A stretch of 64,000 nt of DNA from Isoalcanivorax indicus (GTDB lineage Bacteria; Pseudomonadota; Gammaproteobacteria; Pseudomonadales; Alcanivoracaceae). A model generated the notes under the pieces. It made no database searches, had not been told where the DNA came from, and worked only from the letters and a program-made list of their open reading frames with translations. The DNA lies in the NCBI RefSeq assembly GCF_003259185.1, contig NZ_QGMP01000001.1, positions 1,426,001 through 1,490,000 of the forward strand, given 5' to 3'. The position numbers and the translations under genes were made by a program. This document shows, piece after piece, positions 1 through 64,000 of the stretch; position 1 is the first letter of the stretch, and each line of letters starts with the position of its first letter.

Positions 1-2
1 CC

Positions 3-722
3 GAGCCGGTGTCCATCGAAGGCGAAGACATCGAGCAGTACCTGGGGGTACGCAAGTACAGCTTCGGCCGTGCCGAGGAACAGGATCAGATCGGTCAGGT
101 CACAGGGCTGGCCTGGACCTCTGTCGGCGGCGAACTGCTGACCATTGAAGGGGTCTCTACCCCGGGTAAGGGGCTGGTGACCATGACCGGCTCCCTGGGC
201 GATGTCATGCAGGAGTCGATCCGGGCGGCCTATACGGTGGTCAAGAGTCGTGCTCGCACGCTGGGTATCCGTCGTCGGCAACTGGAACGGAACGATTTCC
301 ATATTCATGTGCCTGAAGGAGCAACACCGAAGGATGGTCCCAGCGCCGGTGTCGCCATGTGTACGTCACTGGTGTCGGTCCTGACGGGTATTCCGGTCAA
401 GGCGGAAGTGGCGATGACCGGCGAGATCACCCTGCGTGGCCAGGTGCTGCCCATTGGCGGCCTCAAGGAAAAGCTGCTTGCGGCGCATCGGGGTGGTATC
501 CGTACGGTACTGATTCCCCAGGAAAATGAACGTGATCTGAAGGAAATTCCGGAGAACATCAAGTCGTCGCTCGATATTCGTCCGGTAAAATGGATCGACC
601 AGGTTCTCGAAGTGGCACTCCAGCATATGCCGACGCCACTGAGTGAAGCCGAGGTGGAGGAAGAGATCGCCACCGCGGAAGATGGGAAGAAAGGTGACAC
701 TGATCGAGTCAGCACCCATTGA
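3..722 (+). CDS. lon: ATP-dependent protease Lon, C-terminal part (5' end outside window)
   Basis: Only the C-terminal proteolytic domain of a Lon protease is present; the reading frame is open from the window edge, and the LON and AAA+ domains lie upstream. The segment includes GLAWTSVGGELL, the catalytic serine in the PKDGPSAG motif, and the catalytic lysine in GGLKEKLLAA, the Ser-Lys dyad of the S16 family. The C-terminus runs into an acidic tail (EAEVEEEIATAED), as is common in housekeeping Lon. It is followed by hupB, the classical lon-hupB order. A second, complete Lon-family gene lies at 35318-37702, so this is one of two Lon proteins and, by position, the housekeeping one. It degrades misfolded and regulatory proteins in the cytoplasm. 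Confidence 0.96.
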   Translation, partial: EPVSIEGEDIEQYLGVRKYSFGRAEEQDQIGQVTGLAWTSVGGELLTIEGVSTPGKGLVTMTGSLGDVMQESIRAAYTVVKSRARTLGIRRRQLERNDFHIHVPEGATPKDGPSAGVAMCTSLVSVLTGIPVKAEVAMTGEITLRGQVLPIGGLKEKLLAAHRGGIRTVLIPQENERDLKEIPENIKSSLDIRPVKWIDQVLEVALQHMPTPLSEAEVEEEIATAEDGKKGDTDRVSTH

Positions 723-734
723 CAAGTGAAGTTT

Positions 735-755
735 TTTGCTGAATTGATCAGCAAA
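735..755. other. 8-bp dyad downstream of lon
   Basis: TTTGCTGA and TCAGCAAA form a perfect 8-bp stem with a 5-nt loop 12 bases after the lon stop. No T-run follows on the + strand, so it is not a textbook terminator in the lon direction. It may be an mRNA 3'-end stabiliser or a weak terminator between lon and hupB. Confidence 0.45.
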
Positions 756-788
756 TGTAAATGCTCGGACTCTCTGGAGGCCGCTTTC

Positions 789-817
789 TTGACGGGTTTC
801 AGGCCCGTTGGTATAAA
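789..817 (+). promoter_or_regulatory. Sigma-70 promoter of hupB
   Basis: TTGACG (789-794) and TATAAA (812-817) are separated by exactly 17 bases, an almost ideal sigma-70 promoter about 70 bases before hupB. The spacer contains a 5-bp dyad, ACGGG (792-796) and CCCGT (804-808), which could be a repressor or architectural site. Transcription would start near 824 and leave a leader of about 60 nt. Confidence 0.8.
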
Positions 818-886
818 GTCGGCTTCCATATCAGGGACGTGACGAGCGCTCCAGTGAAGAACGGGAAATCATAAAAGGGGATTTTC

Positions 887-1159
887 GTGAACAAATCAGA
901 ACTGATCGATGCAATTGCAGCTGCAGCAGATATTTCCAAAGCTGACGCCGGCCGCGCACTGGACGCTACCGTGGACGCCATCACCAAGGCGCTCAAGGGT
1001 GGTGACAGCGTGTCACTGGTAGGTTTTGGTACCTTCGCCGTGAAGAAGCGTGCCGAGCGAGAAGGTCGTAACCCGCAAACGGGCCAGACCATCAAGATCG
1101 CGGCCGCTAACGTGCCGGGCTTCAAAGCCGGCAAGGCCCTCAAGGACGCGGTGAACTGA
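887..1159 (+). CDS. hupB: DNA-binding protein HU-beta
   Basis: 90-residue nucleoid protein of the HU/IHF family, which dimerises and bends DNA non-specifically. The N-terminal helices ([20 protein letters not shown]), the [21 protein letters not shown] region containing the DNA-binding arm, and the C-terminal [14 protein letters not shown] are typical of HU. Length equals the family norm. The start is a GTG at 887, preceded by AAAAGGGG at a suitable distance; no ATG fits. It follows lon, has its own promoter at 789-817, and is followed after only 10 bases by tRNA-Asp, so the tRNA may be co-transcribed. Confidence 0.97.
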
Positions 1160-1169
1160 GTCGTGTACG

Positions 1170-1246
1170 GGAGCGGTAGTTCAGTTGGTTAGAATACCGG
1201 CCTGTCACGCCGGGGGTCGCGGGTTCGAGTCCCGTCCGCTCCGCCA
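1170..1246 (+). tRNA. tRNA-Asp (GTC)
   Basis: 77 nt including an encoded CCA. Acceptor GGAGCGG pairs with CCGCTCC; D-loop TTCAGTTGGTTAGAA; anticodon GTC at 1204-1206 in CTGTCAC; T-loop GGTTCGAGTCC. It is nearly identical to the Escherichia coli tRNA-Asp as I remember it. It starts 10 bases after the hupB stop and is followed by a terminator. Confidence 0.98.
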
Positions 1247-1250
1247 ACAG

Positions 1251-1283
1251 AAAAGCGTATCCTTGACGGGGTGCGCTTTTTTG
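1251..1283 (+). terminator. Rho-independent terminator after tRNA-Asp
   Basis: AAAAGCG (1251-1257) pairs with CGCTTTT (1274-1280), and the stem runs into a T-run. It closes the hupB-tRNA-Asp unit before ppiD. Confidence 0.75.
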
Positions 1284-1332
1284 TTTGAGGCCTGGCGTTG
1301 GGCCTGGTACTGAATAATTCGGAGAATACACA

Positions 1333-3249
1333 ATGCAGGGGTTCAGGCGATTCTTGCGCGGTCCGGCAGGCAAGGTCCTGTTGGCGGCGATTATCCTGCC
1401 GTTCGTGGTGTCCGCCTTTTATGGCTACTTCACCGGCGGAGGGGGCGGCGACGTGGTCGCCAAGGTAGAGGGTAATTCCATCACCCGCGCGGCGGTCAAC
1501 AACCGCGTACAACAGGTGCGCCAGAATGTGCGTGCCCAGGCGCCGGATATTGATCCGGACATGCTCGACAATTTCGTCAATGCCAGCATGGTGTTGCAGG
1601 GCATGATCAACGAGGTGCTGATGATCAGCGCCGCTCGCGACGCCGGTTTGCGTGTCTCCGAGGAGCAGGCCGCGCGCGAAATCACCCGCACGCCCGACTT
1701 CCAGGATCCACAGACCGGACGTTTCTCGCAGCAGGTGTTCGAGCGCACCGTGCGCAGCATCGGCCAGTCCCCGCGCGGCTACATCGCCGCTCTGCGCGAG
1801 CAGATGGTGCTGGACCAGTTCCGCAGCGGCATCGAAGACACCGAGTTTGCCTTGCCCTATGAACTGGCTGAAATGCGCCGTCTGGGTGAGCAGCGTCGCG
1901 ATGTGCGCTATATCCGCGTCAGCGCGGATGCTCTGCGCAGTGAATTCGAGATCAGTGACGAGCAGGTGACAGCGTTCTACGAGGCCAATGCCGACGAGTT
2001 CGTTCGCCCGCCGCACTACCAGGTCGAGTACCTGTTGCTGGATCGCAGCGATTTCATGCAGGGCATCAGCTTCTCCGAGGAAGAAATCCGCGAGGAGTAC
2101 AGTGTCCGCCGCGAGATGATCGAGCGTGCCGCTTCCAGCGCCGAGCGCCGTCGTATATCGCATATCCTGCTGACCGGCAGCGATGCTGAGTCCCGCGCCG
2201 AAGCACTGCGCGAGCAACTGGCCGACGGCGCCGACTTCGCCGCACTGGCGGCCGATGCCTCGGCCGACGCGGCCACGGCGTCTGCGGGCGGTGATCTGGG
2301 TACGGTTGCGCGAGGCGACCTGCCTGAGGAGATGGAGACAGCGGCGTTTTCCCTGGCCGAGGGCGAGGTGTCCTCGCCTGTGGCCAGTGACGCCGGGGTG
2401 CACCTGATCAAGGTCACGCGCATCCAGCGCCGTGAGCTGCCTGGTTTTGCCGAGATGCGCGACAATATCGAGCAGGACATGAAATCGGCCCAGGCTGAAG
2501 CCGAGCTTAACGAGCGCGTGATGCGTCTTGAAGAGCTGGCCTTCGAACACCCGGATCTGCAGGTGCCTTCCGAAACGCTGGAGCTGACGTTGCGCCGCAC
2601 CGGCTTCTTCTCGCTCGATAATCCGGAGGGCATTGCCCGCGAGCAGGCCGTGCGTGCCGAGCTGAACAATCCGGCGGTGCGCGAGCGTGGTCAGAACAGC
2701 CGCCTGATCGAGTTGAGCCCGACCCGTTATGCGGTAGTTCGCGTTGCCGACTCGCAACCGGCGGAGCCGATTCCGCTGGCAGAAGTGCGTGACCGTATCG
2801 TGCGCCGCTTGCAGCTGCGTGAGGCCTACGAGCGCATCGAGGCCATGCTGGCCGAGGGCGAGTCGACTCTGGCCGAGGGCGGCGATCTGGATGCCCTGGC
2901 AGCGCTGTGGCAGCGTGATGTGAGCACGGCGTCCGATCTGGAGCGTGGCGCCAGCAATCCCGATCGGGAACTGGTTGATCGCGCCTTCCGTTTGCCGCGT
3001 CCGGCTGATGAGGGCGAGCGGCCGCTGGAGATCATCCGTCTGGGCAATGGCGACCTGGCGGCACTGTCTCTGGATGCGGTGCGGGATGGTGACCCTGAAG
3101 GTCTGACGCCGGAACAGACGGCACAGGCGTTGGCGCAGCTGGGCGAGATGGAAGGCGAGCGCAGCTTCCGCCACACCGTGGCCTGGCTCCGCGAAAGCGG
3201 CAAGATTCGCCAGTACCCGGAACGGCTGGCAGGCAACGACGTCGAATAA
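1333..3249 (+). CDS. ppiD: Periplasmic peptidyl-prolyl isomerase/chaperone PpiD
   Basis: 638 residues, close to the usual 620-640 of PpiD. A short cytoplasmic N-terminus is followed by one membrane anchor (about residues 14-33, VLLAAIILPFVVSAFYGYF), a SurA-like N-terminal chaperone region, and a parvulin (PpiC) domain at about 273-362, from RRRISHILLTGS to AGVHLIKV. The protein is anchored in the inner membrane with its bulk in the periplasm, near the Sec translocon, where it helps newly exported outer-membrane proteins. Gene order hupB-tRNA-ppiD-fabI matches Pseudomonas. The ATG at 1333 puts the anchor at the N-terminus. A strong terminator follows. Confidence 0.93.
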   Translation: MQGFRRFLRGPAGKVLLAAIILPFVVSAFYGYFTGGGGGDVVAKVEGNSITRAAVNNRVQQVRQNVRAQAPDIDPDMLDNFVNASMVLQGMINEVLMISAARDAGLRVSEEQAAREITRTPDFQDPQTGRFSQQVFERTVRSIGQSPRGYIAALREQMVLDQFRSGIEDTEFALPYELAEMRRLGEQRRDVRYIRVSADALRSEFEISDEQVTAFYEANADEFVRPPHYQVEYLLLDRSDFMQGISFSEEEIREEYSVRREMIERAASSAERRRISHILLTGSDAESRAEALREQLADGADFAALAADASADAATASAGGDLGTVARGDLPEEMETAAFSLAEGEVSSPVASDAGVHLIKVTRIQRRELPGFAEMRDNIEQDMKSAQAEAELNERVMRLEELAFEHPDLQVPSETLELTLRRTGFFSLDNPEGIAREQAVRAELNNPAVRERGQNSRLIELSPTRYAVVRVADSQPAEPIPLAEVRDRIVRRLQLREAYERIEAMLAEGESTLAEGGDLDALAALWQRDVSTASDLERGASNPDRELVDRAFRLPRPADEGERPLEIIRLGNGDLAALSLDAVRDGDPEGLTPEQTAQALAQLGEMEGERSFRHTVAWLRESGKIRQYPERLAGNDVE

Positions 3250-3270
3250 GTGGTTGGTCGCTTGAAGAAA

Positions 3271-3295
3271 AAGCCCCGCTTGCGGGGCTTTTTTT
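3271..3295 (+). terminator. Rho-independent terminator of ppiD
   Basis: AAGCCCCGC (3271-3279) and GCGGGGCTT (3282-3290) form a GC-rich stem followed by seven or more T (from 3289), 21 bases after the ppiD stop. Confidence 0.93.
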
Positions 3296-3362
3296 GTGGG
3301 CGCTCATGCACGGCTATGTGGTTCGCTGGGAGGCCGGTCCGTTCGGGAGGTTTGGTGGTGAT

Positions 3363-3481
3363 GGCCCTCGGGGGGCGGGTAAGGGTTTTCTGGACACGCC
3401 GCAAGTACATCCATGTAGGCTCTCGTTCGGCATCCATGCCTCTCGAAGGTCCAGAAAACCCTTACCCGCCCCCCGAGGGCC
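3363..3481 (+). repeat. Long hairpin repeat, copy 1
   Basis: Arms 3363-3395 and 3449-3481 are exact reverse complements over 33 bases (start GGCCCTCGGGGGGCGGG, end TTTTCTGGAC). They are separated by a 53-base loop that contains GGCTCTCGTTCGGCATCC. A shorter match (GTGA with one mismatch) extends the arms outward. The same loop core occurs in inverted orientation at 28047-28165 and, more diverged, at 27742-27854. No U-run follows, so it is not a simple terminator; it resembles a dispersed non-coding palindromic repeat. Confidence 0.9.
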
Positions 3482-3573
3482 GTCACGCGCAGCCCTATCT
3501 TCAAGCGGGCAGATGGCCGACGGTGTTGTTCCTCCAGCACGCGCTATCACCACTGAACGCAGAATCTCGCACC

Positions 3574-3686
3574 GGCGTTGAGGCGGGGTGCGCCCTGTAG
3601 GGACATCTTTGCCCAGGGATGGGCAAAGAAAGAGCGCCCATGGACGGCTTGAGCGGTCCCGGAAGGGCGTACCCCGCCTCAACGCC
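3574..3686. repeat. Inverted repeat element of a second type
   Basis: Arms 3574-3596 and 3664-3686 are complementary over 23 bases with one mismatch (core GTTGAGGCGGGG / CCCCGCCTCAAC). Nested inside is a perfect 8-bp hairpin, CTTTGCCC (3607-3614) and GGGCAAAG (3621-3628). It resembles a dispersed repeat, but no second copy lies in this window. Confidence 0.75.
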
Positions 3687-3712
3687 TCCCCGCTGGAGGG
3701 GCAGGAGTTCGG

Positions 3713-4513
3713 TTACTCCTCTTCAATCACACCTGACATGGCCGAGGTATTGGCCCCCGCATCCACATAGGTGATTTCGCCCGTGATGCCGGAGGCCAGA
3801 TCGGAGCACAGGAAGGCCGCTACATTGCCGACTTCCTCGATGGTTACATTGCGACGCAACGGTGCCTTGTTGGCGTTGTGGTCAAGCATGCTGCGGAACT
3901 TCTTGATGCCCGAAGCCGCCAGCGTGCGGATCGGCCCGGCAGAAATGCAATTTACCCGAATGCCTTCCGGGCCCAGGCTGGCCGCCAGGTAGCGCACACT
4001 GGCTTCCAGGCTGGCCTTGGCCATACCCATGACGTTGTAGTTGGGCACGGTCTGCTGCGACGCATGATAGCTCAGCGTCAGCAGACTGCCGTTGCGGCCC
4101 TTCATCATCGCGTGGCCAGCCTTGGCCAGTGCGACGAAGCTGTAGCTCGAAATGTCGTGGGAGATATGGAATCCCTCGCGGGTCGCCACCTCGACAAAGT
4201 TGCCGTCCAGTTCACTGGCCGGGGCGAAGCCCACGGCGTGGATGATGCCGTCCAGACCATCCCAGTGCTTGCCCAGTGAGGCGAACACGGCATCGATTTC
4301 TGCATCGCTGGCCACGTCACAGGGAAAACACAGCTCCGGGCGACCACCGAATGCGTTGGCGGCCTTTTCCACGCGGGTCTTGAGTTTGTCGTTCTGGTAG
4401 GTGAAAGCGAGTTCGGCGCCTTCGCGGTGCATGGCTTCGGCGATGCCCCAGGCGATGGATTTGGTGCTGGCGATACCGACGATCAGATAACGTTTACCGG
4501 CAAGAAAGCCCAT
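3713..4513 (-). CDS. fabI: Enoyl-[acyl-carrier-protein] reductase (NADH) FabI
   Basis: 266 residues (E. coli FabI has 262). It performs the last reduction of each fatty-acid elongation round in the cytoplasm. The N-terminal nucleotide-binding segment is [19 protein letters not shown]. The catalytic Tyr-x6-Lys is Y159/K166 in [14 protein letters not shown], and a second conserved Tyr is Y149 in LTLSYHA. The start at 4513 is preceded by AAGAGGAACCACC; a frame extension to 4588 is open but lacks a ribosome-binding site and family similarity. It lies downstream of the Yej transporter on the same strand, as in Pseudomonas, with a 93-base gap that holds a small dyad. It is the classical triclosan-target type, and G95 in HAVGFAP corresponds to the triclosan-site glycine. 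Confidence 0.96.
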
Positions 4514-4567
4514 GGTGGTTCCTCTTGAAAGCGATCTGGGGGCAATGTAGCGGAAAGCTGCGGCGGC

Positions 4568-4584
4568 TGCATTGCTCAAATGCA
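4568..4584 (-). promoter_or_regulatory. Dyad upstream of fabI, possible operator
   Basis: TGCATT (4568-4573) and AATGCA (4579-4584) are perfect reverse complements separated by 5 bases, 55 bases before the fabI start. A 17-bp dyad in a promoter region is compatible with a regulator site, but I recognise no specific factor. It may also be chance. Confidence 0.3.
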
Positions 4585-4606
4585 ACAAATTCCACCCGGA
4601 GCCGGC

Positions 4607-6205
4607 TCAGCTCAGGGCATGGACCCGGGTGGAAAAGGCGGCCTCAATCAGGGTGCGAGTATAGAGGTGTTGCGGATCGCGGAAGATGGCCTCTGTGGGG
4701 CCTTGCTCCAGCGCCTTGCCGTCGCGCATGACCACCAGCTGGTGGCTGATGGCACGGACCAGCTTCAGGTCGTGGCTGATGAAGATATACGACAGCCCGT
4801 GACGTTCCTGCAGATCGCGCAGCAGTTCCAGGACCTGATGCTGGACGCTGCGGTCCAGTGCAGAGGTGGGTTCATCCAGAATCAGCAGTTCGGGTCGCAG
4901 GATCAGGGCGCGGGCAATGGCGATCCGCTGGCGTTGGCCGCCGGAAAACTCGTGCGGGTAGCGGTGTTGCCAGTCGGCGGGCAAGCCGACTTCCCCCAGG
5001 ATGGTGGCGACTTCGGCGGCGCGTTCGGCGGCCTTCATGTCGGGGCGGTGCACCTGTAAACCCTCCCCGATGATCTGGCCTACGGTCATGCGCGGGTTCA
5101 GCGTGCCCCAGGGGTCCTGGAAGACGACTTGCAGGCGCGCGCGCCAGGGGGTCATGGCGCGGCGGTCCAGCGGGTCAAGGCGAGCGCCGTCCATCTCGAT
5201 CTCACCGCGGCTTTCGATCAGGCGCAATATTGCCATGGCCAGGGTGGATTTGCCGCTGCCGCTTTCGCCCACGATGCCGAGGGTTTCGCCACGACGGACC
5301 AGGGTGTCCACACCGTCCACGGCGCGGAACCAGCTCTTGCTGCCGAAGAAGCTTTTCGGCCCCTGCCGGAACCAGACGCGTAAATCCCGGGTACGCAGGT
5401 GCTCGGGGCGTGTTGCATCGGGGATCGGCGGTGTGCCGCCGGGTTCGGCGGCAAGCAGGTGACGGGTGTAATCGGCGGCGGGAGCCTGCATGACCTGAGC
5501 GGTAGGGCCCTGTTCGACGATCTGGCCGCGATGCATGACCGCAACATCCTCGGCGTAACGGCTCACCAGACCCAGATCATGGGTAATCAGCAATACCGCC
5601 AGGCCCATCTCCTGCTGCAGCTGTTTGATCAGATCCAGGATGCCGGCCTGCACGGTCACGTCCAGCGCGGTGGTGGGCTCGTCGGCAATCAGCACGGTGG
5701 GGTCATTGGCCAGCGCCATGGCGATCATGACGCGCTGCCGCTGGCCGCCGGACAGCTGGTGCGGGTAGCGGCCCAGCAGGGTCTCGGGTTTTGGCAGGTG
5801 TACCTTGTCCAGCAGGGCCAGTACGCGCTTGCGGGTGGCGCTGCGGCTCAGGCCCTGATGCACGGCGATGCTTTCGCCGATCTGTTTTTCCACCGTGTGC
5901 AAGGGGTTCAGGGCGCTCAGGGGTTCCTGGAAGATCATGCCGATACGGCCGCCGCGCAGGCCGCGCAACTGCTGTTCGTTCAGATGCAGTATGTCGCGAT
6001 CTTCGAAGGTCATGGCGCTGGCGCTGACCTGGGCTTGCGGCGGCAGCAGGCGCAGCAGGGAGAGGGCGGTCACGGATTTGCCGGACCCGGATTCCCCGAC
6101 CAGCGCCAGCATGCGTCCGGCATGCAGGGTCAGGGATACCTGATCCACCACCGGATCGCCGGTGCCGAAGCGGACGCTGAGGTTTTCGATCTGCAGTCGG
6201 CTCAT
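4607..6205 (-). CDS. yejF: Oligopeptide/microcin-type ABC transporter, double ATPase (YejF)
   Basis: 532 residues with two fused ABC ATPase domains. The first has Walker A GESGSGKS near residue 36, signature [14 protein letters not shown] and Walker B VLIADEP. The second has [15 protein letters not shown] near residue 315, signature [15 protein letters not shown] and [12 protein letters not shown]. The layout is that of YejF, whose single chain powers the heterodimeric permease YejBE. Its ATG overlaps the yejE stop by 4 bases. It is the last transport gene of a five-gene - strand run, yejA-yejA-yejB-yejE-yejF. In enterobacteria YejABEF imports peptides, including microcin C. Confidence 0.92.
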
Positions 6206-7230
6206 TGCAGGTATTTCCTCGGGTCGAAGGCATCGCGCACCGCTTCACCGATAAAGATCAGCAGTGACAGCAGGAACGCCAGGGACACGAAGGCACTGAT
6301 GCCCAGCCAGGGGGCGTGCAGGTTGGCCTTGCCCTGACCCAGCAGCTCGCCCATGGAAGGGGAGCCGGGCGGCAGGCCAAAGCCGATGAAGTCCAGGGTG
6401 GTGAGCATGATGATGGCGCCGTTGAGGATGAAGGGCACAAACGTCAGGGTGGCGACCATGGCGTTGGGCAGCATGTGCCGCCACATGATGGTGGGTGTGG
6501 GCACCCCCAGGGCCTTGGCGGCGCGCACATAATCCATGTTGCGGCAGCGCAGGAATTCGGCGCGCACCAGATCGACGAGCGACATCCATGAAAACAGCAG
6601 CATGATCAGCAGCAACCACCAGAAATTCGGGGTCACGAAACTGGAGATGATGATGATCAGGTAGAGGATCGGCATGCTCGACCAGATTTCCAGAAAGCGT
6701 TGGCCAGCCAGGTCAATCCAGCCGCCGAAGTAGCCCTGGATGGCGCCCACGGCGATGCCGATAACGCTGCTGGCAAAGGCGAGTATCAGACCGAACAGCA
6801 CCGAGGTGCGGAAGCCGTAGATGATCCGCGCCAGCACATCGCGTCCCTGATCATCGGTGCCAAGCCAGTTTTCGCCAGAAGGCGGTGCAGGGGAGGGTAC
6901 GGTGAGATCATAGTTGATGGTGCTGTAGCTGAAACGGATCAGCGGCCAGATCATCCAGCCGTCGTCTTCGATCAGCTCGCGAACGAAGGGGTCGCGGTAG
7001 TTGGTTTCCGTTTCGAACATGCCGCCAAAGGTGGTCTCGGGATAGCTGTGCAGCACCGGTAAATAGAAGTTGCCCTGGTAGCTCACCAGCAGCGGCTTTT
7101 CGTTGGCGATGAGTTCGGCGCCCATGCAGATGACGAACACGGCCGCGAAGATCCACAGCGACCAGTAGCCGCGACGGTTGGCCTTGAAGGTCTGCCACTG
7201 GCGCTGGTGTACGGGATTACTGAAGACCAT
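6202..7230 (-). CDS. yejE: Peptide ABC transporter permease YejE
   Basis: 342-residue inner-membrane permease of the DppC/OppC family. An N-terminal cytoplasmic helix and first membrane segment (WSLWIFAAVFVICMGAEL) are followed by a periplasmic stretch and the binding-protein-dependent permease domain with several helices. The coupling-loop region is RAAKALGVPTPTIMWRHMLP. The sequence LGTDDQGRDVLARIIYG is typical of YejE/DppC. It overlaps yejB by 1 base and yejF by 4 bases, so translation is coupled. Confidence 0.92.
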   Translation of the reverse strand: MVFSNPVHQRQWQTFKANRRGYWSLWIFAAVFVICMGAELIANEKPLLVSYQGNFYLPVLHSYPETTFGGMFETETNYRDPFVRELIEDDGWMIWPLIRFSYSTINYDLTVPSPAPPSGENWLGTDDQGRDVLARIIYGFRTSVLFGLILAFASSVIGIAVGAIQGYFGGWIDLAGQRFLEIWSSMPILYLIIIISSFVTPNFWWLLLIMLLFSWMSLVDLVRAEFLRCRNMDYVRAAKALGVPTPTIMWRHMLPNAMVATLTFVPFILNGAIIMLTTLDFIGFGLPPGSPSMGELLGQGKANLHAPWLGISAFVSLAFLLSLLIFIGEAVRDAFDPRKYLQ

Positions 7231-8309
7231 CAGTTGTCCCTCCGCTCGAAGTCGATGCGAGGGTCCACCAGCACATAGGTCAGGTCGCTGATCAGCTTCA
7301 GCACCAGCCCGATCAGGGTAAAGATGAACAGGGTGCCGAAGACCACCGGGTAATCGCGGCTGATCACGGCTTCAAAGCCGAGCAGGCCGAGTCCGTCAAG
7401 GGAGAAGATATATTCGATCAGCAGCACGCCGGTGAAGAAGACGCCGACAAAGGCAGCCGGGAAGCCGGCAATGATGATGAGCATGGCGTTGCGGAACACA
7501 TGGCGGTAGAGCACCTGGTTTTCCGTCAGCCCCTTGGCGCGGGCGGTCTGCACATACTGCTTGCTGATTTCATCGAGGAACGAGTTCTTGGTGAGCATGG
7601 TCAGGGTGGCGAAGTTGCCGATGACGATGGCAATCGTGGGCAGGGTAATATGCCAGAAGTAATCGAGAATCTTGCCGCCAAAGGTCAGTTCCTCAAAGTT
7701 ATCCGAGGTCAGGCCACGCAGCGGGAACCAGTCCAGGTAGCTGCCGCCGGCAAACAGCACTACCAGCAGAATGGCGAACAGGAAGCTGGGAATGGCGTAG
7801 CCGACAATGATCAGGCTGCTGCTCCAGACATCGAAGGGAGAGCCGTGGCGCACGGCCTTGCGGATGCCCAGCGGGATCGAGACCAGATAGGTGATCAGCG
7901 TGCTCCACAGCCCCAGCGAGATGGATACCGGCAAGCGTTCGCGTACCAGTTCCACCACGCTGCGGTCGCGATAGTAGGATTCGCCGAAGTCGAAGCTGGC
8001 GTAGTTGCGGATCATCAGCCAGAAGCGCTCGTGGGCGGGCTTGTCGAAGCCGTACATCTTCTGAATGCGCTCCAGCAGCTCGGGGGGCAATCCCTGGGAG
8101 CCGCGATAGCCGCCTTCACCGCTGCCGACGAAATCGGCCCGGCTCCCGGCAAACTGACCGCCGGTGCTGCTTTCGATGCCGCGCAGTTCGGCCACCATGC
8201 GCTCTACCGGGCCGCCGGGGGCGGCCTGAACGATGATGAAGTTCAGCAACAGGATGCCGAACAGGGTGGGAATGATCAGCAGCAGCCGACGCGCAATATA
8301 GCGACTCAT
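7230..8309 (-). CDS. yejB: Peptide ABC transporter permease YejB
   Basis: 359 residues. The N-terminus [20 protein letters not shown] is the usual first membrane helix of DppB/OppB-type permeases. The coupling loop is [22 protein letters not shown], followed by C-terminal membrane helices. A hydrophilic periplasmic insert (about residues 35-85) is typical of YejB. It overlaps yejA by 4 bases and yejE by 1 base. Confidence 0.93.
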
Positions 8310-10087
8310 TCAGCGTCCTTGTGCCACCAGGTATCGAGCGGCAGCCCATGGGGCGCCGGTTTGCCCGGATGGGCCAGATGTTTCCAGTAAGCAATACGGA
8401 AATGGTCGGTGTACCAGTTGGGAATCACGTAGTGCCCCCATTGCAGGGCGCGGTCCAGCGCGCGCACACGAGTCACCAGTGCATCACGGTCGGCGGCGCT
8501 GATCACCAGGTCGACCAGCGCATCAATGGCGGGGTCCTGCAGGCCGAGAAGGTTGCGCGAATCCGGCCGGTCCGCCGCGCTGGAGTGCCAGAAGTCGCGC
8601 TGCTCGTTGCCCGGAGAATTGGACTGGGGGAAGACATTCACCACCATGTCGAAATCGAAGCGGCGCAACCGCTCGATATACTGGGTGTGGTCCACGCGGC
8701 GTACTTCGGCACGCACGCCCAGGCCGCGCAGGTTATTGGCAAAGGGCAGCGATACGCGCTCCCAGGTGGCGCTGTCGATCAGGATCTCGAAACGCACCGG
8801 CTGGCCGTCGGGTGTATGCAGTTGACCGTTGCGCAGTGTATAGCCTGCTTCGCGCAACAGGGTCTGGGCACGTAACAGGTTGTCCCGCGGGCGGCCACTG
8901 CCATCGCTCTTCGGCGGGTTGTACACCGAGGTAAAGACCTCTTCCGGCAGCTTGTCACGCAGTGGCTCGAGGATCGCCAGTTCATCCTTGCCGGGCAGGC
9001 CCTCTGCGGCCAGTTCGGAGTTCTCGAAGTAGCTGCGGGTGCGACGATATTGATTGTGGAACAGGTTCTGATTGGTCCATTCGAAATCAAAGGCGTAGGC
9101 CAGTGCCTTGCGCAGCGTGCGGTCCTGGAACAGCGGGCGGCGCAGATTGTAGGTGAAGGCCTGCATGCCCGAGGGCAGGTCATGATCAAAGGTGTCCATG
9201 ATGATGTCGCCCCGGCTCAGGGCGGGACCCTGGTAGCCGTTCGCCCAGTTGGCGGCCACGTTCTCCAGGCGCAGGTCGTAACGGCCACCCTTGAAGGCTT
9301 CCAGGGCGACAGTGTCATCCAGGAAGTATTCGTAGCTGATCCGGTCAAAGTTGTGGCGGCCACGGTTGACCGGCAGGTCCTTGCCCCAGTAATCAGTGCG
9401 GCGTTCATAGACCACGCGTTTGCCGGGGTCGTGGCTGACGATCCGGTAGGGGCCGCTGCCCAGGGGCGGCTCCAGGGTGCCGCGCTCGAAATTGCGCTCT
9501 TCCCAGTAGTGTTTCGGCAGTACCTGCATCTGGCCAACGATCAAGGCCAACTCGCGGTTGTCGCCGCCACTGAAGCTGAAGCGCACCCGGTGTTTGTCCA
9601 GGGCCTCGACCTTTTCCACATCGCCGTAATAGAAGCTGTAGAAAGGCTGTCCTTTTTCCGTCAGCAGCGTGAAGGTATAGACGACATCCTCGGCAGTGAC
9701 CGGCTTGCCGTCGGCAAAACGGGCTTCCTCGCGCAGGTGATAAATGACCCAGCTGCGGTCCTCGGGCATTTCGATGCGTTCTGCCAGCAGGCCGTATTGG
9801 GTGAAAGGCTCATCGCTGCTGCTGGTGGTCAGGGTATCGTAGAGCATGCCCAGACCGGCTGCGGGGGAGCCTCGGGAGATGAAAGGGTTGAAACTGTCGT
9901 AGGTGCCGATGGTGTGTCGACGCAGGCGCCCGCCTTTGGGCGCATCCGGATTGACGTAATCAAAGTGGGCGAAGTCAGCGGGGTATTTGGGTTCACCATG
10001 CATGGCGATAGCGTGTTCGCCCGGGGCGGCACTCAGGCCATGGCTGAACAGGCCGGCCAACAGCGCCGGCAGAAGCACTCGTTTCAT
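8306..10087 (-). CDS. yejA: Extracellular solute-binding protein of the Yej transporter (copy proximal to yejB)
   Basis: 593 residues with a Sec signal peptide ([20 protein letters not shown]) and the SBP_bac_5 family fold, including [35 protein letters not shown] and [20 protein letters not shown]. It captures peptides in the periplasm for YejBEF. The ATG at 10087 is directly preceded by a GTG that could also start. It overlaps yejB by 4 bases. A second homologous binding protein lies immediately upstream at 10102-11958. The two share architecture (NPDAPKGG and NPDAPRVG near the N-terminus; [11 protein letters not shown] and WYIDHHRLAWW near the C-terminus) but have diverged clearly, suggesting different ligand ranges. 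Confidence 0.9.
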
Positions 10088-10101
10088 CACGTCTTGTCAC
10101 C

Positions 10102-11958
10102 CTAGTCTGTTTTTTTCCACCAGGTCTCGGTACCCAGTATGTAGGGCATGGGCGCATCCGGGCGACCGAACTTGTCCCACCATGCCAGCCGGTGGTGATC
10201 AATGTACCAGTGCGGCACTGAATAATGCTGCCAGAGTAGCACGCGGTCCAGTGCCTGCATGGCAGCGCGGTAATCGGCGTCAGTTTCTGCGGCCATGCTG
10301 GCGTCTATCAATGCATCCACTACCGGGTCACTGATGCGTGAATAGTTGCGGCTGCCCGCCATGTCTGCACTTGATGAATGCAGGTAGTCACGCAGTTCCG
10401 GTCCGGGATAGGCGCGCTGCGGCAACACAAAAATCGTGATGTCGTAGTCGAACCGGTCGAGGCGCTCCTTGTAACTGGCCGGGTCCAGGGGACGATAACT
10501 GGCCTGGATGCCGACGCGTTCAAGGTTGCGCAGATACGGTTCCACCACACGCGCCATACCGGGTGTCTGATAATTGAGAATTTCCAGGCGCAAAGGTTCC
10601 CCGCTGTCACGGTGTACCAGATGACGCCCCTGGATGCGGTAACCGGCCTCTTGCAGCAGCGCGATGGCCTGCTGCATGCGCTCACGGATGTTCCCCGAGC
10701 CATCACCCTGCGGGTGCTGGAAAGGTCGGGTGAAGAGTTCGGCGGGCAGGCGCTCGCGGAAGGGTTCCAGCAATGCCAGCTCGCGTCCCTGGGGCACACC
10801 GGTCGCGCTGTTGAGGCTGTTCGGGAACCAGCTCTCGGAGCGTGCATAGGCATCGTTGAAGATGGCGCGGTTGGTCCACTCGAAATCGAACAGCAGGTTC
10901 AGGGCCTCGCGCACACGGCGATCATGCAGTGGCGGGCGGCGCTGGTTGATGAAGAAGGCCTGGGTGCCCTTGGGCACACTGTGTGGAATTTCGGCCCGCT
11001 GGATACGGCCACGGCGCACGGCCGGGAAGCTGTAGGCGGTGGCCCAGTGCTTGGCCACATAGTCCAGATGCACATCGTAGCCGCCGGTCTTGAAGGCCTC
11101 GAAGCCCACCTGGGCATCGCGGTAGAAATCGAAAACCACCTCATCGAAGTTGTAGCGGCCGCGATTGACCGGCAGGTCGCGGGCCCAGTAGTCCTCGACC
11201 CGTTCAAACACGATCTGCCGTCCCGGGCGGACGCGCGCGATGCGGTAGGGGTTGCTGACCACCGGGGGCTCCAGCGTGGCGCCGAAGTCACGTTCGGCCC
11301 AGTAATGGGCGGGCAGCACGGGCAGGTCGCCAAGAGCGAGCGGCAGATCCCGGCGCCCTTCACCGGTCAGGGTGAAGCGCACCCGGTGGCTGTCCAGCAC
11401 CTCGGCCCCGGTGACGTCGCTGAGCATCAGGGCATAGCGTGGATGACCCTGTTCACGCAGCAGATCAAGGGAAAAGACAACGTCTTGTGCGGTAATCGGA
11501 GTGCCGTCGTTGAAGCGCGCTTCCTCGCGCAGGTGAAAGATCACCCAGTCGAGGCTGGCCGGGTACTCCACCGTATGGGCGATCAGCCCGTAGGCGCTGC
11601 TGGGTTCGTCACCGACCCGGTTATGGGCACCGCTGCCCATCAGCAGGGTATCGGTGGTCTCCAGAAAGCCGAACACCGAGGCCCCCGGGGTGCCGGCCAG
11701 GCTGCGGCCGGTCATGACATAAGGGTTGAGGCTGTCGAAGGTGCCGAAGCCAAACAGCTTCAGTGTGCCGACTCGGGGCGCGTCGGGATTGACGTAATCG
11801 AAGTGCTCGAAGTCAGCGCCATAACGCAGTTCCCCGAAGGGGCTGTAACCGTGGCTGCGGGTGACCGGATCCTCTTCCCGCCCGCTGGCCTGCGCGCTGA
11901 GCGCCAGCAGCCACAGCAGGGCGGGCCACAGGTGCATGGCGGGTCGCATGACAGTCAT
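10102..11958 (-). CDS. Second extracellular solute-binding protein of the Yej transporter
   Basis: 618 residues with signal peptide MRPAMHLWPALLWLLALSAQA (start at residue 4; the listed ATG adds three residues) and SBP_bac_5 family features such as [29 protein letters not shown] and HWYIDHHRLAWWDKF. AAGGAGAGAGCCGAGG precedes the start. It is separated from the next yejA gene by 14 bases and is probably in the same operon. Two tandem binding proteins in front of one permease set also occur at the syntenic Pseudomonas aeruginosa locus, as I recall it. Confidence 0.88.
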   Translation of the reverse strand: MTVMRPAMHLWPALLWLLALSAQASGREEDPVTRSHGYSPFGELRYGADFEHFDYVNPDAPRVGTLKLFGFGTFDSLNPYVMTGRSLAGTPGASVFGFLETTDTLLMGSGAHNRVGDEPSSAYGLIAHTVEYPASLDWVIFHLREEARFNDGTPITAQDVVFSLDLLREQGHPRYALMLSDVTGAEVLDSHRVRFTLTGEGRRDLPLALGDLPVLPAHYWAERDFGATLEPPVVSNPYRIARVRPGRQIVFERVEDYWARDLPVNRGRYNFDEVVFDFYRDAQVGFEAFKTGGYDVHLDYVAKHWATAYSFPAVRRGRIQRAEIPHSVPKGTQAFFINQRRPPLHDRRVREALNLLFDFEWTNRAIFNDAYARSESWFPNSLNSATGVPQGRELALLEPFRERLPAELFTRPFQHPQGDGSGNIRERMQQAIALLQEAGYRIQGRHLVHRDSGEPLRLEILNYQTPGMARVVEPYLRNLERVGIQASYRPLDPASYKERLDRFDYDITIFVLPQRAYPGPELRDYLHSSSADMAGSRNYSRISDPVVDALIDASMAAETDADYRAAMQALDRVLLWQHYSVPHWYIDHHRLAWWDKFGRPDAPMPYILGTETWWKKTD

Positions 11959-12014
11959 CCTCGGCTCTCTCCTTGTTGTCCTGCCGTGGTCATGCCGGCC
12001 TTCGGTACGCCGGA

Positions 12015-13613
12015 TCAGGGGGCGTCGCGGATGTCTACGTACAGCGTCAGTTGTTGCCCCGGTTGCAGGAAGCGATTGCGATCAATGTTGTTCCAGCTGC
12101 TGATCTGGTTTACCGACACATTGAAGCGGTTGGCGATGGCATGCAAGGAGTCCCCTCGACGCACTGCATAGTTGATACGGCGCACCATATCGGGGCGATT
12201 GCCGTTGCTGTTCGCGGCCGGCGCGGCCTCGCTGCTCCAGATGGCCAGTTCCTGACCGACACGCAGCGTGTCGCCCGGGGCCATCTGGTTCCAGGCGGCC
12301 AGCTCGCGCACGCCGACCTTGTAGTGGCGCGACAGGCCCCACAGGGTGTCGCCGTTGGTGACCCGATGGGTGATCTGCTGGCGGCCGCTGACAGCACGGT
12401 TCTGGCGTGCGTCCAGACGTGCCTCGGCACTCAGGGTGTAGCTGTCCGGGTCGCGCGCCGGGCGCGGAATGAGCAGAGTGTTGCCGGCGACGATGGTGTT
12501 GCCGCGCAGGCGGTTCACTTCGCGCAGCATCTCCGGGGTGGTCTGGTGGCGGTTGGCGATGCTGATCAGGCTGTCACCCCGGGCGATGGTGTAGCGCTCC
12601 CAGCGCATGCGCTGTTCCGGCGGCAGGCCCGCCACGCGCTCACGGAAGGCTTCAGCCCGGTCGGCCGGCACCAGCAGCCGGTGCGGGCCGTTCGGTGAAG
12701 TGGCCCAGCGGTTATAGGCCGGGTTCAGCATGTAGATTTCTTCCAGTGACACCTCGGCCATCTCTGCGGCCTGGGCCAGGTCCATCTGGCCGCCGATATC
12801 CACGGCTTCGAAGTAGGGCGTGTCGGGGATGGCCTGCAAGGTCACACCGTACGCTTCCGGATCGCGCACGATCTGGGCCAATGCCAGCAGTTTCGGTACA
12901 TAGGCCATGGTTTCGGCGGGCAGGCGCAGGTTCCAGTAGTCGGTGGGGCGGCCGGCATTGCGATTGCGGGTAATGGCGCGGTTCACGTTGCCGCCACCGG
13001 CGTTGTACGACGCCAGCGCCAGCAGCCAGTCACCGCCAAAGCGGTTGGACAACTGCTGCAGGTAGGTCAGCGCGGCGTCGGTGGAATCGATGATGTCGCG
13101 ACGGCCATCGGACCACCAGTCCTGGTCCAGGCCGAAGTGACGGCCAGTGGAGGGGATGAACTGCCAGGGACCGGAAGCGCGGCCATGGGAGTAGGCAAAC
13201 GGATCAAAGGCGCTCTCGACGATGGGCAGCAGTGCCATTTCCATCGGAATGTTGCGGGCCTCGGCTTCCTCGACGATATGGTGCAGATAGCGCTCGGCGC
13301 GGGTGGCGACCCGGTCGAGGTAGCCCTGATGGCGGGCATACCAGTTGCGCTGGGCGGTGATCCGGTCGTTGTCCACGTCCAGATCCAGGCTGAAGCCGGC
13401 GCGGACCCGGTCCCACAGGTCGGCATCGCTCTTCGGGGTGGCTTCCGGATCGGGGTCAGGATGGCCGCTGAGCACCACCGGGTCAGGGGACAGCTCAGTG
13501 GCCGCCGGCATGGGATCCAGATCGTCAATGGCCGGTCGCAGGCTGCAACCGGTCGTGCTTGTCGTGATAACCCCGAGGCCAACAAGGCCCAGCATCAGAA
13601 GTGTGTATCGCAT
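12015..13613 (-). CDS. mltD: Membrane-bound lytic murein transglycosylase D
   Basis: 532 residues. The N-terminal lipoprotein signal has a lipobox-like TTGC at C23. The goose-type lysozyme SLT domain (about 125-225) contains the catalytic Glu133 in LPIVESAFDP and the motifs GPWQFIPSTGRHFGL and LASYNAGGGNVNRAI. Three LysM peptidoglycan-binding modules follow at about 340-383, 415-458 and 480-526. It cleaves the MurNAc-GlcNAc bond to form 1,6-anhydro ends at the outer-membrane side of the wall. It lies between gloB and the Yej operon on the same strand, as in Pseudomonas. Confidence 0.94.
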   Translation of the reverse strand: MRYTLLMLGLVGLGVITTSTTGCSLRPAIDDLDPMPAATELSPDPVVLSGHPDPDPEATPKSDADLWDRVRAGFSLDLDVDNDRITAQRNWYARHQGYLDRVATRAERYLHHIVEEAEARNIPMEMALLPIVESAFDPFAYSHGRASGPWQFIPSTGRHFGLDQDWWSDGRRDIIDSTDAALTYLQQLSNRFGGDWLLALASYNAGGGNVNRAITRNRNAGRPTDYWNLRLPAETMAYVPKLLALAQIVRDPEAYGVTLQAIPDTPYFEAVDIGGQMDLAQAAEMAEVSLEEIYMLNPAYNRWATSPNGPHRLLVPADRAEAFRERVAGLPPEQRMRWERYTIARGDSLISIANRHQTTPEMLREVNRLRGNTIVAGNTLLIPRPARDPDSYTLSAEARLDARQNRAVSGRQQITHRVTNGDTLWGLSRHYKVGVRELAAWNQMAPGDTLRVGQELAIWSSEAAPAANSNGNRPDMVRRINYAVRRGDSLHAIANRFNVSVNQISSWNNIDRNRFLQPGQQLTLYVDIRDAP

Positions 13614-13750
13614 TGTAAGGCAGGACTCCGCAGGCCCCGGATGGTCGGGGCGCGTCTATGGTTGTTATGACCGATGCAACTCGGATGCCACATTCTATGT
13701 AGCGGTTGCTTACCCGGGCAAGCCGGGCTGCGGTCGGTTCACGCCGTGCA

Positions 13751-14548
13751 TCAGAACTGGTCTTTCCACTGACGCAACTGGGCAAATACTGCCGTATCAC
13801 CGTCCAGAGCGTGTCCGGCCCGGCGCGTGGCTGCCGCCTGCAGCGCGGGTTCGCCCACGCGCAGGAACGGGTTGCTGCGACGCTCGTCGGCCAGGGTCAC
13901 TGGCAGGGTGACGTCGCCCGCTTCGCGCTTGTGGACCATGTCCGCGAGCCGTTGGTTCACGGCTTCATCGTCAGGCGTCACCGCCTGGGCAAAACGCAGG
14001 TTCGAGACCGTATATTCATGGGCGCAGCAGACCCGCGTATCGTCAGGCAGGGCGGCCAGACGCTGCAGCGACGCATGCATCTGCGCCGGCGTGCCCTCAA
14101 ACAGCCGCCCGCAGCCTGCGGCAAACAGGGTGTCGCCGCAAAACAGCACGGGTTGGCCTGTGTCGGCGGTATAGAAGGCGATATGGCCCAGCGTGTGACC
14201 GGGCACATGCAGCACCTGGAAGTGCAGCGCCGGTGCGCTCAGCGTCACCGTGTTGCCATCCTCCAGCGCGTGAGTGCGGCCGGGAATGGTCTCGCTGGCC
14301 GGGCCATACACCGGGACCTCGCCGTCCCCGCGCTCGCGCGCGGCGTCCAGCAGGGCGTGAATGCCGCCCACATGGTCCGGGTGGTGGTGGGTAATCAGCA
14401 GGGCACGCAGCGCAAGCCCCCGGTCGGTCAGGTAATCGATCACCGGGGCGGCATCGCCGGGATCGACCACCAGAGCCTGGCCCTGAGCGTCGGCGAGCAC
14501 CCAGATGTAATTATCAGCAAATGCGGGTACAGGATGTAGTGTCAGCAT
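13751..14548 (-). CDS. gloB: Hydroxyacylglutathione hydrolase (glyoxalase II)
   Basis: 265 residues of the metallo-beta-lactamase fold. The metal-binding motif THHHPDHVGG begins at residue 53, and further ligands lie in HVPGHTLGHIAFY and in CAHEYTVSNLRFA. It hydrolyses S-lactoylglutathione to lactate and glutathione in methylglyoxal detoxification. The N-terminus LHPVPAFADNYIWVL is typical of GloB. It is transcribed divergently from the methyltransferase at 14631, with about 80 bases between the starts. The gloB-yafS-rnhA-dnaQ arrangement is conserved in gammaproteobacteria. Confidence 0.95.
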   Translation of the reverse strand: MLTLHPVPAFADNYIWVLADAQGQALVVDPGDAAPVIDYLTDRGLALRALLITHHHPDHVGGIHALLDAARERGDGEVPVYGPASETIPGRTHALEDGNTVTLSAPALHFQVLHVPGHTLGHIAFYTADTGQPVLFCGDTLFAAGCGRLFEGTPAQMHASLQRLAALPDDTRVCCAHEYTVSNLRFAQAVTPDDEAVNQRLADMVHKREAGDVTLPVTLADERRSNPFLRVGEPALQAAATRRAGHALDGDTAVFAQLRQWKDQF

Positions 14549-14630
14549 GCCGCCATGGTAGGGAAGCGCTGACGGCGACGCCAGTGGTGAGCTGCGGTAG
14601 ACTGTGAGTCAGAACTGGCAGGAGGTGGTC

Positions 14631-15413
14631 ATGGGCATTCCCCGACTCATTCGCACACCCTTCCGGAGGCACCCGCCGGATACGGGCGCGGCCTTCGAGC
14701 GCTGGCTGCAGAGCCCGCTCGGCGAGCGTTTGCTGGCCGCCGAGCGGGCTGTGCTGGCGGACGTCCTGCCGCGCTTGCCGGGTGTGCGCGCCCTGCAATG
14801 TACCGTCGGCGCGCCGCAGCCGTTGCTGGATGAGAGCGTGGCGCCGCTGCACTGGTCTCTGGGGCGCCACGGTGCGGTGGATGTCCGCGCGCGGCCCGCG
14901 CAGTTGCCGCTGCAGCGCAACAGCCTGGATCTGGTCCTGTTGCACCACAGCCTGGATTTTGAAGATGATCCCCATCTCTTGCTGGGCGAGGCGGCGCGCG
15001 TACTGCAACCCGGTGGGGCACTGGTGGTGGTTGGCTTCCAGCCGCTCAGCCTGTGGGGCCTGACCCGGCTGCTGCGCCTGACATCGGCCAGGGTGCCGTG
15101 GATTGCCCGTTTCATCCGCCCGCACCGGGTCAGTGACTGGCTGCATGTACTGGCCTGCGAGGTGGAAGGCTTCGAAAGCAGCCTGCATGGCTGGCCCCGG
15201 GTGCCGCGTCGGCCAGAGCGGCGCAGCTGGCTGGAGCGCCTGGGCGGGCGCTTCTGGACACAGCACGGCGCGTTTTATGTACTGGTGGCACGCAAGCGGG
15301 CGGCAATGATGCGGCCGCTGCGGCCACGCTTTGCGCTGCCGCAGGCAGCGCCAAACGTGATCCCGGTGTCCATGGCGCGTTGGCAGCAGCGCACCAGCAC
15401 CGAGCAGGATTAA
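14631..15413 (+). CDS. yafS: Class I SAM-dependent methyltransferase, YafS-like
   Basis: 260 residues with a Methyltransf_11-type core: [20 protein letters not shown] is the characteristic segment around strand 5, preceded by [16 protein letters not shown]. The glycine-rich SAM loop is weak, as in other YafS proteins. The ATG at 14631 is chosen because AGGAGG (14620-14625) stands 5 bases before it; a GTG 27 bases upstream lacks such a site. The substrate is not known to me; position between gloB and rnhA is the main reason for the name. Confidence 0.8.
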
Positions 15414-15429
15414 GAACGGAGTCGCAGTA

Positions 15430-15882
15430 TTGAAACAGGTTGAGATCTATACCGACGGCGCCTGCCGCGGTAATCCGGGCCCCGGCGGCTGGGGCGCGGT
15501 GCTGCGTCGCGGTACGGTGGAAAAGGAGCTGTATGGCGGTGTACCGCAAACCACCAATAACCAGATGGAACTGATGGCGGTGATTCGTGCGCTCGAGGCG
15601 CTGAAGGAGCCCTGCGAGGTTACCCTGTACACCGATTCGAAGTATGTGATTGATGGCATCACCCAATGGATCCACGGGTGGAAGCGCAATGGCTGGCGAA
15701 CCGCCAGCAAGCAGCCGGTCAAGAACGGCGAGATCTGGCAGCAACTGGACAAGGCCACGGCCCGCCACACCATCCAGTGGAAATGGGTCAAGGGCCACAG
15801 TGGTCACCCGGAGAACGAACGCGCCGACCAGCTGGCCAACCGGGGTATTGATGAATTGCAGCAGGGAACCCTGACGTCATGA
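15430..15882 (+). CDS. rnhA: Ribonuclease HI
   Basis: 150 residues. It cleaves RNA in RNA-DNA hybrids. Catalytic acids are D9 ([16 protein letters not shown]), E47 (NNQMELMA), D69 (YTDSKY) and D133 (NERADQLAN), with H123 in KGHSGH. The start is a TTG at 15430 with GGAG about 8 bases upstream; no ATG or GTG gives a normal N-terminus. It overlaps dnaQ by 4 bases (ATGA), the usual rnhA-dnaQ coupling on one strand. Confidence 0.97.
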
Positions 15883-16607
15883 CCAGACAGATCGTACTGG
15901 ATACCGAAACCACTGGCCTGGAGCCCTCCGAAGGCCACCGGATCATCGAGATCGGTTGCGTGGAGATGGTTGGCCGGCGCCTCACCGGCAACGACTGCCA
16001 TCTGTACATCAATCCCGAGCGCGATATCGATGACGGGGCGCTGGAAGTGCACGGCATTACCCGCGAGTTTCTGGCTGACAAGCCCACCTTCCGCGAGGTG
16101 GCAGATGAATTTCTGGCTTATATCGACGGCGCGGAGCTGGTGATCCACAACGCAGCCTTTGATATCGGCTTCCTGAACCATGAACTGCGCCTGCTGGGCG
16201 CAGGGAACGGGCGTATCGAAGACCGCTGCACGGTGCTGGATACGCTGGCGCTGGCGCGCAACAAGCACCCGGGCCAGAAAAACAACCTGGATGCGCTGTG
16301 TCGTCGCTATGGCATCGACAATTCGCACCGCGAATTGCACGGCGCCCTGCTGGATGCGCAGATCCTGGCCGATGTCTACCTGATCATGACCGGGGGGCAG
16401 ACACGCCTGTCCCTGGGGGGCAGTGACGCGGCGGCAGGCGGGGAGGCGCAGGCGGAGGTGATCCGGCGCTTGCCCGCCGGGCGCCCGGCGCTGACGGTGG
16501 TGCGTGCCAGCGACGCAGAACGGGCTGCCCACGATGCCAAACTGGCGGCGCTCGGCAAGGCCTGCGAAGAGGGCGCGCTCTGGACCCGGCAGCCGCCGGG
16601 CCAGTGA
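15879..16607 (+). CDS. dnaQ: DNA polymerase III epsilon subunit (3'-5' proofreading exonuclease)
   Basis: 242 residues of the DEDDh exonuclease family. Exo I is [11 protein letters not shown] (D8, E10), Exo II is [16 protein letters not shown], and Exo III is [17 protein letters not shown]. The C-terminal tail is expected to bind the polymerase alpha subunit. The start overlaps the rnhA stop by 4 bases. Confidence 0.97.
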
Positions 16608-16716
16608 GGATCAGGCATGTGTGCCGGTTAACAAATTATCGCCAATTCAGTTGCTTAGGCGCTAAAGTTGACGCATTGTTGGAACCATAACAATTTCAAG
16701 GGGTGACGGAGAGTCC

Positions 16717-18417
16717 ATGGTTGCTATTACCAACACCACCTCTCTCACGTTTCTGAAGGATGAGCTGGATGCTACGCTGGGGCAGGCCGAGGCTGCGCTG
16801 GAGGCGTTTTCCGAAGACGTCACGCGCACCCGGGAGCTGGGTGTCTGTGTAGAAGCCTTCCACCAGGTACGCGGTATCTGCCAGATGCTGGAGTTGTCAG
16901 CCGCTGCGCTGATGGCGGAAGAGATGGAACTGGTGGCCGAGGACATCCCCCGCAATGCCGCCCGGCGCGAGGCGCAGATGGCGGCGCTGGGCAATGCCAT
17001 CGTGCTGATCGGACGCTATCTCGAGTACGTACAGCTCAAGAACCAGACCTTGCCGGAGCTGTTGATCGGCGGGATCAACGAGTTGCGCCGGGCATCGGGC
17101 AAACCCCTGATTCACGAGAGCCATTTCTTCCGCGTTGATGTATCGCGCGAGCGGGTACCTCCGGCCTTGCCCAACAAGAGCGCCCGCGCAGAGGTGTCGC
17201 GTTTGTGCCGGCGTTTGCGGCACATGTATCAGGTCGGCCTGCTCGGTGTACTGCGGGGCGACAACAAGGTCAGCCTGAAACTGGCCGGGCGCGCCCTGGG
17301 GCGTATCGACCGGCTGTGCGGCAATGCGCCGGTCAGCCGTTTGTGGTGGGTGGCCCGGGGCGCCGTGGAAGCCATGCTCAGCGACGGCATGATCATGACG
17401 CCGGCGCGCAAGGCGCTGCTTTCCCAGTATGACCGGCAGATCAAGCGTCTGGTGTATGAGGGCGAGCAGGCCCTGGATGCCGATATTCCGCTGCTGTTGA
17501 TCAAGGAAAGTGTCTATGTGGTCTCCCTGTGCAGTCATTCCGACGGGGTGATCGGAGAGATCAAGCGTGCCTTCGATGTGAAACCGGCCATGACCGACGC
17601 GGTGCTTCAGGAAGAGCTGGCGCTGATGAGCGGCGCCAGCGGTTCGGTCATCCGCACCGTCGCGGTGGCTCTCAAGGAAGAGCTGCGGGATATCCAGACA
17701 ACGCTGGATATGGCGGCCCAGGGCGCCGCCGACACCAACTACGATGAACTCAGCGACACGCTGCTGCGGCTGTCCGGTTCGCTGGTGATGGTGGGGCAGA
17801 CCAGTGAGGCCGATCTGATGCGCAAGCGTGCTGCAGAGGTGCGACGCTGGCGGCCGGAGTCCCTGGATCTGGAAGGTATGGCGTTCCAGGGGCTGGTGGA
17901 TGACCTGCTGACCGTGGAAAACGCCGTGGCCACCCTGGAGCGCAAGTTTGCCCCGGCGGACGATATCAACCGCGAAGTGCGTAACAGCCGCATCTCCCTT
18001 TATCAGTTGGATGAAGCACGCATGACGGTAGTGGCGGAATGCCGCGCCGGGGTATCGCTGACCAAGCGTTCCCTGAGCAGCTATATCGACAGCGGCGGTG
18101 ATCGCATGCATCTGAGCAATGTGCCGGCGGTGCTGGGTGGGGTGGCCGGTGGGCTGACATTCCTTGAGCTCGCCCGGGCCAAGGCCATCGTGGAGGGCTG
18201 CCGCACCTATATCGAAGGCAGTCTGCTGGCCGAGAGCAGCAGTGTGCCTGCGCGCGAGCAGATGGAGACCCTGGCCGATGCGATCAGTAGCATCGACTAC
18301 TATCTGGAGAGCATCGAAGAGTACAAGCCGATCGGTGACGCCGTGCTGGATGTGGCCGATGAGAGCCTGGCCGAACTCGGCGTGCCGGTACGGCGGCCGG
18401 TGGCGGAAACGGCCTGA
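16717..18417 (+). CDS. fimL: FimL-like scaffold protein related to the N-terminus of ChpA
   Basis: 566 residues, all-helical and without membrane segments. The N-terminus (ATLGQAEAALEAFSED, VEAFHQVRGICQMLEL, AALMAEEMELVAED) matches the HPt-like repeats of the N-terminal region of ChpA/PilL, but no CheA kinase, P2 or CheW domain follows. This is the architecture and length of Pseudomonas aeruginosa FimL, which also sits between dnaQ and nudC. There FimL promotes twitching motility and cAMP/Vfr signalling through the Pil-Chp system. The first module keeps an HxxxG element (H49 in FHQVRG). The stop overlaps the nudC start by one base. A TTGACG at 16668-16673 may be a -35 element; I see no convincing -10. 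Confidence 0.85.
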   Translation: MVAITNTTSLTFLKDELDATLGQAEAALEAFSEDVTRTRELGVCVEAFHQVRGICQMLELSAAALMAEEMELVAEDIPRNAARREAQMAALGNAIVLIGRYLEYVQLKNQTLPELLIGGINELRRASGKPLIHESHFFRVDVSRERVPPALPNKSARAEVSRLCRRLRHMYQVGLLGVLRGDNKVSLKLAGRALGRIDRLCGNAPVSRLWWVARGAVEAMLSDGMIMTPARKALLSQYDRQIKRLVYEGEQALDADIPLLLIKESVYVVSLCSHSDGVIGEIKRAFDVKPAMTDAVLQEELALMSGASGSVIRTVAVALKEELRDIQTTLDMAAQGAADTNYDELSDTLLRLSGSLVMVGQTSEADLMRKRAAEVRRWRPESLDLEGMAFQGLVDDLLTVENAVATLERKFAPADDINREVRNSRISLYQLDEARMTVVAECRAGVSLTKRSLSSYIDSGGDRMHLSNVPAVLGGVAGGLTFLELARAKAIVEGCRTYIEGSLLAESSSVPAREQMETLADAISSIDYYLESIEEYKPIGDAVLDVADESLAELGVPVRRPVAETA

Positions 18418-19265
18418 TGCAACCGCATCACCCGGATCTGGAATTTGCCAGCAATGCGCCTGCGGAGGCCGACGGCCCGGCGCTCTGGTTCGTGATAGGC
18501 GATGGTCGGCTGCTGGTCTGTGAAGACCCGGCCCTGCCGCTGCTGCCGGAAGCGCCTCATCTCGGTCTGTTCGGTCTGGATGATCTGCCCCCTCAGTACC
18601 TCGGTCGCTTGCGCCAGCAGCATTGCTACGCGGTGGCGCTGGACGATACCTCACGAGTGCCGGCCGGTTTCTACCTGGAGCAGTTGCGGCGTTTGCTGGG
18701 GCAACTCGATGAAATGACTTTCGCGATGGCCGGGCGTGCCTCTCAGGTGGTCACCTGGCATCGCAATCATCGCTTCTGTTCACGGTGCGGCACGCCCGCC
18801 CACAATCATGACCACGACCGGGCCATGACCTGTCCGGCCTGCGGGTACACTCAGTACCCCCGTATTTCGCCCTGTGTGATTGCCCTGGTGACCCGTGGTG
18901 ATGAAGCGCTGCTGGCGCGTGCGGCGCGGTTTCCGGCGCGCTTTTTCAGCTGCCTTGCCGGATTTATCGAGGCCGGGGAAAGCGCGGAACAGGCGGTGCA
19001 TCGGGAGGTCTGGGAAGAGACGCGTCTGTCCCTGGGGCCACTGCGTTACTACGCCAGCCAGTCCTGGCCTTTTCCGCATGCCCTGATGCTCGGTTTTCAT
19101 GCAGAGTATGCCGGTGGTGATATCGAGGTCGATGGCGAAGAGATCGTCGAGGCACACTGGTGGCACTATGATGACTTGCCGCCCATACCGCCCACCGGCA
19201 GTATTGCCCGGGCATTGATTGAAGACTGGGTGCGGCGACGGCGGGGAAGGAGAGAGGAAACATGA
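18417..19265 (+). CDS. nudC: NADH pyrophosphatase / RNA NAD decapping hydrolase NudC
   Basis: 282 residues. A zinc ribbon is formed by C121, C124, C139 and C142 (FCSRCGTP...TCPACGY). The Nudix box starts at G182 (GFIEAGESAEQAVHREVWEE) with catalytic glutamates E197, E200 and E201. The NudC signature SQPWPFPxS is present as SQSWPFPHA (214-222), so two signature positions differ from the E. coli form. It cleaves NADH and NAD-capped RNA. It is translationally coupled to fimL (1-base overlap) and to the next gene (4-base overlap). Confidence 0.94.
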   Translation: MQPHHPDLEFASNAPAEADGPALWFVIGDGRLLVCEDPALPLLPEAPHLGLFGLDDLPPQYLGRLRQQHCYAVALDDTSRVPAGFYLEQLRRLLGQLDEMTFAMAGRASQVVTWHRNHRFCSRCGTPAHNHDHDRAMTCPACGYTQYPRISPCVIALVTRGDEALLARAARFPARFFSCLAGFIEAGESAEQAVHREVWEETRLSLGPLRYYASQSWPFPHALMLGFHAEYAGGDIEVDGEEIVEAHWWHYDDLPPIPPTGSIARALIEDWVRRRRGRREET

Positions 19266-19900
19266 GTTTTTCGGGCGTACCGATCGTCATGATCGTGGTC
19301 AGTCTGCTGCTGGTGGCACTGGGTGCCTGGGTGCTGCTGCGCCAGCAGTGGCTGTTGCAGTGGCTCAAGGGCACGGCGGGTCTGCTGATGCTGGGTGGCG
19401 CCGTCTACCTGTCGATTCTGGCACTGAATCTCTACAGTTATAACGCCTTGCGCGCAGAGGTGCCGCTGGCCACGGTCAGCTTCCGGGCGCTGGGGCCGCA
19501 GAACTTTGTCGCCACGGTGGCACTGCCGGGCGGAGACAGCCATGATTACGCCCTGCGCGGCGACCTGTGGCAGCTGGATACCCGCGTGCTGCACTGGAAA
19601 GGCCTGCTGGCGCTGGTGGGTGCGGGCCCCGGTTATCAGCTGGATCGCATCCAGGGGCGTTACCTGGCGCTGGAAGACCAGCGCTCGCGGGAATCCACAA
19701 CCCACGACATCCACAGCCCCCCGGTGGTGTTCGATATCTGGCGCGGGGCCAGTGAAGGCAGCCTGTTGCTCAGTGGCACCACCCTGAGCGCCGCTTTTCT
19801 GCCGATGGCAGATGGCGCCATCTTCGAGGTGGTCTTCCAGCGCGGTCGCCTTGAAGGCCGTCCTCTCAACAGCAGCGCCGAAGCGGCGATGCTGCAGTAG
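19262..19900 (+). CDS. Membrane protein of unknown function
   Basis: 212 residues with two N-terminal membrane helices (about 7-28 and 35-58) followed by a soluble, beta-rich region of about 150 residues. Homologues at this place (after nudC) in Pseudomonas are, as I recall, loosely annotated as cation/multidrug efflux pump. With only two helices that name is not supported by the sequence. Its start overlaps the nudC stop by 4 bases, and sohB follows after 20 bases, so it belongs to a fimL-nudC-sohB run. Confidence 0.8.
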   Translation: MSFSGVPIVMIVVSLLLVALGAWVLLRQQWLLQWLKGTAGLLMLGGAVYLSILALNLYSYNALRAEVPLATVSFRALGPQNFVATVALPGGDSHDYALRGDLWQLDTRVLHWKGLLALVGAGPGYQLDRIQGRYLALEDQRSRESTTHDIHSPPVVFDIWRGASEGSLLLSGTTLSAAFLPMADGAIFEVVFQRGRLEGRPLNSSAEAAMLQ

Positions 19901-19920
19901 TGTCATTAAAGGAGCATTGA

Positions 19921-20976
19921 GTGATCGAGTTTTTCACGGACTACGGGCTGTTCCTGGCCAAGGTGGCCACGTTGGCGTTTGCCATCCTGTTTGTGGTGGG
20001 CGGCGTCATCAGTGCCGCGGCACGGCAGCGTGGCCAGCATCAGGATGAGCAGGGCGACCTGCGCGTACGGCATCTGAACGATGAAATGGAGAGCCTGCGC
20101 GATAACCTGCGTCATGCGGTGTTGCCCGATGCAGAACGCAAGGCGGCTCGCAAGCAGCAACGCAAGGAAGAAAAGGCCCGGCAGAAGGCGGCGCGCAAGG
20201 CCGGTGCCATGGCGGCAGACCGCAAGGCGCGTGTTTTCGTGCTGGATTTTGATGGCGATGTCCAGGCCAGCGCCGTGGACAACCTGCGTCGGGAAATCAC
20301 CGCCGTACTGGAAGCGGCGGACAAGAAAGACGAAGTCGTGCTGCGCCTGGAAAGCCCCGGTGGTCTGGTGCATGCCTACGGGCTGGCGTCATCACAGCTG
20401 CGCCGTATCCGTAATCAGGGCGTGCGCCTGACGGTTTGTGTGGACAAGGTGGCGGCCAGTGGCGGCTACATGATGGCCTGTATTGCCGACCGCATTGTTG
20501 CAGCGCCCTTCGCCATTGTCGGCTCGATAGGTGTGGTGGCACAGATCCCCAACTTCCACCGCTTGTTGCGCAAGCACGATGTGGATGTCGAGTTGATGAC
20601 CGCTGGCGAATACAAACGCACCCTGACCATGTTTGGCGAGAATACGGACAAGGACCGCGAGAAATTCCAGGAAGAGCTGGAGGACACCCACCTGCTGTTC
20701 AAGGAGTTTGTCCGCGAGCATCGCCGCAATCTCGATATCGCGCAGATTGCCACCGGCGAACACTGGTTCGGGACCCGGGCCAAAGATATCGGTCTGGTGG
20801 ATGACTTGCAGACCAGTGATGAATACCTGCTGACGCGCTGCAAGGAGGCGGACGTCTACGAGGTAAGCTGGCATACGCGCCAGAAGCTGGCGGAGCGTCT
20901 GGGTCTGGCGTTCGAGGGCAGCCTCGAACGGGTCATGGAGCGCTGGTTTCATCGTGGCGCACGACGCTGGTGGTAA
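19921..20976 (+). CDS. sohB: Inner-membrane serine protease SohB
   Basis: 351 residues of the S49 (signal peptide peptidase A) family. An N-terminal membrane helix (residues 6-33) and a charged Arg/Lys/Ala-rich coiled linker (about 70-100) precede the protease domain. The nucleophile is S180 in KVAASGGYMMACIADRI, and the general-base lysine is about K232 in MTAGEYKR. The start is a GTG at 19921 with AAAGGAG 6 bases upstream. SohB acts at the periplasmic face of the membrane. Confidence 0.93.
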   Translation: MIEFFTDYGLFLAKVATLAFAILFVVGGVISAAARQRGQHQDEQGDLRVRHLNDEMESLRDNLRHAVLPDAERKAARKQQRKEEKARQKAARKAGAMAADRKARVFVLDFDGDVQASAVDNLRREITAVLEAADKKDEVVLRLESPGGLVHAYGLASSQLRRIRNQGVRLTVCVDKVAASGGYMMACIADRIVAAPFAIVGSIGVVAQIPNFHRLLRKHDVDVELMTAGEYKRTLTMFGENTDKDREKFQEELEDTHLLFKEFVREHRRNLDIAQIATGEHWFGTRAKDIGLVDDLQTSDEYLLTRCKEADVYEVSWHTRQKLAERLGLAFEGSLERVMERWFHRGARRWW

Positions 20977-20979
20977 ATC

Positions 20980-21981
20980 ATGAGTGATCCCTTTGCTGCA
21001 CTGCTGACCACCGAACAGGACGGCCGCTACCGGACAGAGCTGGTGCAGCGTTCCCTGGATGATCTGCCTGAAGGCGATGTGCTGATACGCGTGCAATGGT
21101 CATCGCTGAACTTCAAGGATGCGTTGTCGGCCAGCGGCAACAAGGGCGTGACGCGCCGGTACCCGCACACGCCGGGTATCGACGCGGCGGGCCTGGTGGT
21201 CAGTGATGCCAGCGGCACCTTCGCCGAGGGCGCGGCGGTGATGGTCACCGGTTACGATCTGGGCATGAACACCGCCGGGGGCTACGGTGAATATATTCGC
21301 GTGCCTGCGGCCTGGGTGGTGCGTCTGCCGGAGGGTCTGAAGGCACGCGACGCCATGTTGCTGGGCACCGCCGGACTGACAGCGGGCTTGTGCGTGCAGG
21401 CGTTGCTGGACAGCGGGGTGGCGCCGGAAGACGGTGATATCCTGGTCACCGGGGCCACGGGGGGCGTGGGTTCCCTGGCGGTGGCGCTGCTGGCGCACCT
21501 CGGTTTTACCGTGGTGGCGGGGACTGGCAAGGCGGATGCCCATGACTGGCTCAGGGCTCTGGGCGCGGCATCCTGTCTGGACCGGGATGCGCTGTTCGGC
21601 GAGTCATCTGCCCGGCCGATGCTGAAGCCACGCTGGGCCGGTGCCGTGGATACCCTCGGCGGCGAGCCTTTGGCCAGTGTCATCAAGTCCACCGCTTATG
21701 GCGGCAGCGTCGCCTGTTGCGGACTGGCTGCCAGCACCGATCTGCCGTTGACGGTGTTCCCGTTCATTCTGCGTAACGTGCGCCTGCTGGGCGTCGACAG
21801 CGTAGAGCAGCCGCTGGCGGCCAAGACGGCGGTCTGGCAGCGGCTGGCCACAGACTGGCGCCTGCCGGTACTGGAGCAGATTGTGGCAGCGGAGGTGGGC
21901 CTGGCGGACCTGCCAGCCTGGTTTGAACGGATTCTTGCCGGAGGCGTGCGCGGCCGGGTGCTGGTGCGCGTTAACGGATAA
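20980..21981 (+). CDS. acuI: Acrylyl-CoA reductase-type oxidoreductase (AcuI/YhdH)
   Basis: 333-residue medium-chain dehydrogenase/reductase without the catalytic zinc site, of the YhdH/AcuI group. Features include WSSLNFKDALSASGNKGV near the N-terminus, the NADP-binding loop VTGATGGVGSLAVALLA, and a C-terminal LADLPAWFERILAGGVRGR. AcuI-type enzymes reduce toxic acryloyl-CoA with NADPH. It begins 3 bases after sohB. The exact substrate is inferred from the family. Confidence 0.85.
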   Translation: MSDPFAALLTTEQDGRYRTELVQRSLDDLPEGDVLIRVQWSSLNFKDALSASGNKGVTRRYPHTPGIDAAGLVVSDASGTFAEGAAVMVTGYDLGMNTAGGYGEYIRVPAAWVVRLPEGLKARDAMLLGTAGLTAGLCVQALLDSGVAPEDGDILVTGATGGVGSLAVALLAHLGFTVVAGTGKADAHDWLRALGAASCLDRDALFGESSARPMLKPRWAGAVDTLGGEPLASVIKSTAYGGSVACCGLAASTDLPLTVFPFILRNVRLLGVDSVEQPLAAKTAVWQRLATDWRLPVLEQIVAAEVGLADLPAWFERILAGGVRGRVLVRVNG

Positions 21982-22005
21982 CCCCGACAGAAACGGGAGA
22001 CGCTG

Positions 22006-22971
22006 ATGGATGCTGCAGCGCTCGTGCATGCAGTCTTGCTGGACGGGGCCGGGGGTGGGCGTCGGCTCACCCCGGATGAGGCAGCAGCCTGGCAGCCTGC
22101 CCAGGGCCTGTTATGGCTGCATCTGGATTATACCCACCCTGACACCCCCCGATGGCTGGCGCAGATGGCTCTGCCCGCACTGGTCAGTGATGCCATGCTG
22201 GCGCAGGAGACTCGGCCGCGGGCGGCGCCCATGCGCGACGGCACGCTGGTTTACCTGCGCGGTGTCAACCTCACGCCGGGCGCACACCCTGAAGACATGA
22301 TTGCCATTCGTCTGTGGCTGACGCAGACCTGTATCGTCAGCACTCAGCGCCGCCCGCTGGGGTCGGTGGCGGACATGCTGGAGGATCTGGCGCAAGGCAA
22401 CGGGCCCGGAGACACCTGGAGCCTGCTGGTGGACCTGACGGATCGGCTTACCTGGTATATGGAAGACGTGGTGGACCAGGTGGAAGAGCAGATTGCCACC
22501 TACGAAGAGGTCGCCATGGTGCGGCAAAGCAGGGGGCTGCGTAACGAGATCGCCCGGGTGCGTCGCCGGGTGAGTATCCTGCGGCGCTATCTGGCGCCGC
22601 AACGTGATGCCCTGGCCCGGTTGCTGGACAGCAGCGGCCCTCTTGCTGACGCGGAGCGCGGGCGTTTGCGTGAGGTTATGGACCGGCTTCAGCGTCTGCT
22701 GGAAGACCTGGATGCGGCGCGTGAACATGCCAATATCGCCCAGGAAGATCTGGCGAACCGGCTGGCCGATGAGTTGAATCGGCGTATGTATGTGCTGGCG
22801 ATCTTTTCGGTCGTTTTCCTGCCTCTGACGTTCCTGACGGGTTTGCTCGGGGTGAACCTTGAAGGGATACCCGAGGCGGAGTCGGAACTGGCGTTTCCGG
22901 TATTCGTGCTGATGCTGGTGGTGGTAGGTGGCGGGATAGTGGCGGTGCTGCGGCGGCGGGGGTGGTTGTAG
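22006..22971 (+). CDS. zntB: CorA-family zinc transporter ZntB
   Basis: 321 residues. A long cytoplasmic helical domain is followed by two C-terminal membrane helices (about 262-284 and 298-316). The loop between them contains GVN in LTGLLGVNLEGIPE, the signature of ZntB and CorA channels; the EGIPE variant fits ZntB better than the GMN of CorA. It forms a pentameric divalent-cation transporter. It ends next to a palindromic region shared with the convergent DUF934 gene. Confidence 0.9.
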   Translation: MDAAALVHAVLLDGAGGGRRLTPDEAAAWQPAQGLLWLHLDYTHPDTPRWLAQMALPALVSDAMLAQETRPRAAPMRDGTLVYLRGVNLTPGAHPEDMIAIRLWLTQTCIVSTQRRPLGSVADMLEDLAQGNGPGDTWSLLVDLTDRLTWYMEDVVDQVEEQIATYEEVAMVRQSRGLRNEIARVRRRVSILRRYLAPQRDALARLLDSSGPLADAERGRLREVMDRLQRLLEDLDAAREHANIAQEDLANRLADELNRRMYVLAIFSVVFLPLTFLTGLLGVNLEGIPEAESELAFPVFVLMLVVVGGGIVAVLRRRGWL

Positions 22972-22972
22972 G

Positions 22973-23019
22973 GCCTGACGGGGTGGCCATCGACCCAACC
23001 CGTCAGGCTCGCGCGAGCC
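22973..23019. terminator. Palindromic region between convergent genes, probable bidirectional terminator
   Basis: GCCTGACGGG (22973-22982) pairs perfectly with CCCGTCAGGC (22999-23008). It abuts a perfect 14-bp palindrome GGCTCGCGCGAGCC (23006-23019). It lies between the stops of zntB (+) and the DUF934 gene (-). Long T-runs are missing, so its efficiency is uncertain. Confidence 0.55.
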
Positions 23020-23033
23020 TACCCGTTTACCGC

Positions 23034-23528
23034 TCAGTGACGGCGGTAGATTGGTCGCGGATCGTTCACATCGCCTTGGTAGGTCACCGAGAAATCCCGC
23101 AGCCCGTTCAGGGCGTCATGGATATCCCGGTCAGCACGAATGACAAAGGCATTGAAACCGACGCGCTGCATGTAGAACAGCTGATCGCGCAGCACGTCCC
23201 CCACCGCACGGACCTCACCCTTGAACCCGTAGCGGGTGCGCAGTTCGCGGGCATAGGAATAGCCGCGCCCGTCCTTGAAGGCCGGGAAGTTGATGGCGAC
23301 CAGCGGCAGGGCGGCGAAATCGTCCGCCAGTGCTGCCGGCTCCTCGCCGGGTTCCAGGCACACTCCCACATCACCGCGTGCCTTCAGGCTCTCACGGTGC
23401 GCCTGCCAGTAGGCCAGCGGCACGATCACCGGGCCGTCGGGCAGCGCCTGCAGTGCGGCCAGCGCCTCCGCGTCGAGCCGTTGCCAGGTGTCGTCGACGA
23501 TCACGCCGTCCTTAATGATCTGTGGCAT
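23034..23528 (-). CDS. DUF934 protein of the sulfite reductase operon
   Basis: 164 residues beginning MPQIIKDGVIVDDTW, with GRGYSYARELRTRYGFKGE and VRAVGDVLRDQLFYMQRVGFN, hallmarks of DUF934. The family almost always accompanies cysI/nirA-type sulfite reductase and may serve sulfite or electron supply, but its role is not established. The ATG at 23528 lies inside the end of cysI (17-base overlap); a longer frame to 23630 would start in an implausible sequence. Confidence 0.87.
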   Translation of the reverse strand: MPQIIKDGVIVDDTWQRLDAEALAALQALPDGPVIVPLAYWQAHRESLKARGDVGVCLEPGEEPAALADDFAALPLVAINFPAFKDGRGYSYARELRTRYGFKGEVRAVGDVLRDQLFYMQRVGFNAFVIRADRDIHDALNGLRDFSVTYQGDVNDPRPIYRRH

Positions 23529-25173
23529 AGGCCCGCTCCTTGAAGGGTTCGATGCCCAGACGCTCGTAGGTGTCGACAAACAGCTCGTCGGGCTTGCGCT
23601 GTTCGACATACAGATCCACCAGGCGGGCAATCACCGGCACCACCTGATCGGCGTCGAAGGATGGCCCCAGCTTCTCGCCGATTTTCGAGACCTTGTCGCC
23701 ACGGCCGCCCAGCGTGATCTGGTAGTACTCGCGGCCTTTCTTGTCGACCCCGAGAATGCCGATATGGCCGATATGATGATGCCCGCAGGCATTCATGCAG
23801 CCGGAAATATTCACGTCGATCGGCCCCAGATCATGCAGATAATCCATGTCATCAAAGTGACGCTGGATCGCTTCGGCAATCGGGATCGACTTGGCGTTGG
23901 CCAGCGAGCAGAAGTCACCGCCCGGGCAGGCAATCATGTCGGTCAGCAGCTTCAGGTTCGGGGTGGCGAAGCCCAGCGCGTCCAGCTTTTCCCACAGCGG
24001 GAACAGCTGATCCTGGCGCACATCACCGAGCACGATGTTCTGCTGGTGCGTGGTACGGGCCTCGGCAAAGCTGTAGGTCTCGGCCAGGTCGGCAACGGCA
24101 TCGAGTTCTTCATCGGTGATATCACCGGGAGCACGGCCCGTTTTCTTCAGCGTCAGGGTGACGGCCGCGTAACCGGGTTGCCGGTGCGCGGTGACGTTGG
24201 TGTGGAACCAGCGGTTGAAGGCCTTGTTCGAGGCCAGGGCTTCCTCCAGTGCCGCAGGGCGCTGGCCCAGCGCCGTGTCATAGGCCGGCGTGGAAAAATG
24301 CCCGCGCATCGTGTCGACTTCGTCGGCGGTCAGCGTCATCGGGCCGTCTTTCAGCTCGGCAAATTCCGCTTCTGTCAGCGCCCGGAATTTTTCGGCGCCC
24401 AGCGCCTTCACCAGAATCTTGATGCGTGCCTTGTACTTGTTGTCGCGGTTGCCGTACTTGTTGTAGACCCGCAGGATCGCTTCCAGGTATGAAAGCAGGT
24501 GCGGCCAGGGCACGAAATCGCCGATGACCTCGCCGACCATCGGCGTCCGGCCCAGGCCGCCGCCCGCCAGTACCCGGAAGCCGGTCTCGCCATCGCGATG
24601 TACGACCTGCACGCCAATATCGTGCACGCCGATCAGCGCCGGATCAGCATCCGGGACCGCGTTGACCGCAATCTTGAACTTGCGCGGCAGGTAGGCGAAT
24701 TCAGGGTTGAAGGTCGCCCACTGACGGATGATCTCGCACCAGGGGCGCGGGTCTTCGATTTCGGCGGCGTTGATGCCCGCGAATTCATCGGTGGTCACGT
24801 TGCGGATGCAGTTGCCGCTGGTCTGGATGGCATGCATCTCGACCTCGGCCAGCGCCGCGAGAATGTCCGGCACGTCTTCCAGATCCGGCCAGTTGTACTG
24901 GATGTTCTGGCGCGTGCTGACATGGGCGTAGCCCTTGTCCCACTCGCGCGCGATGCGGCCGAGCATGCGCAGCTGGGTGCTGCTGAGCATGCCGTAGGGC
25001 ACGGAAACCCGCAGCATCGGCGCATAGCGCTGGATATAGAGCCCGTTCTGCAGTCGCAGGGGCAGGAATTCATCGTTGCTCAACTGGCCGTCGAGATAGC
25101 GCCGGGTCTGATCCCGGAATTGCGCTACCCGCTCACTCAGGAGCTGCTTGTCATGGGGTCGGTATACGTACAT
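23512..25173 (-). CDS. cysI: Sulfite reductase hemoprotein (nitrite/sulfite reductase family)
   Basis: 553 residues. It reduces sulfite to sulfide using a siroheme coupled to a [4Fe-4S] cluster. Cluster and siroheme ligands are visible as CPGGDFC (about C415 and C421) and CMNAC (about C457 and C461), the Cx5C...Cx3C pattern. Two ferredoxin-like half-domains repeat as usual (RVSVPYGMLSSTQLRMLGRI at the N-terminus; TGYAAVTL-type segments later). It is expressed with the DUF934 gene. The upstream region (25174-25339) has an AT-rich candidate promoter and a perfect 12-bp palindrome that may be a CysB site; cysB itself is at 49747. Confidence 0.93.
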   Translation of the reverse strand: MYVYRPHDKQLLSERVAQFRDQTRRYLDGQLSNDEFLPLRLQNGLYIQRYAPMLRVSVPYGMLSSTQLRMLGRIAREWDKGYAHVSTRQNIQYNWPDLEDVPDILAALAEVEMHAIQTSGNCIRNVTTDEFAGINAAEIEDPRPWCEIIRQWATFNPEFAYLPRKFKIAVNAVPDADPALIGVHDIGVQVVHRDGETGFRVLAGGGLGRTPMVGEVIGDFVPWPHLLSYLEAILRVYNKYGNRDNKYKARIKILVKALGAEKFRALTEAEFAELKDGPMTLTADEVDTMRGHFSTPAYDTALGQRPAALEEALASNKAFNRWFHTNVTAHRQPGYAAVTLTLKKTGRAPGDITDEELDAVADLAETYSFAEARTTHQQNIVLGDVRQDQLFPLWEKLDALGFATPNLKLLTDMIACPGGDFCSLANAKSIPIAEAIQRHFDDMDYLHDLGPIDVNISGCMNACGHHHIGHIGILGVDKKGREYYQITLGGRGDKVSKIGEKLGPSFDADQVVPVIARLVDLYVEQRKPDELFVDTYERLGIEPFKERAYATDH

Positions 25174-25292
25174 GGCGTCGGGGGTTCACCCTGTCTCGTG
25201 GCTGCCGATAGCTCCGGCAGAAGGCGTACGCACAGTGTAACGCAGTCGCCGGAGGCGCCGCACTGTAGCAAAGCGGGCTTATTCAGAAAAGT

Positions 25293-25314
25293 AATATATG
25301 GCCATAAGCTTATG
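25293..25314 (-). promoter_or_regulatory. Candidate cysI promoter with ATAAGC palindrome
   Basis: On the - strand, TATATT (25293-25298) can serve as a -10 box; 17 bases upstream the hexamer is CATATC, a poor -35 box, as expected for an activated promoter. The perfect palindrome CATAAGCTTATG (25303-25314) lies in the spacer. A related TATAAGCATA precedes cysH (51561-51570). Assignment to CysB is inference. Confidence 0.45.
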
Positions 25315-25339
25315 CGATATGGTACTTCGCCAGGGTGGC

Positions 25340-25570
25340 TCAGGTGCCTGAAAGCACGATATTCACGGTCAGGATCATGCCCACCACCAGCGCGACCACC
25401 AGGAACACATAGACAATGATATAGTCGCTGGCCTTGCCCTGGCGGAAGTCGCGCTCGCGGTTACGACCGCTCTGTACGCCGAACAGCGCCGCCAGAACAC
25501 TCCAGATGACCTGGAAGACGTTCGGTTTGTCCTGTTCCTCCTGATCGTGCTCCTGCCGATGCTCGTTCAT
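25340..25570 (-). CDS. DUF2970 small membrane protein
   Basis: 76 residues. A charged N-terminus (MNEHRQEHDQEEQDK) is followed by NVFQVIWSVLAALFGVQSG and a C-terminal membrane helix (YIIVYVFLVVALVVGMILTV). This is the DUF2970 layout: QVxxSVLAAxFGVQS, a short loop with RDF, and one helix. The ATG at 25570 has GAGG 5 bases upstream; a GTG 15 bases earlier is possible. Function unknown. Confidence 0.85.
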   Translation of the reverse strand: MNEHRQEHDQEEQDKPNVFQVIWSVLAALFGVQSGRNRERDFRQGKASDYIIVYVFLVVALVVGMILTVNIVLSGT

Positions 25571-25627
25571 GTCTGCCTCGCTCACATTGCTGCCCTCATC
25601 CTGTGTTGCCCTTCTATAGTCAGGCCG

Positions 25628-26953
25628 TTATAGCCGGATGTCGACCCACTGGCGGCGCATCCACAGACGCCCCAGCAAGAGCGATGTGACCAGCCGCTGC
25701 CCGGCCTGCAGGATCCAGACGCCCAGCAAGCCACCGCCCAGCACGGGCCCGATGATATAGGCCAGCGGCAAAAAGAAACACCACTGTACGCACAGCGTGA
25801 CCAGCATCACCGAGCGCGCTGCCCCGGCGCCCAGCAGCGCCTGGGTAAAGACGATGGCAATGCCATCCAGGCAGATCGCCAGCCCGGTGATCATCAGCGG
25901 CAGGCGGCCCAACTCCACCAGCTCGGGCTCGCGCAGGAAGATGCCCAGTATCAGATCCGGCACCAGCCACATGGGCAATGCCATCAGGAACAGCAGGATC
26001 ATGGCCAGCCGCGTGACGTCCCAGCCCCAGCGGTAGGCATCCTCCGGCTCACGCCGCCCCAGCGCCTGGCCGACCAGCGAGGTGGCCGACAGCCCCAGCC
26101 CGATGGCCGGCAGGATCAGAAACAGCACCAGCGTGATCAGCACATGGGCTACCGCCACTTCCTGGGTGCCAATGCGCCCGATGATCCAGAACAACACTAC
26201 CAGCCCGGCCGAAAACAGCAGCTGCTGCACCGACTGCGGCGCGGCGACCCGCAAGATATTGAGCAGGGTCGTGCGCGCCGGCCGCGCCACCATGAAGCCG
26301 TGCACCCGGCCTTCGCGCCAGGTCTGGATGAAATACAGCAGGCTGCCGAAATACAACGCCAGGGTGGTCCCGATGCCCGCCCCGGTGCTGCCCAGCTCAG
26401 GCAGCCCGAAAGCGCCGAAGATCAGGCCATAGCTGATAATCACGTTCAGCACATGCACGGAGACCAGCGTGCGCAGGTAAACCCCGGATCGGTTGATGCC
26501 GTTCCAGTAGCCGCGGTAACTGAAGTTCATCGCCACCGCAAACACCCCGCAGATCCGCGCCAGCAGATAGGGCTCGGCCAGCGCCTGCACGGCATCATCG
26601 GCCGCCAGCACCGCCATCAGGTCAGCGGAAAATTGCCAGAAGAACAGCAGGATAGGCACCGACAGCGCCATCCCGATCAGCAGCCCGGCATTCAGCGGCA
26701 CCGCATAGACTGTCGGATCGCCTTCACCCTTGCGCCGCGCCACCATGGCCTGGACACCTGCACCGAGACCCAGCACCAGGCTGATGGCCATGAAGTTCGC
26801 ATAGCCGCCCAGGCCGACAGCGGCCAGGGCTTCACCGCCCAGGCTGCCGACCATGGCGGCGTCCACCAGATTCAGCAGACTCTGGCTGGCCATGGCGCCC
26901 ATGATGGGCAGGGCAAGGGCAAGGATGCGGCGGCTGCGTACAGCGTCGAGCAT
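25628..26953 (-). CDS. MATE-family cation/drug antiporter (NorM-like)
   Basis: 441 residues with about 12 membrane helices. The N-terminus RILALALPIMGAMASQSLLNLVDAAMVG and a central counterpart (LNILRVAAPQSVQQLLFSAG) mark the two MatE half-domains. Such pumps export cationic drugs and metabolites in exchange for Na+ or H+. It is divergent from nfuA, with about 150 bases between the starts. The substrate cannot be deduced. Confidence 0.9.
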   Translation of the reverse strand: MLDAVRSRRILALALPIMGAMASQSLLNLVDAAMVGSLGGEALAAVGLGGYANFMAISLVLGLGAGVQAMVARRKGEGDPTVYAVPLNAGLLIGMALSVPILLFFWQFSADLMAVLAADDAVQALAEPYLLARICGVFAVAMNFSYRGYWNGINRSGVYLRTLVSVHVLNVIISYGLIFGAFGLPELGSTGAGIGTTLALYFGSLLYFIQTWREGRVHGFMVARPARTTLLNILRVAAPQSVQQLLFSAGLVVLFWIIGRIGTQEVAVAHVLITLVLFLILPAIGLGLSATSLVGQALGRREPEDAYRWGWDVTRLAMILLFLMALPMWLVPDLILGIFLREPELVELGRLPLMITGLAICLDGIAIVFTQALLGAGAARSVMLVTLCVQWCFFLPLAYIIGPVLGGGLLGVWILQAGQRLVTSLLLGRLWMRRQWVDIRL

Positions 26954-27040
26954 GAAGGCTCCAGTCGGACCGGGCAGGGCGGGTACAATCGGCGCGCAAG
27001 GATAACAGAGTGGGCCCCGGGGCTCACTTGCTTCTGTGCT

Positions 27041-27063
27041 ATACTTGACTAAAATACTCGGGA
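27041..27063 (+). promoter_or_regulatory. IscR type 1-like site before nfuA
   Basis: ATACTTGACTAAAATACTC and the following four bases match the published IscR type 1 consensus (ATASYYGACTRWWWYAGTCRRST) at 21 of 23 positions by my count; mismatches are position 17 (C for G) and the last base. It overlaps a TTGACT -35-like hexamer (27045-27050) and lies 45 bases before the nfuA start. IscR would tie nfuA expression to iron-sulfur cluster status. Confidence 0.75.
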
Positions 27064-27107
27064 ATTAATGCACGCTGCCGATGCCGGCGCGACCAGTGGA
27101 GACGTCT

Positions 27108-27701
27108 GTGACCGATAGCCTCATCACCGTGACCCCCAACGCTCAGGAATACCTCCGTGACCTGCTGGACAAGCAGAGTTCGCCGGGGATGGGTGTGCGC
27201 ATCTTTGTCGAGCGCCCGGGCACGCCCCATGCGGAGTGCTGCATGGCGTATTGCCCCGAGGGCGAGCAGGAAGAGGGCGATGTGCGTTACGACTACGAGG
27301 GCTTCCACGCCTGGCTGGACGGCAAGAGCCTGCGTTACCTGGAAGATGCGGTCATCGACTACAAGAAGGACTCCATGGGCGGGCAGCTGACCTTCCGCGC
27401 ACCGAAATCACGGGTGCCGGAGCTGAGCGCCGATGCGACGCTGGAGGAGCGCATCAACTACGTGCTCTATTCCGAGATCAACCCGGGGCTGGCGTCGCAC
27501 GGTGGCAATGTGCAGCTGCTCGAGCTGACCGAGGAAAATGTGGCGGTGCTGGAGTTCGGTGGGGGTTGCCAGGGCTGCTCAGCCGTGGACATGACCTTGC
27601 GTGATGGCGTGGAGCGCACGCTGAAAGAGCGCATTCCCGAGCTGGCCGCTGTTCGTGACAAGACCGATCATACGGTGACGGAGAATGCCTACTACAAGTA
27701 G
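27108..27701 (+). CDS. nfuA: Fe/S biogenesis protein NfuA
   Basis: 197 residues (E. coli 191). The N-terminal degenerate A-type domain (VRIFVERPGTPHAECCMAYC) is followed by a NifU-like C-terminal domain with the cluster-binding CxxC in FGGGCQGCSAVDMTL. NfuA carries [4Fe-4S] clusters to target enzymes under stress or iron limitation. The GTG at 27108 has GGAG 6 bases upstream and gives the family N-terminus MTDSLITVTPNAQEYL; an ATG at 27081 would add nine residues. An IscR-type site lies just upstream. Confidence 0.95.
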   Translation: MTDSLITVTPNAQEYLRDLLDKQSSPGMGVRIFVERPGTPHAECCMAYCPEGEQEEGDVRYDYEGFHAWLDGKSLRYLEDAVIDYKKDSMGGQLTFRAPKSRVPELSADATLEERINYVLYSEINPGLASHGGNVQLLELTEENVAVLEFGGGCQGCSAVDMTLRDGVERTLKERIPELAAVRDKTDHTVTENAYYK

Positions 27702-27741
27702 GGTGGCTGGCGTTTCCGGGTGGTTGGGTGCTCCGTAGCCC

Positions 27742-27854
27742 GGCCTCGGGGAGGGGGACTCCCTTCCAGAAGCCGCCGTGAACCCATCCATGGGGGCTTG
27801 CGTTCGGCTTCCTGCCTCACACACTTCTGGAAGGGAGTCCCCCTCCCCGAGGCC
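27742..27854 (+). repeat. Long hairpin repeat, copy 3 (diverged arms)
   Basis: Arms 27742-27772 and 27824-27854 are exact reverse complements over 31 bases (starting GGCCTCGGGGAGGGGG, containing CCCTTCCAGAAG). They are separated by a 51-base loop with CCCATCCATGGGGGCTTG and GTTCGGCTTCCTGCC. The loop aligns with those of the other two copies, while the arms are different yet still perfectly paired. Confidence 0.88.
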
Positions 27855-27893
27855 TCATTCAGTGCCAACTGCCGGTTCTGTACTTCGTAGCTT

Positions 27894-27992
27894 GTAGGCT
27901 GGGCTGAGCAGCGCGAAGCCCAGCATGATGTCCGTCTTGCTCGTGGCGGATTCTGCCTGATGCCGGGCTTCGCTACGCTCAACCCAGCCTAC
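27894..27992. repeat. GTAGGCTGGG-type inverted repeat
   Basis: Arms 27894-27924 and 27962-27992 are complementary over 31 bases with five mismatches (GTAGGCTGGG...GCGAAGCCC and its complement). One arm of the same motif recurs at 47990-48021. Similar GTAGGCTGGG/GAGCG/GCGAAGCCC repeats are, from memory, common in gammaproteobacterial intergenic DNA. Confidence 0.75.
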
Positions 27993-28046
27993 CGGACGAA
28001 CGAAACTCTCGGTTGGCTGGAAGTCGTTAACCGGGCTGCGCGTGAC

Positions 28047-28165
28047 GGCCCTCGGGGGGTGGGTAAAGGGTTTCTGGACCTTCGAGAGGCATGGATGCCG
28101 AACGAGAGCCCCCAGGGACGGGTTTACGGCGTGTCCAGAAACCCTTTACCCACCCCCCGAGGGCC
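28047..28165 (-). repeat. Long hairpin repeat, copy 2 (inverted)
   Basis: Arms 28047-28079 and 28133-28165 are exact reverse complements over 33 bases (starting GGCCCTCGGGGGGTGGG). The 53-base loop, read on the - strand, matches copy 1 in ACACGCCG and in GGCTCTCGTTCGGCATCC. Relative to copy 1 the arms differ at three positions, and each change is matched by the complementary change in the opposite arm. Confidence 0.9.
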
Positions 28166-28202
28166 ATGACCACCACGCCAACGAAGAATGGAAAGCCCCG
28201 GC

Positions 28203-29573
28203 TCAGGACCCACTCAACCGCTGCCGCGCAAAGTTGGCCGACTCTCCGGTGCCGCCCGCGCGCAGGTAGCGCTCGTAGGCTTCGTTGGCCTGCTGTTGCT
28301 GGCCCAGCCCCTCATGACTCAGCCCCATGAAGAACTGCGTGTTCGGGTTGCCTGGCAGCAGGCGCTCGTAGGTCTGGAAGCGCGTCAGCGCGGTTTGTGC
28401 CTGGCCCTGCTCCAGCGCGACGACCCCGGCCAGATGCTGCGCCTGGGCTTCCTGCGGATAGACCTCAATGGCGCGATCCAGGAACGGCTTCGCCTGGTTG
28501 TGCTTGTCCTGCACCATCAGCACCTTGGCCATCAGCACCAGCCCGGTGTAGTCCCGGGGTGCCTGGCGCAGTGAGTCATTGAGCAGGCGTTCCGCTTCGG
28601 CGAAGTTCTTCTGCCCGGCGGCGGTTTCCGCCTGCTGCTGCAAGCGGATGGCCGGTTGCAGGCGGCGCAGGGCCGCTGTGTTGTCCATGTAGCGTTCGCG
28701 GTGCATGGGGGCGTTGCGGTAGCGGGCGTACTCGTTTTCGGCCGCGCGCCTTGTGGTCTGGTAACGCTCATCGCTCATCGGATGGGACGAGAACATCTGC
28801 TCCAGCATGGACGGCTGGCGGCTGTTCATCGAGCGCAGCATGTCCATCAGGTCGACCATGCCCTGCGGGTTGTAGCCCGCTGAGGTCATGTATTCCAGGC
28901 CCAGGTTGTCGGCCTGGCGCTCGTCGCTGCGGCTGTAGCGAGCCAGCAGGGCGCCCGCGGCGATGCCGCCAAGCCCCAGTGCCAGGGCGGCGCGGGTATC
29001 GTCTACCTGGGTGGCCAGTACGGCGCCGACACCAGCGACCACCAGCCCCGTGACGGTGGACTTGGACATCCGCTGGGCGGTGTGGCGAGCGCTGACATGG
29101 GCCACCTCATGGCCGATCAGGGCGGCGAGTTCCGCTTCGCTTTCCATTTCCAGCAGGATGCCGCGGGTGATGCCGATGGTGCCGCCGGGGAAGGCATAGG
29201 CATTCACGTAGTTGGCGTTCAGGGCATTGTAGCTGTAGGGCATGTCCGGGCGATGAGAGGCCGCGCCGACAGGGCGGCCCACGCCACTGACGTAGTTGCG
29301 CAGCGCCGCGTCCTGGACGACACCGTAGTCGGCGGAGAGCTGGTGCGGGGAGTGCTGCTGGTCGAGCGCCTTTTCCTCGGCGGGGCTCATCATCATGAAC
29401 TGGCGCTGGCCGGTCACCGGGTTGACGGCGCAGCCGGTGACGACGCCGCCACTGGCAAGGGCCATCAGCCACAGCATCTGCCGGCGGCTGAAGCCGCCAC
29501 TGGCCACGTTTTTCTCAAGACCTTCCGGCGAGGCGTCCCGAATCAGGGTATAGCGATCACGTTTCATTGGCAT
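28203..29573 (-). CDS. M48-family metalloprotease with C-terminal TPR repeats, Tat-type lipoprotein
   Basis: 456 residues. The N-terminus has a twin-arginine motif (SRRQMLWL, about 29-36) followed by a hydrophobic stretch and lipobox VTGC, suggesting Tat export and lipidation. The zinc protease signature is LIGHEVAHVSARH (HExxH), with a further ligand glutamate in RQADNLGLEYM. The C-terminal third is TPR-like (about 320-450). The layout recalls BepA/YfgC, an outer-membrane assembly protease, but without proof of orthology. Met3 (29567) is a better-spaced start than Met1. Convergent with nfuA; 13 bases after the upstream ABC1 gene. Confidence 0.88.
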   Translation of the reverse strand: MPMKRDRYTLIRDASPEGLEKNVASGGFSRRQMLWLMALASGGVVTGCAVNPVTGQRQFMMMSPAEEKALDQQHSPHQLSADYGVVQDAALRNYVSGVGRPVGAASHRPDMPYSYNALNANYVNAYAFPGGTIGITRGILLEMESEAELAALIGHEVAHVSARHTAQRMSKSTVTGLVVAGVGAVLATQVDDTRAALALGLGGIAAGALLARYSRSDERQADNLGLEYMTSAGYNPQGMVDLMDMLRSMNSRQPSMLEQMFSSHPMSDERYQTTRRAAENEYARYRNAPMHRERYMDNTAALRRLQPAIRLQQQAETAAGQKNFAEAERLLNDSLRQAPRDYTGLVLMAKVLMVQDKHNQAKPFLDRAIEVYPQEAQAQHLAGVVALEQGQAQTALTRFQTYERLLPGNPNTQFFMGLSHEGLGQQQQANEAYERYLRAGGTGESANFARQRLSGS

Positions 29574-29586
29574 GTTCCGTTTGTGT

Positions 29587-31248
29587 TCAGTCCCATTGAC
29601 GCAAGTGGCGACGCGCCACCAGCAGCAGCCATGCAGCCCAGACGCCGCTGCTCATGAGGATCAGCAGGCCGGGCAACGAAATATCCCATAATACCGGCGC
29701 CACCCGGTGCCCCAGCAGCAGGCTGCCGCAGAGCACGCCACTGGCGGTCAGCAGGGTTTGGACCTGCCGGTACTGCGAGCGTTCCAGCCGCGCCACCAGA
29801 CGTTCCAGGTGACGCGGGTCGATGCCGGTGCCCTCGCTTTTCGGCGTGCCGGCGGGCGCGGGCGGGGCGTAGATCCGGTCGACCGCATCCAGCGCCTTCA
29901 GACCCAGGCTGCGGGCCAGTCGGGTGGGGCTGTAGCGCGCCCGGATCATGCGCTTGATCAACGGTTCGGCTTCACTCATCACATCAAATTGCGGGTGAAT
30001 GAGGCGTCCAAACCCTTCCAGCGTGATGATCGCCTTGATCAGCAGGGCGATGTCCGACGGCAGCACCAGATTATGGTTGCGCAGCATGCCGGTAATGTCC
30101 GCGAGCAGGGCGGTCACATCCAGATCGGCCAGCGGTACGCCGTAATACATCGAGATCACGTCTTCGACGTCAGCGACCAGGGCTTCGTACTTCACGGGCT
30201 GGCCGTCGGACCAGGAGGCGAGCACGGCGGCGCAGCCGTCGGCTTCCTGCATCACCACCGATTTCATGATCTGTACCATCTGCTCGCGACGGGCATGTGA
30301 CAGTTTGCCGACCATGCCGTAGTCGAGCATGCCGATGCGGTTGCCGGGCATGATCAGGAAGTTGCCGGGGTGTGGATCAGCGTGAAAGAAGCCGTCTTCC
30401 AGCGCCATCTTCCAGGCGGCTTCGGCGCCGCGCCGGGCGATCAGCGGGCGGTCTGCACCGGCTTCGTCGAGTTTGTCGAGGCGGCGTGCGGGAATGCCCT
30501 CGATCAGTTCCTGCACGCTCAGGGTGGGCGAGGTCCAGGCCCAGTAGACGCGCGGCACCTTGACCCATTCGAGCTTGCGCAGGTTCTTGCGGATGCGGTC
30601 AGCGTTGCGGGCTTCGATGGTGAAATCCAGTTCGCGGGCCAGCGAACGCTCGAATTCACGCACCAGTTCCAGCGGGCGATAGCGGCGCAGCTCAGCAGAA
30701 TTGTCCACGGCCAGGCGTGCCAGATGCCTGAGCAGGCGCAGGTCGGAATCAATCTTGTCGCGAATGCCCGGCTTCTGGATTTTCAGCACCACAGCCTCGC
30801 CGCGCAGGGTGGTGGCGCGATGGACCTGGCCGATGGAAGCTACGCCCAGCGGGTTCGGGTCGATGTCGCGGAACACCTTGTCGGCCGGTTTGCCGAGGGC
30901 ACGCTCGATCAGCGGTACCAGCGTGTCATAGGGCAGGGCGGGGGCATTGTCCTGGAGTTTTTCGAATTCATCGATCCAGTCGCGTGGAAACATGTCCACG
31001 CGGGTGGCCAGAATCTGACCGAGTTTGACGAAGGTGGGGCCCATTTCCTCCAGCGCGCGGCGCAGTCGCTCGGCCGGGGGCATGGTCAGCAGTTCCCGGT
31101 CGATGCTCTGACGTACCAGCTTGCCGGCCTGCTCCATCGGCGCGGCCAGGCCGAGACGCCGGATCATGTCGCCGAACCCGTACTTCAGCAGAATGCCTGC
31201 CAGGGCGTTGGCGCGCCGGAAATCCTTGCCAGTATCGAGAATGCTCAC
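29587..31248 (-). CDS. ABC1/AarF/UbiB-family atypical kinase, paralogue 1
   Basis: 553 residues. The KxGQ motif is intact (FVKLGQILATR), followed by ASIGQVHRA, the lysine-bearing VVLKIQKPG, FFHADPHPGNF and MLDYGMVGKL. Two C-terminal membrane helices (near 500-545) anchor it, as in UbiB, the ATPase that helps early ubiquinone biosynthesis. It is not next to ubiE/ubiJ, where the classical ubiB lies, so it may be an additional paralogue. The start is a GTG at 31248 with AAAGGAG 7 bases upstream; the upstream frame extension to 31275 is not supported. Confidence 0.87.
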   Translation of the reverse strand: MSILDTGKDFRRANALAGILLKYGFGDMIRRLGLAAPMEQAGKLVRQSIDRELLTMPPAERLRRALEEMGPTFVKLGQILATRVDMFPRDWIDEFEKLQDNAPALPYDTLVPLIERALGKPADKVFRDIDPNPLGVASIGQVHRATTLRGEAVVLKIQKPGIRDKIDSDLRLLRHLARLAVDNSAELRRYRPLELVREFERSLARELDFTIEARNADRIRKNLRKLEWVKVPRVYWAWTSPTLSVQELIEGIPARRLDKLDEAGADRPLIARRGAEAAWKMALEDGFFHADPHPGNFLIMPGNRIGMLDYGMVGKLSHARREQMVQIMKSVVMQEADGCAAVLASWSDGQPVKYEALVADVEDVISMYYGVPLADLDVTALLADITGMLRNHNLVLPSDIALLIKAIITLEGFGRLIHPQFDVMSEAEPLIKRMIRARYSPTRLARSLGLKALDAVDRIYAPPAPAGTPKSEGTGIDPRHLERLVARLERSQYRQVQTLLTASGVLCGSLLLGHRVAPVLWDISLPGLLILMSSGVWAAWLLLVARRHLRQWD

Positions 31249-31349
31249 GCATTCGCTCCTTTCGCGGGTTAGCATTTATTGTATTGTGTCCCTGATGGTA
31301 GCCACACTGGTTGTCTGCGGAAAGTGATTAAACGTAGGAGACAGGTAGC

Positions 31350-31985
31350 ATGTTCGGAGTGGGTCGAGACAAGACCGCGATGCCAACGCCCGAGACGGCG
31401 TTACCTGGCCGTGATACGCCACTGCCGGTAACGGAGCCCCATCGCATTACCGGGTTGTCCTTGCAGCCGCCCTGGCCAGAGGGCTGTGAAGTGGCGATAT
31501 TCGGCATGGGCTGCTTCTGGGGCGCGGAGCGGCGCTTCTGGCAGTTGCCCGGCGTGCGGGTGACGGCGGTGGGCTATGCCGCCGGTTACACGCCGAACCC
31601 GACTTACGAGGAAGTCTGCAGCGGCCGTACCGGGCACAATGAAGTGGTGCAGGTGGTGTTTGATCCGGCAGAGATCAGCTATCAGACCGTGTTGCGTGCG
31701 TTCTGGGAAGGGCATGATCCGACCCAGGGCATGCGTCAGGGCAATGATGTGGGGACGCAGTATCGTTCCGGCATCTACACCTGCAATGCGGCGCAACAGG
31801 CGGCGGCTGAAGCCAGTCGTCAGCGCTTCCAGGCGGCGCTGGATCGCGCCGGGCGCGGCACGATCACCACGGAAATCCTGCCCGCGCCGACATTCTATTA
31901 TGCGGAAACCTGGCACCAGCAATATCTGGATCGGAATCCGGGCGGTTACTGCGGCCTGGGCGGTACAGGAGTCATGTTGCCATGA
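31350..31985 (+). CDS. msrA: Peptide methionine sulfoxide reductase MsrA
   Basis: 211 residues. The catalytic cysteine is in [37 protein letters not shown] and [13 protein letters not shown] are typical of the family, and C-terminal cysteine resolution is possible (GGYCGLGG). It repairs methionine-S-sulfoxide. TAGGAGACAGG precedes the ATG. It overlaps the downstream SET gene by 4 bases and diverges from the ABC1 gene. Confidence 0.96.
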
Positions 31986-32302
31986 GCAAGACGTTCGTTC
32001 GTGATGATCTGGTTACCGTCGGCTCATCACCGGTGCACGGCAAGGGACTGTTCGCGCGTCAGGACATTCCGGCGGGCACGGTGCTCGGCGTGTGCAAGAC
32101 ACGGCCTGCACGCCAGGATGGGCCTCACGTGCTCTGGCTGGACGATGGCGAGCGGCCGGTACGCGTGACCTGCCTGCTACGCTATATCAATCATGCGGTG
32201 CAACCGAATACCGTTTACTACGAAGATCTGTCTGTCGAAACCCTGCGCGACGTCAGTGCCGGGGAAGAGCTGTTGCATCATTACGGTGATGACTGGGACT
32301 GA
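31982..32302 (+). CDS. Minimal SET-domain protein
   Basis: 106 residues that are almost entirely a SET fold: [19 protein letters not shown] (SET-N), [16 protein letters not shown] (the NH motif of the SAM pocket) and [13 protein letters not shown] (the C-terminal tyrosine motif). SET proteins methylate lysines, but the bacterial substrate is unknown. The ATG overlaps the msrA stop by 4 bases, so both are translated together. Pre- and post-SET zinc motifs are absent. Confidence 0.82.
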
Positions 32303-32308
32303 AACGGC

Positions 32309-32980
32309 TTATCGGGCAACGGCCATGTCCACAGTGGCGCTGGCCAACGCCACCCACAGGTGCGCGATGTCATCGACAAACTGATCCAGCGACAGGGCGA
32401 TCTCGCCGTCCAGCCAGCGTAACGTACTTTCGATCGTGCCACCGATAAGCATGGAGGCGGCCAGACCGGCCAGTTGCTCGTGCGTGTCGGTCACGGCCAG
32501 TTCGGGGTGGCCGGGGTGATGGTAGGCCAGGCCGAAGCTGGCCAGGGCCCTGGCCAGTTGGGCGATGACCCGATTGCGCTGCTGGCGTGCCCGGGGGTTG
32601 TCGCTGGCCTTGGCGAACAGTACCTGGGCCCGCCGAGGGTCCTCGATCAGCCATGCCAGGCAATCGCCCAGTACCTGCCGTGCGAGCGCGTCGGTATCGA
32701 GGCCTTGCTGCTGCGCCTTGCCCGCAGAGGACAATCCCAACTGCAGCAGGCTGGCGGTCAGTTCATCCACCACCGCGTCTTCCAGCGCATCAAGCCCGGA
32801 AAAGCTCTCGTAAAAATAGCGCTTGTTGAGGGTCAGATCGCGGCACAGCGCAGCGATGGAGGTGTGCCGCCAGCGGTCGTCGGCGAGCAGGGCAAAGGCC
32901 TGGTCCATCAGCAGACGGCGGCGGCTTTCCACGCGACTTTCGGCAGACTGGCCCAGAAAGGGGCGGACCGGTTTGGACAT
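32309..32980 (-). CDS. TetR-family transcriptional regulator
   Basis: 223 residues. The N-terminal helix-turn-helix is RRRLLMDQAFALLADDRWRH, TSIAALCRDLTLNKRYFYES; the C-terminal ligand/dimer domain has no recognisable signature. The start at 32980 has AAAGAGA about 7 bases upstream; a longer frame is open to 33085. It is convergent with the SET gene and divergent from 33145. The 54-bp palindrome at 33071-33124, between the two promoters, is the natural candidate operator. Confidence 0.9.
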   Translation of the reverse strand: MSKPVRPFLGQSAESRVESRRRLLMDQAFALLADDRWRHTSIAALCRDLTLNKRYFYESFSGLDALEDAVVDELTASLLQLGLSSAGKAQQQGLDTDALARQVLGDCLAWLIEDPRRAQVLFAKASDNPRARQQRNRVIAQLARALASFGLAYHHPGHPELAVTDTHEQLAGLAASMLIGGTIESTLRWLDGEIALSLDQFVDDIAHLWVALASATVDMAVAR

Positions 32981-33070
32981 GGCGAGATTCTCTTTCGTTG
33001 CCCGCTTCGTTACCCGCCGCAGAGTATAGCCCGGTGGGAGGAAAGGCCAGTCCGCAGCTTGACACGACTC

Positions 33071-33124
33071 ATGGGCGAATGTCATTGTTGGTACAGATCA
33101 GTACCAACAATGACATTCGCCCAT
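33071..33124. promoter_or_regulatory. 54-bp perfect palindrome, candidate TetR operator
   Basis: Arms 33071-33094 and 33101-33124 are identical reverse complements over 24 bases with a 6-base centre (AGATCA). The inner part reads TTGGTAC-N6-GTACCAA. Each arm also contains its own small palindrome, AATGTCATT (33078-33086) and AATGACATT (33109-33117), with centres 31 bases apart (about three helical turns). It lies 90 bases from the TetR start and 20 bases before the GTG of the divergent gene. Confidence 0.75.
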
Positions 33125-33144
33125 AACCCGAGGAGCCCTGTCCC

Positions 33145-33813
33145 GTGACAAGCACCCATGTGAATACCCGTCATACCTTGCCGTTGTCATCCGCCGATGA
33201 CGCGCGGCAGCTGGATCATCTGCGCCAACTGGCCGTATCCGACCCCGACCAGGCGCGGCAGGCTGCCTGGGCGTGGCTCCAGACGCTGCAGGCCCCGAGT
33301 GAGCATTACCGCCTTCATGGTCTGTTTGCACAGGGCGAGGTGCCTGTGGGTCCGCAGGGTGCCTGCGAAGGGTTGGTGATGAACCTGTATGGCAAGTTGT
33401 GGCTTGCGGGTGTGGACCGTCTGGTACGGTTGGGTCAGCGCCTGGGCGGTGTGGGCTGGACTGGCAAGACCTTTGACAGTGATGGTACCGGGTACAACCG
33501 GCTGACACCGGCCACGCGCCTGGCCGCGCTGCTTTGCATGCCGGGCTACCGATTCCAGCGGCACAAGGGTGAGTTGATCGGTTTCCATTTTCTGCACGTT
33601 ATCGAGCCGTCGCCGCTCCCCCCCCATCAGCAGGTGCGCACCATCCGCTATGACGCTCCGCAGCATGGCAATCCTCTGGTGCTGCCGCGCACGCGTGACG
33701 AAGTCGTGCAGATCATCCCGGATGTTTATCTCGGTCGTGCGACCTTGCGTACCGGGGATCACTGGGAGGTCGTGGGCTACTTTGGTTTGCGTTCCCCGCA
33801 GGAAGGGGGTTGA
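33145..33813 (+). CDS. Hypothetical protein, probable TetR target
   Basis: 222 residues, unrecognised. No signal peptide or membrane helix is visible; it looks soluble and mixed alpha/beta. The N-terminal third is helical (DARQLDHLRQLAVSDPDQAR). The rest has notable stretches VGWTGKTFDSDGTGYNRL and WEVVGYFGLRSP. The start is a GTG with GAGGAG 9 bases upstream. One base separates it from the SDR gene, and the two probably form an operon controlled from the 54-bp palindrome. Confidence 0.75.
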   Translation: MTSTHVNTRHTLPLSSADDARQLDHLRQLAVSDPDQARQAAWAWLQTLQAPSEHYRLHGLFAQGEVPVGPQGACEGLVMNLYGKLWLAGVDRLVRLGQRLGGVGWTGKTFDSDGTGYNRLTPATRLAALLCMPGYRFQRHKGELIGFHFLHVIEPSPLPPHQQVRTIRYDAPQHGNPLVLPRTRDEVVQIIPDVYLGRATLRTGDHWEVVGYFGLRSPQEGG

Positions 33814-33814
33814 T

Positions 33815-34633
33815 ATGGCGATTGAACTGAAAGGCGCCGTGGCCTGCGTCACCGGGGCGGGCCGCGGCATTGGTGCCGCCACCGCGCGGGCCTTGGCGGA
33901 AAAAGGCGCCAGGGTCGTGATGGGCGATATAGATGAAGAGCTGGTGCGGGAAACCGCCCGGCAAATCGGCCCGAATGCCACGGCAACCCGGCTGGATGTG
34001 GCGGACCCTGATTCGTTCGCCGCGTTTATCGACGTCGCGCGCGCCATGGGGCCGGTGGATCTGCTGGTCAATAATGCCGGCATCCAGCGTACCGGGGATT
34101 TTCTCGAGCAAGCGCTGGAGGCGCAGCTGCGCGAAATTCATATCAATCTCGGCGGGGTGATTACCGGCATGCGACTGGTGTTGCCCGACATGGTGGCACG
34201 TCAGCGCGGGCATATCGTCAATCTCAGCTCCATGGCGGGCAAGATGACCGTTCCCGGGGCGGCGGTCTACACCGCCAGCAAGTTCGGTGTGGCCAGCCTG
34301 TCGCGAGCCGTGCGTGCAGAAATTGCCGACAGTGGCGTCACCCTGACCACGCTGCTGCCCGCGGCGGTACAGACCGAATTGACCGCCGGGCTCAACATTC
34401 GAGGTGTACCCAAGACAACGCCCGAGACGGTGGCGAAAGCCATTCTCGCCTCGTGTCGTCATGGCCATCCCGAAGTCACGGTACCGCGCTGGGTGGCGCC
34501 CATCGGTTCGCTGGAGTCGCTGTTGCCGGAACGTCTGGGCGAGCGGATAAAGCGCGCCGTCGGCGCACGCAAACGTATTACGGAAAAAAACGAAGCGACC
34601 AGAAAGTATCAGGACCGGGTCTTGCGTTCCTAG
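33815..34633 (+). CDS. Short-chain dehydrogenase/reductase
   Basis: 272 residues of the classical SDR family: cofactor motif TGAGRGIG near residue 14, NNAG near 89, catalytic Ser in VNLSSMAGK, and YTASK. A C-terminal extension of about 40 basic residues (SLLPERLGERIKRAVGARK) may touch membranes. D42 after strand 2 (VVMGDIDEE) suggests NAD(H) preference. GGAAGGGGG precedes the ATG at 33815. It overlaps the convergent rluA by 4 bases. The substrate is unknown. Confidence 0.9.
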   Translation: MAIELKGAVACVTGAGRGIGAATARALAEKGARVVMGDIDEELVRETARQIGPNATATRLDVADPDSFAAFIDVARAMGPVDLLVNNAGIQRTGDFLEQALEAQLREIHINLGGVITGMRLVLPDMVARQRGHIVNLSSMAGKMTVPGAAVYTASKFGVASLSRAVRAEIADSGVTLTTLLPAAVQTELTAGLNIRGVPKTTPETVAKAILASCRHGHPEVTVPRWVAPIGSLESLLPERLGERIKRAVGARKRITEKNEATRKYQDRVLRS

Positions 34634-35295
34634 AAGGGTACAGGACTGCGGAAGCGCATCCATTCACCCGTGCGCGGGTGGTGGAATGCCAACTGGCTGG
34701 CGTGCAGCAGCAAACGGGGGCTGCGTGCCAGCACGTCCGGGGGGGCGTACAGATCGCAGCCCAGGATCGCGTGGCCGATTTCCCGGAGGTGAATGCGCAG
34801 TTGATGGGAGCGGCCCGTGACGGGCAATAATTGCAGGCGGGTGCAATCCGCCCGGGCGTCACGTTCCAGTACGTGGTAGCGGGTCAGCGCGGATTTGCCG
34901 CGTTCGAAACAGATACGCTGCCGGGGCCGGTTGGCCCAGTCCGGCGCGATCGGCAGGGTGATTTCGCCGGCGTCGTCCTCCACCAGGCCATCGACCAGGG
35001 CGGTGTATTCCTTGTCCACCGTGCGTTCGGCAAAGGCGCGGTTGAGGGTGCGTTGGGCCTCGATACCGATGGCAAAAACCATCAGGCCGGAGGTGTCCAG
35101 ATCCAGCCGGTGCACCACGCGCGTGTCCGGTTCTTCCTGTTGCAGGCGATACGTCACCGAATCCCGGTTTTCCGGGCCACGACCGGGCACCGACAGCAGC
35201 AGGGGCGGCTTCTCCACCACCCACAGGCTGTCGTCACGATGCAGGGTGCGCACCGGCTCATGGCAGGGCGGCACGATGTAATAAGGCTGTTCCAT
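34630..35295 (-). CDS. rluA: Dual-specificity rRNA/tRNA pseudouridine synthase RluA
   Basis: 221 residues (E. coli RluA 219). The catalytic aspartate is in HRLDLDTSGLMVF, and the family features are LLLSVPGRGPENRDSVTYRL, APDWANRPRQRICFE and VTGRSHQLRIHLREIGHAIL. RluA modifies 23S rRNA U746 and tRNA U32. The ATG at 35295 is preferred because it gives the family length; an ATG at 35337 would overlap the end of the Lon gene by 20 bases. Confidence 0.9.
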   Translation of the reverse strand: MEQPYYIVPPCHEPVRTLHRDDSLWVVEKPPLLLSVPGRGPENRDSVTYRLQQEEPDTRVVHRLDLDTSGLMVFAIGIEAQRTLNRAFAERTVDKEYTALVDGLVEDDAGEITLPIAPDWANRPRQRICFERGKSALTRYHVLERDARADCTRLQLLPVTGRSHQLRIHLREIGHAILGCDLYAPPDVLARSPRLLLHASQLAFHHPRTGEWMRFRSPVPF

Positions 35296-35317
35296 GATCG
35301 CCCGCGGATCGTTCGGG

Positions 35318-37702
35318 TCAACGTTCGAAGACGGCATCGTACACGGCCTGGTAGTGGCTGGCGAAGTGTACGGTCATCCTGGCGCGCAGATGCTCCGGGA
35401 GTTCGTTGTAGTCTCGCCGGTTGGCTTCCGGCAGCACCAGTTCGCGAATCCCGGCGCGGCGCGCGGCGATCACTTTCTCGCGGATGCCGCCCACCGCCAG
35501 CACCTGTCCGGTCAGGGTCAACTCGCCGGTCATGGCAATCTTGCGTTTGAGCGGGCGATGGCAGGCCAGCGAGATCAGCGCGGTGGCCATGGTCACACCG
35601 GCGCTGGGGCCATCCTTGGGTGTGGCGCCTTCCGGGACATGCAGATGGATGAAGGCATCCTTGAACCAGTCCGGCTTGCCGCCAAAGTCGGTGATATGGC
35701 CGCTGACATAGCTGTACGCGATCTCACTCGATTCGCGCATCACATCTCCGAGCTGTCCGGTCTGGCGGAAACCCCGCGCGTGGGCGTGCACATGGCTCGC
35801 TTCCACCGACAGGGTGGCGCCGCCCAGGGAGGTCCAGGCCAGGCCGGTTACGACGCCCACGCCGCGCTGCGGCGTTTCCGGGCGGAAGTAGGGCATGCCA
35901 AGAAAATCTTCCAGATTCTTGCCGGACACCGAGATGGCCTTGTGCCCATCAAGCAGTTGCACGGCTGCCTTGCGGACGATCTTGTTCAGCTGCTTTTCCA
36001 GGTTGCGGACCCCGGCTTCACGGGCGTAGCCGTCTGCGATCTGGCGCAGGGCCGCGTCCGATATCTTCAGCTGCGACGGTTTGACGCCAGCGCGCTCCAG
36101 CGCTCGTGGCCACAGGTGGTGCCGGGCAATGGTGACTTTTTCATCGGTGATGTAACCCGCCAGGCGGATGACCTCCATGCGGTCCAGCAGCGGGGCGGGA
36201 ATGCTGTCCAGGGTGTTGGCCGTACACACGAACAGGGCGCGCGAGAGGTCCACACGCAGATCCAGATAGTGGTCGAGAAACTGGTTGTTCTGCTCCGGGT
36301 CCAGCACCTCCAGCAACGCCGATGCCGGGTCGCCCTGGAACGACTGACCGAGCTTGTCGATCTCGTCGAGCATGATGACCGGGTTGCTGGTACCGCTGTC
36401 TTTCAGCGCTTGCACCAGCTTGCCGGGCAGGGCGCCGATATAGGTGCGCCGGTGCCCCTTGATTTCGGCTTCGTCGCGCATGCCGCCCAGGCTCAGGCGG
36501 TAAAAGGTGCGCCCCAGGGATTCGGCAATGGCGCGACCGATACTGGTCTTGCCGACGCCGGGTGGGCCGACCAGCAGCACGATGGCGCCACGCATCTCGC
36601 CCCGCATGGCGCCGACAGCGAGGAATTCGATGATGCGGTCCTTGACGTCGTCGAGCCCGGCATGGTGCTGCTCAAGCACCTTGCGCGCGTGCTTCAGATC
36701 CAGATTGTCATCGCTGTAATGGCCCCATGGCACCTGCGTGAGCCAGTCCAGATAATTGCGGGTCACGCCGTACTCCGGCGAGCCGGTCTCCAGCACCGAG
36801 AGCTTGCGCAGTTCGTCATCGAAGCGTCGCTGGACGGCTTCGGGGAGCTGCAGCGTTTCGATACGCGAGCGGAACTCCTCGGCGTCGGCGGTGCGATCGT
36901 CCTTGGCCAGGCCAAGCTCTTTCTGGATCACCTTGAGTTGTTCGCGCAGGAAGAACTGGCGCTGCTGACTGGAGATTTTCTCGTTGACCTGTTCGTTGAT
37001 GCTGCCTTGCAGGCGGGCGACCTCGACTTCCTTTTTCAGCAACACGAGTACCTTCTCCATACGCTTGAGCAGCGGCACGGTATCCAGTACGGCCTGCAGC
37101 TCGTCGCCGCTGGCGGTGGTCAGGGCGGCGGCGAAATCGGTCAGCGGAGACGGTTCGCGCGGGCTGAAATTCTGCAGATAGGCCTTCAACCCCTCGTTAT
37201 ACAGGGGATTCAGCGGCAGCAGCTCCTTGATGGTATTGATGATGGCCAGCGCGTAGGCCTTGATTGCGTCTTCATCGGCATCGCGCGCGTCGGGTTCGGG
37301 GTATTCCACTTCCACCAGAAATGGCGGTTTGCGGCTGAGCCAGCCGGTAATACGGAAGCGGGAGATGCCCTGGACAACCAGTTGCAGGGTGTCGTCCTCG
37401 TTGGCGGCATTGTGCACTCGCACCAGGCAACCGAATTCCGGCAGGGCATCCGGGTCCAGGTGATCACTGGCTTCACTGCCCGTGTAGATCAGGCCAAGGG
37501 CATGGTGCGGTGTCTTGCTGACCCGCTCGACGGTGCTTTGCCAGTGTTCCTGGCTGAACAGCACAGGTTGTACCAGGCCGGGCATGAAGGGCCGTTGTGT
37601 CACAGGCAGCAGGTAGATGCGCTGTGGCCTGGCCTGGTCCGGCAACATCAGCGCATGACCGGTCGTCTCGTGTTCCTGTTGCAGGTCTGAATCGTCTCGC
37701 AT
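35318..37702 (-). CDS. Second ATP-dependent Lon protease (LonA architecture)
   Basis: 794 residues, complete. An N-terminal LON substrate-binding domain (about 25-215, starting RIYLLPVTQRPFMPG) is followed by a coiled-coil (SSQQRQFFLREQLKVIQKEL), an AAA+ module with Walker A GPPGVGKTS near 380 and Walker B VIMLDEID, and an S16 protease domain with Ser near 699 (PKDGPSAG) and Lys near 741 (GGIREKV). It is distinct from the housekeeping lon at the window start: in the protease domain this copy reads VEASHVHAHARGFRQTG where the other reads IEGVSTPGKGLVTMTG. Pseudomonas aeruginosa also has a second Lon-like protease (AsrA, induced by aminoglycoside and heat stress), a plausible counterpart. rluA follows. 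Confidence 0.93.
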   Translation of the reverse strand: MRDDSDLQQEHETTGHALMLPDQARPQRIYLLPVTQRPFMPGLVQPVLFSQEHWQSTVERVSKTPHHALGLIYTGSEASDHLDPDALPEFGCLVRVHNAANEDDTLQLVVQGISRFRITGWLSRKPPFLVEVEYPEPDARDADEDAIKAYALAIINTIKELLPLNPLYNEGLKAYLQNFSPREPSPLTDFAAALTTASGDELQAVLDTVPLLKRMEKVLVLLKKEVEVARLQGSINEQVNEKISSQQRQFFLREQLKVIQKELGLAKDDRTADAEEFRSRIETLQLPEAVQRRFDDELRKLSVLETGSPEYGVTRNYLDWLTQVPWGHYSDDNLDLKHARKVLEQHHAGLDDVKDRIIEFLAVGAMRGEMRGAIVLLVGPPGVGKTSIGRAIAESLGRTFYRLSLGGMRDEAEIKGHRRTYIGALPGKLVQALKDSGTSNPVIMLDEIDKLGQSFQGDPASALLEVLDPEQNNQFLDHYLDLRVDLSRALFVCTANTLDSIPAPLLDRMEVIRLAGYITDEKVTIARHHLWPRALERAGVKPSQLKISDAALRQIADGYAREAGVRNLEKQLNKIVRKAAVQLLDGHKAISVSGKNLEDFLGMPYFRPETPQRGVGVVTGLAWTSLGGATLSVEASHVHAHARGFRQTGQLGDVMRESSEIAYSYVSGHITDFGGKPDWFKDAFIHLHVPEGATPKDGPSAGVTMATALISLACHRPLKRKIAMTGELTLTGQVLAVGGIREKVIAARRAGIRELVLPEANRRDYNELPEHLRARMTVHFASHYQAVYDAVFER

Positions 37703-37756
37703 GCTCGCAATCCCTGAGGGTCCAGTCCTGCAAAGATGGCGATGCGTGCGGGAAAT

Positions 37757-38386
37757 TCAAGAGGCGTCGATGATCAGCAGGTCGGCGCTGGCCGGTTTCG
37801 GGTGCGCGGTCCGGTACTCGTGTATCTCGCCGGCGAAGGCCTCGGCGCATTGCTCGGCCAGTGCGTAGAAGGGCGCGCGGCCGGGGTCGGCAATGATAAT
37901 GCGCTGGACGCCGGCCTTGCGGGCACGGCGGATCATCTTGAACAGCACGGGTGTCAGTTCATCCCAGAAGCAGACATCGGCCCCCACCAGGGTGTGTACA
38001 CCCTCGAAATCACGCCTGGTCATTTTCTCGAAACGGCGCTGCATCGGTGTCACCTCGACGCCGTTGAGGTCGGCGTGCAGGGCCAGATAAGGCAATACGT
38101 CGGCATCGGCGTCCACGCCAGTGACCTTCAGCCCGAGCTTCTTTGCCGCATAGATGCCGAGAATGCCCCAGCCGCAACCGATATCCATCAGGTGGCTGCC
38201 CTGGGGCGGGCGCTGACGGCGCAAATAGTCCATGACCACGAAACTGGAGTTCCAGACCTTGTGGCCATGGATCGACGGCGCATGCGCTTCGCGCTTGAGG
38301 CGGCGGATCTCCGGGTGGCTGTTCTTGAGGATGGTGAGGCTGCGGGTGCGGATCAATTTCTCGCTGGTCTTGCTGCTGGCCGCCAT
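37757..38386 (-). CDS. Class I SAM-dependent methyltransferase
   Basis: 209 residues. The SAM-binding motif I is LMDIGCGWGILGIYAAKKLG and the acidic strand end is VTGVDADA. The later segment HTLVGADVCFWDELTPVLF holds the substrate-side motif. It resembles small protein-methyltransferase families (Methyltransf_16/METTL-like), but the substrate is unknown. The ATG at 38386 has AGAGGGG 5 bases upstream; a frame extension of 21 residues is not supported. It is 54 bases upstream of the second lon on the same strand. Confidence 0.8.
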   Translation of the reverse strand: MAASSKTSEKLIRTRSLTILKNSHPEIRRLKREAHAPSIHGHKVWNSSFVVMDYLRRQRPPQGSHLMDIGCGWGILGIYAAKKLGLKVTGVDADADVLPYLALHADLNGVEVTPMQRRFEKMTRRDFEGVHTLVGADVCFWDELTPVLFKMIRRARKAGVQRIIIADPGRAPFYALAEQCAEAFAGEIHEYRTAHPKPASADLLIIDAS

Positions 38387-38499
38387 GCGGACCCCTCTGC
38401 GGATGGGCGGAAAGCATAAAACCTTACGAAGTCGTTGCGGATTGTTCAACAGTGAATCTGCCCTGCACCCACCGACTTGGCTAGAATGCAGGCAAAATA

Positions 38500-39801
38500 A
38501 TGAAGATGGAGTCCCCGTTGGCGGACAACAATCGCACTATCAGGAGCAATCTCGGACGTTCAGCCGTCCTCGGCGGTCGTGCGCTGGGTGGGCTGATCAG
38601 TGGTCGCGGGCGCTACCTGCGTGCCTTGACCACCTTCGCTGAAGTACTGGCGATCTACGGACGCATGAAAACCAGCCAGGCACGGACGCTGGAGCAGGCG
38701 CACCGTGATGCGGCCGAGCGGGTCGCACGCCTGTGCCGGCGTAATGGTGCCACCTGGGTCAAGGCTGCCCAGTTTCTGAGCTGTCGACCCGATATATTGC
38801 CGCAGGCGTACATCGATGCCCTGGCACCGCTGCAGAATGATGCCCAGGTGGTGCATTTTGATCAGCTCAAGCCCGCGCTGGTCAGTACCTGGGGGGAGGA
38901 CTGGACGCGCCATTTCGAGGCGTTTGATCTGGTGCCGGTGGCCACGGCCTCTATCGCCCAGGTGCATCGCGCCAGGCTGACCTCGGGGGAAGAGGTGGCG
39001 GTCAAGGTGCGTTTGCCGGACGTCGCGGCGCAATTCGATCAGGATGCCAGCCTGTTTCGCCTGCTGGCACGGTTGATAGCGCCACTGGTGCGCGAGCTGG
39101 ATATCATCCAGATCACCGAACAATTGCTGACGATGACCGCCACGGAACTGGATTTTCGCAACGAAGCCGAGAATCTGCGCCGTTTCGCCAGATTGCCGCA
39201 CCCGCCGGGTATTCAGGTTCCCCGGCTGTATGACGCCCTGTCAGGCGAGGCCACGCTGGTGACAGGCTGGGTGCACGGGCAGCGCCTGCGCGATCATCTG
39301 GCGCAGCATCCCGATCAGGCCGCTTCGCTGCTGGGCCGTCTGGTGGGCAGCTACCTGCAACAGGTGACCCGCTTTGGTCTTTATCAGGCCGATCCGCATC
39401 CCGGTAATTTTCTGGTGGACGAGCAGGGCACCATCACGATTCTGGATTATGGCGTGGTCGGGCGCTTGACGCCGGATGAGGTGCGCCGTTACTCCCGTTT
39501 GTTGTACGGCCTGCTGGGCTTCGAGGGCGAGGTTGATATGGCGGCGCTGTTTCGCGAGGCCGGATTTGTCGGCGGTGATACCGAAACTCTGGAACAGCTC
39601 TCAAGCTATGTGCTGACGGATCAGCTCAATCGCGAGCATCCGGTGCAGGCGCTGCAATCCTTGCAAGATGCACTGCGGGCGCAGCGCATCCAGATTCCGG
39701 ATTCCTATATCGGCATTTCCCGCGTGCTCATTACGCTGGGCGGGCTGATGATGGCCTATGGGGTGCCGTTCGACTGGACGCCGCCGGAGCGGCGCCGCTG
39801 A
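38500..39801 (+). CDS. ABC1/AarF-family atypical kinase, paralogue 2 (KxGQ altered)
   Basis: 433 residues without clear membrane helices. Family features are ASIAQVHRA, VAVKVRLPDVAAQF, LYQADPHPGNFLVDE and ILDYGVVGRL. The usual N-terminal KxGQ motif reads KAAQ (WVKAAQFLSCRPDILP), so the conserved glycine is replaced. Start: ATG 38500 is listed; TTG 38518 has GGAG 6 bases upstream, and a TAGAAT -10-like box at 38482-38487 lies so near that the TTG may be the true start. The gene stands alone between divergent and convergent neighbours. Confidence 0.85.
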   Translation: MKMESPLADNNRTIRSNLGRSAVLGGRALGGLISGRGRYLRALTTFAEVLAIYGRMKTSQARTLEQAHRDAAERVARLCRRNGATWVKAAQFLSCRPDILPQAYIDALAPLQNDAQVVHFDQLKPALVSTWGEDWTRHFEAFDLVPVATASIAQVHRARLTSGEEVAVKVRLPDVAAQFDQDASLFRLLARLIAPLVRELDIIQITEQLLTMTATELDFRNEAENLRRFARLPHPPGIQVPRLYDALSGEATLVTGWVHGQRLRDHLAQHPDQAASLLGRLVGSYLQQVTRFGLYQADPHPGNFLVDEQGTITILDYGVVGRLTPDEVRRYSRLLYGLLGFEGEVDMAALFREAGFVGGDTETLEQLSSYVLTDQLNREHPVQALQSLQDALRAQRIQIPDSYIGISRVLITLGGLMMAYGVPFDWTPPERRR

Positions 39802-39819
39802 CCGTCCGGCGACAACCGA

Positions 39820-41184
39820 TCAGCGCAACAGCTGTGCCCAGAGGTCATGTTCGTCACTGTCACTGACGCGGGCCTTGACCCGTTGCCCCGGGCGCAGGTC
39901 CACGGCGCCATCGAGATAGACCAGGCCGTCGATCTCGGGGGCGTCGGCCCGCGAGCGGCCCACGGCGCCGTCCTCGGTCACCTCGTCGATCAGTACCTCG
40001 ATCTCCTGGCCGACTTTGCGTGCCAGCCGTCGCTGGCTGATGCGCGCCTGCACGTTCATGAAACGCTCCTGGCGTTCGGCAGCGACCTCTTCGGGGACGT
40101 GGTCGGGCAGGGCGTTGGCCGGGGCGCCGTCCACGGGCGAGTAGGTGAAGCAGCCCACCCGGTCCAGTTCGGCTTCTTCCAGCCAGTCCAGCAGCATTTC
40201 AAAGTCGTCATCGGTTTCGCCGGGAAAGCCGGTGATAAAGGTGCTGCGCAGGGTGATATCCGGGCAGATCTCGCGCCAGCGGCGAATGCGCTCCAGCGTA
40301 TTTTCAGCATGGGCCGGGCGCTTCATGGCCTTGAGCACGCGCGGGCTGGCGTGCTGAAACGGGATATCCAGATAGGGCAGGATACGGCCTTCGGCCATCA
40401 GCGGGATGATGTCATCCACGTGGGGATAGGGATAGACGTAATGCAGACGCACCCAGACGCCCATCTGCCCCAGGGCCTGACATAGTTCGAGCATGCGCGC
40501 TTTCACCGGCATGCCCTGCCAGAAACCGGTGCGGTATTTCAGGTCAACGCCGTAAGCGCTGGTGTCCTGGGAAATCACCAGCAACTCCTGTACGCCGGCC
40601 TTGACCAGCCGCTCGGCTTCGTCGAGTACATCGCCCACCGGACGGCTGACCAGCTTGCCGCGCATGCTGGGAATGATGCAGAAGCTGCAGCTGTGGTTGC
40701 AGCCCTCGGAAATCTTCAGATAGGCGTAATGGCGCGGTGTCAGGCGGATACCCTGCGGCGGCACAAGATCCAGGAACGGGTTGTGATCGGCGCGTGGCGG
40801 CACGACCTGATGCACGGCATTGACCACCTGTTCGTACTGCTGGGGGCCGGTGACCGACAGTACCTGCGGGTGCACCTTGCGGATGTTGTCTTCTTCCACG
40901 CCCATGCAGCCGGTGACAATCACCTTGCCGTTTTCGCTGATGGCTTCGCCAATGGCTTCCAGGGATTCCGCCTTGGCGGCATCAATAAAGCCGCAAGTGT
41001 TGACCACCACCACATCGGCATCCTCATAGGTGGGCACCACCTCATAACCTTCGGTGCGCAGCTGAGTCAGGATGCGTTCGGAATCCACCAGTGCCTTCGG
41101 GCAGCCCAGGCTGATAAAGCCGACTTTGCCGGGGGGCGGGTGACCGGGGGCCTTGTTATCGGGGTGGCTGCTGTGGCTGGACAT
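39820..41184 (-). CDS. rimO: Ribosomal protein S12 methylthiotransferase RimO
   Basis: 454 residues. The N-terminal UPF0004 domain has three cluster cysteines ([26 protein letters not shown]). The radical-SAM CxxxCxxC is [13 protein letters not shown], and a C-terminal TRAM domain follows. It adds a methylthio group to an aspartate of ribosomal protein S12. CAGGAG 7 bases before the ATG at 41184 fixes the start. Convergent with the ABC1 gene at 38500. Confidence 0.96.
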
Positions 41185-41212
41185 CGGGGGCTCCTGTGGC
41201 GAGGGCGCGATT

Positions 41213-41785
41213 CTACAGCGCGTCACCGGTGAGTGGCCAGTGGGCCACAGCCCGGTAAACCGGTGCGTCGGGCTGTGCTGCGGAGGGTGGCAGGCTCTGG
41301 TACAGGATCAAGGTGTCTGCGTGCAGGGCGCCCGTGAACCGGTCGGTGGCCGGGGAAGGCGGAGCCAGGTCATGTGACCGGTCGTGTGCCAGGTCGCGTG
41401 CAAGGGTGATATGGGGCCGGAATGGCCGGGTTTCCACGGCCAGCCCCAGATGCTGGCAGCCTTCGGCGAGCTGTGCCCGCAGGGCTGTCAGGGCCGACGG
41501 GGCGTCACCCTCGGCGGCCAGAAAGTGACCCCGGCGGTCGGGGAAGCGGCCCGCCCGGGTGATCGGCAGGGTCTGCGGTGGATGCTGTTCGCTGATCTGC
41601 TGGCACAGGGCCATGAGGGCAGCCTGTGCGGCGGTGGGCAGATCGCCCAGGAAAACCAGGGTCAGATGCCAGTTCCCTTCGGGGACCCAGCGCGCCGGGA
41701 TGCCAGCGTGCTGCCAACGCTGAACCTGCTGGCGCAGTGCCGTGACCAGCCGGGGATCCGGCGGCAAGCCAAGAAAGCAGCGCAT
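41213..41785 (-). CDS. thpR: RNA 2',3'-cyclic phosphodiesterase ThpR
   Basis: 190 residues of the 2H phosphoesterase family. The two HxTx motifs are [10 protein letters not shown] and [10 protein letters not shown], spaced by about 80 residues. It hydrolyses 2',3'-cyclic phosphate ends of RNA. GAGGAGG 6 bases upstream supports the ATG at 41785. A terminator for the upstream tRNA-Pro gene lies between that gene and this start. Confidence 0.92.
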
Positions 41786-41811
41786 CGGGACCTCCTCGGG
41801 CATGCCCGCAA

Positions 41812-41840
41812 CGAAAAAAGCCGCGACAGGTCGCGGCTTT
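41812..41840 (-). terminator. Rho-independent terminator of tRNA-Pro
   Basis: On the - strand AAAGCCGCGAC pairs with GTCGCGGCTTT (positions 41840-41830 and 41827-41817), followed by a run of T (41819-41814). It separates tRNA-Pro from thpR. Confidence 0.9.
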
Positions 41841-41880
41841 CCGTGTTACCCGCCCCGGGACGGCGTGGCAACCTTGCATC

Positions 41881-41957
41881 TGGTCGGAGTAGCAGGATTT
41901 GAACCTGCGACCCCTACGTCCCGAACGTAGTGCTCTACCAGGCTGAGCTATACTCCG
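41881..41957 (-). tRNA. tRNA-Pro (CGG)
   Basis: 77 nt with encoded CCA. Acceptor CGGAGTA pairs with TACTCCG, discriminator A. Anticodon loop TTCGGGA gives anticodon CGG (41921-41923). T-arm GCAGG-TTCAAAT-CCTGC. Its own promoter and terminator flank it. Confidence 0.97.
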
Positions 41958-41968
41958 AAGCGGCGTGC

Positions 41969-41997
41969 ATTCTAACAATATTTTTCCGGAATGCCAG
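41969..41997 (-). promoter_or_regulatory. Promoter of tRNA-Pro
   Basis: On the - strand CTGGCA (41997-41992) and TAGAAT (41974-41969) are 17 bases apart, followed by a GC-rich discriminator (GCACGCCGC), the form expected for a stringently controlled stable-RNA promoter. Confidence 0.75.
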
Positions 41998-42065
41998 CCC
42001 TTGGCGCGTTTGTCTGATTTATGAGCAGTCGCCCGGCCTCGGTGGCTGAGGCATAATCCGCGCCC

Positions 42066-43211
42066 ATGACTGAAGCCCTGACAGCATTTTCTCACCCGCT
42101 TGCCCGCCTTGTTCTGCATCGCTACCCGAAGCGGCGCGGCGAACGCCTGCGTGCCTGGGAAGGCGCCGACCTCTATCTGCTGGATCTGTGGCTGGAGCAC
42201 GCGCTGGGCGGTGATCCGGACGCGCCTGCGCCCGGAGCGCCGCTGCTGCTCAACGACACCTGTGGCGCCCTGGCGCTGGCCCTGCACGCGGCGGCGCCGG
42301 TGAGCAGCGGTGATGATGCCCTGGCGCGCGCAGCCTGGTGGGCGAACGCGGCAGATAACGGCCTGCCGGTGCAGGAGGCGGCCTGGTGCTGGCCTCTGGC
42401 GCCCTGGCCACAGGCGCCGTCGCGGGTGCTGGTGCGCGTGCCCAAGGAAATGGCACTGCTGGAACAGCAGTTGAGTCGTCTGGGGGCATTGCCGCCGGGA
42501 ACGCCGGTGCATCTGGCCTGGATGGACAAACACCTGCCCGGCAACCTGTTGGCCCGGGTCCGGCATTATCTGGGCGACGTCGCGTTGCTGCGCGGACGAC
42601 ACAAGGCGCATGGGCTGACGGCCACGGTGCCGCAGCAGGTGCCGGCGGCGCCGTATCCGACCTCCGTGGTGGTGCCGGAGCAGGGCTGGGAGCTGGTGGT
42701 GCATGCGGGCGTCTTTGCCCAGCAGCAACTGGATATCGGTGCGCGGCTGTTCATGGACACCGTGCCGCAGGGTGTGGCGGGGCCGGTGGCCGATCTGGGC
42801 TGTGGCAACGGCGTGATGGGCATGGTGGCGGCGCAACGTAACCCCGGCGTGCCGGTGACCTTCTGCGATGTTTCATGGCTGGCGTTGCAGAGTGCGCGCG
42901 AGAACATGGCGCGCTGGCTGCCGCAGGCGCCGGCAGCGTTTCATCTGGGGAACGGTCTGGAAGGGCTGGAGGCGCGCTTCGGCCTGATCCTGTTGAACCC
43001 GCCGTTTCATCGCGGGCATGCAGTGGACGACAGCGTTGCCCGGATGCTGTTCGGGCAGGCGGCGAAGCGGCTGCTGCCAGGCGGGGTGTTACAGGTGATC
43101 GGTAATCGCCACCTGCGCTACGACCTGCTGCTGAAACGCCATTTCGCGTCGGTCACGCAGGTGGGCGGCGATCGCAAATTCGTGGTGCTGGCGGCGAGGG
43201 AGCCGCGTTGA
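42066..43211 (+). CDS. rlmG: rRNA (guanine-N2)-methyltransferase, RlmG/RsmC family
   Basis: 381 residues. It has the two-domain layout of RlmG and RsmC: a degenerate N-terminal copy and a C-terminal catalytic methyltransferase with ADLGCGNGVMGMVAAQ and the N2-guanine signature LLNPPFHRG. Length favours RlmG (about 378; 23S rRNA m2G1835) over RsmC (about 343; 16S m2G1207). It stands alone, convergent with mtnC with 3 bases between stops. Confidence 0.83.
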   Translation: MTEALTAFSHPLARLVLHRYPKRRGERLRAWEGADLYLLDLWLEHALGGDPDAPAPGAPLLLNDTCGALALALHAAAPVSSGDDALARAAWWANAADNGLPVQEAAWCWPLAPWPQAPSRVLVRVPKEMALLEQQLSRLGALPPGTPVHLAWMDKHLPGNLLARVRHYLGDVALLRGRHKAHGLTATVPQQVPAAPYPTSVVVPEQGWELVVHAGVFAQQQLDIGARLFMDTVPQGVAGPVADLGCGNGVMGMVAAQRNPGVPVTFCDVSWLALQSARENMARWLPQAPAAFHLGNGLEGLEARFGLILLNPPFHRGHAVDDSVARMLFGQAAKRLLPGGVLQVIGNRHLRYDLLLKRHFASVTQVGGDRKFVVLAAREPR

Positions 43212-43214
43212 ACT

Positions 43215-43901
43215 TCAGATGCGTTGTGGCTCGATAGCATTGAAGTCAGTCACACGGGGGTGATCGCAGGGCGGGGCGCTGCCATCGCGGTCCAGCAGGG
43301 TGGTGTGCAGCCCGGCCTCCCGTGCGGCGTCCAGCTCGGCGGGAATGTCCGAGAGGAACAGGATCAGCTCGGCCGGAATGCCAATCTCTTCGGCAATCTT
43401 GCGGTAGCTGTCGGCACTCTGCTTGGGTCCGGTCGTGGTATCGAAATAGCCCGTAAACAGCGGGGTCAGGTCTCCCGTTTCACTGTAACCGAAGAACAGC
43501 TTCTGCGCGGCCACCGAGCCGGACGAATAGACGTACAGCGCCAGGCCACTGTCGTGCCAGCGGCGCAGGCAATCCGCCACGTCGGGGTACACGTGGGCGC
43601 GGTAAGCGCCTTCCTCGTAACCGCGTTTCCAGATCATCCCTTGCAGCGCTTTCAGGGGCGTGGCCTTGCGGTCTTCACGAATCCATTGCTGCAGTATGCC
43701 GTTGGCCGTGGCCGCGTCGTTGATCGCCTCGCCCGTCTCCGCCGCCAGGGCGCGGATCTGCACCTGCACCGCCTTGTCCTGCCAGTGCCGGGCGAGAAAA
43801 TCCGGCATGGCCCGGGCGGCATGGGGGAACAGCACCTCCTTGACGAAGGTGATGCTGCTGGTGGTGCCCTCAATGTCGGTGACAATCGCGCGGATACTCA
43901 A
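43215..43901 (-). CDS. mtnC: Enolase-phosphatase MtnC
   Basis: 228 residues of the HAD family: nucleophile motif TDIEGTTSSITFV, then YVYSSGSVAAQKL and LFLSDIPAELDAAREAGL. It enolises and dephosphorylates 2,3-diketo-5-methylthiopentyl-1-phosphate in methionine salvage. The start is a TTG (43901) overlapping the mtnD stop in TTGA; the frame upstream of it is a shadow over mtnD. It is the last gene of mtnA-B-D-C. Confidence 0.94.
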   Translation of the reverse strand: MSIRAIVTDIEGTTSSITFVKEVLFPHAARAMPDFLARHWQDKAVQVQIRALAAETGEAINDAATANGILQQWIREDRKATPLKALQGMIWKRGYEEGAYRAHVYPDVADCLRRWHDSGLALYVYSSGSVAAQKLFFGYSETGDLTPLFTGYFDTTTGPKQSADSYRKIAEEIGIPAELILFLSDIPAELDAAREAGLHTTLLDRDGSAPPCDHPRVTDFNAIEPQRI

Positions 43902-44443
43902 TTGTCCAGCCTCGGGAAACGGCTGGCGATGTCGCTGCCGGTGAAGTTGGCGACCCAGCCTTCCGGGTTGTTGAACAGGCGGATGGCGATGAAGTAGGGG
44001 TTCGGGCCCATGTCGAACCAGTGCGGCGTGTTGGCGGGCACGGAAATCAGATCGCCTTGCTCGCACAGCACTTCGTAAACGTGATCACCGATATGCAGGC
44101 TGAAAAGCCCGGCGCCGCCGACGAAGAAGCGCACCTCATCCTCACTGTGGCGATGTTCGTCGAGAAATTTGGTGCGCAGGGCGGCCTTGTCCGGATGATC
44201 CGGGTTCAGGCTGACCACATCGACGGTCTGGTAGCCCTGTTCGGTGATAAGCCGGTCGATATCATCACGATAGGCCTCGATCACTTCCTCCTGGCTGGCG
44301 CCCGGTTTGACCGGCGCGCTGGCTTGCCAACGCTCGAAGCGGACACCGGCGTCGGCCAGGAGACGGGCGATGGTGTCGTGGTCCTGTGTGTCCTGTACCG
44401 GCTCGTCCGGTCGGGTATCGGCGTAGACGCGAAGCTGGCTCAT
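43898..44443 (-). CDS. mtnD: Acireductone dioxygenase MtnD
   Basis: 181-residue cupin. Metal ligands lie in EHRHSEDEVRFFVGGAG (HxHxxxxE) and in TPHWFDMG. Depending on whether Fe or Ni is bound, it yields the methionine precursor 4-methylthio-2-oxobutanoate or an off-pathway product with CO. It overlaps mtnB and mtnC by 4 bases each. Confidence 0.96.
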   Translation of the reverse strand: MSQLRVYADTRPDEPVQDTQDHDTIARLLADAGVRFERWQASAPVKPGASQEEVIEAYRDDIDRLITEQGYQTVDVVSLNPDHPDKAALRTKFLDEHRHSEDEVRFFVGGAGLFSLHIGDHVYEVLCEQGDLISVPANTPHWFDMGPNPYFIAIRLFNNPEGWVANFTGSDIASRFPRLDN

Positions 44444-45114
44444 GCGGTGTGTCCTCCTGCTGACAGGATGCGCCGCTGCACGGTGACAGCGAACAGAAAT
44501 TCAAGGGCTTCAAGCTGGCGGTAACAGGCTGCCATGGAGTCCGCCCAGGTATAGACCCCATGGCCGCGAATCAGGTAGGCATGGCTGATCTGCCCGGCGT
44601 CCATGGCAGCATCGACCTGCGCGGCCAGGGCATCAATGTCCTGGGTGTTGTCGAACACCGGAATATGCAGGGCCGTATCGTGGGTGGTGATACCACTGAA
44701 GGCCTTCAGCAACTCATAGCCTTCCAGCACCAGGGTGCTTTCCTGAGGATAGTGCATCGTCAGCACGGTGCTGGCCTGCGAATGGGTGTGCAGCACGGCG
44801 GCGGTCTCCGGCAGGCGCCGGTAGAGCTGGGTGTGCAAGCCGGTTTCTGCAGAAGGCTTGCCGCCCGATGCGGCCTTGCCCGCCATGTCGACCACCATGA
44901 CGTCGGCTTCTGTCAGCAAGCCCTTGTCACGGCCGGATACAGTGACCGCGCAGTAGTCGCTGTTCAGTCGCATCGAATAATTGCTGCTGGTGGCGGGTGA
45001 CCAGCCCTGCTCGTAAATGCGCACCCCGGTGGCCGCAATACTGCGTGCCGCCTCGCGGAAAGCGCTGGACGACCAGGGACGGCGCATCGGGTGCTCAACG
45101 GTGTTGTCAGTCAT
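44440..45114 (-). CDS. mtnB: Methylthioribulose-1-phosphate dehydratase MtnB
   Basis: 224 residues of the class II aldolase/adducin family. Zinc ligands are in LHTHSQAS and in IRGHGVYTW. SPATSSNYSMRL and VTVSGRDKG are family-typical. The ATG at 45114 overlaps the end of mtnA by 8 bases, and the stop overlaps mtnD by 4 bases, so the operon is tightly coupled. Confidence 0.94.
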   Translation of the reverse strand: MTDNTVEHPMRRPWSSSAFREAARSIAATGVRIYEQGWSPATSSNYSMRLNSDYCAVTVSGRDKGLLTEADVMVVDMAGKAASGGKPSAETGLHTQLYRRLPETAAVLHTHSQASTVLTMHYPQESTLVLEGYELLKAFSGITTHDTALHIPVFDNTQDIDALAAQVDAAMDAGQISHAYLIRGHGVYTWADSMAACYRQLEALEFLFAVTVQRRILSAGGHTA

Positions 45115-46156
45115 GCGTGCTCTCGGCATATCGCAGGTGAGCGGCCATTTTATCAGTGTCCGGTGCGGGTATGACACCGTGCTCTGTCACGATGGCGGTA
45201 ATCAATGCCGCCGGGGTGACATCGAAGGCCGGGTTGGCCACCTCGACATCATGCGGCGCCAGTTGCTGCTCGCGGATGCGGCGCACTTCAGCGCCATCGC
45301 GCTCCTCGATCTCGATGCTGTGGCCGTCTGCCCGGGCGGGGTCAATGGTGGAGCAGGGCGCTGCCACAATGAAGGGCAGGCCGTGGTGGCGGGCCAGTAC
45401 CGCCAGTGCATAGGTGCCGATCTTGTTGGCGGTGTCGCCGTTGGCAGTGATACGGTCAGCGCCGACGATCACGGCCTGCACCTGGCCACGTTGCATCAGA
45501 TGCCCTGCCGCGCTGTCCACCACGAGCGTCACTGGAATCCGGTCCTGCATCAGTTCCCAGCTGGTCAGCCGACTGCCTTGCAGCCATGGGCGTGTCTCGC
45601 CGGCGATCACGCCGCGAATACGTCCCGCCGCCCAGGCCGAGCGAATCACGCCGAGCGCGGTGCCATGACCGCCGGTGGCCAGCGCGCCGGTATTGCAATG
45701 GGTATAAATGACGCCGCCCTCGGGCAGCAGACCTACGCCGAAGGCGGCCAGGCGCTGATTCATGGCCAGGTCATCCTGATGGATACGGCAGGCGGTATCG
45801 TCCAGCGCCTGAATCAACGCCTGGCCCTGAAGCGTGGCAGCCGCCTCGCGCATGCGGTCAAGCGCCCAGAACAGGTTGACGGCGGTCGGGCGGCTGGCGG
45901 CCAGGGTGGCAAAGGCGGGGCGCAAGCGGTCCGGGTCGGCGTTGTCGCCCAGTTGTCGCGCGGCCAGCACGATCCCGTAGGCGGCGGCGATGCCGATGGC
46001 CGGTGCACCGCGCACCACCATGTCGCGGATCGCCTGGGCGACCCCGTCGGCGTCGTCGTAGCGGTGCCAGTGTGTTTCGGCAGGCAACAGGCGCTGGTCG
46101 AGCAGGGCCAGGGCGTCACCTTGCCAGTGCAGGGCGGGGCTGCGAATCTCGGACAC
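45107..46156 (-). CDS. mtnA: S-methyl-5-thioribose-1-phosphate isomerase MtnA
   Basis: 349 residues related to eIF2B subunits. It has MVVRGAPAIGIAAAYGI, YTHCNTGALATGGHGTALG with the catalytic cysteine, and IVGADRITANGDTANKIGTY with the catalytic aspartate. It isomerises methylthioribose-1-phosphate, the first committed step of this gene set. The start is a GTG at 46156 with AAAGGAG 6 bases upstream. It begins 10 bases after the PGPGW-like gene, so promoters probably lie before that gene. mtnP/mtnK are not in the window. Confidence 0.95.
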   Translation of the reverse strand: MSEIRSPALHWQGDALALLDQRLLPAETHWHRYDDADGVAQAIRDMVVRGAPAIGIAAAYGIVLAARQLGDNADPDRLRPAFATLAASRPTAVNLFWALDRMREAAATLQGQALIQALDDTACRIHQDDLAMNQRLAAFGVGLLPEGGVIYTHCNTGALATGGHGTALGVIRSAWAAGRIRGVIAGETRPWLQGSRLTSWELMQDRIPVTLVVDSAAGHLMQRGQVQAVIVGADRITANGDTANKIGTYALAVLARHHGLPFIVAAPCSTIDPARADGHSIEIEERDGAEVRRIREQQLAPHDVEVANPAFDVTPAALITAIVTEHGVIPAPDTDKMAAHLRYAESTHD

Positions 46157-46166
46157 GGTCTCTCCT

Positions 46167-46640
46167 TTACGGCGATGTCTGATCGGGTGGATGCGACGTG
46201 GCCGGGGCGCCATGCCGGTCAGGGTAGATGATCGGCGGCCGACCCGCCCGGCGGCGCATCCAGTTGATGCTGTCATACACGGCGCGGCGGCGGATGATAG
46301 CGCGTTCGATGCGGTATTTCCCCGGAAACGTGCTGATGGCCAGGCCGATGAGCACGGTCAGCAGGCCCTGCCCGGGCAGGAACATCAGGATGATGCCGAG
46401 CAGCACCAGCAGCAGGCCAAGGCTGTTGCGCAGCACCCAGATGGCCGAATGCAGCGCGCCGGTGCGCAGCTGCGGTTTGCTGCGGGCCAGGAAGTAATCT
46501 GCGGGCATGCGTACGACAAGCCACGGTACCGCGATCATCGACGCCAGCCCGACGGCAAGGCCACTGCCGATCAGCCAGGCGGTCCAGGGGCCGAGCAACG
46601 GCTCGAGTTGTTCAATATATGACGACCACACTGCATTCAC
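46167..46640 (-). CDS. PGPGW-type transmembrane protein
   Basis: 157 residues with three hydrophobic segments (about 18-45, 68-85, 86-103). LVLLGIILMFLPGQGLLTVL carries the variant LPGQG of the PGPGW family motif, and a basic segment (RIERAIIRRRAVYDSINWMR) follows. Function unknown. It is upstream of mtnA on the same strand, probably providing the promoter, and diverges from the gene at 46704. Confidence 0.75.
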   Translation of the reverse strand: MNAVWSSYIEQLEPLLGPWTAWLIGSGLAVGLASMIAVPWLVVRMPADYFLARSKPQLRTGALHSAIWVLRNSLGLLLVLLGIILMFLPGQGLLTVLIGLAISTFPGKYRIERAIIRRRAVYDSINWMRRRAGRPPIIYPDRHGAPATSHPPDQTSP

Positions 46641-46703
46641 CGTGATTTGCTAGACTGACAGAAAGACGCTGCGCCCACGCCACCGACTGACTCTGGAGTG
46701 CCC

Positions 46704-47174
46704 ATGTCGCTCACTATGATCCTGATCCTTGTTGCTGCTGTCATCATTGTGCTCCTGGTCGCCTGTGCGATCGGGCTGTGGCGGCGGGTCTGGCAGCGTG
46801 AACGTGAGGCCATGGAAAGACAACACCAGACGCAAAAGGACCTGCTTGACCAGATGGAGATCGTCTGCCGCTCCCTGCAACAGGACCAGATGAATGTGAC
46901 AGAAGGCGCGTTGCGGCTCGCCTCCCTGCTGGACAAGCTGACGGCGAGACCGCCGCAACCGCTGGATCTGGCAGCTATCCACCAATTGGCCGAGGATGCC
47001 AGTGGGTTGGCCATCGGTGGCGCCCGCCAGGCACTGCCGGATGCCGAGCGCCGCAAGCAGGACCGGGCGCGTCAGCAACTGGAGATGGGGCAGACAGAAG
47101 CCGTGGTGGCGGCGGCAGGGCGCCTTTTGCAGGCACTGCCGGCCTGGCGCCTGCATCTGCAACTGGCCAGTTGA
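46704..47174 (+). CDS. DUF2489-like membrane-anchored protein
   Basis: 156 residues with an N-terminal membrane helix (about 3-27) and a soluble helical region. RSLQQDQMNVTEGALRLASLLDKL resembles DUF2489, where a segment like LTEGCIRI..LLD is conserved. GGAG at 46695-46698 supports the ATG at 46704. The function of the family is unknown to me. Confidence 0.7.
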   Translation: MSLTMILILVAAVIIVLLVACAIGLWRRVWQREREAMERQHQTQKDLLDQMEIVCRSLQQDQMNVTEGALRLASLLDKLTARPPQPLDLAAIHQLAEDASGLAIGGARQALPDAERRKQDRARQQLEMGQTEAVVAAAGRLLQALPAWRLHLQLAS

Positions 47175-47308
47175 GGCGATATACCGGCTGGCCATGGCTC
47201 TGGTGACCCGGGGCGCTGTTCTTTTCAGTCAATACTGGCACTGCGGTGCCGCCAGGAACCCATTACAATCCCCAACCTTTGAGGCGTCTTTCCGGGGATG
47301 ATTTTCTG

Positions 47309-47977
47309 ATGACATCGACATTTTTCGTGGCGTTTCCTGCATCTGCACGATTGCAGGGCAATCTGCGCCGCTTTCTTGATGAGGTCGAGGCTGAGCCGTC
47401 CGTATCGCATCTGCACCAGCTTGAGGCCATCGGGGAAGACTTTGTGGCGGACCTGCTGACATCGTTCTTTGAAGCGCCCATGGCGGCGGTGGGCGCACAG
47501 GGCAGTGTGGCCAGCATGATCCAGAGTGGCGTCAAGGTAATCAACAAGGCCGCGCGCGCGCTGTTGCGCAATCTGCTGAGCAAGGCGACGCTGGAGGATC
47601 AGGCCAGGCTGGCGGCCTGTTTTCGCGCCATGGTGCTTGAGCAGGACGGGCACATGGCGCTGGCGTTCCCGCTGGACAATGCCAACGGTGCACGTTTGCA
47701 AGCCGCCTATGCGGCGTTTCTTGACGGACAGTCCGGGCAGACGCCGGCACTGGTCGATGGCATGAAGGCGATCTGTGACGGCGCCCTGGTGCATTACCTG
47801 GACGGCATTGTCGGCTGTGTGAAGCTGAACGCTTTCAATCGGGGTATGGTGGCGACAGCCCGGGCGACCATTCGCAAGGCAGGCATGATGGCGATTGAAA
47901 AAGGCTTGCCCGCGATGACACGGGAGCAGAAAGGGCCGGTGGTGCAGCATTTTCAGGGGTTGCTGGTCACCGGTTAA
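47309..47977 (+). CDS. Hypothetical protein
   Basis: 222 residues, unrecognised. It lacks a signal peptide; it is mostly helical and alanine-rich, with stretches such as SMIQSGVKVINKAARALLRN and GALVHYLDGIVGCVKLNAFN. The last 40 residues are basic and amphipathic. The ATG at 47309 is chosen over an in-frame upstream start at 47246. It ends before a GTAGGCTGGG-type hairpin shared with the convergent AlgP-like gene. Confidence 0.7.
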   Translation: MTSTFFVAFPASARLQGNLRRFLDEVEAEPSVSHLHQLEAIGEDFVADLLTSFFEAPMAAVGAQGSVASMIQSGVKVINKAARALLRNLLSKATLEDQARLAACFRAMVLEQDGHMALAFPLDNANGARLQAAYAAFLDGQSGQTPALVDGMKAICDGALVHYLDGIVGCVKLNAFNRGMVATARATIRKAGMMAIEKGLPAMTREQKGPVVQHFQGLLVTG

Positions 47978-47989
47978 GGCGTGGGGGTG

Positions 47990-48021
47990 GGCTGGGCTTC
48001 GCTACGCTCAGCCCAGCCTAC
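47990..48021. repeat. GTAGGCTGGG-type repeat hairpin
   Basis: GGCTGGGCT (47990-47998) pairs with AGCCCAGCC (48010-48018) around TCGCTACGCTC. The sequence matches one arm of the repeat at 27894-27992. It lies between convergent genes and may double as a terminator structure. Confidence 0.75.
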
Positions 48022-48030
48022 GTCCGGTGC

Positions 48031-48612
48031 TTACTGGGCAGGGGCTTTCTTGCGAGCCGGAGCCTTGCGAGCGGCTTTCTTCTTCGCAGGGGCCTTTTTG
48101 GCCGCTGCTTTCTTCGGTGCTGCCTTGGCGGCGGCTTTCTTTGCCGGTGCCTTCTTCTTCGCGGCCGCCTTCTTCACGGCCGGCTTGACCTTCTTCTCGA
48201 TCTCGCGGGCGCGTTTTTCCAGGTCTTTCTCGTACTGGCTGATCACCTTGGCCAGGCTATGGGCCTGCTTGGCGGTGGCCTTGAGGACCTTGACCTCGGC
48301 TTCCAGCAACATCTTGCGGCCTTCGGATTCGCTCACCCGGCTGCGTGCCTCGTCCACGCTCTTGCGGGCGCGGTCCAGTTGCTTCTTCAGGTTGGCATTG
48401 GCCTTTTCCCGGTACTCGGCCTGGAGTTTCTCCAGGTTGCCCAGATTTTCCCGCTGACGCTGGATCTCCTGGCTGACCCGTTCGCGGGCCTTCTCGAGTT
48501 GCTGTTCAAGGGATGACACCTGTTTCTCGCGTTCCTGATCGAAGCGCTCAGCGAGCTTGCGGATCTGCGCCTGCAGTTCATCTACGCGGGCTTTAACCTT
48601 CTTTGCAGCCAT
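48031..48612 (-). CDS. AlgP-like protein with coiled coil and histone H1-like tail
   Basis: 193 residues in two parts. Residues 1-140 form a long charged coiled coil (heptads such as QLEKARERVSQEIQRQREN). Residues 141-193 are a Lys/Ala/Pro tail built of AAAKK, APAKK and AARKAPARKK units, like the tails of eukaryotic H1 and Pseudomonas AlgP (AlgR3). It probably binds DNA or RNA non-specifically. AAAGGAG precedes the ATG at 48612. Divergent from the 5'-nucleotidase gene. Confidence 0.85.
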   Translation of the reverse strand: MAAKKVKARVDELQAQIRKLAERFDQEREKQVSSLEQQLEKARERVSQEIQRQRENLGNLEKLQAEYREKANANLKKQLDRARKSVDEARSRVSESEGRKMLLEAEVKVLKATAKQAHSLAKVISQYEKDLEKRAREIEKKVKPAVKKAAAKKKAPAKKAAAKAAPKKAAAKKAPAKKKAARKAPARKKAPAQ

Positions 48613-48766
48613 GGATGACTCCTTTCCCCGATAACGGTACGTGGATGACGCGGCGCATGCTTCGACACGCGTCGCAGTCACTTTATGCCAGAACAGCAGG
48701 CGCGACAACACGATGCTGCTATACTGCCCGACAATTCCTGTTGGCTTTATGTTCCGGAGTACAGCC

Positions 48767-49675
48767 ATGCCGGTCAGCTTTGATGGCAAGCTGGTGATTG
48801 CCACCAGTTCCCGTGCCCTGTTCGATCTGGCAGAAAGCCACCGTGTTTATGAAGAGCAGGGGCTGGAAGCCTACCAGGCGTATCAGGTGGAGCACGAAGA
48901 CGAAGTGCTGGCACCCGGTGATGCCTTTCCGCTGGTGAAGAAGCTGCTGGCGATCAATGCGCGTCTGGCCGAGCCCCGGGTCGAGGTGTTGCTGCTGTCT
49001 CGTAACAGCTCTGATACCGGGCTGCGGGTGTTCAACTCGATCGAACACTACAAGCTGCCGATCAGCCGGGCAGCCTTTGCCGGGGGCGCCAGCCCGCACC
49101 GCTACGTGTCGGCCTTCGGCGCGCACCTGTTTCTGTCGACCCATGCTGATGATGTTCGCGGTGCCCTGAACGCCGGCTTCGCGGCAGCCACCATTCTGTC
49201 CGGTGCCGCCCAGGCCCGTGACGGGGATCAACTGCGCATTGCCTTTGACGGTGACGCGGTCCTGTTCTCGGACGAGTCCGAGCGCATCTTTCAGAGTGAC
49301 GGACTGGAGGCCTTCGCCGCCAATGAAAAGCGCAGTGCCCGGGAGCCGCTGTCGGGTGGTCCCTTCAAGGGGTTCCTGCATGCACTGCATCAGCTGCAGA
49401 GCGAATTCAGTCAGGATGACTGCCCGATCCGCACGGCGCTGGTCACGGCCCGCTCGGCCCCCGCCCATGAGCGGGTGGTGCGCACCCTGCGGGCCTGGGA
49501 TATCCGGATTGATGAGAGCCTGTTCCTGGGGGGGCTGGACAAGGGGGTGTTCCTGGATGCCTTTGGCGCTGATGTCTTCTTCGACGACCAGCAGGGTCAT
49601 TGCGTGTCAGCGGCTCGCCATGTGGCGGCGGGGCATGTGCCCCATGGCATCAGCAACGAGGCCAAACAGGGCTGA
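48767..49675 (+). CDS. Cytosolic 5'-nucleotidase (5_nucleotid family, PF06189-like)
   Basis: 302 residues. It starts MPVSFDGKLVIATSSRALFDL and contains EHYKLPISRAAFAGG, IAFDGDAVLFSDESE and LGGLDKGVFLDAFGADVFFDD, characteristic of the bacterial homologues of cytosolic 5'-nucleotidase 1. HAD-like acidic clusters are visible in AFDGDAVLFSDE. The ATG at 48767 has GGAG 8 bases upstream; upstream frame extensions are not supported. It lies immediately before cysB. Confidence 0.85.
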   Translation: MPVSFDGKLVIATSSRALFDLAESHRVYEEQGLEAYQAYQVEHEDEVLAPGDAFPLVKKLLAINARLAEPRVEVLLLSRNSSDTGLRVFNSIEHYKLPISRAAFAGGASPHRYVSAFGAHLFLSTHADDVRGALNAGFAAATILSGAAQARDGDQLRIAFDGDAVLFSDESERIFQSDGLEAFAANEKRSAREPLSGGPFKGFLHALHQLQSEFSQDDCPIRTALVTARSAPAHERVVRTLRAWDIRIDESLFLGGLDKGVFLDAFGADVFFDDQQGHCVSAARHVAAGHVPHGISNEAKQG

Positions 49676-49725
49676 ACGCTGGCATCTTTTATACTCCAGA
49701 CGCATACTGAGGTCCTGTCTTATAA

Positions 49726-50721
<996 letters not shown>

Positions 50722-50737
50722 CAGCCCGTTGCGGCGG

Positions 50738-51505
50738 TTACTCGATATTCGTGATATGCAGCCCGCATTCTTTCTTCGTGGCTTCTTCCCACCACCAGCG
50801 GCCTTCGCGCTCGTGCTGCCCGGGCAGCACCGGCCGCGTGCAGGGCTCGCAGCCAATGGAAATGAACCCTTTCTCATGCAGCGGGTTGTAGGGCACGTCG
50901 TTGCCGCGGATATAGTCCCAGACGCGCTGCGATGACCAGTTGGCCAGGGGGTTGAACTTGATCAGTGTGGCCCCCGGTGCCGCCAGGGCGGTATCCCGTT
51001 GTACCAGCGGGATCTCGGCACGGGTCGGGGACTGGTCCTTGCGCTGGCCAGTGATCCAGGCATCCAGCGTCGCCAGCTTGCGCTTCAATGGCTCGACCTT
51101 GCGGATGCCGCAGCACTCGCCATGGTCATCGCGATAGAAACTGAACAGGCCCTTCTTCGTCACCAGGTCTTGTACCGCGGCAGCGTCCGGGAACATCACT
51201 TCGATATCGATGCTGTAGTGCTCACGCACACGTTCGATAAAGGCATAGGTCTCGCTGTGCAGCCGCCCGGTGTCCAGGGTGAACACGCGCACCGGTTTGC
51301 CGAGGCGTGCGGCCAGATCGATCAGCACGACGTCCTCGGCGCCGCTGAAGGAGATGGCAATGCGCTCGAAGCGCTCGAAGGCCTGCTCCAGCAATTGTCG
51401 GGGGGAGGCCTTCTGCAGGGCTTCATTCCAGTCCGCCAGGGCGGCGTCGGTCAATTCACGGGGTTCCTGAGTCATGGCGCGCGGGCAGCCTCGTTCATCG
51501 TTCAT
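50738..51505 (-). CDS. cysH: Adenylyl-sulfate (APS) reductase, [4Fe-4S] type CysH
   Basis: 255 residues. The PP-loop-like segment is [19 protein letters not shown]. Cluster ligands are present as CC in [16 protein letters not shown] and CxxC in [14 protein letters not shown], and the catalytic cysteine is in KKECGLH near the C-terminus. The cluster motifs indicate use of APS rather than PAPS, as in Pseudomonas. It makes sulfite for CysI. Start: the ATG at 51505 is listed, with 51475 (MTQEPREL) a shorter alternative; neither has a strong ribosome-binding site. Confidence 0.95.
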
Positions 51506-51560
51506 TCGGGGCTGAGCAGTCTAGCAGCGTGAAGGGGGCGGCCCAACCACTGTCTGGTTC

Positions 51561-51570
51561 TATGCTTATA
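51561..51570 (-). promoter_or_regulatory. TATAAGCATA element before cysH
   Basis: The - strand sequence TATAAGCATA lies 56 bases before cysH. Its first six bases could be a -10 box without a good -35 box, and the ATAAGC core is shared with the palindrome before cysI. Possible CysB-dependent promoter. Confidence 0.4.
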
Positions 51571-51597
51571 ACGGACCGCCCGGCCGCACCGGTACGG

Positions 51598-51626
51598 TTG
51601 TAATCGGCAGGGCGGGAGGCTAAATT
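51598..51626 (+). promoter_or_regulatory. Candidate thrH promoter
   Basis: TTGTAA (51598-51603) and TAAATT (51621-51626) are 17 bases apart, 60 bases before the thrH start. Confidence 0.5.
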
Positions 51627-51635
51627 GGCGCCCGT

Positions 51636-51665
51636 CTTGTCTTGACCCATCTTGTCTCAACCCAT
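51636..51665 (+). repeat. 15-bp tandem repeat in the thrH leader
   Basis: CTTGTCTTGACCCAT (51636-51650) is followed directly by CTTGTCTCAACCCAT (51651-51665), two mismatches. It sits between the candidate promoter and the ribosome-binding site. Confidence 0.6.
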
Positions 51666-51685
51666 ACAACCGCCAGGGGAAGCTC

Positions 51686-52294
51686 GTGGATATCGTCTGT
51701 CTTGATCTTGAAGGGGTGCTGGTTCCGGAAATCTGGATCAACTTTGCCGAACGCACTGGCATCGAGGCGCTGCGCGCCACCACCCGTGATATCCCGGACT
51801 ACGACGTGCTCATGAAGCAGCGCCTGCGGATTCTTGACGAGCATGGCTACGGTCTGCCGGACATCCAGGCGGTGATTGACGAGATGGGGCCGCTTGATGG
51901 CGCGAAGGAGTTTATCGACTGGCTGCGCGAGCGCTTCCAGGTGGTGATCCTGTCGGATACCTTTTATGAGTTCGCGCAGCCGCTGATGCGTCAGCTCGGC
52001 TGGCCGACCCTGCTGTGCCACAAGCTGGAGGTGAACGAGGACGGCCGCATCACCAATTACCGCCTGCGCCAGAAAGACCCCAAGCGCATGTCGGTGAAGG
52101 CCCTGCACAGCCTCAATTATCGTGTCGTGGCGGCGGGTGATTCCTACAACGACACCACGATGCTGGCCGAGGCCGATGCGGGCATCCTGTTCCATGCCCC
52201 GCAGAACGTGATCGATGAGTTTCCGCAGTTTCCGGCGGTGCACACCTTTGAGGACCTGAAGCAGGAGATCCTCAAGGCCTTCGACAGCCTGTAA
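51686..52294 (+). CDS. thrH: Bifunctional phosphoserine phosphatase/homoserine phosphotransferase ThrH
   Basis: 202 residues of the HAD family (Pseudomonas ThrH about 205). The nucleophile motif is VCLDLEGVLVPEIW (D7, E9), followed by VVILSDTFYEFAQPLM and AAGDSYNDTTMLAEADAGILF. It removes phosphate from phosphoserine and can transfer it to homoserine. The start is a GTG at 51686 with CAGGGGA upstream. The stop directly abuts the convergent pabB stop. Confidence 0.93.
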   Translation: MDIVCLDLEGVLVPEIWINFAERTGIEALRATTRDIPDYDVLMKQRLRILDEHGYGLPDIQAVIDEMGPLDGAKEFIDWLRERFQVVILSDTFYEFAQPLMRQLGWPTLLCHKLEVNEDGRITNYRLRQKDPKRMSVKALHSLNYRVVAAGDSYNDTTMLAEADAGILFHAPQNVIDEFPQFPAVHTFEDLKQEILKAFDSL

Positions 52295-53494
52295 TCAGCC
52301 CAGCGCCGCCATCAGCTTCTCGACCTTGAACAGGCTTTCCTGGTATTCCTGTTCAGGGTCGGAGTCGTGCACGATCCCGCCGCCGCCGTGACAAACGATC
52401 TCGCCCTCCTGACATTGCAGGGTGCGGATCAGAATCGTCGAATCCAGATGGCCGCGTGCGTCCTGCCAGAAGAAACTGCCACAGTAGAACCCCCGGGGCG
52501 CCCCCTCCAGTTCGGCAATGATCTCCATGGCCCGCCGCTTCGGCGCGCCGGTAATGGAGCCGCCGGGAAAACAGGCCAGCAGAGCAGCCAGGGGTGAGAT
52601 GTCCTCGCGCAAGCGGCCATGCACGCTGGAGACCAGGTGCTGCACATTGGAAAAACGACGCAGCTCGAACAGCGGCGACGCGTGGATACTGCCTGTCTCG
52701 GCCACCTGACCCAGATCGTTGCGCAGCAGGTCCACGATCATCAGATTCTCGGCACGGTCCTTCAGGCTCTGTTGCAGCTGCTCACCCAACTGCTGGTCTT
52801 CCCCGGGCGTCTGGCCCCGGGGGCGGCTGCCCTTGATGGGCTCGGTGAGCAGGGTGCGGCCGCGAATGCGAAGAAAGCGCTCCGGTGACACGCCGAAGAC
52901 TTGCATGTCACCGCAATCCATATAGCTGGCATGCGGCGCGGGGTGGGCAGCCAGTAACTGCTGCCAGCCTGCCCAGGGGCTGCCCTGGTAGCGGCCGACA
53001 AAGCGCTGGGCCAGATTCACCTGGTAGCAGTCGCCCGCGCGCAGGTAATCCTGCACGCGGGCGATGGCGGCCGCGTAGTCGCTGGCCTGCCAGTCGGGCT
53101 GGAAGGGGCGGGTCATGTGAAAGCGCGCGGCATCCCGGGGCAAGGCCGGAGCGAGTGCCGGCAGGCGTGTCAGCGCCTCCGCCTCATAAAGGTGCAGCAC
53201 GGCCACCGGCGCAGCACTGCGTCGGACACTGGCCGCACCATGGAAAGCGGCGCCGGCATCGTAAGCCAGCATCCCGGTCAACAGGCGGCCGCTGTCACGG
53301 CCGCCGAGCGCCTCCGTGGCCTCGCGGGCCAGCGCAGACAGCGCGGTGCTGTCAGGGGCGTCCACCCTCCAGCGCCGGGAGGGCGTTGTGCAGACACACC
53401 AGTCGCGGCCGTCATGGAAGGCAGCGCTGGGCTGGGCTGGCAGGTCCGGCATGGCAGGTTTCCGGCAAGGCGCGGTGAGCAGGGAAGGGCGCAT
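52295..53494 (-). CDS. pabB: Aminodeoxychorismate synthase component I
   Basis: 399 residues of the chorismate-utilising family. Signatures: GDCYQVNLAQRF, LLTEPIKGSRPRG with the catalytic lysine, VDLLRNDLGQVAETGSI, and FPGGSITGAPKRRAMEIIAE. With glutamine amidotransferase PabA it makes 4-amino-4-deoxychorismate for folate. The sequence is shorter than E. coli PabB (453) because the N-terminal domain is reduced. AGGGGAG just before the ATG at 53494 supports this start. Confidence 0.92.
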   Translation of the reverse strand: MRPSLLTAPCRKPAMPDLPAQPSAAFHDGRDWCVCTTPSRRWRVDAPDSTALSALAREATEALGGRDSGRLLTGMLAYDAGAAFHGAASVRRSAAPVAVLHLYEAEALTRLPALAPALPRDAARFHMTRPFQPDWQASDYAAAIARVQDYLRAGDCYQVNLAQRFVGRYQGSPWAGWQQLLAAHPAPHASYMDCGDMQVFGVSPERFLRIRGRTLLTEPIKGSRPRGQTPGEDQQLGEQLQQSLKDRAENLMIVDLLRNDLGQVAETGSIHASPLFELRRFSNVQHLVSSVHGRLREDISPLAALLACFPGGSITGAPKRRAMEIIAELEGAPRGFYCGSFFWQDARGHLDSTILIRTLQCQEGEIVCHGGGGIVHDSDPEQEYQESLFKVEKLMAALG

Positions 53495-53802
53495 TCTACT
53501 CCCCTGACCTGATCAGCGCGAACCTGCGCGCTGTGTTACCGATTGTAATCATGGCGAGGGTGCCAGCCGACGAACGGTTGTCATCCTGGGTTCGCCTGGC
53601 GTATCGCAAATTTCAATAATGTCGTTATTTATCAATTGGATGGCGTTAATTCTCGCGCTGACAGCCGAAAATGTAACGGTGGTTGTTGGCTTTGTATCTG
53701 TAGTGTTAACGTAGCCATGTCCTGATGGCATGTCGTCGGGACAAGGCTCGACCAAAAGCCAATAACAACAAGCGCCGTGCACGCGCAATGGAGATAACAA
53801 CG
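53495..53802 (+). promoter_or_regulatory. Upstream region of filA (308 bases, no gene)
   Basis: The interval between divergent pabB and filA contains an AT-rich block (about 53600-53655) within otherwise GC-rich DNA, a frequent sign of a regulated promoter. I find no clear -35/-10 pair and no convincing small gene. GGAG at 53790-53793 serves as the filA ribosome-binding site. Confidence 0.45.
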
Positions 53803-54615
53803 ATGAAAACCTTCAAAAAACTTGCTCTCGTTTCCGCTATTGCAGCCCTGCCGATGACCGGCTTCGCCATGCAACAGATGGATGATGAGGCTCTGTCCGG
53901 GGTAACGGGTCAGGACGGGATCAGCATCGCGCTGGATCTGGACGCGACTCTGAACGTAGGTATTGAAGATACCACTGGTTTCACTGGCGCCACGGACCCG
54001 GGTCTGTTGCTGTTGATCGGCCACTCGCTGTCTGGCGGCCTGACCATTGACCTGGATTCTGCAAACCGTGCCGGCGCTGGCGTACTGCGTGTCGGTATTG
54101 CCATTGACAACCTGCAGATCGAGACAGGCGATATCCATGTCATGCCGGGTACTGATGGCACTGCTGCTGATCCTATCGATGCGGGCTTTGCCAACATGAA
54201 TACGCAGGTGGCTGCTGCTGGTGCCGGCACCCGTATCCTGGAAAGCATGACCATCGATATCAGCACGCTGGAACTGGCTGTTGAATTGGGTGCTGGTGCT
54301 GAAGATTTCCTCAACATCACCGAGGGTGACATTGGTGTCTTGACCATCACCAACTTCCAGCTGAACGATCTGGCCAATGATGGTGCGATCGGCATCGATA
54401 CTATTCAGATCAGCGGCATGGACTTGAGCGGCACTACCGCTGGTCTGACTGATGATGGCCTGGTGCTGACCATGGGCACCAGTCTGGACGATATCAGCAT
54501 CGCGATGAACCGCCTGTCCCTGAATGCCAATGCCACTACCCCGAGCTACCTGGGTAACATCTACATCACCGGCCTGGACATCGCAGGCACCACCGTGACC
54601 ATCAACGGCAAGTAA
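53803..54615 (+). CDS. filA: FilA-like exported protein
   Basis: 270 residues. The Sec signal peptide MKTFKKLALVSAIAALPMTG ends near A22. It is followed by MQQMDDEALSGVTGQDGISI, the conserved start of FilA/DUF6160 proteins (as I recall from Acinetobacter and Alcanivorax). The rest is a beta-rich, Asp/Gly/Thr-rich chain without cysteines, with near-repeats such as IQISGMDLSGTT (201-212) and IYITGLDIAGTT (253-264), suggesting a beta-solenoid or surface fibre subunit. The segment M26-Q37 matches the hydrophobic spacing of double-glycine leaders. It has its own terminator, so it is transcribed apart from filB-F. Confidence 0.82.
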   Translation: MKTFKKLALVSAIAALPMTGFAMQQMDDEALSGVTGQDGISIALDLDATLNVGIEDTTGFTGATDPGLLLLIGHSLSGGLTIDLDSANRAGAGVLRVGIAIDNLQIETGDIHVMPGTDGTAADPIDAGFANMNTQVAAAGAGTRILESMTIDISTLELAVELGAGAEDFLNITEGDIGVLTITNFQLNDLANDGAIGIDTIQISGMDLSGTTAGLTDDGLVLTMGTSLDDISIAMNRLSLNANATTPSYLGNIYITGLDIAGTTVTINGK

Positions 54616-54653
54616 TATCGGCCGTGCCACACCCCGGTGTGGTGAGTGTCACT

Positions 54654-54683
54654 AAAAGGCCCGGCCCTGTGCCGGGCCTTTTT
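54654..54683 (+). terminator. Rho-independent terminator of filA
   Basis: AAAAGGCCCGGC (54654-54665) pairs with GCCGGGCCTTTT (54671-54682), loop CCTGT, with T-run. A smaller hairpin CCACAC...GTGTGG (54627-54642) precedes it. Confidence 0.93.
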
Positions 54684-54726
54684 CATGGCCTCATAGCAGC
54701 CCTCGGTCCATGGCGTATCTGGCCCC

Positions 54727-54790
54727 TTGAGGTCAGGCCGTTTTACCGGGTACTATGCAACGGCCTGTGACGCTCTGTTACTATCAGTAA
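54727..54790 (+). promoter_or_regulatory. Candidate promoter and dyad before filB
   Basis: TTGAGG (54727-54732) and TACTAT (54751-54756) are 18 bases apart. Downstream lies the dyad TTACTATCAGTAA (54778-54790). The leader up to filB is about 170 nt with no gene in it. Confidence 0.45.
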
Positions 54791-54933
54791 GCGACTGGTA
54801 AGCTGCGGGGACGCAGGGCAGGGTGCTCTCCACCCGCCAGGCAGGATCCAGGCACGATAACGATCAGGAACCCGGGGCAGGACGGACGTCCGCCGGGCAT
54901 AACAATAAAGATAACAATAAAAGGGCATCGTAG

Positions 54934-55746
54934 ATGCTTGAGGCAATTCTGGGCGTGGCCCTGATCTTCTTTGCTGTCAATCAGGCTGCTGTCGTGGAGG
55001 AGTATCCGCGCGGCTACGTCTATTACGAGCACCCCACGCATCAAGGCCCCGTGGCCGAGCGGGATATCGCCCCGAAGCCAGTCTCCGAATTCCGCTATCG
55101 CAATGTCGTGCGCCAGGCGTATGACTATTCCTGTGGTTCCGCCGCGCTCACCACCATCCTCAACCACTACCTCGGGCGGCAGTTCGAGGAACGGCAGATC
55201 ATGGAAGGTCTGCTGCGGTTCGGGGAAACCGACCGTATCGTCGAGCGCCGGGGCTTTTCCCTGCTGGATATGCGTCGCCTGGCGACGGCTCTGGGGCATC
55301 CCAGCGCAGGTTATCGTGCCGAAATCAAGGATCTGAAGACCCTCGACCATCCGGCGATCGTGCCGATCTCCTACGGCGGCTTCAAACACTTTGTGGTGCT
55401 GCGTGAATACCGCGACGGGCATATCTATGTGGCTGACCCGGCGCTGGGCAATATCAGTTTCACTGAAACCAAGTTCGAGGAAATCTGGGAGCAGAACGTA
55501 CTGTTCATCGTGTTCCCCAACGGCTTCGAGCCGCAGGAAGATCTGGCGCTGACCGATTACGACCTGCGCATGATTGATGAGCAGACGATCAATCGTCTGG
55601 CGTTCCAGGAGTTTCCCGTCTTCACTCGGCCCATAGAGCAATGGGCGGACAAGGCTGGCACCTTGCGTGCCGTGCTGACGGAAGACTCGGAAGGTGTCGA
55701 GCGCGTGATCAACGTACCGACACGGACTTATTTCCGGCGCAAGTAA
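54934..55746 (+). CDS. filB: FilB-like C39-family cysteine peptidase
   Basis: 270 residues. An N-terminal hydrophobic helix (about 4-21) acts as signal or anchor, so the enzyme should face the periplasm. The C39 fold shows oxyanion Q61 and nucleophile C67 (QAYDYSCGSAAL), H152 (GGFKHFVVL) and D168 (HIYVADPALG). C39 enzymes cleave double-glycine leaders, usually as a domain of ABC exporters; here the domain stands alone and no exporter gene is nearby. About 75 C-terminal residues beyond the fold are unassigned. First gene of filB-F. Confidence 0.85.
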   Translation: MLEAILGVALIFFAVNQAAVVEEYPRGYVYYEHPTHQGPVAERDIAPKPVSEFRYRNVVRQAYDYSCGSAALTTILNHYLGRQFEERQIMEGLLRFGETDRIVERRGFSLLDMRRLATALGHPSAGYRAEIKDLKTLDHPAIVPISYGGFKHFVVLREYRDGHIYVADPALGNISFTETKFEEIWEQNVLFIVFPNGFEPQEDLALTDYDLRMIDEQTINRLAFQEFPVFTRPIEQWADKAGTLRAVLTEDSEGVERVINVPTRTYFRRK

Positions 55747-55767
55747 CGCTTTCGCCACCCGTAACGA

Positions 55768-56844
55768 ATGAAAATAACAAACAAGATGGACAGGCATATG
55801 ATGTGTTTCCGGGGATGGTGCAGGCCCGCCGCAGCATGGCTGGCACTGGCAGGCATGACGATGGGTGCGCCCTTGCTGGCGCAGGCAGACGACCGCGATA
55901 CGGACGCCGCGCGTGCCGCCCTGCAGCAGCAGGAGGATGACGCGACCGAGGAGCGCAATCTGGAAGAGGTGTTCCAGGCGGCCGAGCGGCAATACTCCCT
56001 GCTGCGTTCCGGCAATATGGCGCTGAATTTTTCCGGCGACTACAGCTACTACCGTAACGATCGCATCGATATCGCGATTGGCGATAACGGCAACATCAGC
56101 CGTTTTCGTATCGAGAACGATGCGGAACATTCGTTCGGTGCGTCGCTGTCGTTCGATTATGGTATCTGGAACAACCTGACGTTCAATACGCGGCTGCCGG
56201 TGCAGTACAAGTATGATACCCAGCGTGATGCGCAACAGGCGTCGCTGGGTGATGTCACCTTCGGGCTGCGCTATCAGCCTTTCCCGGTGCGGCCGGGTGG
56301 CGTGAACACCACGCTCTACACCACGCTGTCCACCGCTACCGGTGACAGCCCCTACACCATCGACCCGAATCGTGACCTCTCCAGCGGCAAGGGCTACTAC
56401 TCCCTGGGTGGCGGCGTCAGCATGAGCAAGGTGGTGGACCCCGTAGTGCTGTTCGGTTCGATGGGCTACACCATGGCCTTCGATGCCACCGGGCTGGACC
56501 AGCGTCGCGGGCAGGATACCCTCAAGCGCGTGGAGCCGGGTGACAGTATCAGCTTCTCCATGGGCCTGGCGTATGCGTTGTCTTACGAGGTGTCGGTCAG
56601 CGCCAGTTACCAGCAGTCCTACAACTTTGTCAGCAAATTCCGCTTCGAGCGTGATGGCGAGCCCTTTACGGCCAAATCCGAAGATTCGACATCCAGCATT
56701 CTCAATACCTCGTTGGGTCTGCGCACCTCCAGCAACCGTATCGTGAACATCAGCTTCGGCTTCGGTCTGACAGAAGATTCGCCGGATGTCCTGTTGGGCA
56801 TCTCCTTGCCGATCGATATCAGCGGCCTGAAACCCGGTGCCTGA
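55768..56844 (+). CDS. filC: FilC-like outer-membrane beta-barrel protein
   Basis: 358 residues with a signal peptide ending near AQA (WLALAGMTMGAPLLAQA) and a Glu/Asp/Gln-rich linker. A series of alternating beta strands follows (LNFSGDYSYYRNDRIDIAIG, LGDVTFGLRYQPFP, YYSLGGGVSMSK) and ends in a strand without terminal Phe. It resembles the MetA-pathway/transporter family of outer-membrane channels. Three possible starts (55768, 55798, 55801) lie close together; the first is listed. Confidence 0.75.
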   Translation: MKITNKMDRHMMCFRGWCRPAAAWLALAGMTMGAPLLAQADDRDTDAARAALQQQEDDATEERNLEEVFQAAERQYSLLRSGNMALNFSGDYSYYRNDRIDIAIGDNGNISRFRIENDAEHSFGASLSFDYGIWNNLTFNTRLPVQYKYDTQRDAQQASLGDVTFGLRYQPFPVRPGGVNTTLYTTLSTATGDSPYTIDPNRDLSSGKGYYSLGGGVSMSKVVDPVVLFGSMGYTMAFDATGLDQRRGQDTLKRVEPGDSISFSMGLAYALSYEVSVSASYQQSYNFVSKFRFERDGEPFTAKSEDSTSSILNTSLGLRTSSNRIVNISFGFGLTEDSPDVLLGISLPIDISGLKPGA

Positions 56845-56869
56845 ACAGACGTGCAACGCCTGAGGTCAC

Positions 56870-58528
56870 ATGAAGAATAACAAGATAAAAAGCCTGGGAC
56901 TGATTGCGGGGCTGCTGCTGGCCGGCACCGCCCAGGCACAGTTGGCCACCAACCTTGGCATTGATGTGCGTGCCATGAGTATGGGGCATGCCGTAACGGC
57001 TGATCCGCCGGGGATCATGTCCATTCACTTCAATCCGGCCGGTCTGGCGCGCCTGGAAGGTCGGCGTATGGACCTGCAGTTCCTCGGCGTGGATTTCAAT
57101 ATCGAGTCGGAATTCAGTGCGCCGCCAGGTTACAACGTTTTCGGTTTTTCCGATGACCCGATCGTCTGTGCCGATGCCCCGAACAACGGCTCGGATGTGT
57201 GTAACGATTTCCGCACCGGGCGCAGTACCATCAAGGGCGCTTCGCTGTATCTGCCCCTGGTGAATGACATCATTGACCTGCCGCCCGGGCCGCTGCTCGC
57301 GGGGCCCATCCCGTCCTTTGCCATCAAACCGCCGGGTTCCAAATTTACCTTCGCCACCGCGACCTACCTGCCCATGGCGGCGGGCTTTTATCGTGACGAG
57401 AATGATCCCGGCAATTTCATGGGCAAACGTGTTGCCCTGACCCGTATGACCTATCTGGCGCCGTCGGTCGGCTATCAGGTGAACGATACCCTGTCGATTG
57501 GTGCCTCCATCGGTTTCTCCTACCAGGGGGTAGGGCTGGAAACCGATATGCGCGCGCCGAACGAACTGTTGGGCTTTACCCGTATCATCGACGAAAGCCT
57601 GTGCGCACCGTTCAAGGGTGAATCGAACTTCGCTCTGGATTTTGTGCTCTTCGGTATCTGTAATCCGAAGGAGGGCCTGGGCCCGTTCAAGAACCTGGCT
57701 TCCATCGATGTGCAGATGGACCAGCGCTTCAGCCCCTCTTATAACCTGGGCATCCTGTGGGAGCCGAAGGACTGGTTCGCCTGGGGGGCCGTGTGGCATG
57801 CGCCGGTGGATGTCAGCTTGCGTGGCAAATACCGGATCCAGTACTCCAATGCCGCTCAGGAAACCATCAACGGTATCGGCAGCAGTCCGACCGGGGCGAT
57901 TGCCCTGGCGGTGCTGGGCATTCCCAACCGTGTCGGCTCCGAGGATGTGGGCATGGTGAGCATGGACCTGACCATGCCGGCGCATTTCCAGACCGGCATC
58001 AAGGTGAATCCTACGGAGCGTTGGCAGTTCAACGTGGACGCCGTGTGGGTGGATTACAAGCAGTGGGACGCCTTCACCATGGATTTCGACGGCCCCAATG
58101 CCGCGCTGGCACTGGCCCGTCTGTTCTCGCCCGAGTCTTCCAGCACGCGCCTGAGCCTGCCGCTGAACTACCAATCGACCTGGAACCTGGCCTTTGGTAC
58201 CGAGTACGCGGCGACTGACCGGTTGCGTCTGCGGGCGGGCTTCGAGCCGCGCGCCTCGGCGATCCCGGATGACCGCCGGGCACCGCTGGTGCCAATCAAT
58301 GAGGCGCGTTATTACAGCCTGGGGCTGGGCTATCAGTGGGACAAGGACACCGAGATCGACCTGGCCATCGCGACCCTGCGCAGCCGTGATAGCATTCCGG
58401 CCAATACCAGTTGCGCAGCCAACTGTACCGGGATCAACAACGTGATCTATAACCCCTATGCCGGACTCGACATTGAAACCAAGGCAACCATCAACATGGT
58501 CGGCATGGCGTTCCGCACCCGGTTCTGA
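56870..58528 (+). CDS. filD: FilD-like FadL/OmpP1-family outer-membrane transporter
   Basis: 552 residues, longer than typical FadL (about 420-450). The signal peptide ends at TAQA (residue 23). The FadL-type N-terminal hatch has ATNLGIDVRAMSMGHAVT and HFNPAGLARLEGR, and the chain ends in MVGMAFRTRF with a terminal aromatic, as in outer-membrane barrels. FadL proteins move hydrophobic molecules such as fatty acids or hydrocarbons across the outer membrane. The filE frame begins inside its 3' end. Confidence 0.82.
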   Translation: MKNNKIKSLGLIAGLLLAGTAQAQLATNLGIDVRAMSMGHAVTADPPGIMSIHFNPAGLARLEGRRMDLQFLGVDFNIESEFSAPPGYNVFGFSDDPIVCADAPNNGSDVCNDFRTGRSTIKGASLYLPLVNDIIDLPPGPLLAGPIPSFAIKPPGSKFTFATATYLPMAAGFYRDENDPGNFMGKRVALTRMTYLAPSVGYQVNDTLSIGASIGFSYQGVGLETDMRAPNELLGFTRIIDESLCAPFKGESNFALDFVLFGICNPKEGLGPFKNLASIDVQMDQRFSPSYNLGILWEPKDWFAWGAVWHAPVDVSLRGKYRIQYSNAAQETINGIGSSPTGAIALAVLGIPNRVGSEDVGMVSMDLTMPAHFQTGIKVNPTERWQFNVDAVWVDYKQWDAFTMDFDGPNAALALARLFSPESSSTRLSLPLNYQSTWNLAFGTEYAATDRLRLRAGFEPRASAIPDDRRAPLVPINEARYYSLGLGYQWDKDTEIDLAIATLRSRDSIPANTSCAANCTGINNVIYNPYAGLDIETKATINMVGMAFRTRF

Positions 58529-59393
58529 GGGGCGCGCCGCCTGTGCGACGCTGCTGCTCGCATTGCTGGCCGGCTGCGCCACCCCCGAGGGTGAGCGCGG
58601 CTTCTACGCCTACATGGACGAGCAGGGCAATCTGGTGTCCGGCGAGGTCGAGCGCCCGGCCGCGCGCAGCCGCCCTGATGCCCCCGCCGCGCCGGAAGCT
58701 GACGAAGCCGCCCTGGACGCCGTACGTGAAGACAAGGCCACGGGTGAGAACCAGACGCCTGAAGGCGTGGATGACAGCGACCGGTTCATCACCTGGTACG
58801 ACGCCGAGGGGCGCCTGATCAGGGAGCCGGTGGATTTTGTTGCGGCGCGCAAGGCGGCCTCGGAGCGAGACCCCGGTTTCCAGGAGATTGAGGACCCGGC
58901 GGACCAGGAGGGTGGTTTCATCGAGACGGTGACACCGATCAGCGCAGCCTGCTGCCGGGCGTTGCCCGAGCAGGCCCGGGATCTGCGTGGCGGGCGCGAG
59001 CTGCTGCTGCGCTTCGCCCCCGGCGCGGCGCCGCAGCTCCAGGTGGGCGAACAGCAGCATCCGGCCCAGGTGGTGCGCCTGGCGGAGGACGTGATGGCTG
59101 TCGAGGTGATCAGCTACAAGGGCCGCGACGGCTATGTGCACCCGCAGATTCTGGTGCTGGACGAGCAGGCCACGCCTGTCCTGCAGGTCAACAACGTATT
59201 TACGCGGCGCTACCCCGAGACCTGGTCGCGCTATGGCTTCATCACGGGAACTCTGCCCCGGGAGGCGGGTCAGCGCTATCTGGTGGTCTATATCGGTTAC
59301 TCGGATGACCAGACCCCCGGCTTTGTCCCGGAAACCGACAGCCCGCTGCGCACGCAGGGCGAGGTGCTTCTGCGTGGCGTGCGCCGCCGCTGA
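58458..59393 (+). CDS. filE: FilE-like lipoprotein
   Basis: 311 residues from the listed ATG. A hydrophobic stretch and lipobox LLALLAGC place the lipid cysteine at residue 40. The region after it is acidic and disordered (about 45-145), then beta-rich to the end (RYLVVYIGYSDDQTPGF). The only ATG (58458) overlaps filD by 71 bases and gives an unusually long n-region. GAGGGG at 58527-58532 looks like the ribosome-binding site but no ATG, GTG or TTG in frame follows at the right distance. The start is therefore unresolved. Confidence 0.72.
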   Translation: MPDSTLKPRQPSTWSAWRSAPGSEGRAACATLLLALLAGCATPEGERGFYAYMDEQGNLVSGEVERPAARSRPDAPAAPEADEAALDAVREDKATGENQTPEGVDDSDRFITWYDAEGRLIREPVDFVAARKAASERDPGFQEIEDPADQEGGFIETVTPISAACCRALPEQARDLRGGRELLLRFAPGAAPQLQVGEQQHPAQVVRLAEDVMAVEVISYKGRDGYVHPQILVLDEQATPVLQVNNVFTRRYPETWSRYGFITGTLPREAGQRYLVVYIGYSDDQTPGFVPETDSPLRTQGEVLLRGVRRR

Positions 59394-59486
59394 CCGGCTG
59401 GCCAGAACTGGCCAGACAAGAGTTCAATGGGATACAGTGCCGCTCCGGTCCGCACGGGGCCTGAACAGTTCAGAACGAGACGACCT

Positions 59487-61568
59487 ATGAGAAAAATGAC
59501 AGGTGCCACCACCGCGATCAGGAACGCTTCACGCCGCTGGCTGACCGGTGCAGCCGTATTGCTGGGTGCCGCAGGGCTGGCCAGTTGTAACGGTGGCGAG
59601 GACTTCTCGGATGTGAACCTGCCCGGATGTGCCTTCGGCGCCCAGTGTACCGAGAATCTGGCCGGCAACCGGCTGGTGGAGCTGGTTGGCCCGCGTGTCG
59701 ACAATCTGCGCTACCGCTGTGGCACGGGCAATAGCGGTTCCATCAGCCATCTGCGCGATGAAGAGGTCGTTACGGCCGCCGGTATCCGCGTGCCGCCGTT
59801 CACCGCCGTCTGCCCCGCGAGTGCAAAGAAGCTCGAATTCTTTATCGGTAACGGTTTTTTCGACAGCAGCACGAATTCAACGGGTGACCTCAAGGTGATC
59901 GGGACCATGTTCTTCCCGACCACCTCCTTGCAGGTGCCCCAGGGCACCACGCCGCCGGTCCTGAGCGTGACCCTGAATGATCTGGTGGAGTCTGCCCGCC
60001 GTGTAGCCAAGAGCGACGCCAAGGTGCGCAACCGTGGGCTGCTGCTGTCGGCGCTGGACAGTGACACCGATGATGAGGTCATTTATATCCCGGATGAACT
60101 GCACACGTTAGTGGGCAACAGGTTTGCGGACCTGATCGGCAATCGCAGCCTTGATACGTCTGGCGAGAGCGCGTTCAGGACGGATTTCCAGCCACTGCTG
60201 GATGCGTTGAATGAGGAACTGGCACTGGTTGAAGGTGATCCGGGTTTCCATGAGTTTCCTGATGATCTGGTGGATTTCAACGAGCGTCTCCAGGCAGCCA
60301 TGAATCTCTCCCGTGCGGGCTATTACGCCATGGGTTACAACGACAATGCCGAGATTGGTGTGCTGGAGTTCCTGAACACCATAAAGGACCCCAATTTCGA
60401 TAATCTGGGGCGCTTCAGCGCGAGTCTGCTGGTGTTGCCCTCTGGCGACATTGTTGGTCTGGGGTCGGTGCTGGTGTCTGTCGATATGGGGACTGAGCGT
60501 GAAACCCGTCGTGACGCAGTGCTTGCCAGTGGTGTGTTGAATGATGAGCTGGTGTTCAGCGGGGTGACCTTCACCGACCTGTTGGCCATCGAGGAAACCA
60601 TGCTGGAGCTTGGCGGCCGTATGCTGGGGGAAATCATGTACAACGGTGTGCCCGGCGTTGAAGGGGCAGGGCGCTCCGATGTCGAGATTGATCAGCCGGA
60701 CATGCCATATGAGCCGGACGAGGAGAGTGATTTCGGACGTCTGACGGGTGTTTTCCTGGACGTCGACACCGTAGATATGATCAATGATGCCGACACTGAT
60801 GCACCGGGCCTGCCCGTGCGTGCCGCACGTCAGCCGCGCAGCGTTGTCCAGCTTGACCAGGGCGTGCTGGCAGACCTGGATGGCTCCCGCTACCTGATGA
60901 CGCTCAAGCGTGGGTGTCTGCCTTCGGAAGAAGAAGCCGAAGAATGTGATGCGGAGATTGCTGACGAGGATGCACAGTATTATCCGCAACGTTTCGAAGT
61001 GATCGAATCAGTGGATGGCAGCGGTGACAGCAGTGTCGAGCTGACGTTCAGCTTCAGTTCAGAGACGGTTCGCCGTGATGGCGACGATTCGGCAGGTGTT
61101 GCCAACACCTGCCTGGAAATTCGCTACGAAGGCGGCAATGGCATCATCTATGTCGGCCTCGATGGTATATGCCCGAATGATCCGGCGACTGATTTGCCCG
61201 TTGGCTATGTGACCCGAACGACGTTTGACGACGATGATCAGCCGGAAAGTGCAGGTATTGTGCTGTACCTTGCTGCTGACGCGGCCAGCCACGCCCAGTT
61301 GGGCACCCAGATTGAAGGCCGTATCGCATTGCAGGATTGCACGCGCCCCCTGTACCGCCTGGCGGACAACAACTTCAATGACGGCATTCGGGCCAGCTGG
61401 GTGGATAATTTCCTGCCTGTGCAACTCCAGCTTGACGCGCTGGCCCAGGACCCAGAGCATGATTTCAGCGATATGGACGACGAGGTCAACCAGCGCCTCA
61501 TTTCCAACGTTCAGGGCCTGGTCGATCTGGAGTATACCGGTGGTGGTGAAGCCTTCACCTGCGAATAA
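59487..61568 (+). CDS. filF: FilF-like large lipoprotein
   Basis: 693 residues. The signal with lipobox GLASC lipidates C34, followed by NGGEDFSDVNLPGCAFGAQC. The protein is acidic, with about ten cysteines that could form disulfides, and no recognisable enzymatic motif. Acinetobacter homologues are annotated as pilus-assembly protein FilF, but I see no pilin, usher or adhesin fold. The ATG at 59487 is chosen because the signal peptide starts there. A strong terminator follows and closes the cluster. Confidence 0.78.
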   Translation: MRKMTGATTAIRNASRRWLTGAAVLLGAAGLASCNGGEDFSDVNLPGCAFGAQCTENLAGNRLVELVGPRVDNLRYRCGTGNSGSISHLRDEEVVTAAGIRVPPFTAVCPASAKKLEFFIGNGFFDSSTNSTGDLKVIGTMFFPTTSLQVPQGTTPPVLSVTLNDLVESARRVAKSDAKVRNRGLLLSALDSDTDDEVIYIPDELHTLVGNRFADLIGNRSLDTSGESAFRTDFQPLLDALNEELALVEGDPGFHEFPDDLVDFNERLQAAMNLSRAGYYAMGYNDNAEIGVLEFLNTIKDPNFDNLGRFSASLLVLPSGDIVGLGSVLVSVDMGTERETRRDAVLASGVLNDELVFSGVTFTDLLAIEETMLELGGRMLGEIMYNGVPGVEGAGRSDVEIDQPDMPYEPDEESDFGRLTGVFLDVDTVDMINDADTDAPGLPVRAARQPRSVVQLDQGVLADLDGSRYLMTLKRGCLPSEEEAEECDAEIADEDAQYYPQRFEVIESVDGSGDSSVELTFSFSSETVRRDGDDSAGVANTCLEIRYEGGNGIIYVGLDGICPNDPATDLPVGYVTRTTFDDDDQPESAGIVLYLAADAASHAQLGTQIEGRIALQDCTRPLYRLADNNFNDGIRASWVDNFLPVQLQLDALAQDPEHDFSDMDDEVNQRLISNVQGLVDLEYTGGGEAFTCE

Positions 61569-61592
61569 CTGAAGTCATCGGCCTGATTGACC

Positions 61593-61622
61593 AAAACCGC
61601 CCGGCTTGCCGGGCGGTTTTGT
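61593..61622 (+). terminator. Rho-independent terminator of filF
   Basis: AAAACCGCCCGGC (61593-61605) pairs with GCCGGGCGGTTTT (61608-61620). Its T-run overlaps the first TTGTCTACAA site. Confidence 0.93.
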
Positions 61623-61691
61623 CTACAATCCTCTTGCAATCCCATTCCTGAGACTCTACAGTCACGTCCCGAGCCCACAATTGTCTACAAT
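61619..61691 (+). promoter_or_regulatory. prp promoter flanked by two GntR-type operators
   Basis: TTGTCTACAA occurs at 61619-61628 and at 61681-61690 (there within the palindrome ATTGTCTACAAT, 61680-61691), 62 bases apart. Between them TTGCAA (61634-61639) and TACAGT (61657-61662) have a 17-base spacer. TTGT-N2-ACAA dyads are typical of FadR-type GntR regulators, and the encoded GntR protein starts 11 bases downstream. Confidence 0.75.
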
Positions 61692-61701
61692 CGGGTCGTG
61701 A

Positions 61702-62391
61702 ATGATGGAAGCTTTGCCCACCGACGACAGCCGCACGCTGGCTGACCGGGTCTTTGCCCGGTTGCAGGACGATATCGTCCGCGGTGAGCTGCTGCCCGGT
61801 ACCAAGCTGGGTGAGGCGGAGCTGGCCGCCCGCTACGGCGTCAGCCGGGGCCCGCTGCGTGAGGCGATCCGCCGGCTGGAGTCGCGCAAGCTGCTGGAGC
61901 GCGTGCCCCATGTCGGAACCCGGGTGGTCTCCCTGTCGCTCGATGACCTGATCGAGATCTACCATATCCGTGAAGCGCTGGAAGGCATGGCAGCCCGTCT
62001 GGCGGCCCAGCATATGAGTGACGCCGAGATCGCCAGCCTGGTGGCCCTGCTGGGGCAGCACGAGCAGCAGCAGGACCTGCGCGAGGACGTCGCCTATTTC
62101 CAGCGCGAGGGTGATCTGGATTTCCACTACCGGATTATCCAGGGCAGCCACAACCACACCCTGATCGACATGCTGATCGGCGGCATCTATCACACGGTGC
62201 GTATGTACCGGTATCAGTTTTCCACCGTCAGCAACCGGCCGCAGAAGGCCTTGCAGGAACACCGCCGTATTGCCGAGGCCCTGGAGGCCCGGGACGGCGA
62301 AATGGCCGAGATCCTCATGCGTCGGCATATCAGTCGCGCGCGCGAGAACATCGAGGCCAGCAACTCTCAGACCCTGGAGCAGTCCCAATGA
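61702..62391 (+). CDS. GntR-family (FadR-type) regulator of the methylcitrate genes
   Basis: 229 residues. The N-terminal winged helix is [40 protein letters not shown], and the all-helical FCD domain has [17 protein letters not shown] and the metal/ligand residues in [17 protein letters not shown]. The syntenic regulator in Pseudomonas aeruginosa is PmiR, which controls propionate use; this is probably the same. It overlaps prpB by 4 bases, so it is autoregulated with its targets. Confidence 0.92.
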
Positions 62392-63278
62392 GCAAACCCG
62401 TCAGTGCCGGTGCCCGCTTTCGCAAGGCCCTTGCCGAAGAAAAACCGCTACAGATCATGGGCACCATCAACGCGTACGCGGCGATGATGGCTGAGCAGAC
62501 TGGCTATCGTGCCATTTACCTCTCCGGCGGTGGTGTGGCCAATGCCAGCTACGGGCTGCCTGATCTGGGCATGACCAGCATGAATGATGTGCTGGAAGAT
62601 GTGCGCCGTATCTCCAGCGCTGTGGAAACGCCGTTGCTGGTGGATATCGATACCGGCTGGGGTGGCGCCTTCAATATTTCCCGTACGGTCAAGGAAATGA
62701 TCAAGGCTGGCGCCGGCGCTGTGCACCTGGAAGACCAGGTGGCACAGAAGCGCTGCGGCCATCGCCCGAACAAGGAAATCGTCTCGCAGAGCGAAATGGT
62801 GGACCGGGTCAAGGCCGCTGTGGACGGCAAGACGGACGATGACTTCTTCATCATCGCGCGTACCGACGCCTTCCAGAAAGACGGTCTGGAAGCGGCTATC
62901 GAGCGCTCCCGCGCCTGCATCGAAGCCGGTGCCGATGGCATCTTCGCCGAGGCCGTGCACACCCTGGAGGATTACAAGGCCTTCAAGGAAGGGTTGGGCG
63001 GAGCACCGCTGCTGGCCAATATCACCGAATTCGGCGCCACGCCGCTGTTTACCCGCGACGAACTGGCTGAGGCCGGTGCCGACATGATCCTGTACCCGCT
63101 GAGCGCGTTCCGTGCCATGAATGCGGCGGCACTGAGGGTATATCAGAGCATCCGCGAGCAGGGTCACCAGAAAGACGTGGTGGACATCATGCAGACGCGC
63201 ATGGAACTGTATGATTTCCTCAACTACCACGATTACGAGCAGAAGCTCGACGCGCTGTTTGCCCAGGGCAAAGGCTGA
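62388..63278 (+). CDS. prpB: 2-methylisocitrate lyase
   Basis: 296 residues (E. coli 296). The catalytic cysteine C123 is in [11 protein letters not shown], with metal-binding DIDTGWGG and LEDQ as in the isocitrate-lyase superfamily. It splits 2-methylisocitrate into pyruvate and succinate. The ATG overlaps the regulator stop by 4 bases. Confidence 0.97.
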
Positions 63279-63328
63279 TTGACTAACCACCGGATTCAAG
63301 CCGGACGAATTCAAGCAGGAGAAGTAAC

Positions 63329-64000
63329 ATGGCAGAAGGCAAGAAACTCAGCGGCGCTGGCCTGCGTGGCCAGGTAGCAGGCAAGACGGCACTCTCTACC
63401 GTGGGCAAGACCGGTTCAGGGCTGACCTACCGTGGCTACGACGTTCAGGATCTGGCAGAAAACTGCCAGTTCGAGGAAGTGGCCTACCTGATCCTCAAGG
63501 GTAACCTGCCGAACCAGGCCGAGCTGGATGCCTACAAGGCCACGCTCAAGAGCCTGCGCGGTCTGCCCCAGGCGCTGAAAGAAGTGCTGGAACGGATTCC
63601 GAAGGATGCGCACCCGATGGACGTAATGCGCACCGGCTGCTCGATGCTGGGCAACCTGGAAACCGAAACCGACTTCAGTCAGCAGGGCGATGCGGCCGAC
63701 CGGCTGCTGGCTGCCTTCCCGTCGATCATTTGCTACTGGTACCGCTACAGTCATGACGGCGTGAAAGTGGACGTGGAAACCGATGACGATTCCATCGGCG
63801 CCCACTTCCTGCATATGCTGCGCGGCGAGAAACCGAATGCCCTGCACGAGCAGGTCATGAACGTGTCCCTGATCCTGTATGCAGAGCATGAGTTCAACGC
63901 GTCCACGTTTACTGCTCGCGTTTGTGCGTCCACGCTGTCCGACATTCACAGCTGCATTACCGGCGCCATTGGCTCGCTGCGCGGCCCCCTGCATGGCGGT
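63329..64000 (+). CDS. prpC: 2-methylcitrate synthase, N-terminal part (truncated by window end)
   Basis: 224 residues before the window ends. It begins MAEGKKLSGAGLRGQVAGKT and shows the citrate-synthase segments LTYRGYDVQDLAE and EHEFNASTFTARVCAST with an active-site histidine, then GSLRGPLHGG. It condenses propionyl-CoA with oxaloacetate. AGGAG 8 bases upstream of the ATG supports the start. Confidence 0.96.
   Translation, partial: MAEGKKLSGAGLRGQVAGKTALSTVGKTGSGLTYRGYDVQDLAENCQFEEVAYLILKGNLPNQAELDAYKATLKSLRGLPQALKEVLERIPKDAHPMDVMRTGCSMLGNLETETDFSQQGDAADRLLAAFPSIICYWYRYSHDGVKVDVETDDDSIGAHFLHMLRGEKPNALHEQVMNVSLILYAEHEFNASTFTARVCASTLSDIHSCITGAIGSLRGPLHGG

Follow-up and report, generated by a model that had tools for sequence, protein, structure and literature searches.

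The window, i.e. the whole stretch of 64,000 nucleotides of Isoalcanivorax indicus DNA that was analysed, carries hairpins whose long arms differ in sequence from copy to copy and are still paired, and the question arose of how the arms of such elements are kept complementary while their sequence changes. The original prediction had described three hairpins and had offered selection on the folded structure or a copying mechanism that regenerates palindromes as explanations. All three hairpins were indeed found, with perfect arms of 33, 33 and 31 bp, and two of them (alpha units 1 and 2) differ at three arm positions, each of which is matched in the opposite arm. They are not alone, however: a fourth, less perfect hairpin had been missed, and the elements form two convergent composites (alpha unit 1 with a gamma unit, and a beta unit with alpha unit 2), each located between convergent genes.

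3363-3481, plus strand: alpha unit 1; arms 3363-3395 and 3449-3481 (perfect, 33 bp), core 3396-3448
3406-3417, minus strand: small hairpin 1 of alpha unit 1, TACATCCATGTA; the minus-strand loop has GGA
3429-3440, minus strand: small hairpin 2 of alpha unit 1, GGCATCCATGCC; the minus-strand loop has GGA
3574-3686, minus strand: gamma unit, inverted partner of alpha unit 1; arms 3574-3604 and 3656-3686 (87% complementary)
27742-27854, plus strand: beta unit; arms 27742-27772 and 27824-27854 (perfect, 31 bp)
27894-27992, no strand assigned: separate inverted repeat, a GTAG-type REP pair (GTAGGCTGGG...), nested in the gap of the beta/alpha composite
28047-28165, minus strand: alpha unit 2, inverted partner of the beta unit; arms 28047-28079 and 28133-28165 (perfect, 33 bp)
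28088-28099, plus strand: small hairpin 2 of alpha unit 2, GGCATGGATGCC on the plus strand, seen in the fold
28111-28122, plus strand: small hairpin 1 of alpha unit 2, CCCAGGGACGGG on the plus strand with the hexaloop AGGGAC, seen in the fold

Four folds of the three hairpins gave MFE z-scores of -9.1 to -11.0, and none of 200 dinucleotide shuffles folded equally well. A 19-nt core pattern matched twice in the window with up to 3 mismatches, compared with 0.03 matches expected, and the covariance model R1 described below matched the gamma unit at 3567-3691 on the minus strand. Inspection of the flanks bore out that the units themselves have no T-run. By eye, a terminator-like hairpin with a T-run was seen just upstream of alpha unit 1 (~3272-3296), and the gene upstream of the second composite (27081-27701) is presumably NfuA-like. 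A 54-bp palindrome at 33071-33124 (arms of 27 nt, 96%, zero spacer) is unrelated to the units. Membership in an Rfam family was rejected: the window matched two tRNAs only, and the units gave miRNA-type hairpin matches below the gathering score.

The hairpins belong to a large family of repeats

A covariance-model search of the genome and its relatives, as the original prediction had suggested, was run with a model (R1) trained on 42 sequences, and this revealed a family far larger than three hairpins. In the genome of the window (genus Alcanivorax), where full copies of 3363-3481 were numerous by blastn, 124 R1 matches over both strands fall into 77 places (E ≤ 0.001). Matches were found in 11 of 28 genomes of relatives, including 4 of 7 of the genus (G000, G001, G003 and G005, not G002, G004 and G006), and in 42 of 274 genomes of the class sample, the last being an upper bound as the core was recovered at 27 of the 29 class loci inspected and not at those of G125 and G245. 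Convergent pairs with other arms also occur in other families of the order. Among named records, the exact 24-nt core was present in 13 stretches, all from one Alcanivorax MAG. Units were observed at contig ends of G000 (C2:1, C3:68, C6:49, C6:12375); the repeats therefore probably break the assembly, and their copy number may be undercounted. Plasmids and phages gave no match, no paper describing this hairpin family was found in open-licence PMC text outside figure strings, and a term probe of PMC2267715, which deals with stem-loop families, was likewise without a match. The family is real, widespread and, as far as these searches reach, undescribed, and falls within the palindromic interspersed repeats.

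Each unit consists of a 5' arm, a conserved core of ~52 nt and a 3' arm. The core forms two small hairpins and the arms a long closing stem (mean 31 bp), giving a three-way junction of about 110-130 bp in total. Seen from the plus strand, the loops of the core hairpins are ATCCN, which corresponds to A-N-GGA on the minus strand; 5-nt and 4-nt loops are present in some units. Three types occur in the genome of the window, alpha (A1), beta (A4) and gamma (A5); stems of gamma units stay imperfect. Alpha units are paired with alpha, beta or gamma units, usually across a gap of about 80 nt, and pairs make up 27 of the 50 places examined. The genes flanking these 50 places, called with a simple ORF caller, were convergent at 22, co-directional at 23 and divergent at 3, with 2 unresolved, and single units in co-directional gaps lay in the same orientation as the genes in 6 cases and opposite in 5. 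Units of ~207 nt (L043, L114, L077, L078, L079) have a similar ~77-nt insertion within small hairpin 1, and in L113 one hairpin is shrunk to a short stub.

The core presents two GGA loops on one strand

Of the 179 units, 174 have two GGA-loop hairpins on the minus strand, and all 38 genomes are represented among them, whereas the plus strand has such a pair in 1 unit and shuffled sequences in 54 of 3580 cases; because the search pattern had included TCC in hairpin 1 (with up to 3 mismatches allowed), the count is unbiased for hairpin 2 only. The distance from GGA to GGA was 20 nt in 134 of the 174 units, and MFE folds of the minus strand had GGA in both loops in 131 and in one loop in 35 of the 179 units. 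According to the accessible part of PMC7652899, the SELEX consensus of CsrA is RUACARGGAUGU with GGA in the loop, and CsrA bridges two sites 10-63 nt apart, best above 18. The units carry loop GGA at paired sites within this distance, and a frequent core hairpin (UACAGGGAUGUA) follows the consensus. Distinct wobble-type defects would be G-U on the minus strand in 45 cases and on the plus strand in 17 (p 0.0005), which points to the minus strand as well; mutation bias could also explain this asymmetry. Judged from sequence, transcription of the minus strand and its docking by CsrA/RsmA are putative. A csrA gene was found in 38 of 42 unit-bearing genomes and in 197 of 232 others, i.e. without association; the unit-bearing genomes lacking a csrA row are G035 (75% complete), G096 (88%), G127 (67%) and G223 (98%).

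Arms change in sequence and stay paired

The claim that pairing is kept despite sequence change held in the genome of the window as well as at orthologous sites. Among A1 units, 20 of 33 stem pairs show two-sided change, with 125 two-sided cells and 2 one-sided ones (G-U); none of 500 shuffles attained these values, and slid controls were only 28-56% paired. The stems of 179 distinct units (38 genomes) comprise 5544 cells, of which 5445 are Watson-Crick pairs, 20 are G-U and 79 mismatched, and the stem is perfect in 109 units; here, the best-scoring run was taken as the stem (14-49 bp, at least 25 bp in 158 of 179), a choice that favours paired ends.

In several distant genomes, the arms are largely unrelated from copy to copy yet paired, and the cores are alike. 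The median identity within a genome over the inner 26 arm bases was 46% in G116, 46% in G266, 50% in G020 and 31% in G022, compared with 84, 84, 88 and 80% over the first 25 core bases. Part of the G266 arms resemble one another loosely, the rest are unrelated, and outside the arms the flanks have no visible conservation in this genome. Like cores and divergent arms within one genome may in part reflect constraint on the core, or arms being rewritten at each copy.

Changes at orthologous sites were counted in 13 unit pairs from G000/G005 and G010/G016 with up to 3 core differences, which comprise 406 bp of stem. There, 20 two-sided paired changes (8 transitions and 12 transversions) were found versus 8 one-sided changes. 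The paired ones occur in 6 of the 13 unit pairs. Left out of the count were L020A/L080A, L031/L076, L017/L079, L015/L085 and the same-place pair L034A/L086A (at least 10 core edits, reflecting block swaps, or misregistered stems) as well as the paralogs L055/L065. L101/L183 was counted in its corrected register.

Some of these sites have changed in place. At L050/L061, the flanks are 97 and 92% identical and collinear, but the composite is inverted and carries 10 paired and 1 one-sided changes; a donor for its arms was found in neither genome (next match 79%). L034/L086 has an identical core and 2 paired changes and appears inverted, judged from the left flank since the contig of L086 ends inside the second unit. 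At the paralogs L055/L065, the core is inverted relative to the flanks. Arms changed at L034B/L086A with no core difference and at L019B/L058B with two. Block swaps between unchanged flanks were seen at L020A/L080A, L031/L076, L017/L079 and L015/L085, of which L085 is a mosaic with mismatched arms, and some orthologous gene gaps hold different composites. Interim counts had linked paired changes to inversion (p 0.014), a link that was not relied on; the final paired and one-sided counts are 12 and 1 at inverted and 8 and 7 at non-inverted sites.

At L196 (G016:C36, ~307-357), a 21-bp perfect palindrome with other arms, a 9-nt loop and no core takes the place of a full unit in G010, and at another site the unit present in G010 is deleted in G016. 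A pre-insertion state at these two G010 sites was rejected; judged from the remaining end motifs, the unit or its core has disappeared from G016. At the site of L101 in G003 and G001, the stop codons are about 45 nt apart and arm sequence is absent; these sites are too diverged to tell whether the arms arose from an inverted target duplication. The gap orthologous to L101 in G004 (L185, G004:C8) holds a different, REP-like inverted repeat (GGGTGGGTAGAGCC...). With regard to MITEs, which have terminal inverted repeats and target duplications, end motifs such as CCATTCT.../...AGAATGG and GGCAGTGA recur, and no clean pre-insertion site was found.

Discussion

How can long arms be free in sequence and bound to each other? 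In our proposal, which we give an even chance of being right as a whole, the arms are kept by copying at the DNA level, the core with its CsrA/RsmA-type loops is kept by selection or spread, and the units spread as composites. When replication meets the palindrome, one arm would template the other, presumably by template switching of the polymerase (quasipalindrome correction), so that a change in one arm would be either erased or copied into the other; the same kind of event could invert the spacer. The core would be the part held by selection or spread, and composites would carry the copies to new places, as suggested by shared end motifs at many sites. Template switching homogenises the arms of inverted repeats and inverts spacers, as described in the accessible part of PMC8604942 for ordinary inverted repeats, not for the upkeep of a repeat family. 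Arm copying fits better than RNA selection alone, and is the best-supported mechanism, because of the paired two-sided changes, the few wobbles, the in-place inversions and the core-less palindrome with other perfect arms; among the explanations first offered, a palindrome-regenerating copying process is the one that fits best. Fast copying is argued against by the one-sided changes, which are not rare, and by the confinement of paired changes to part of the unit pairs; correction is therefore not fast or not uniform. The imperfect stems of gamma units also speak against the proposal.

If, instead, the units were transcribed and RNA-level selection alone kept the stem by compensatory point mutations, strong covariation and the excess of G-U on one strand would be expected as observed. 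However, a one-sided G-U is the usual first step of such compensation, wobbles are nearly absent from the long stems and most paired changes are transversions, for which no G-U step is possible; slow compensation via G-U is therefore a poor fit, and the inversions and the core-less palindrome require a DNA event, which makes this explanation rather unlikely. Ectopic gene conversion, in which one dispersed copy overwrites another over a tract that spans the core and its two arms, would account for the block swaps and for the mosaic L085, and exchange between copies does contribute. The original prediction had itself named unpaired substitutions as common as paired ones, or pairing that comes from recent gene conversion only, as speaking against it, and both are seen in part: 8 of 28 changed pairs are one-sided and some differences are block swaps, yet no donor for L050/L061 was found in either genome. 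Moreover, arms changed where the core is the same or nearly so, and conversion leaves the origin of the donors' perfect but different arms unexplained; we hold it to be improbable. A bolder version of arm copying, in which a mobile ~52-nt core makes its own palindromic arms on landing by fold-back copying and the copies are dispersed CsrA/RsmA docking sites at gene ends, appears decidedly improbable.

Positions at gene ends, with many places between convergent genes, would suit terminators or 3'-end stabilisers, but the units lack a T-run, several are located downstream of a terminator with a T-run, and single units in co-directional gaps face either way, so that this function is very improbable. 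The same positions, together with inverted dimers and a true GTAG-type REP within some gaps (besides the window at L017, L021, L024, L047 and L058, 5 of 116 loci inspected), had suggested REP elements mobilised by a Y1 transposase (RAYT). This link did not survive: no R1 unit lies in the ~1.5 kb flanks of the one Y1_Tnp gene in the genome or of three such genes in congeners (L115, L091, L093, L094), G010 and G016 carry units and have no Y1_Tnp match, and the units of about 110-130 bp with their 31-bp stem are unlike the REPs of 20-40 bp described in the accessible part of PMC3733652. Only beta units of the genome and L053/L063 have GTAG ahead of the stem, and mobilisation by RAYT is scarcely credible. 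Copying by a retron or another reverse transcriptase was also rejected, with no RVT_1 match in the genome of the window nor in the unit-bearing genomes G000, G001, G003, G008, G010, G022 and G027.

Among known repeats, Rickettsia palindromic elements are about 100-150 bp long, dispersed, inserted in genes and of family-specific sequence, and we know of no enzyme that serves them; the units resemble them in size and dispersal but are intergenic and have arms that vary per copy. REP/REPIN and GTAG- or CGTC-tagged repeats, as far as the accessible text of PMC3733652 describes them, are similarly extragenic, present in many copies, arranged as inverted dimers and near gene 3' ends; CGTC repeats have no known transposase, some REP dimers lie inside longer palindromes, and that text has no mention of Alcanivorax. 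REP stems are tagged and measure 5-13 bp (GTAG) or 8-9 bp (CGTC), whereas the stems of the units are far longer and free in arm sequence, and unlike tagged REPs the units conserve an internal core with two GGA/TCC-loop hairpins. In this core, they are like CsrB, CsrC and RsmX/Y/Z, which have paired GGA-loop hairpins at a spacing that a CsrA dimer can bridge (accessible parts of PMC7652899 and PMC4383904); these are, however, single sRNA genes with many sites, whereas the units are present in dozens, dispersed, with two sites and a very long stem.

If arm copying is true, the units are a repeat family with a clean split between a conserved and a freely rewritten part, in which the natural history of how palindromes are copied in bacterial chromosomes can be read across related species; perfect covariation in long stems alone would then be no proof of selection on RNA. 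Docking of CsrA/RsmA, put forward here from the loops, is a putative function and the boldest one that can be tested; if the GGA loops do bind CsrA/RsmA, dozens of unannotated sites would join the Csr/Rsm network in such genomes.
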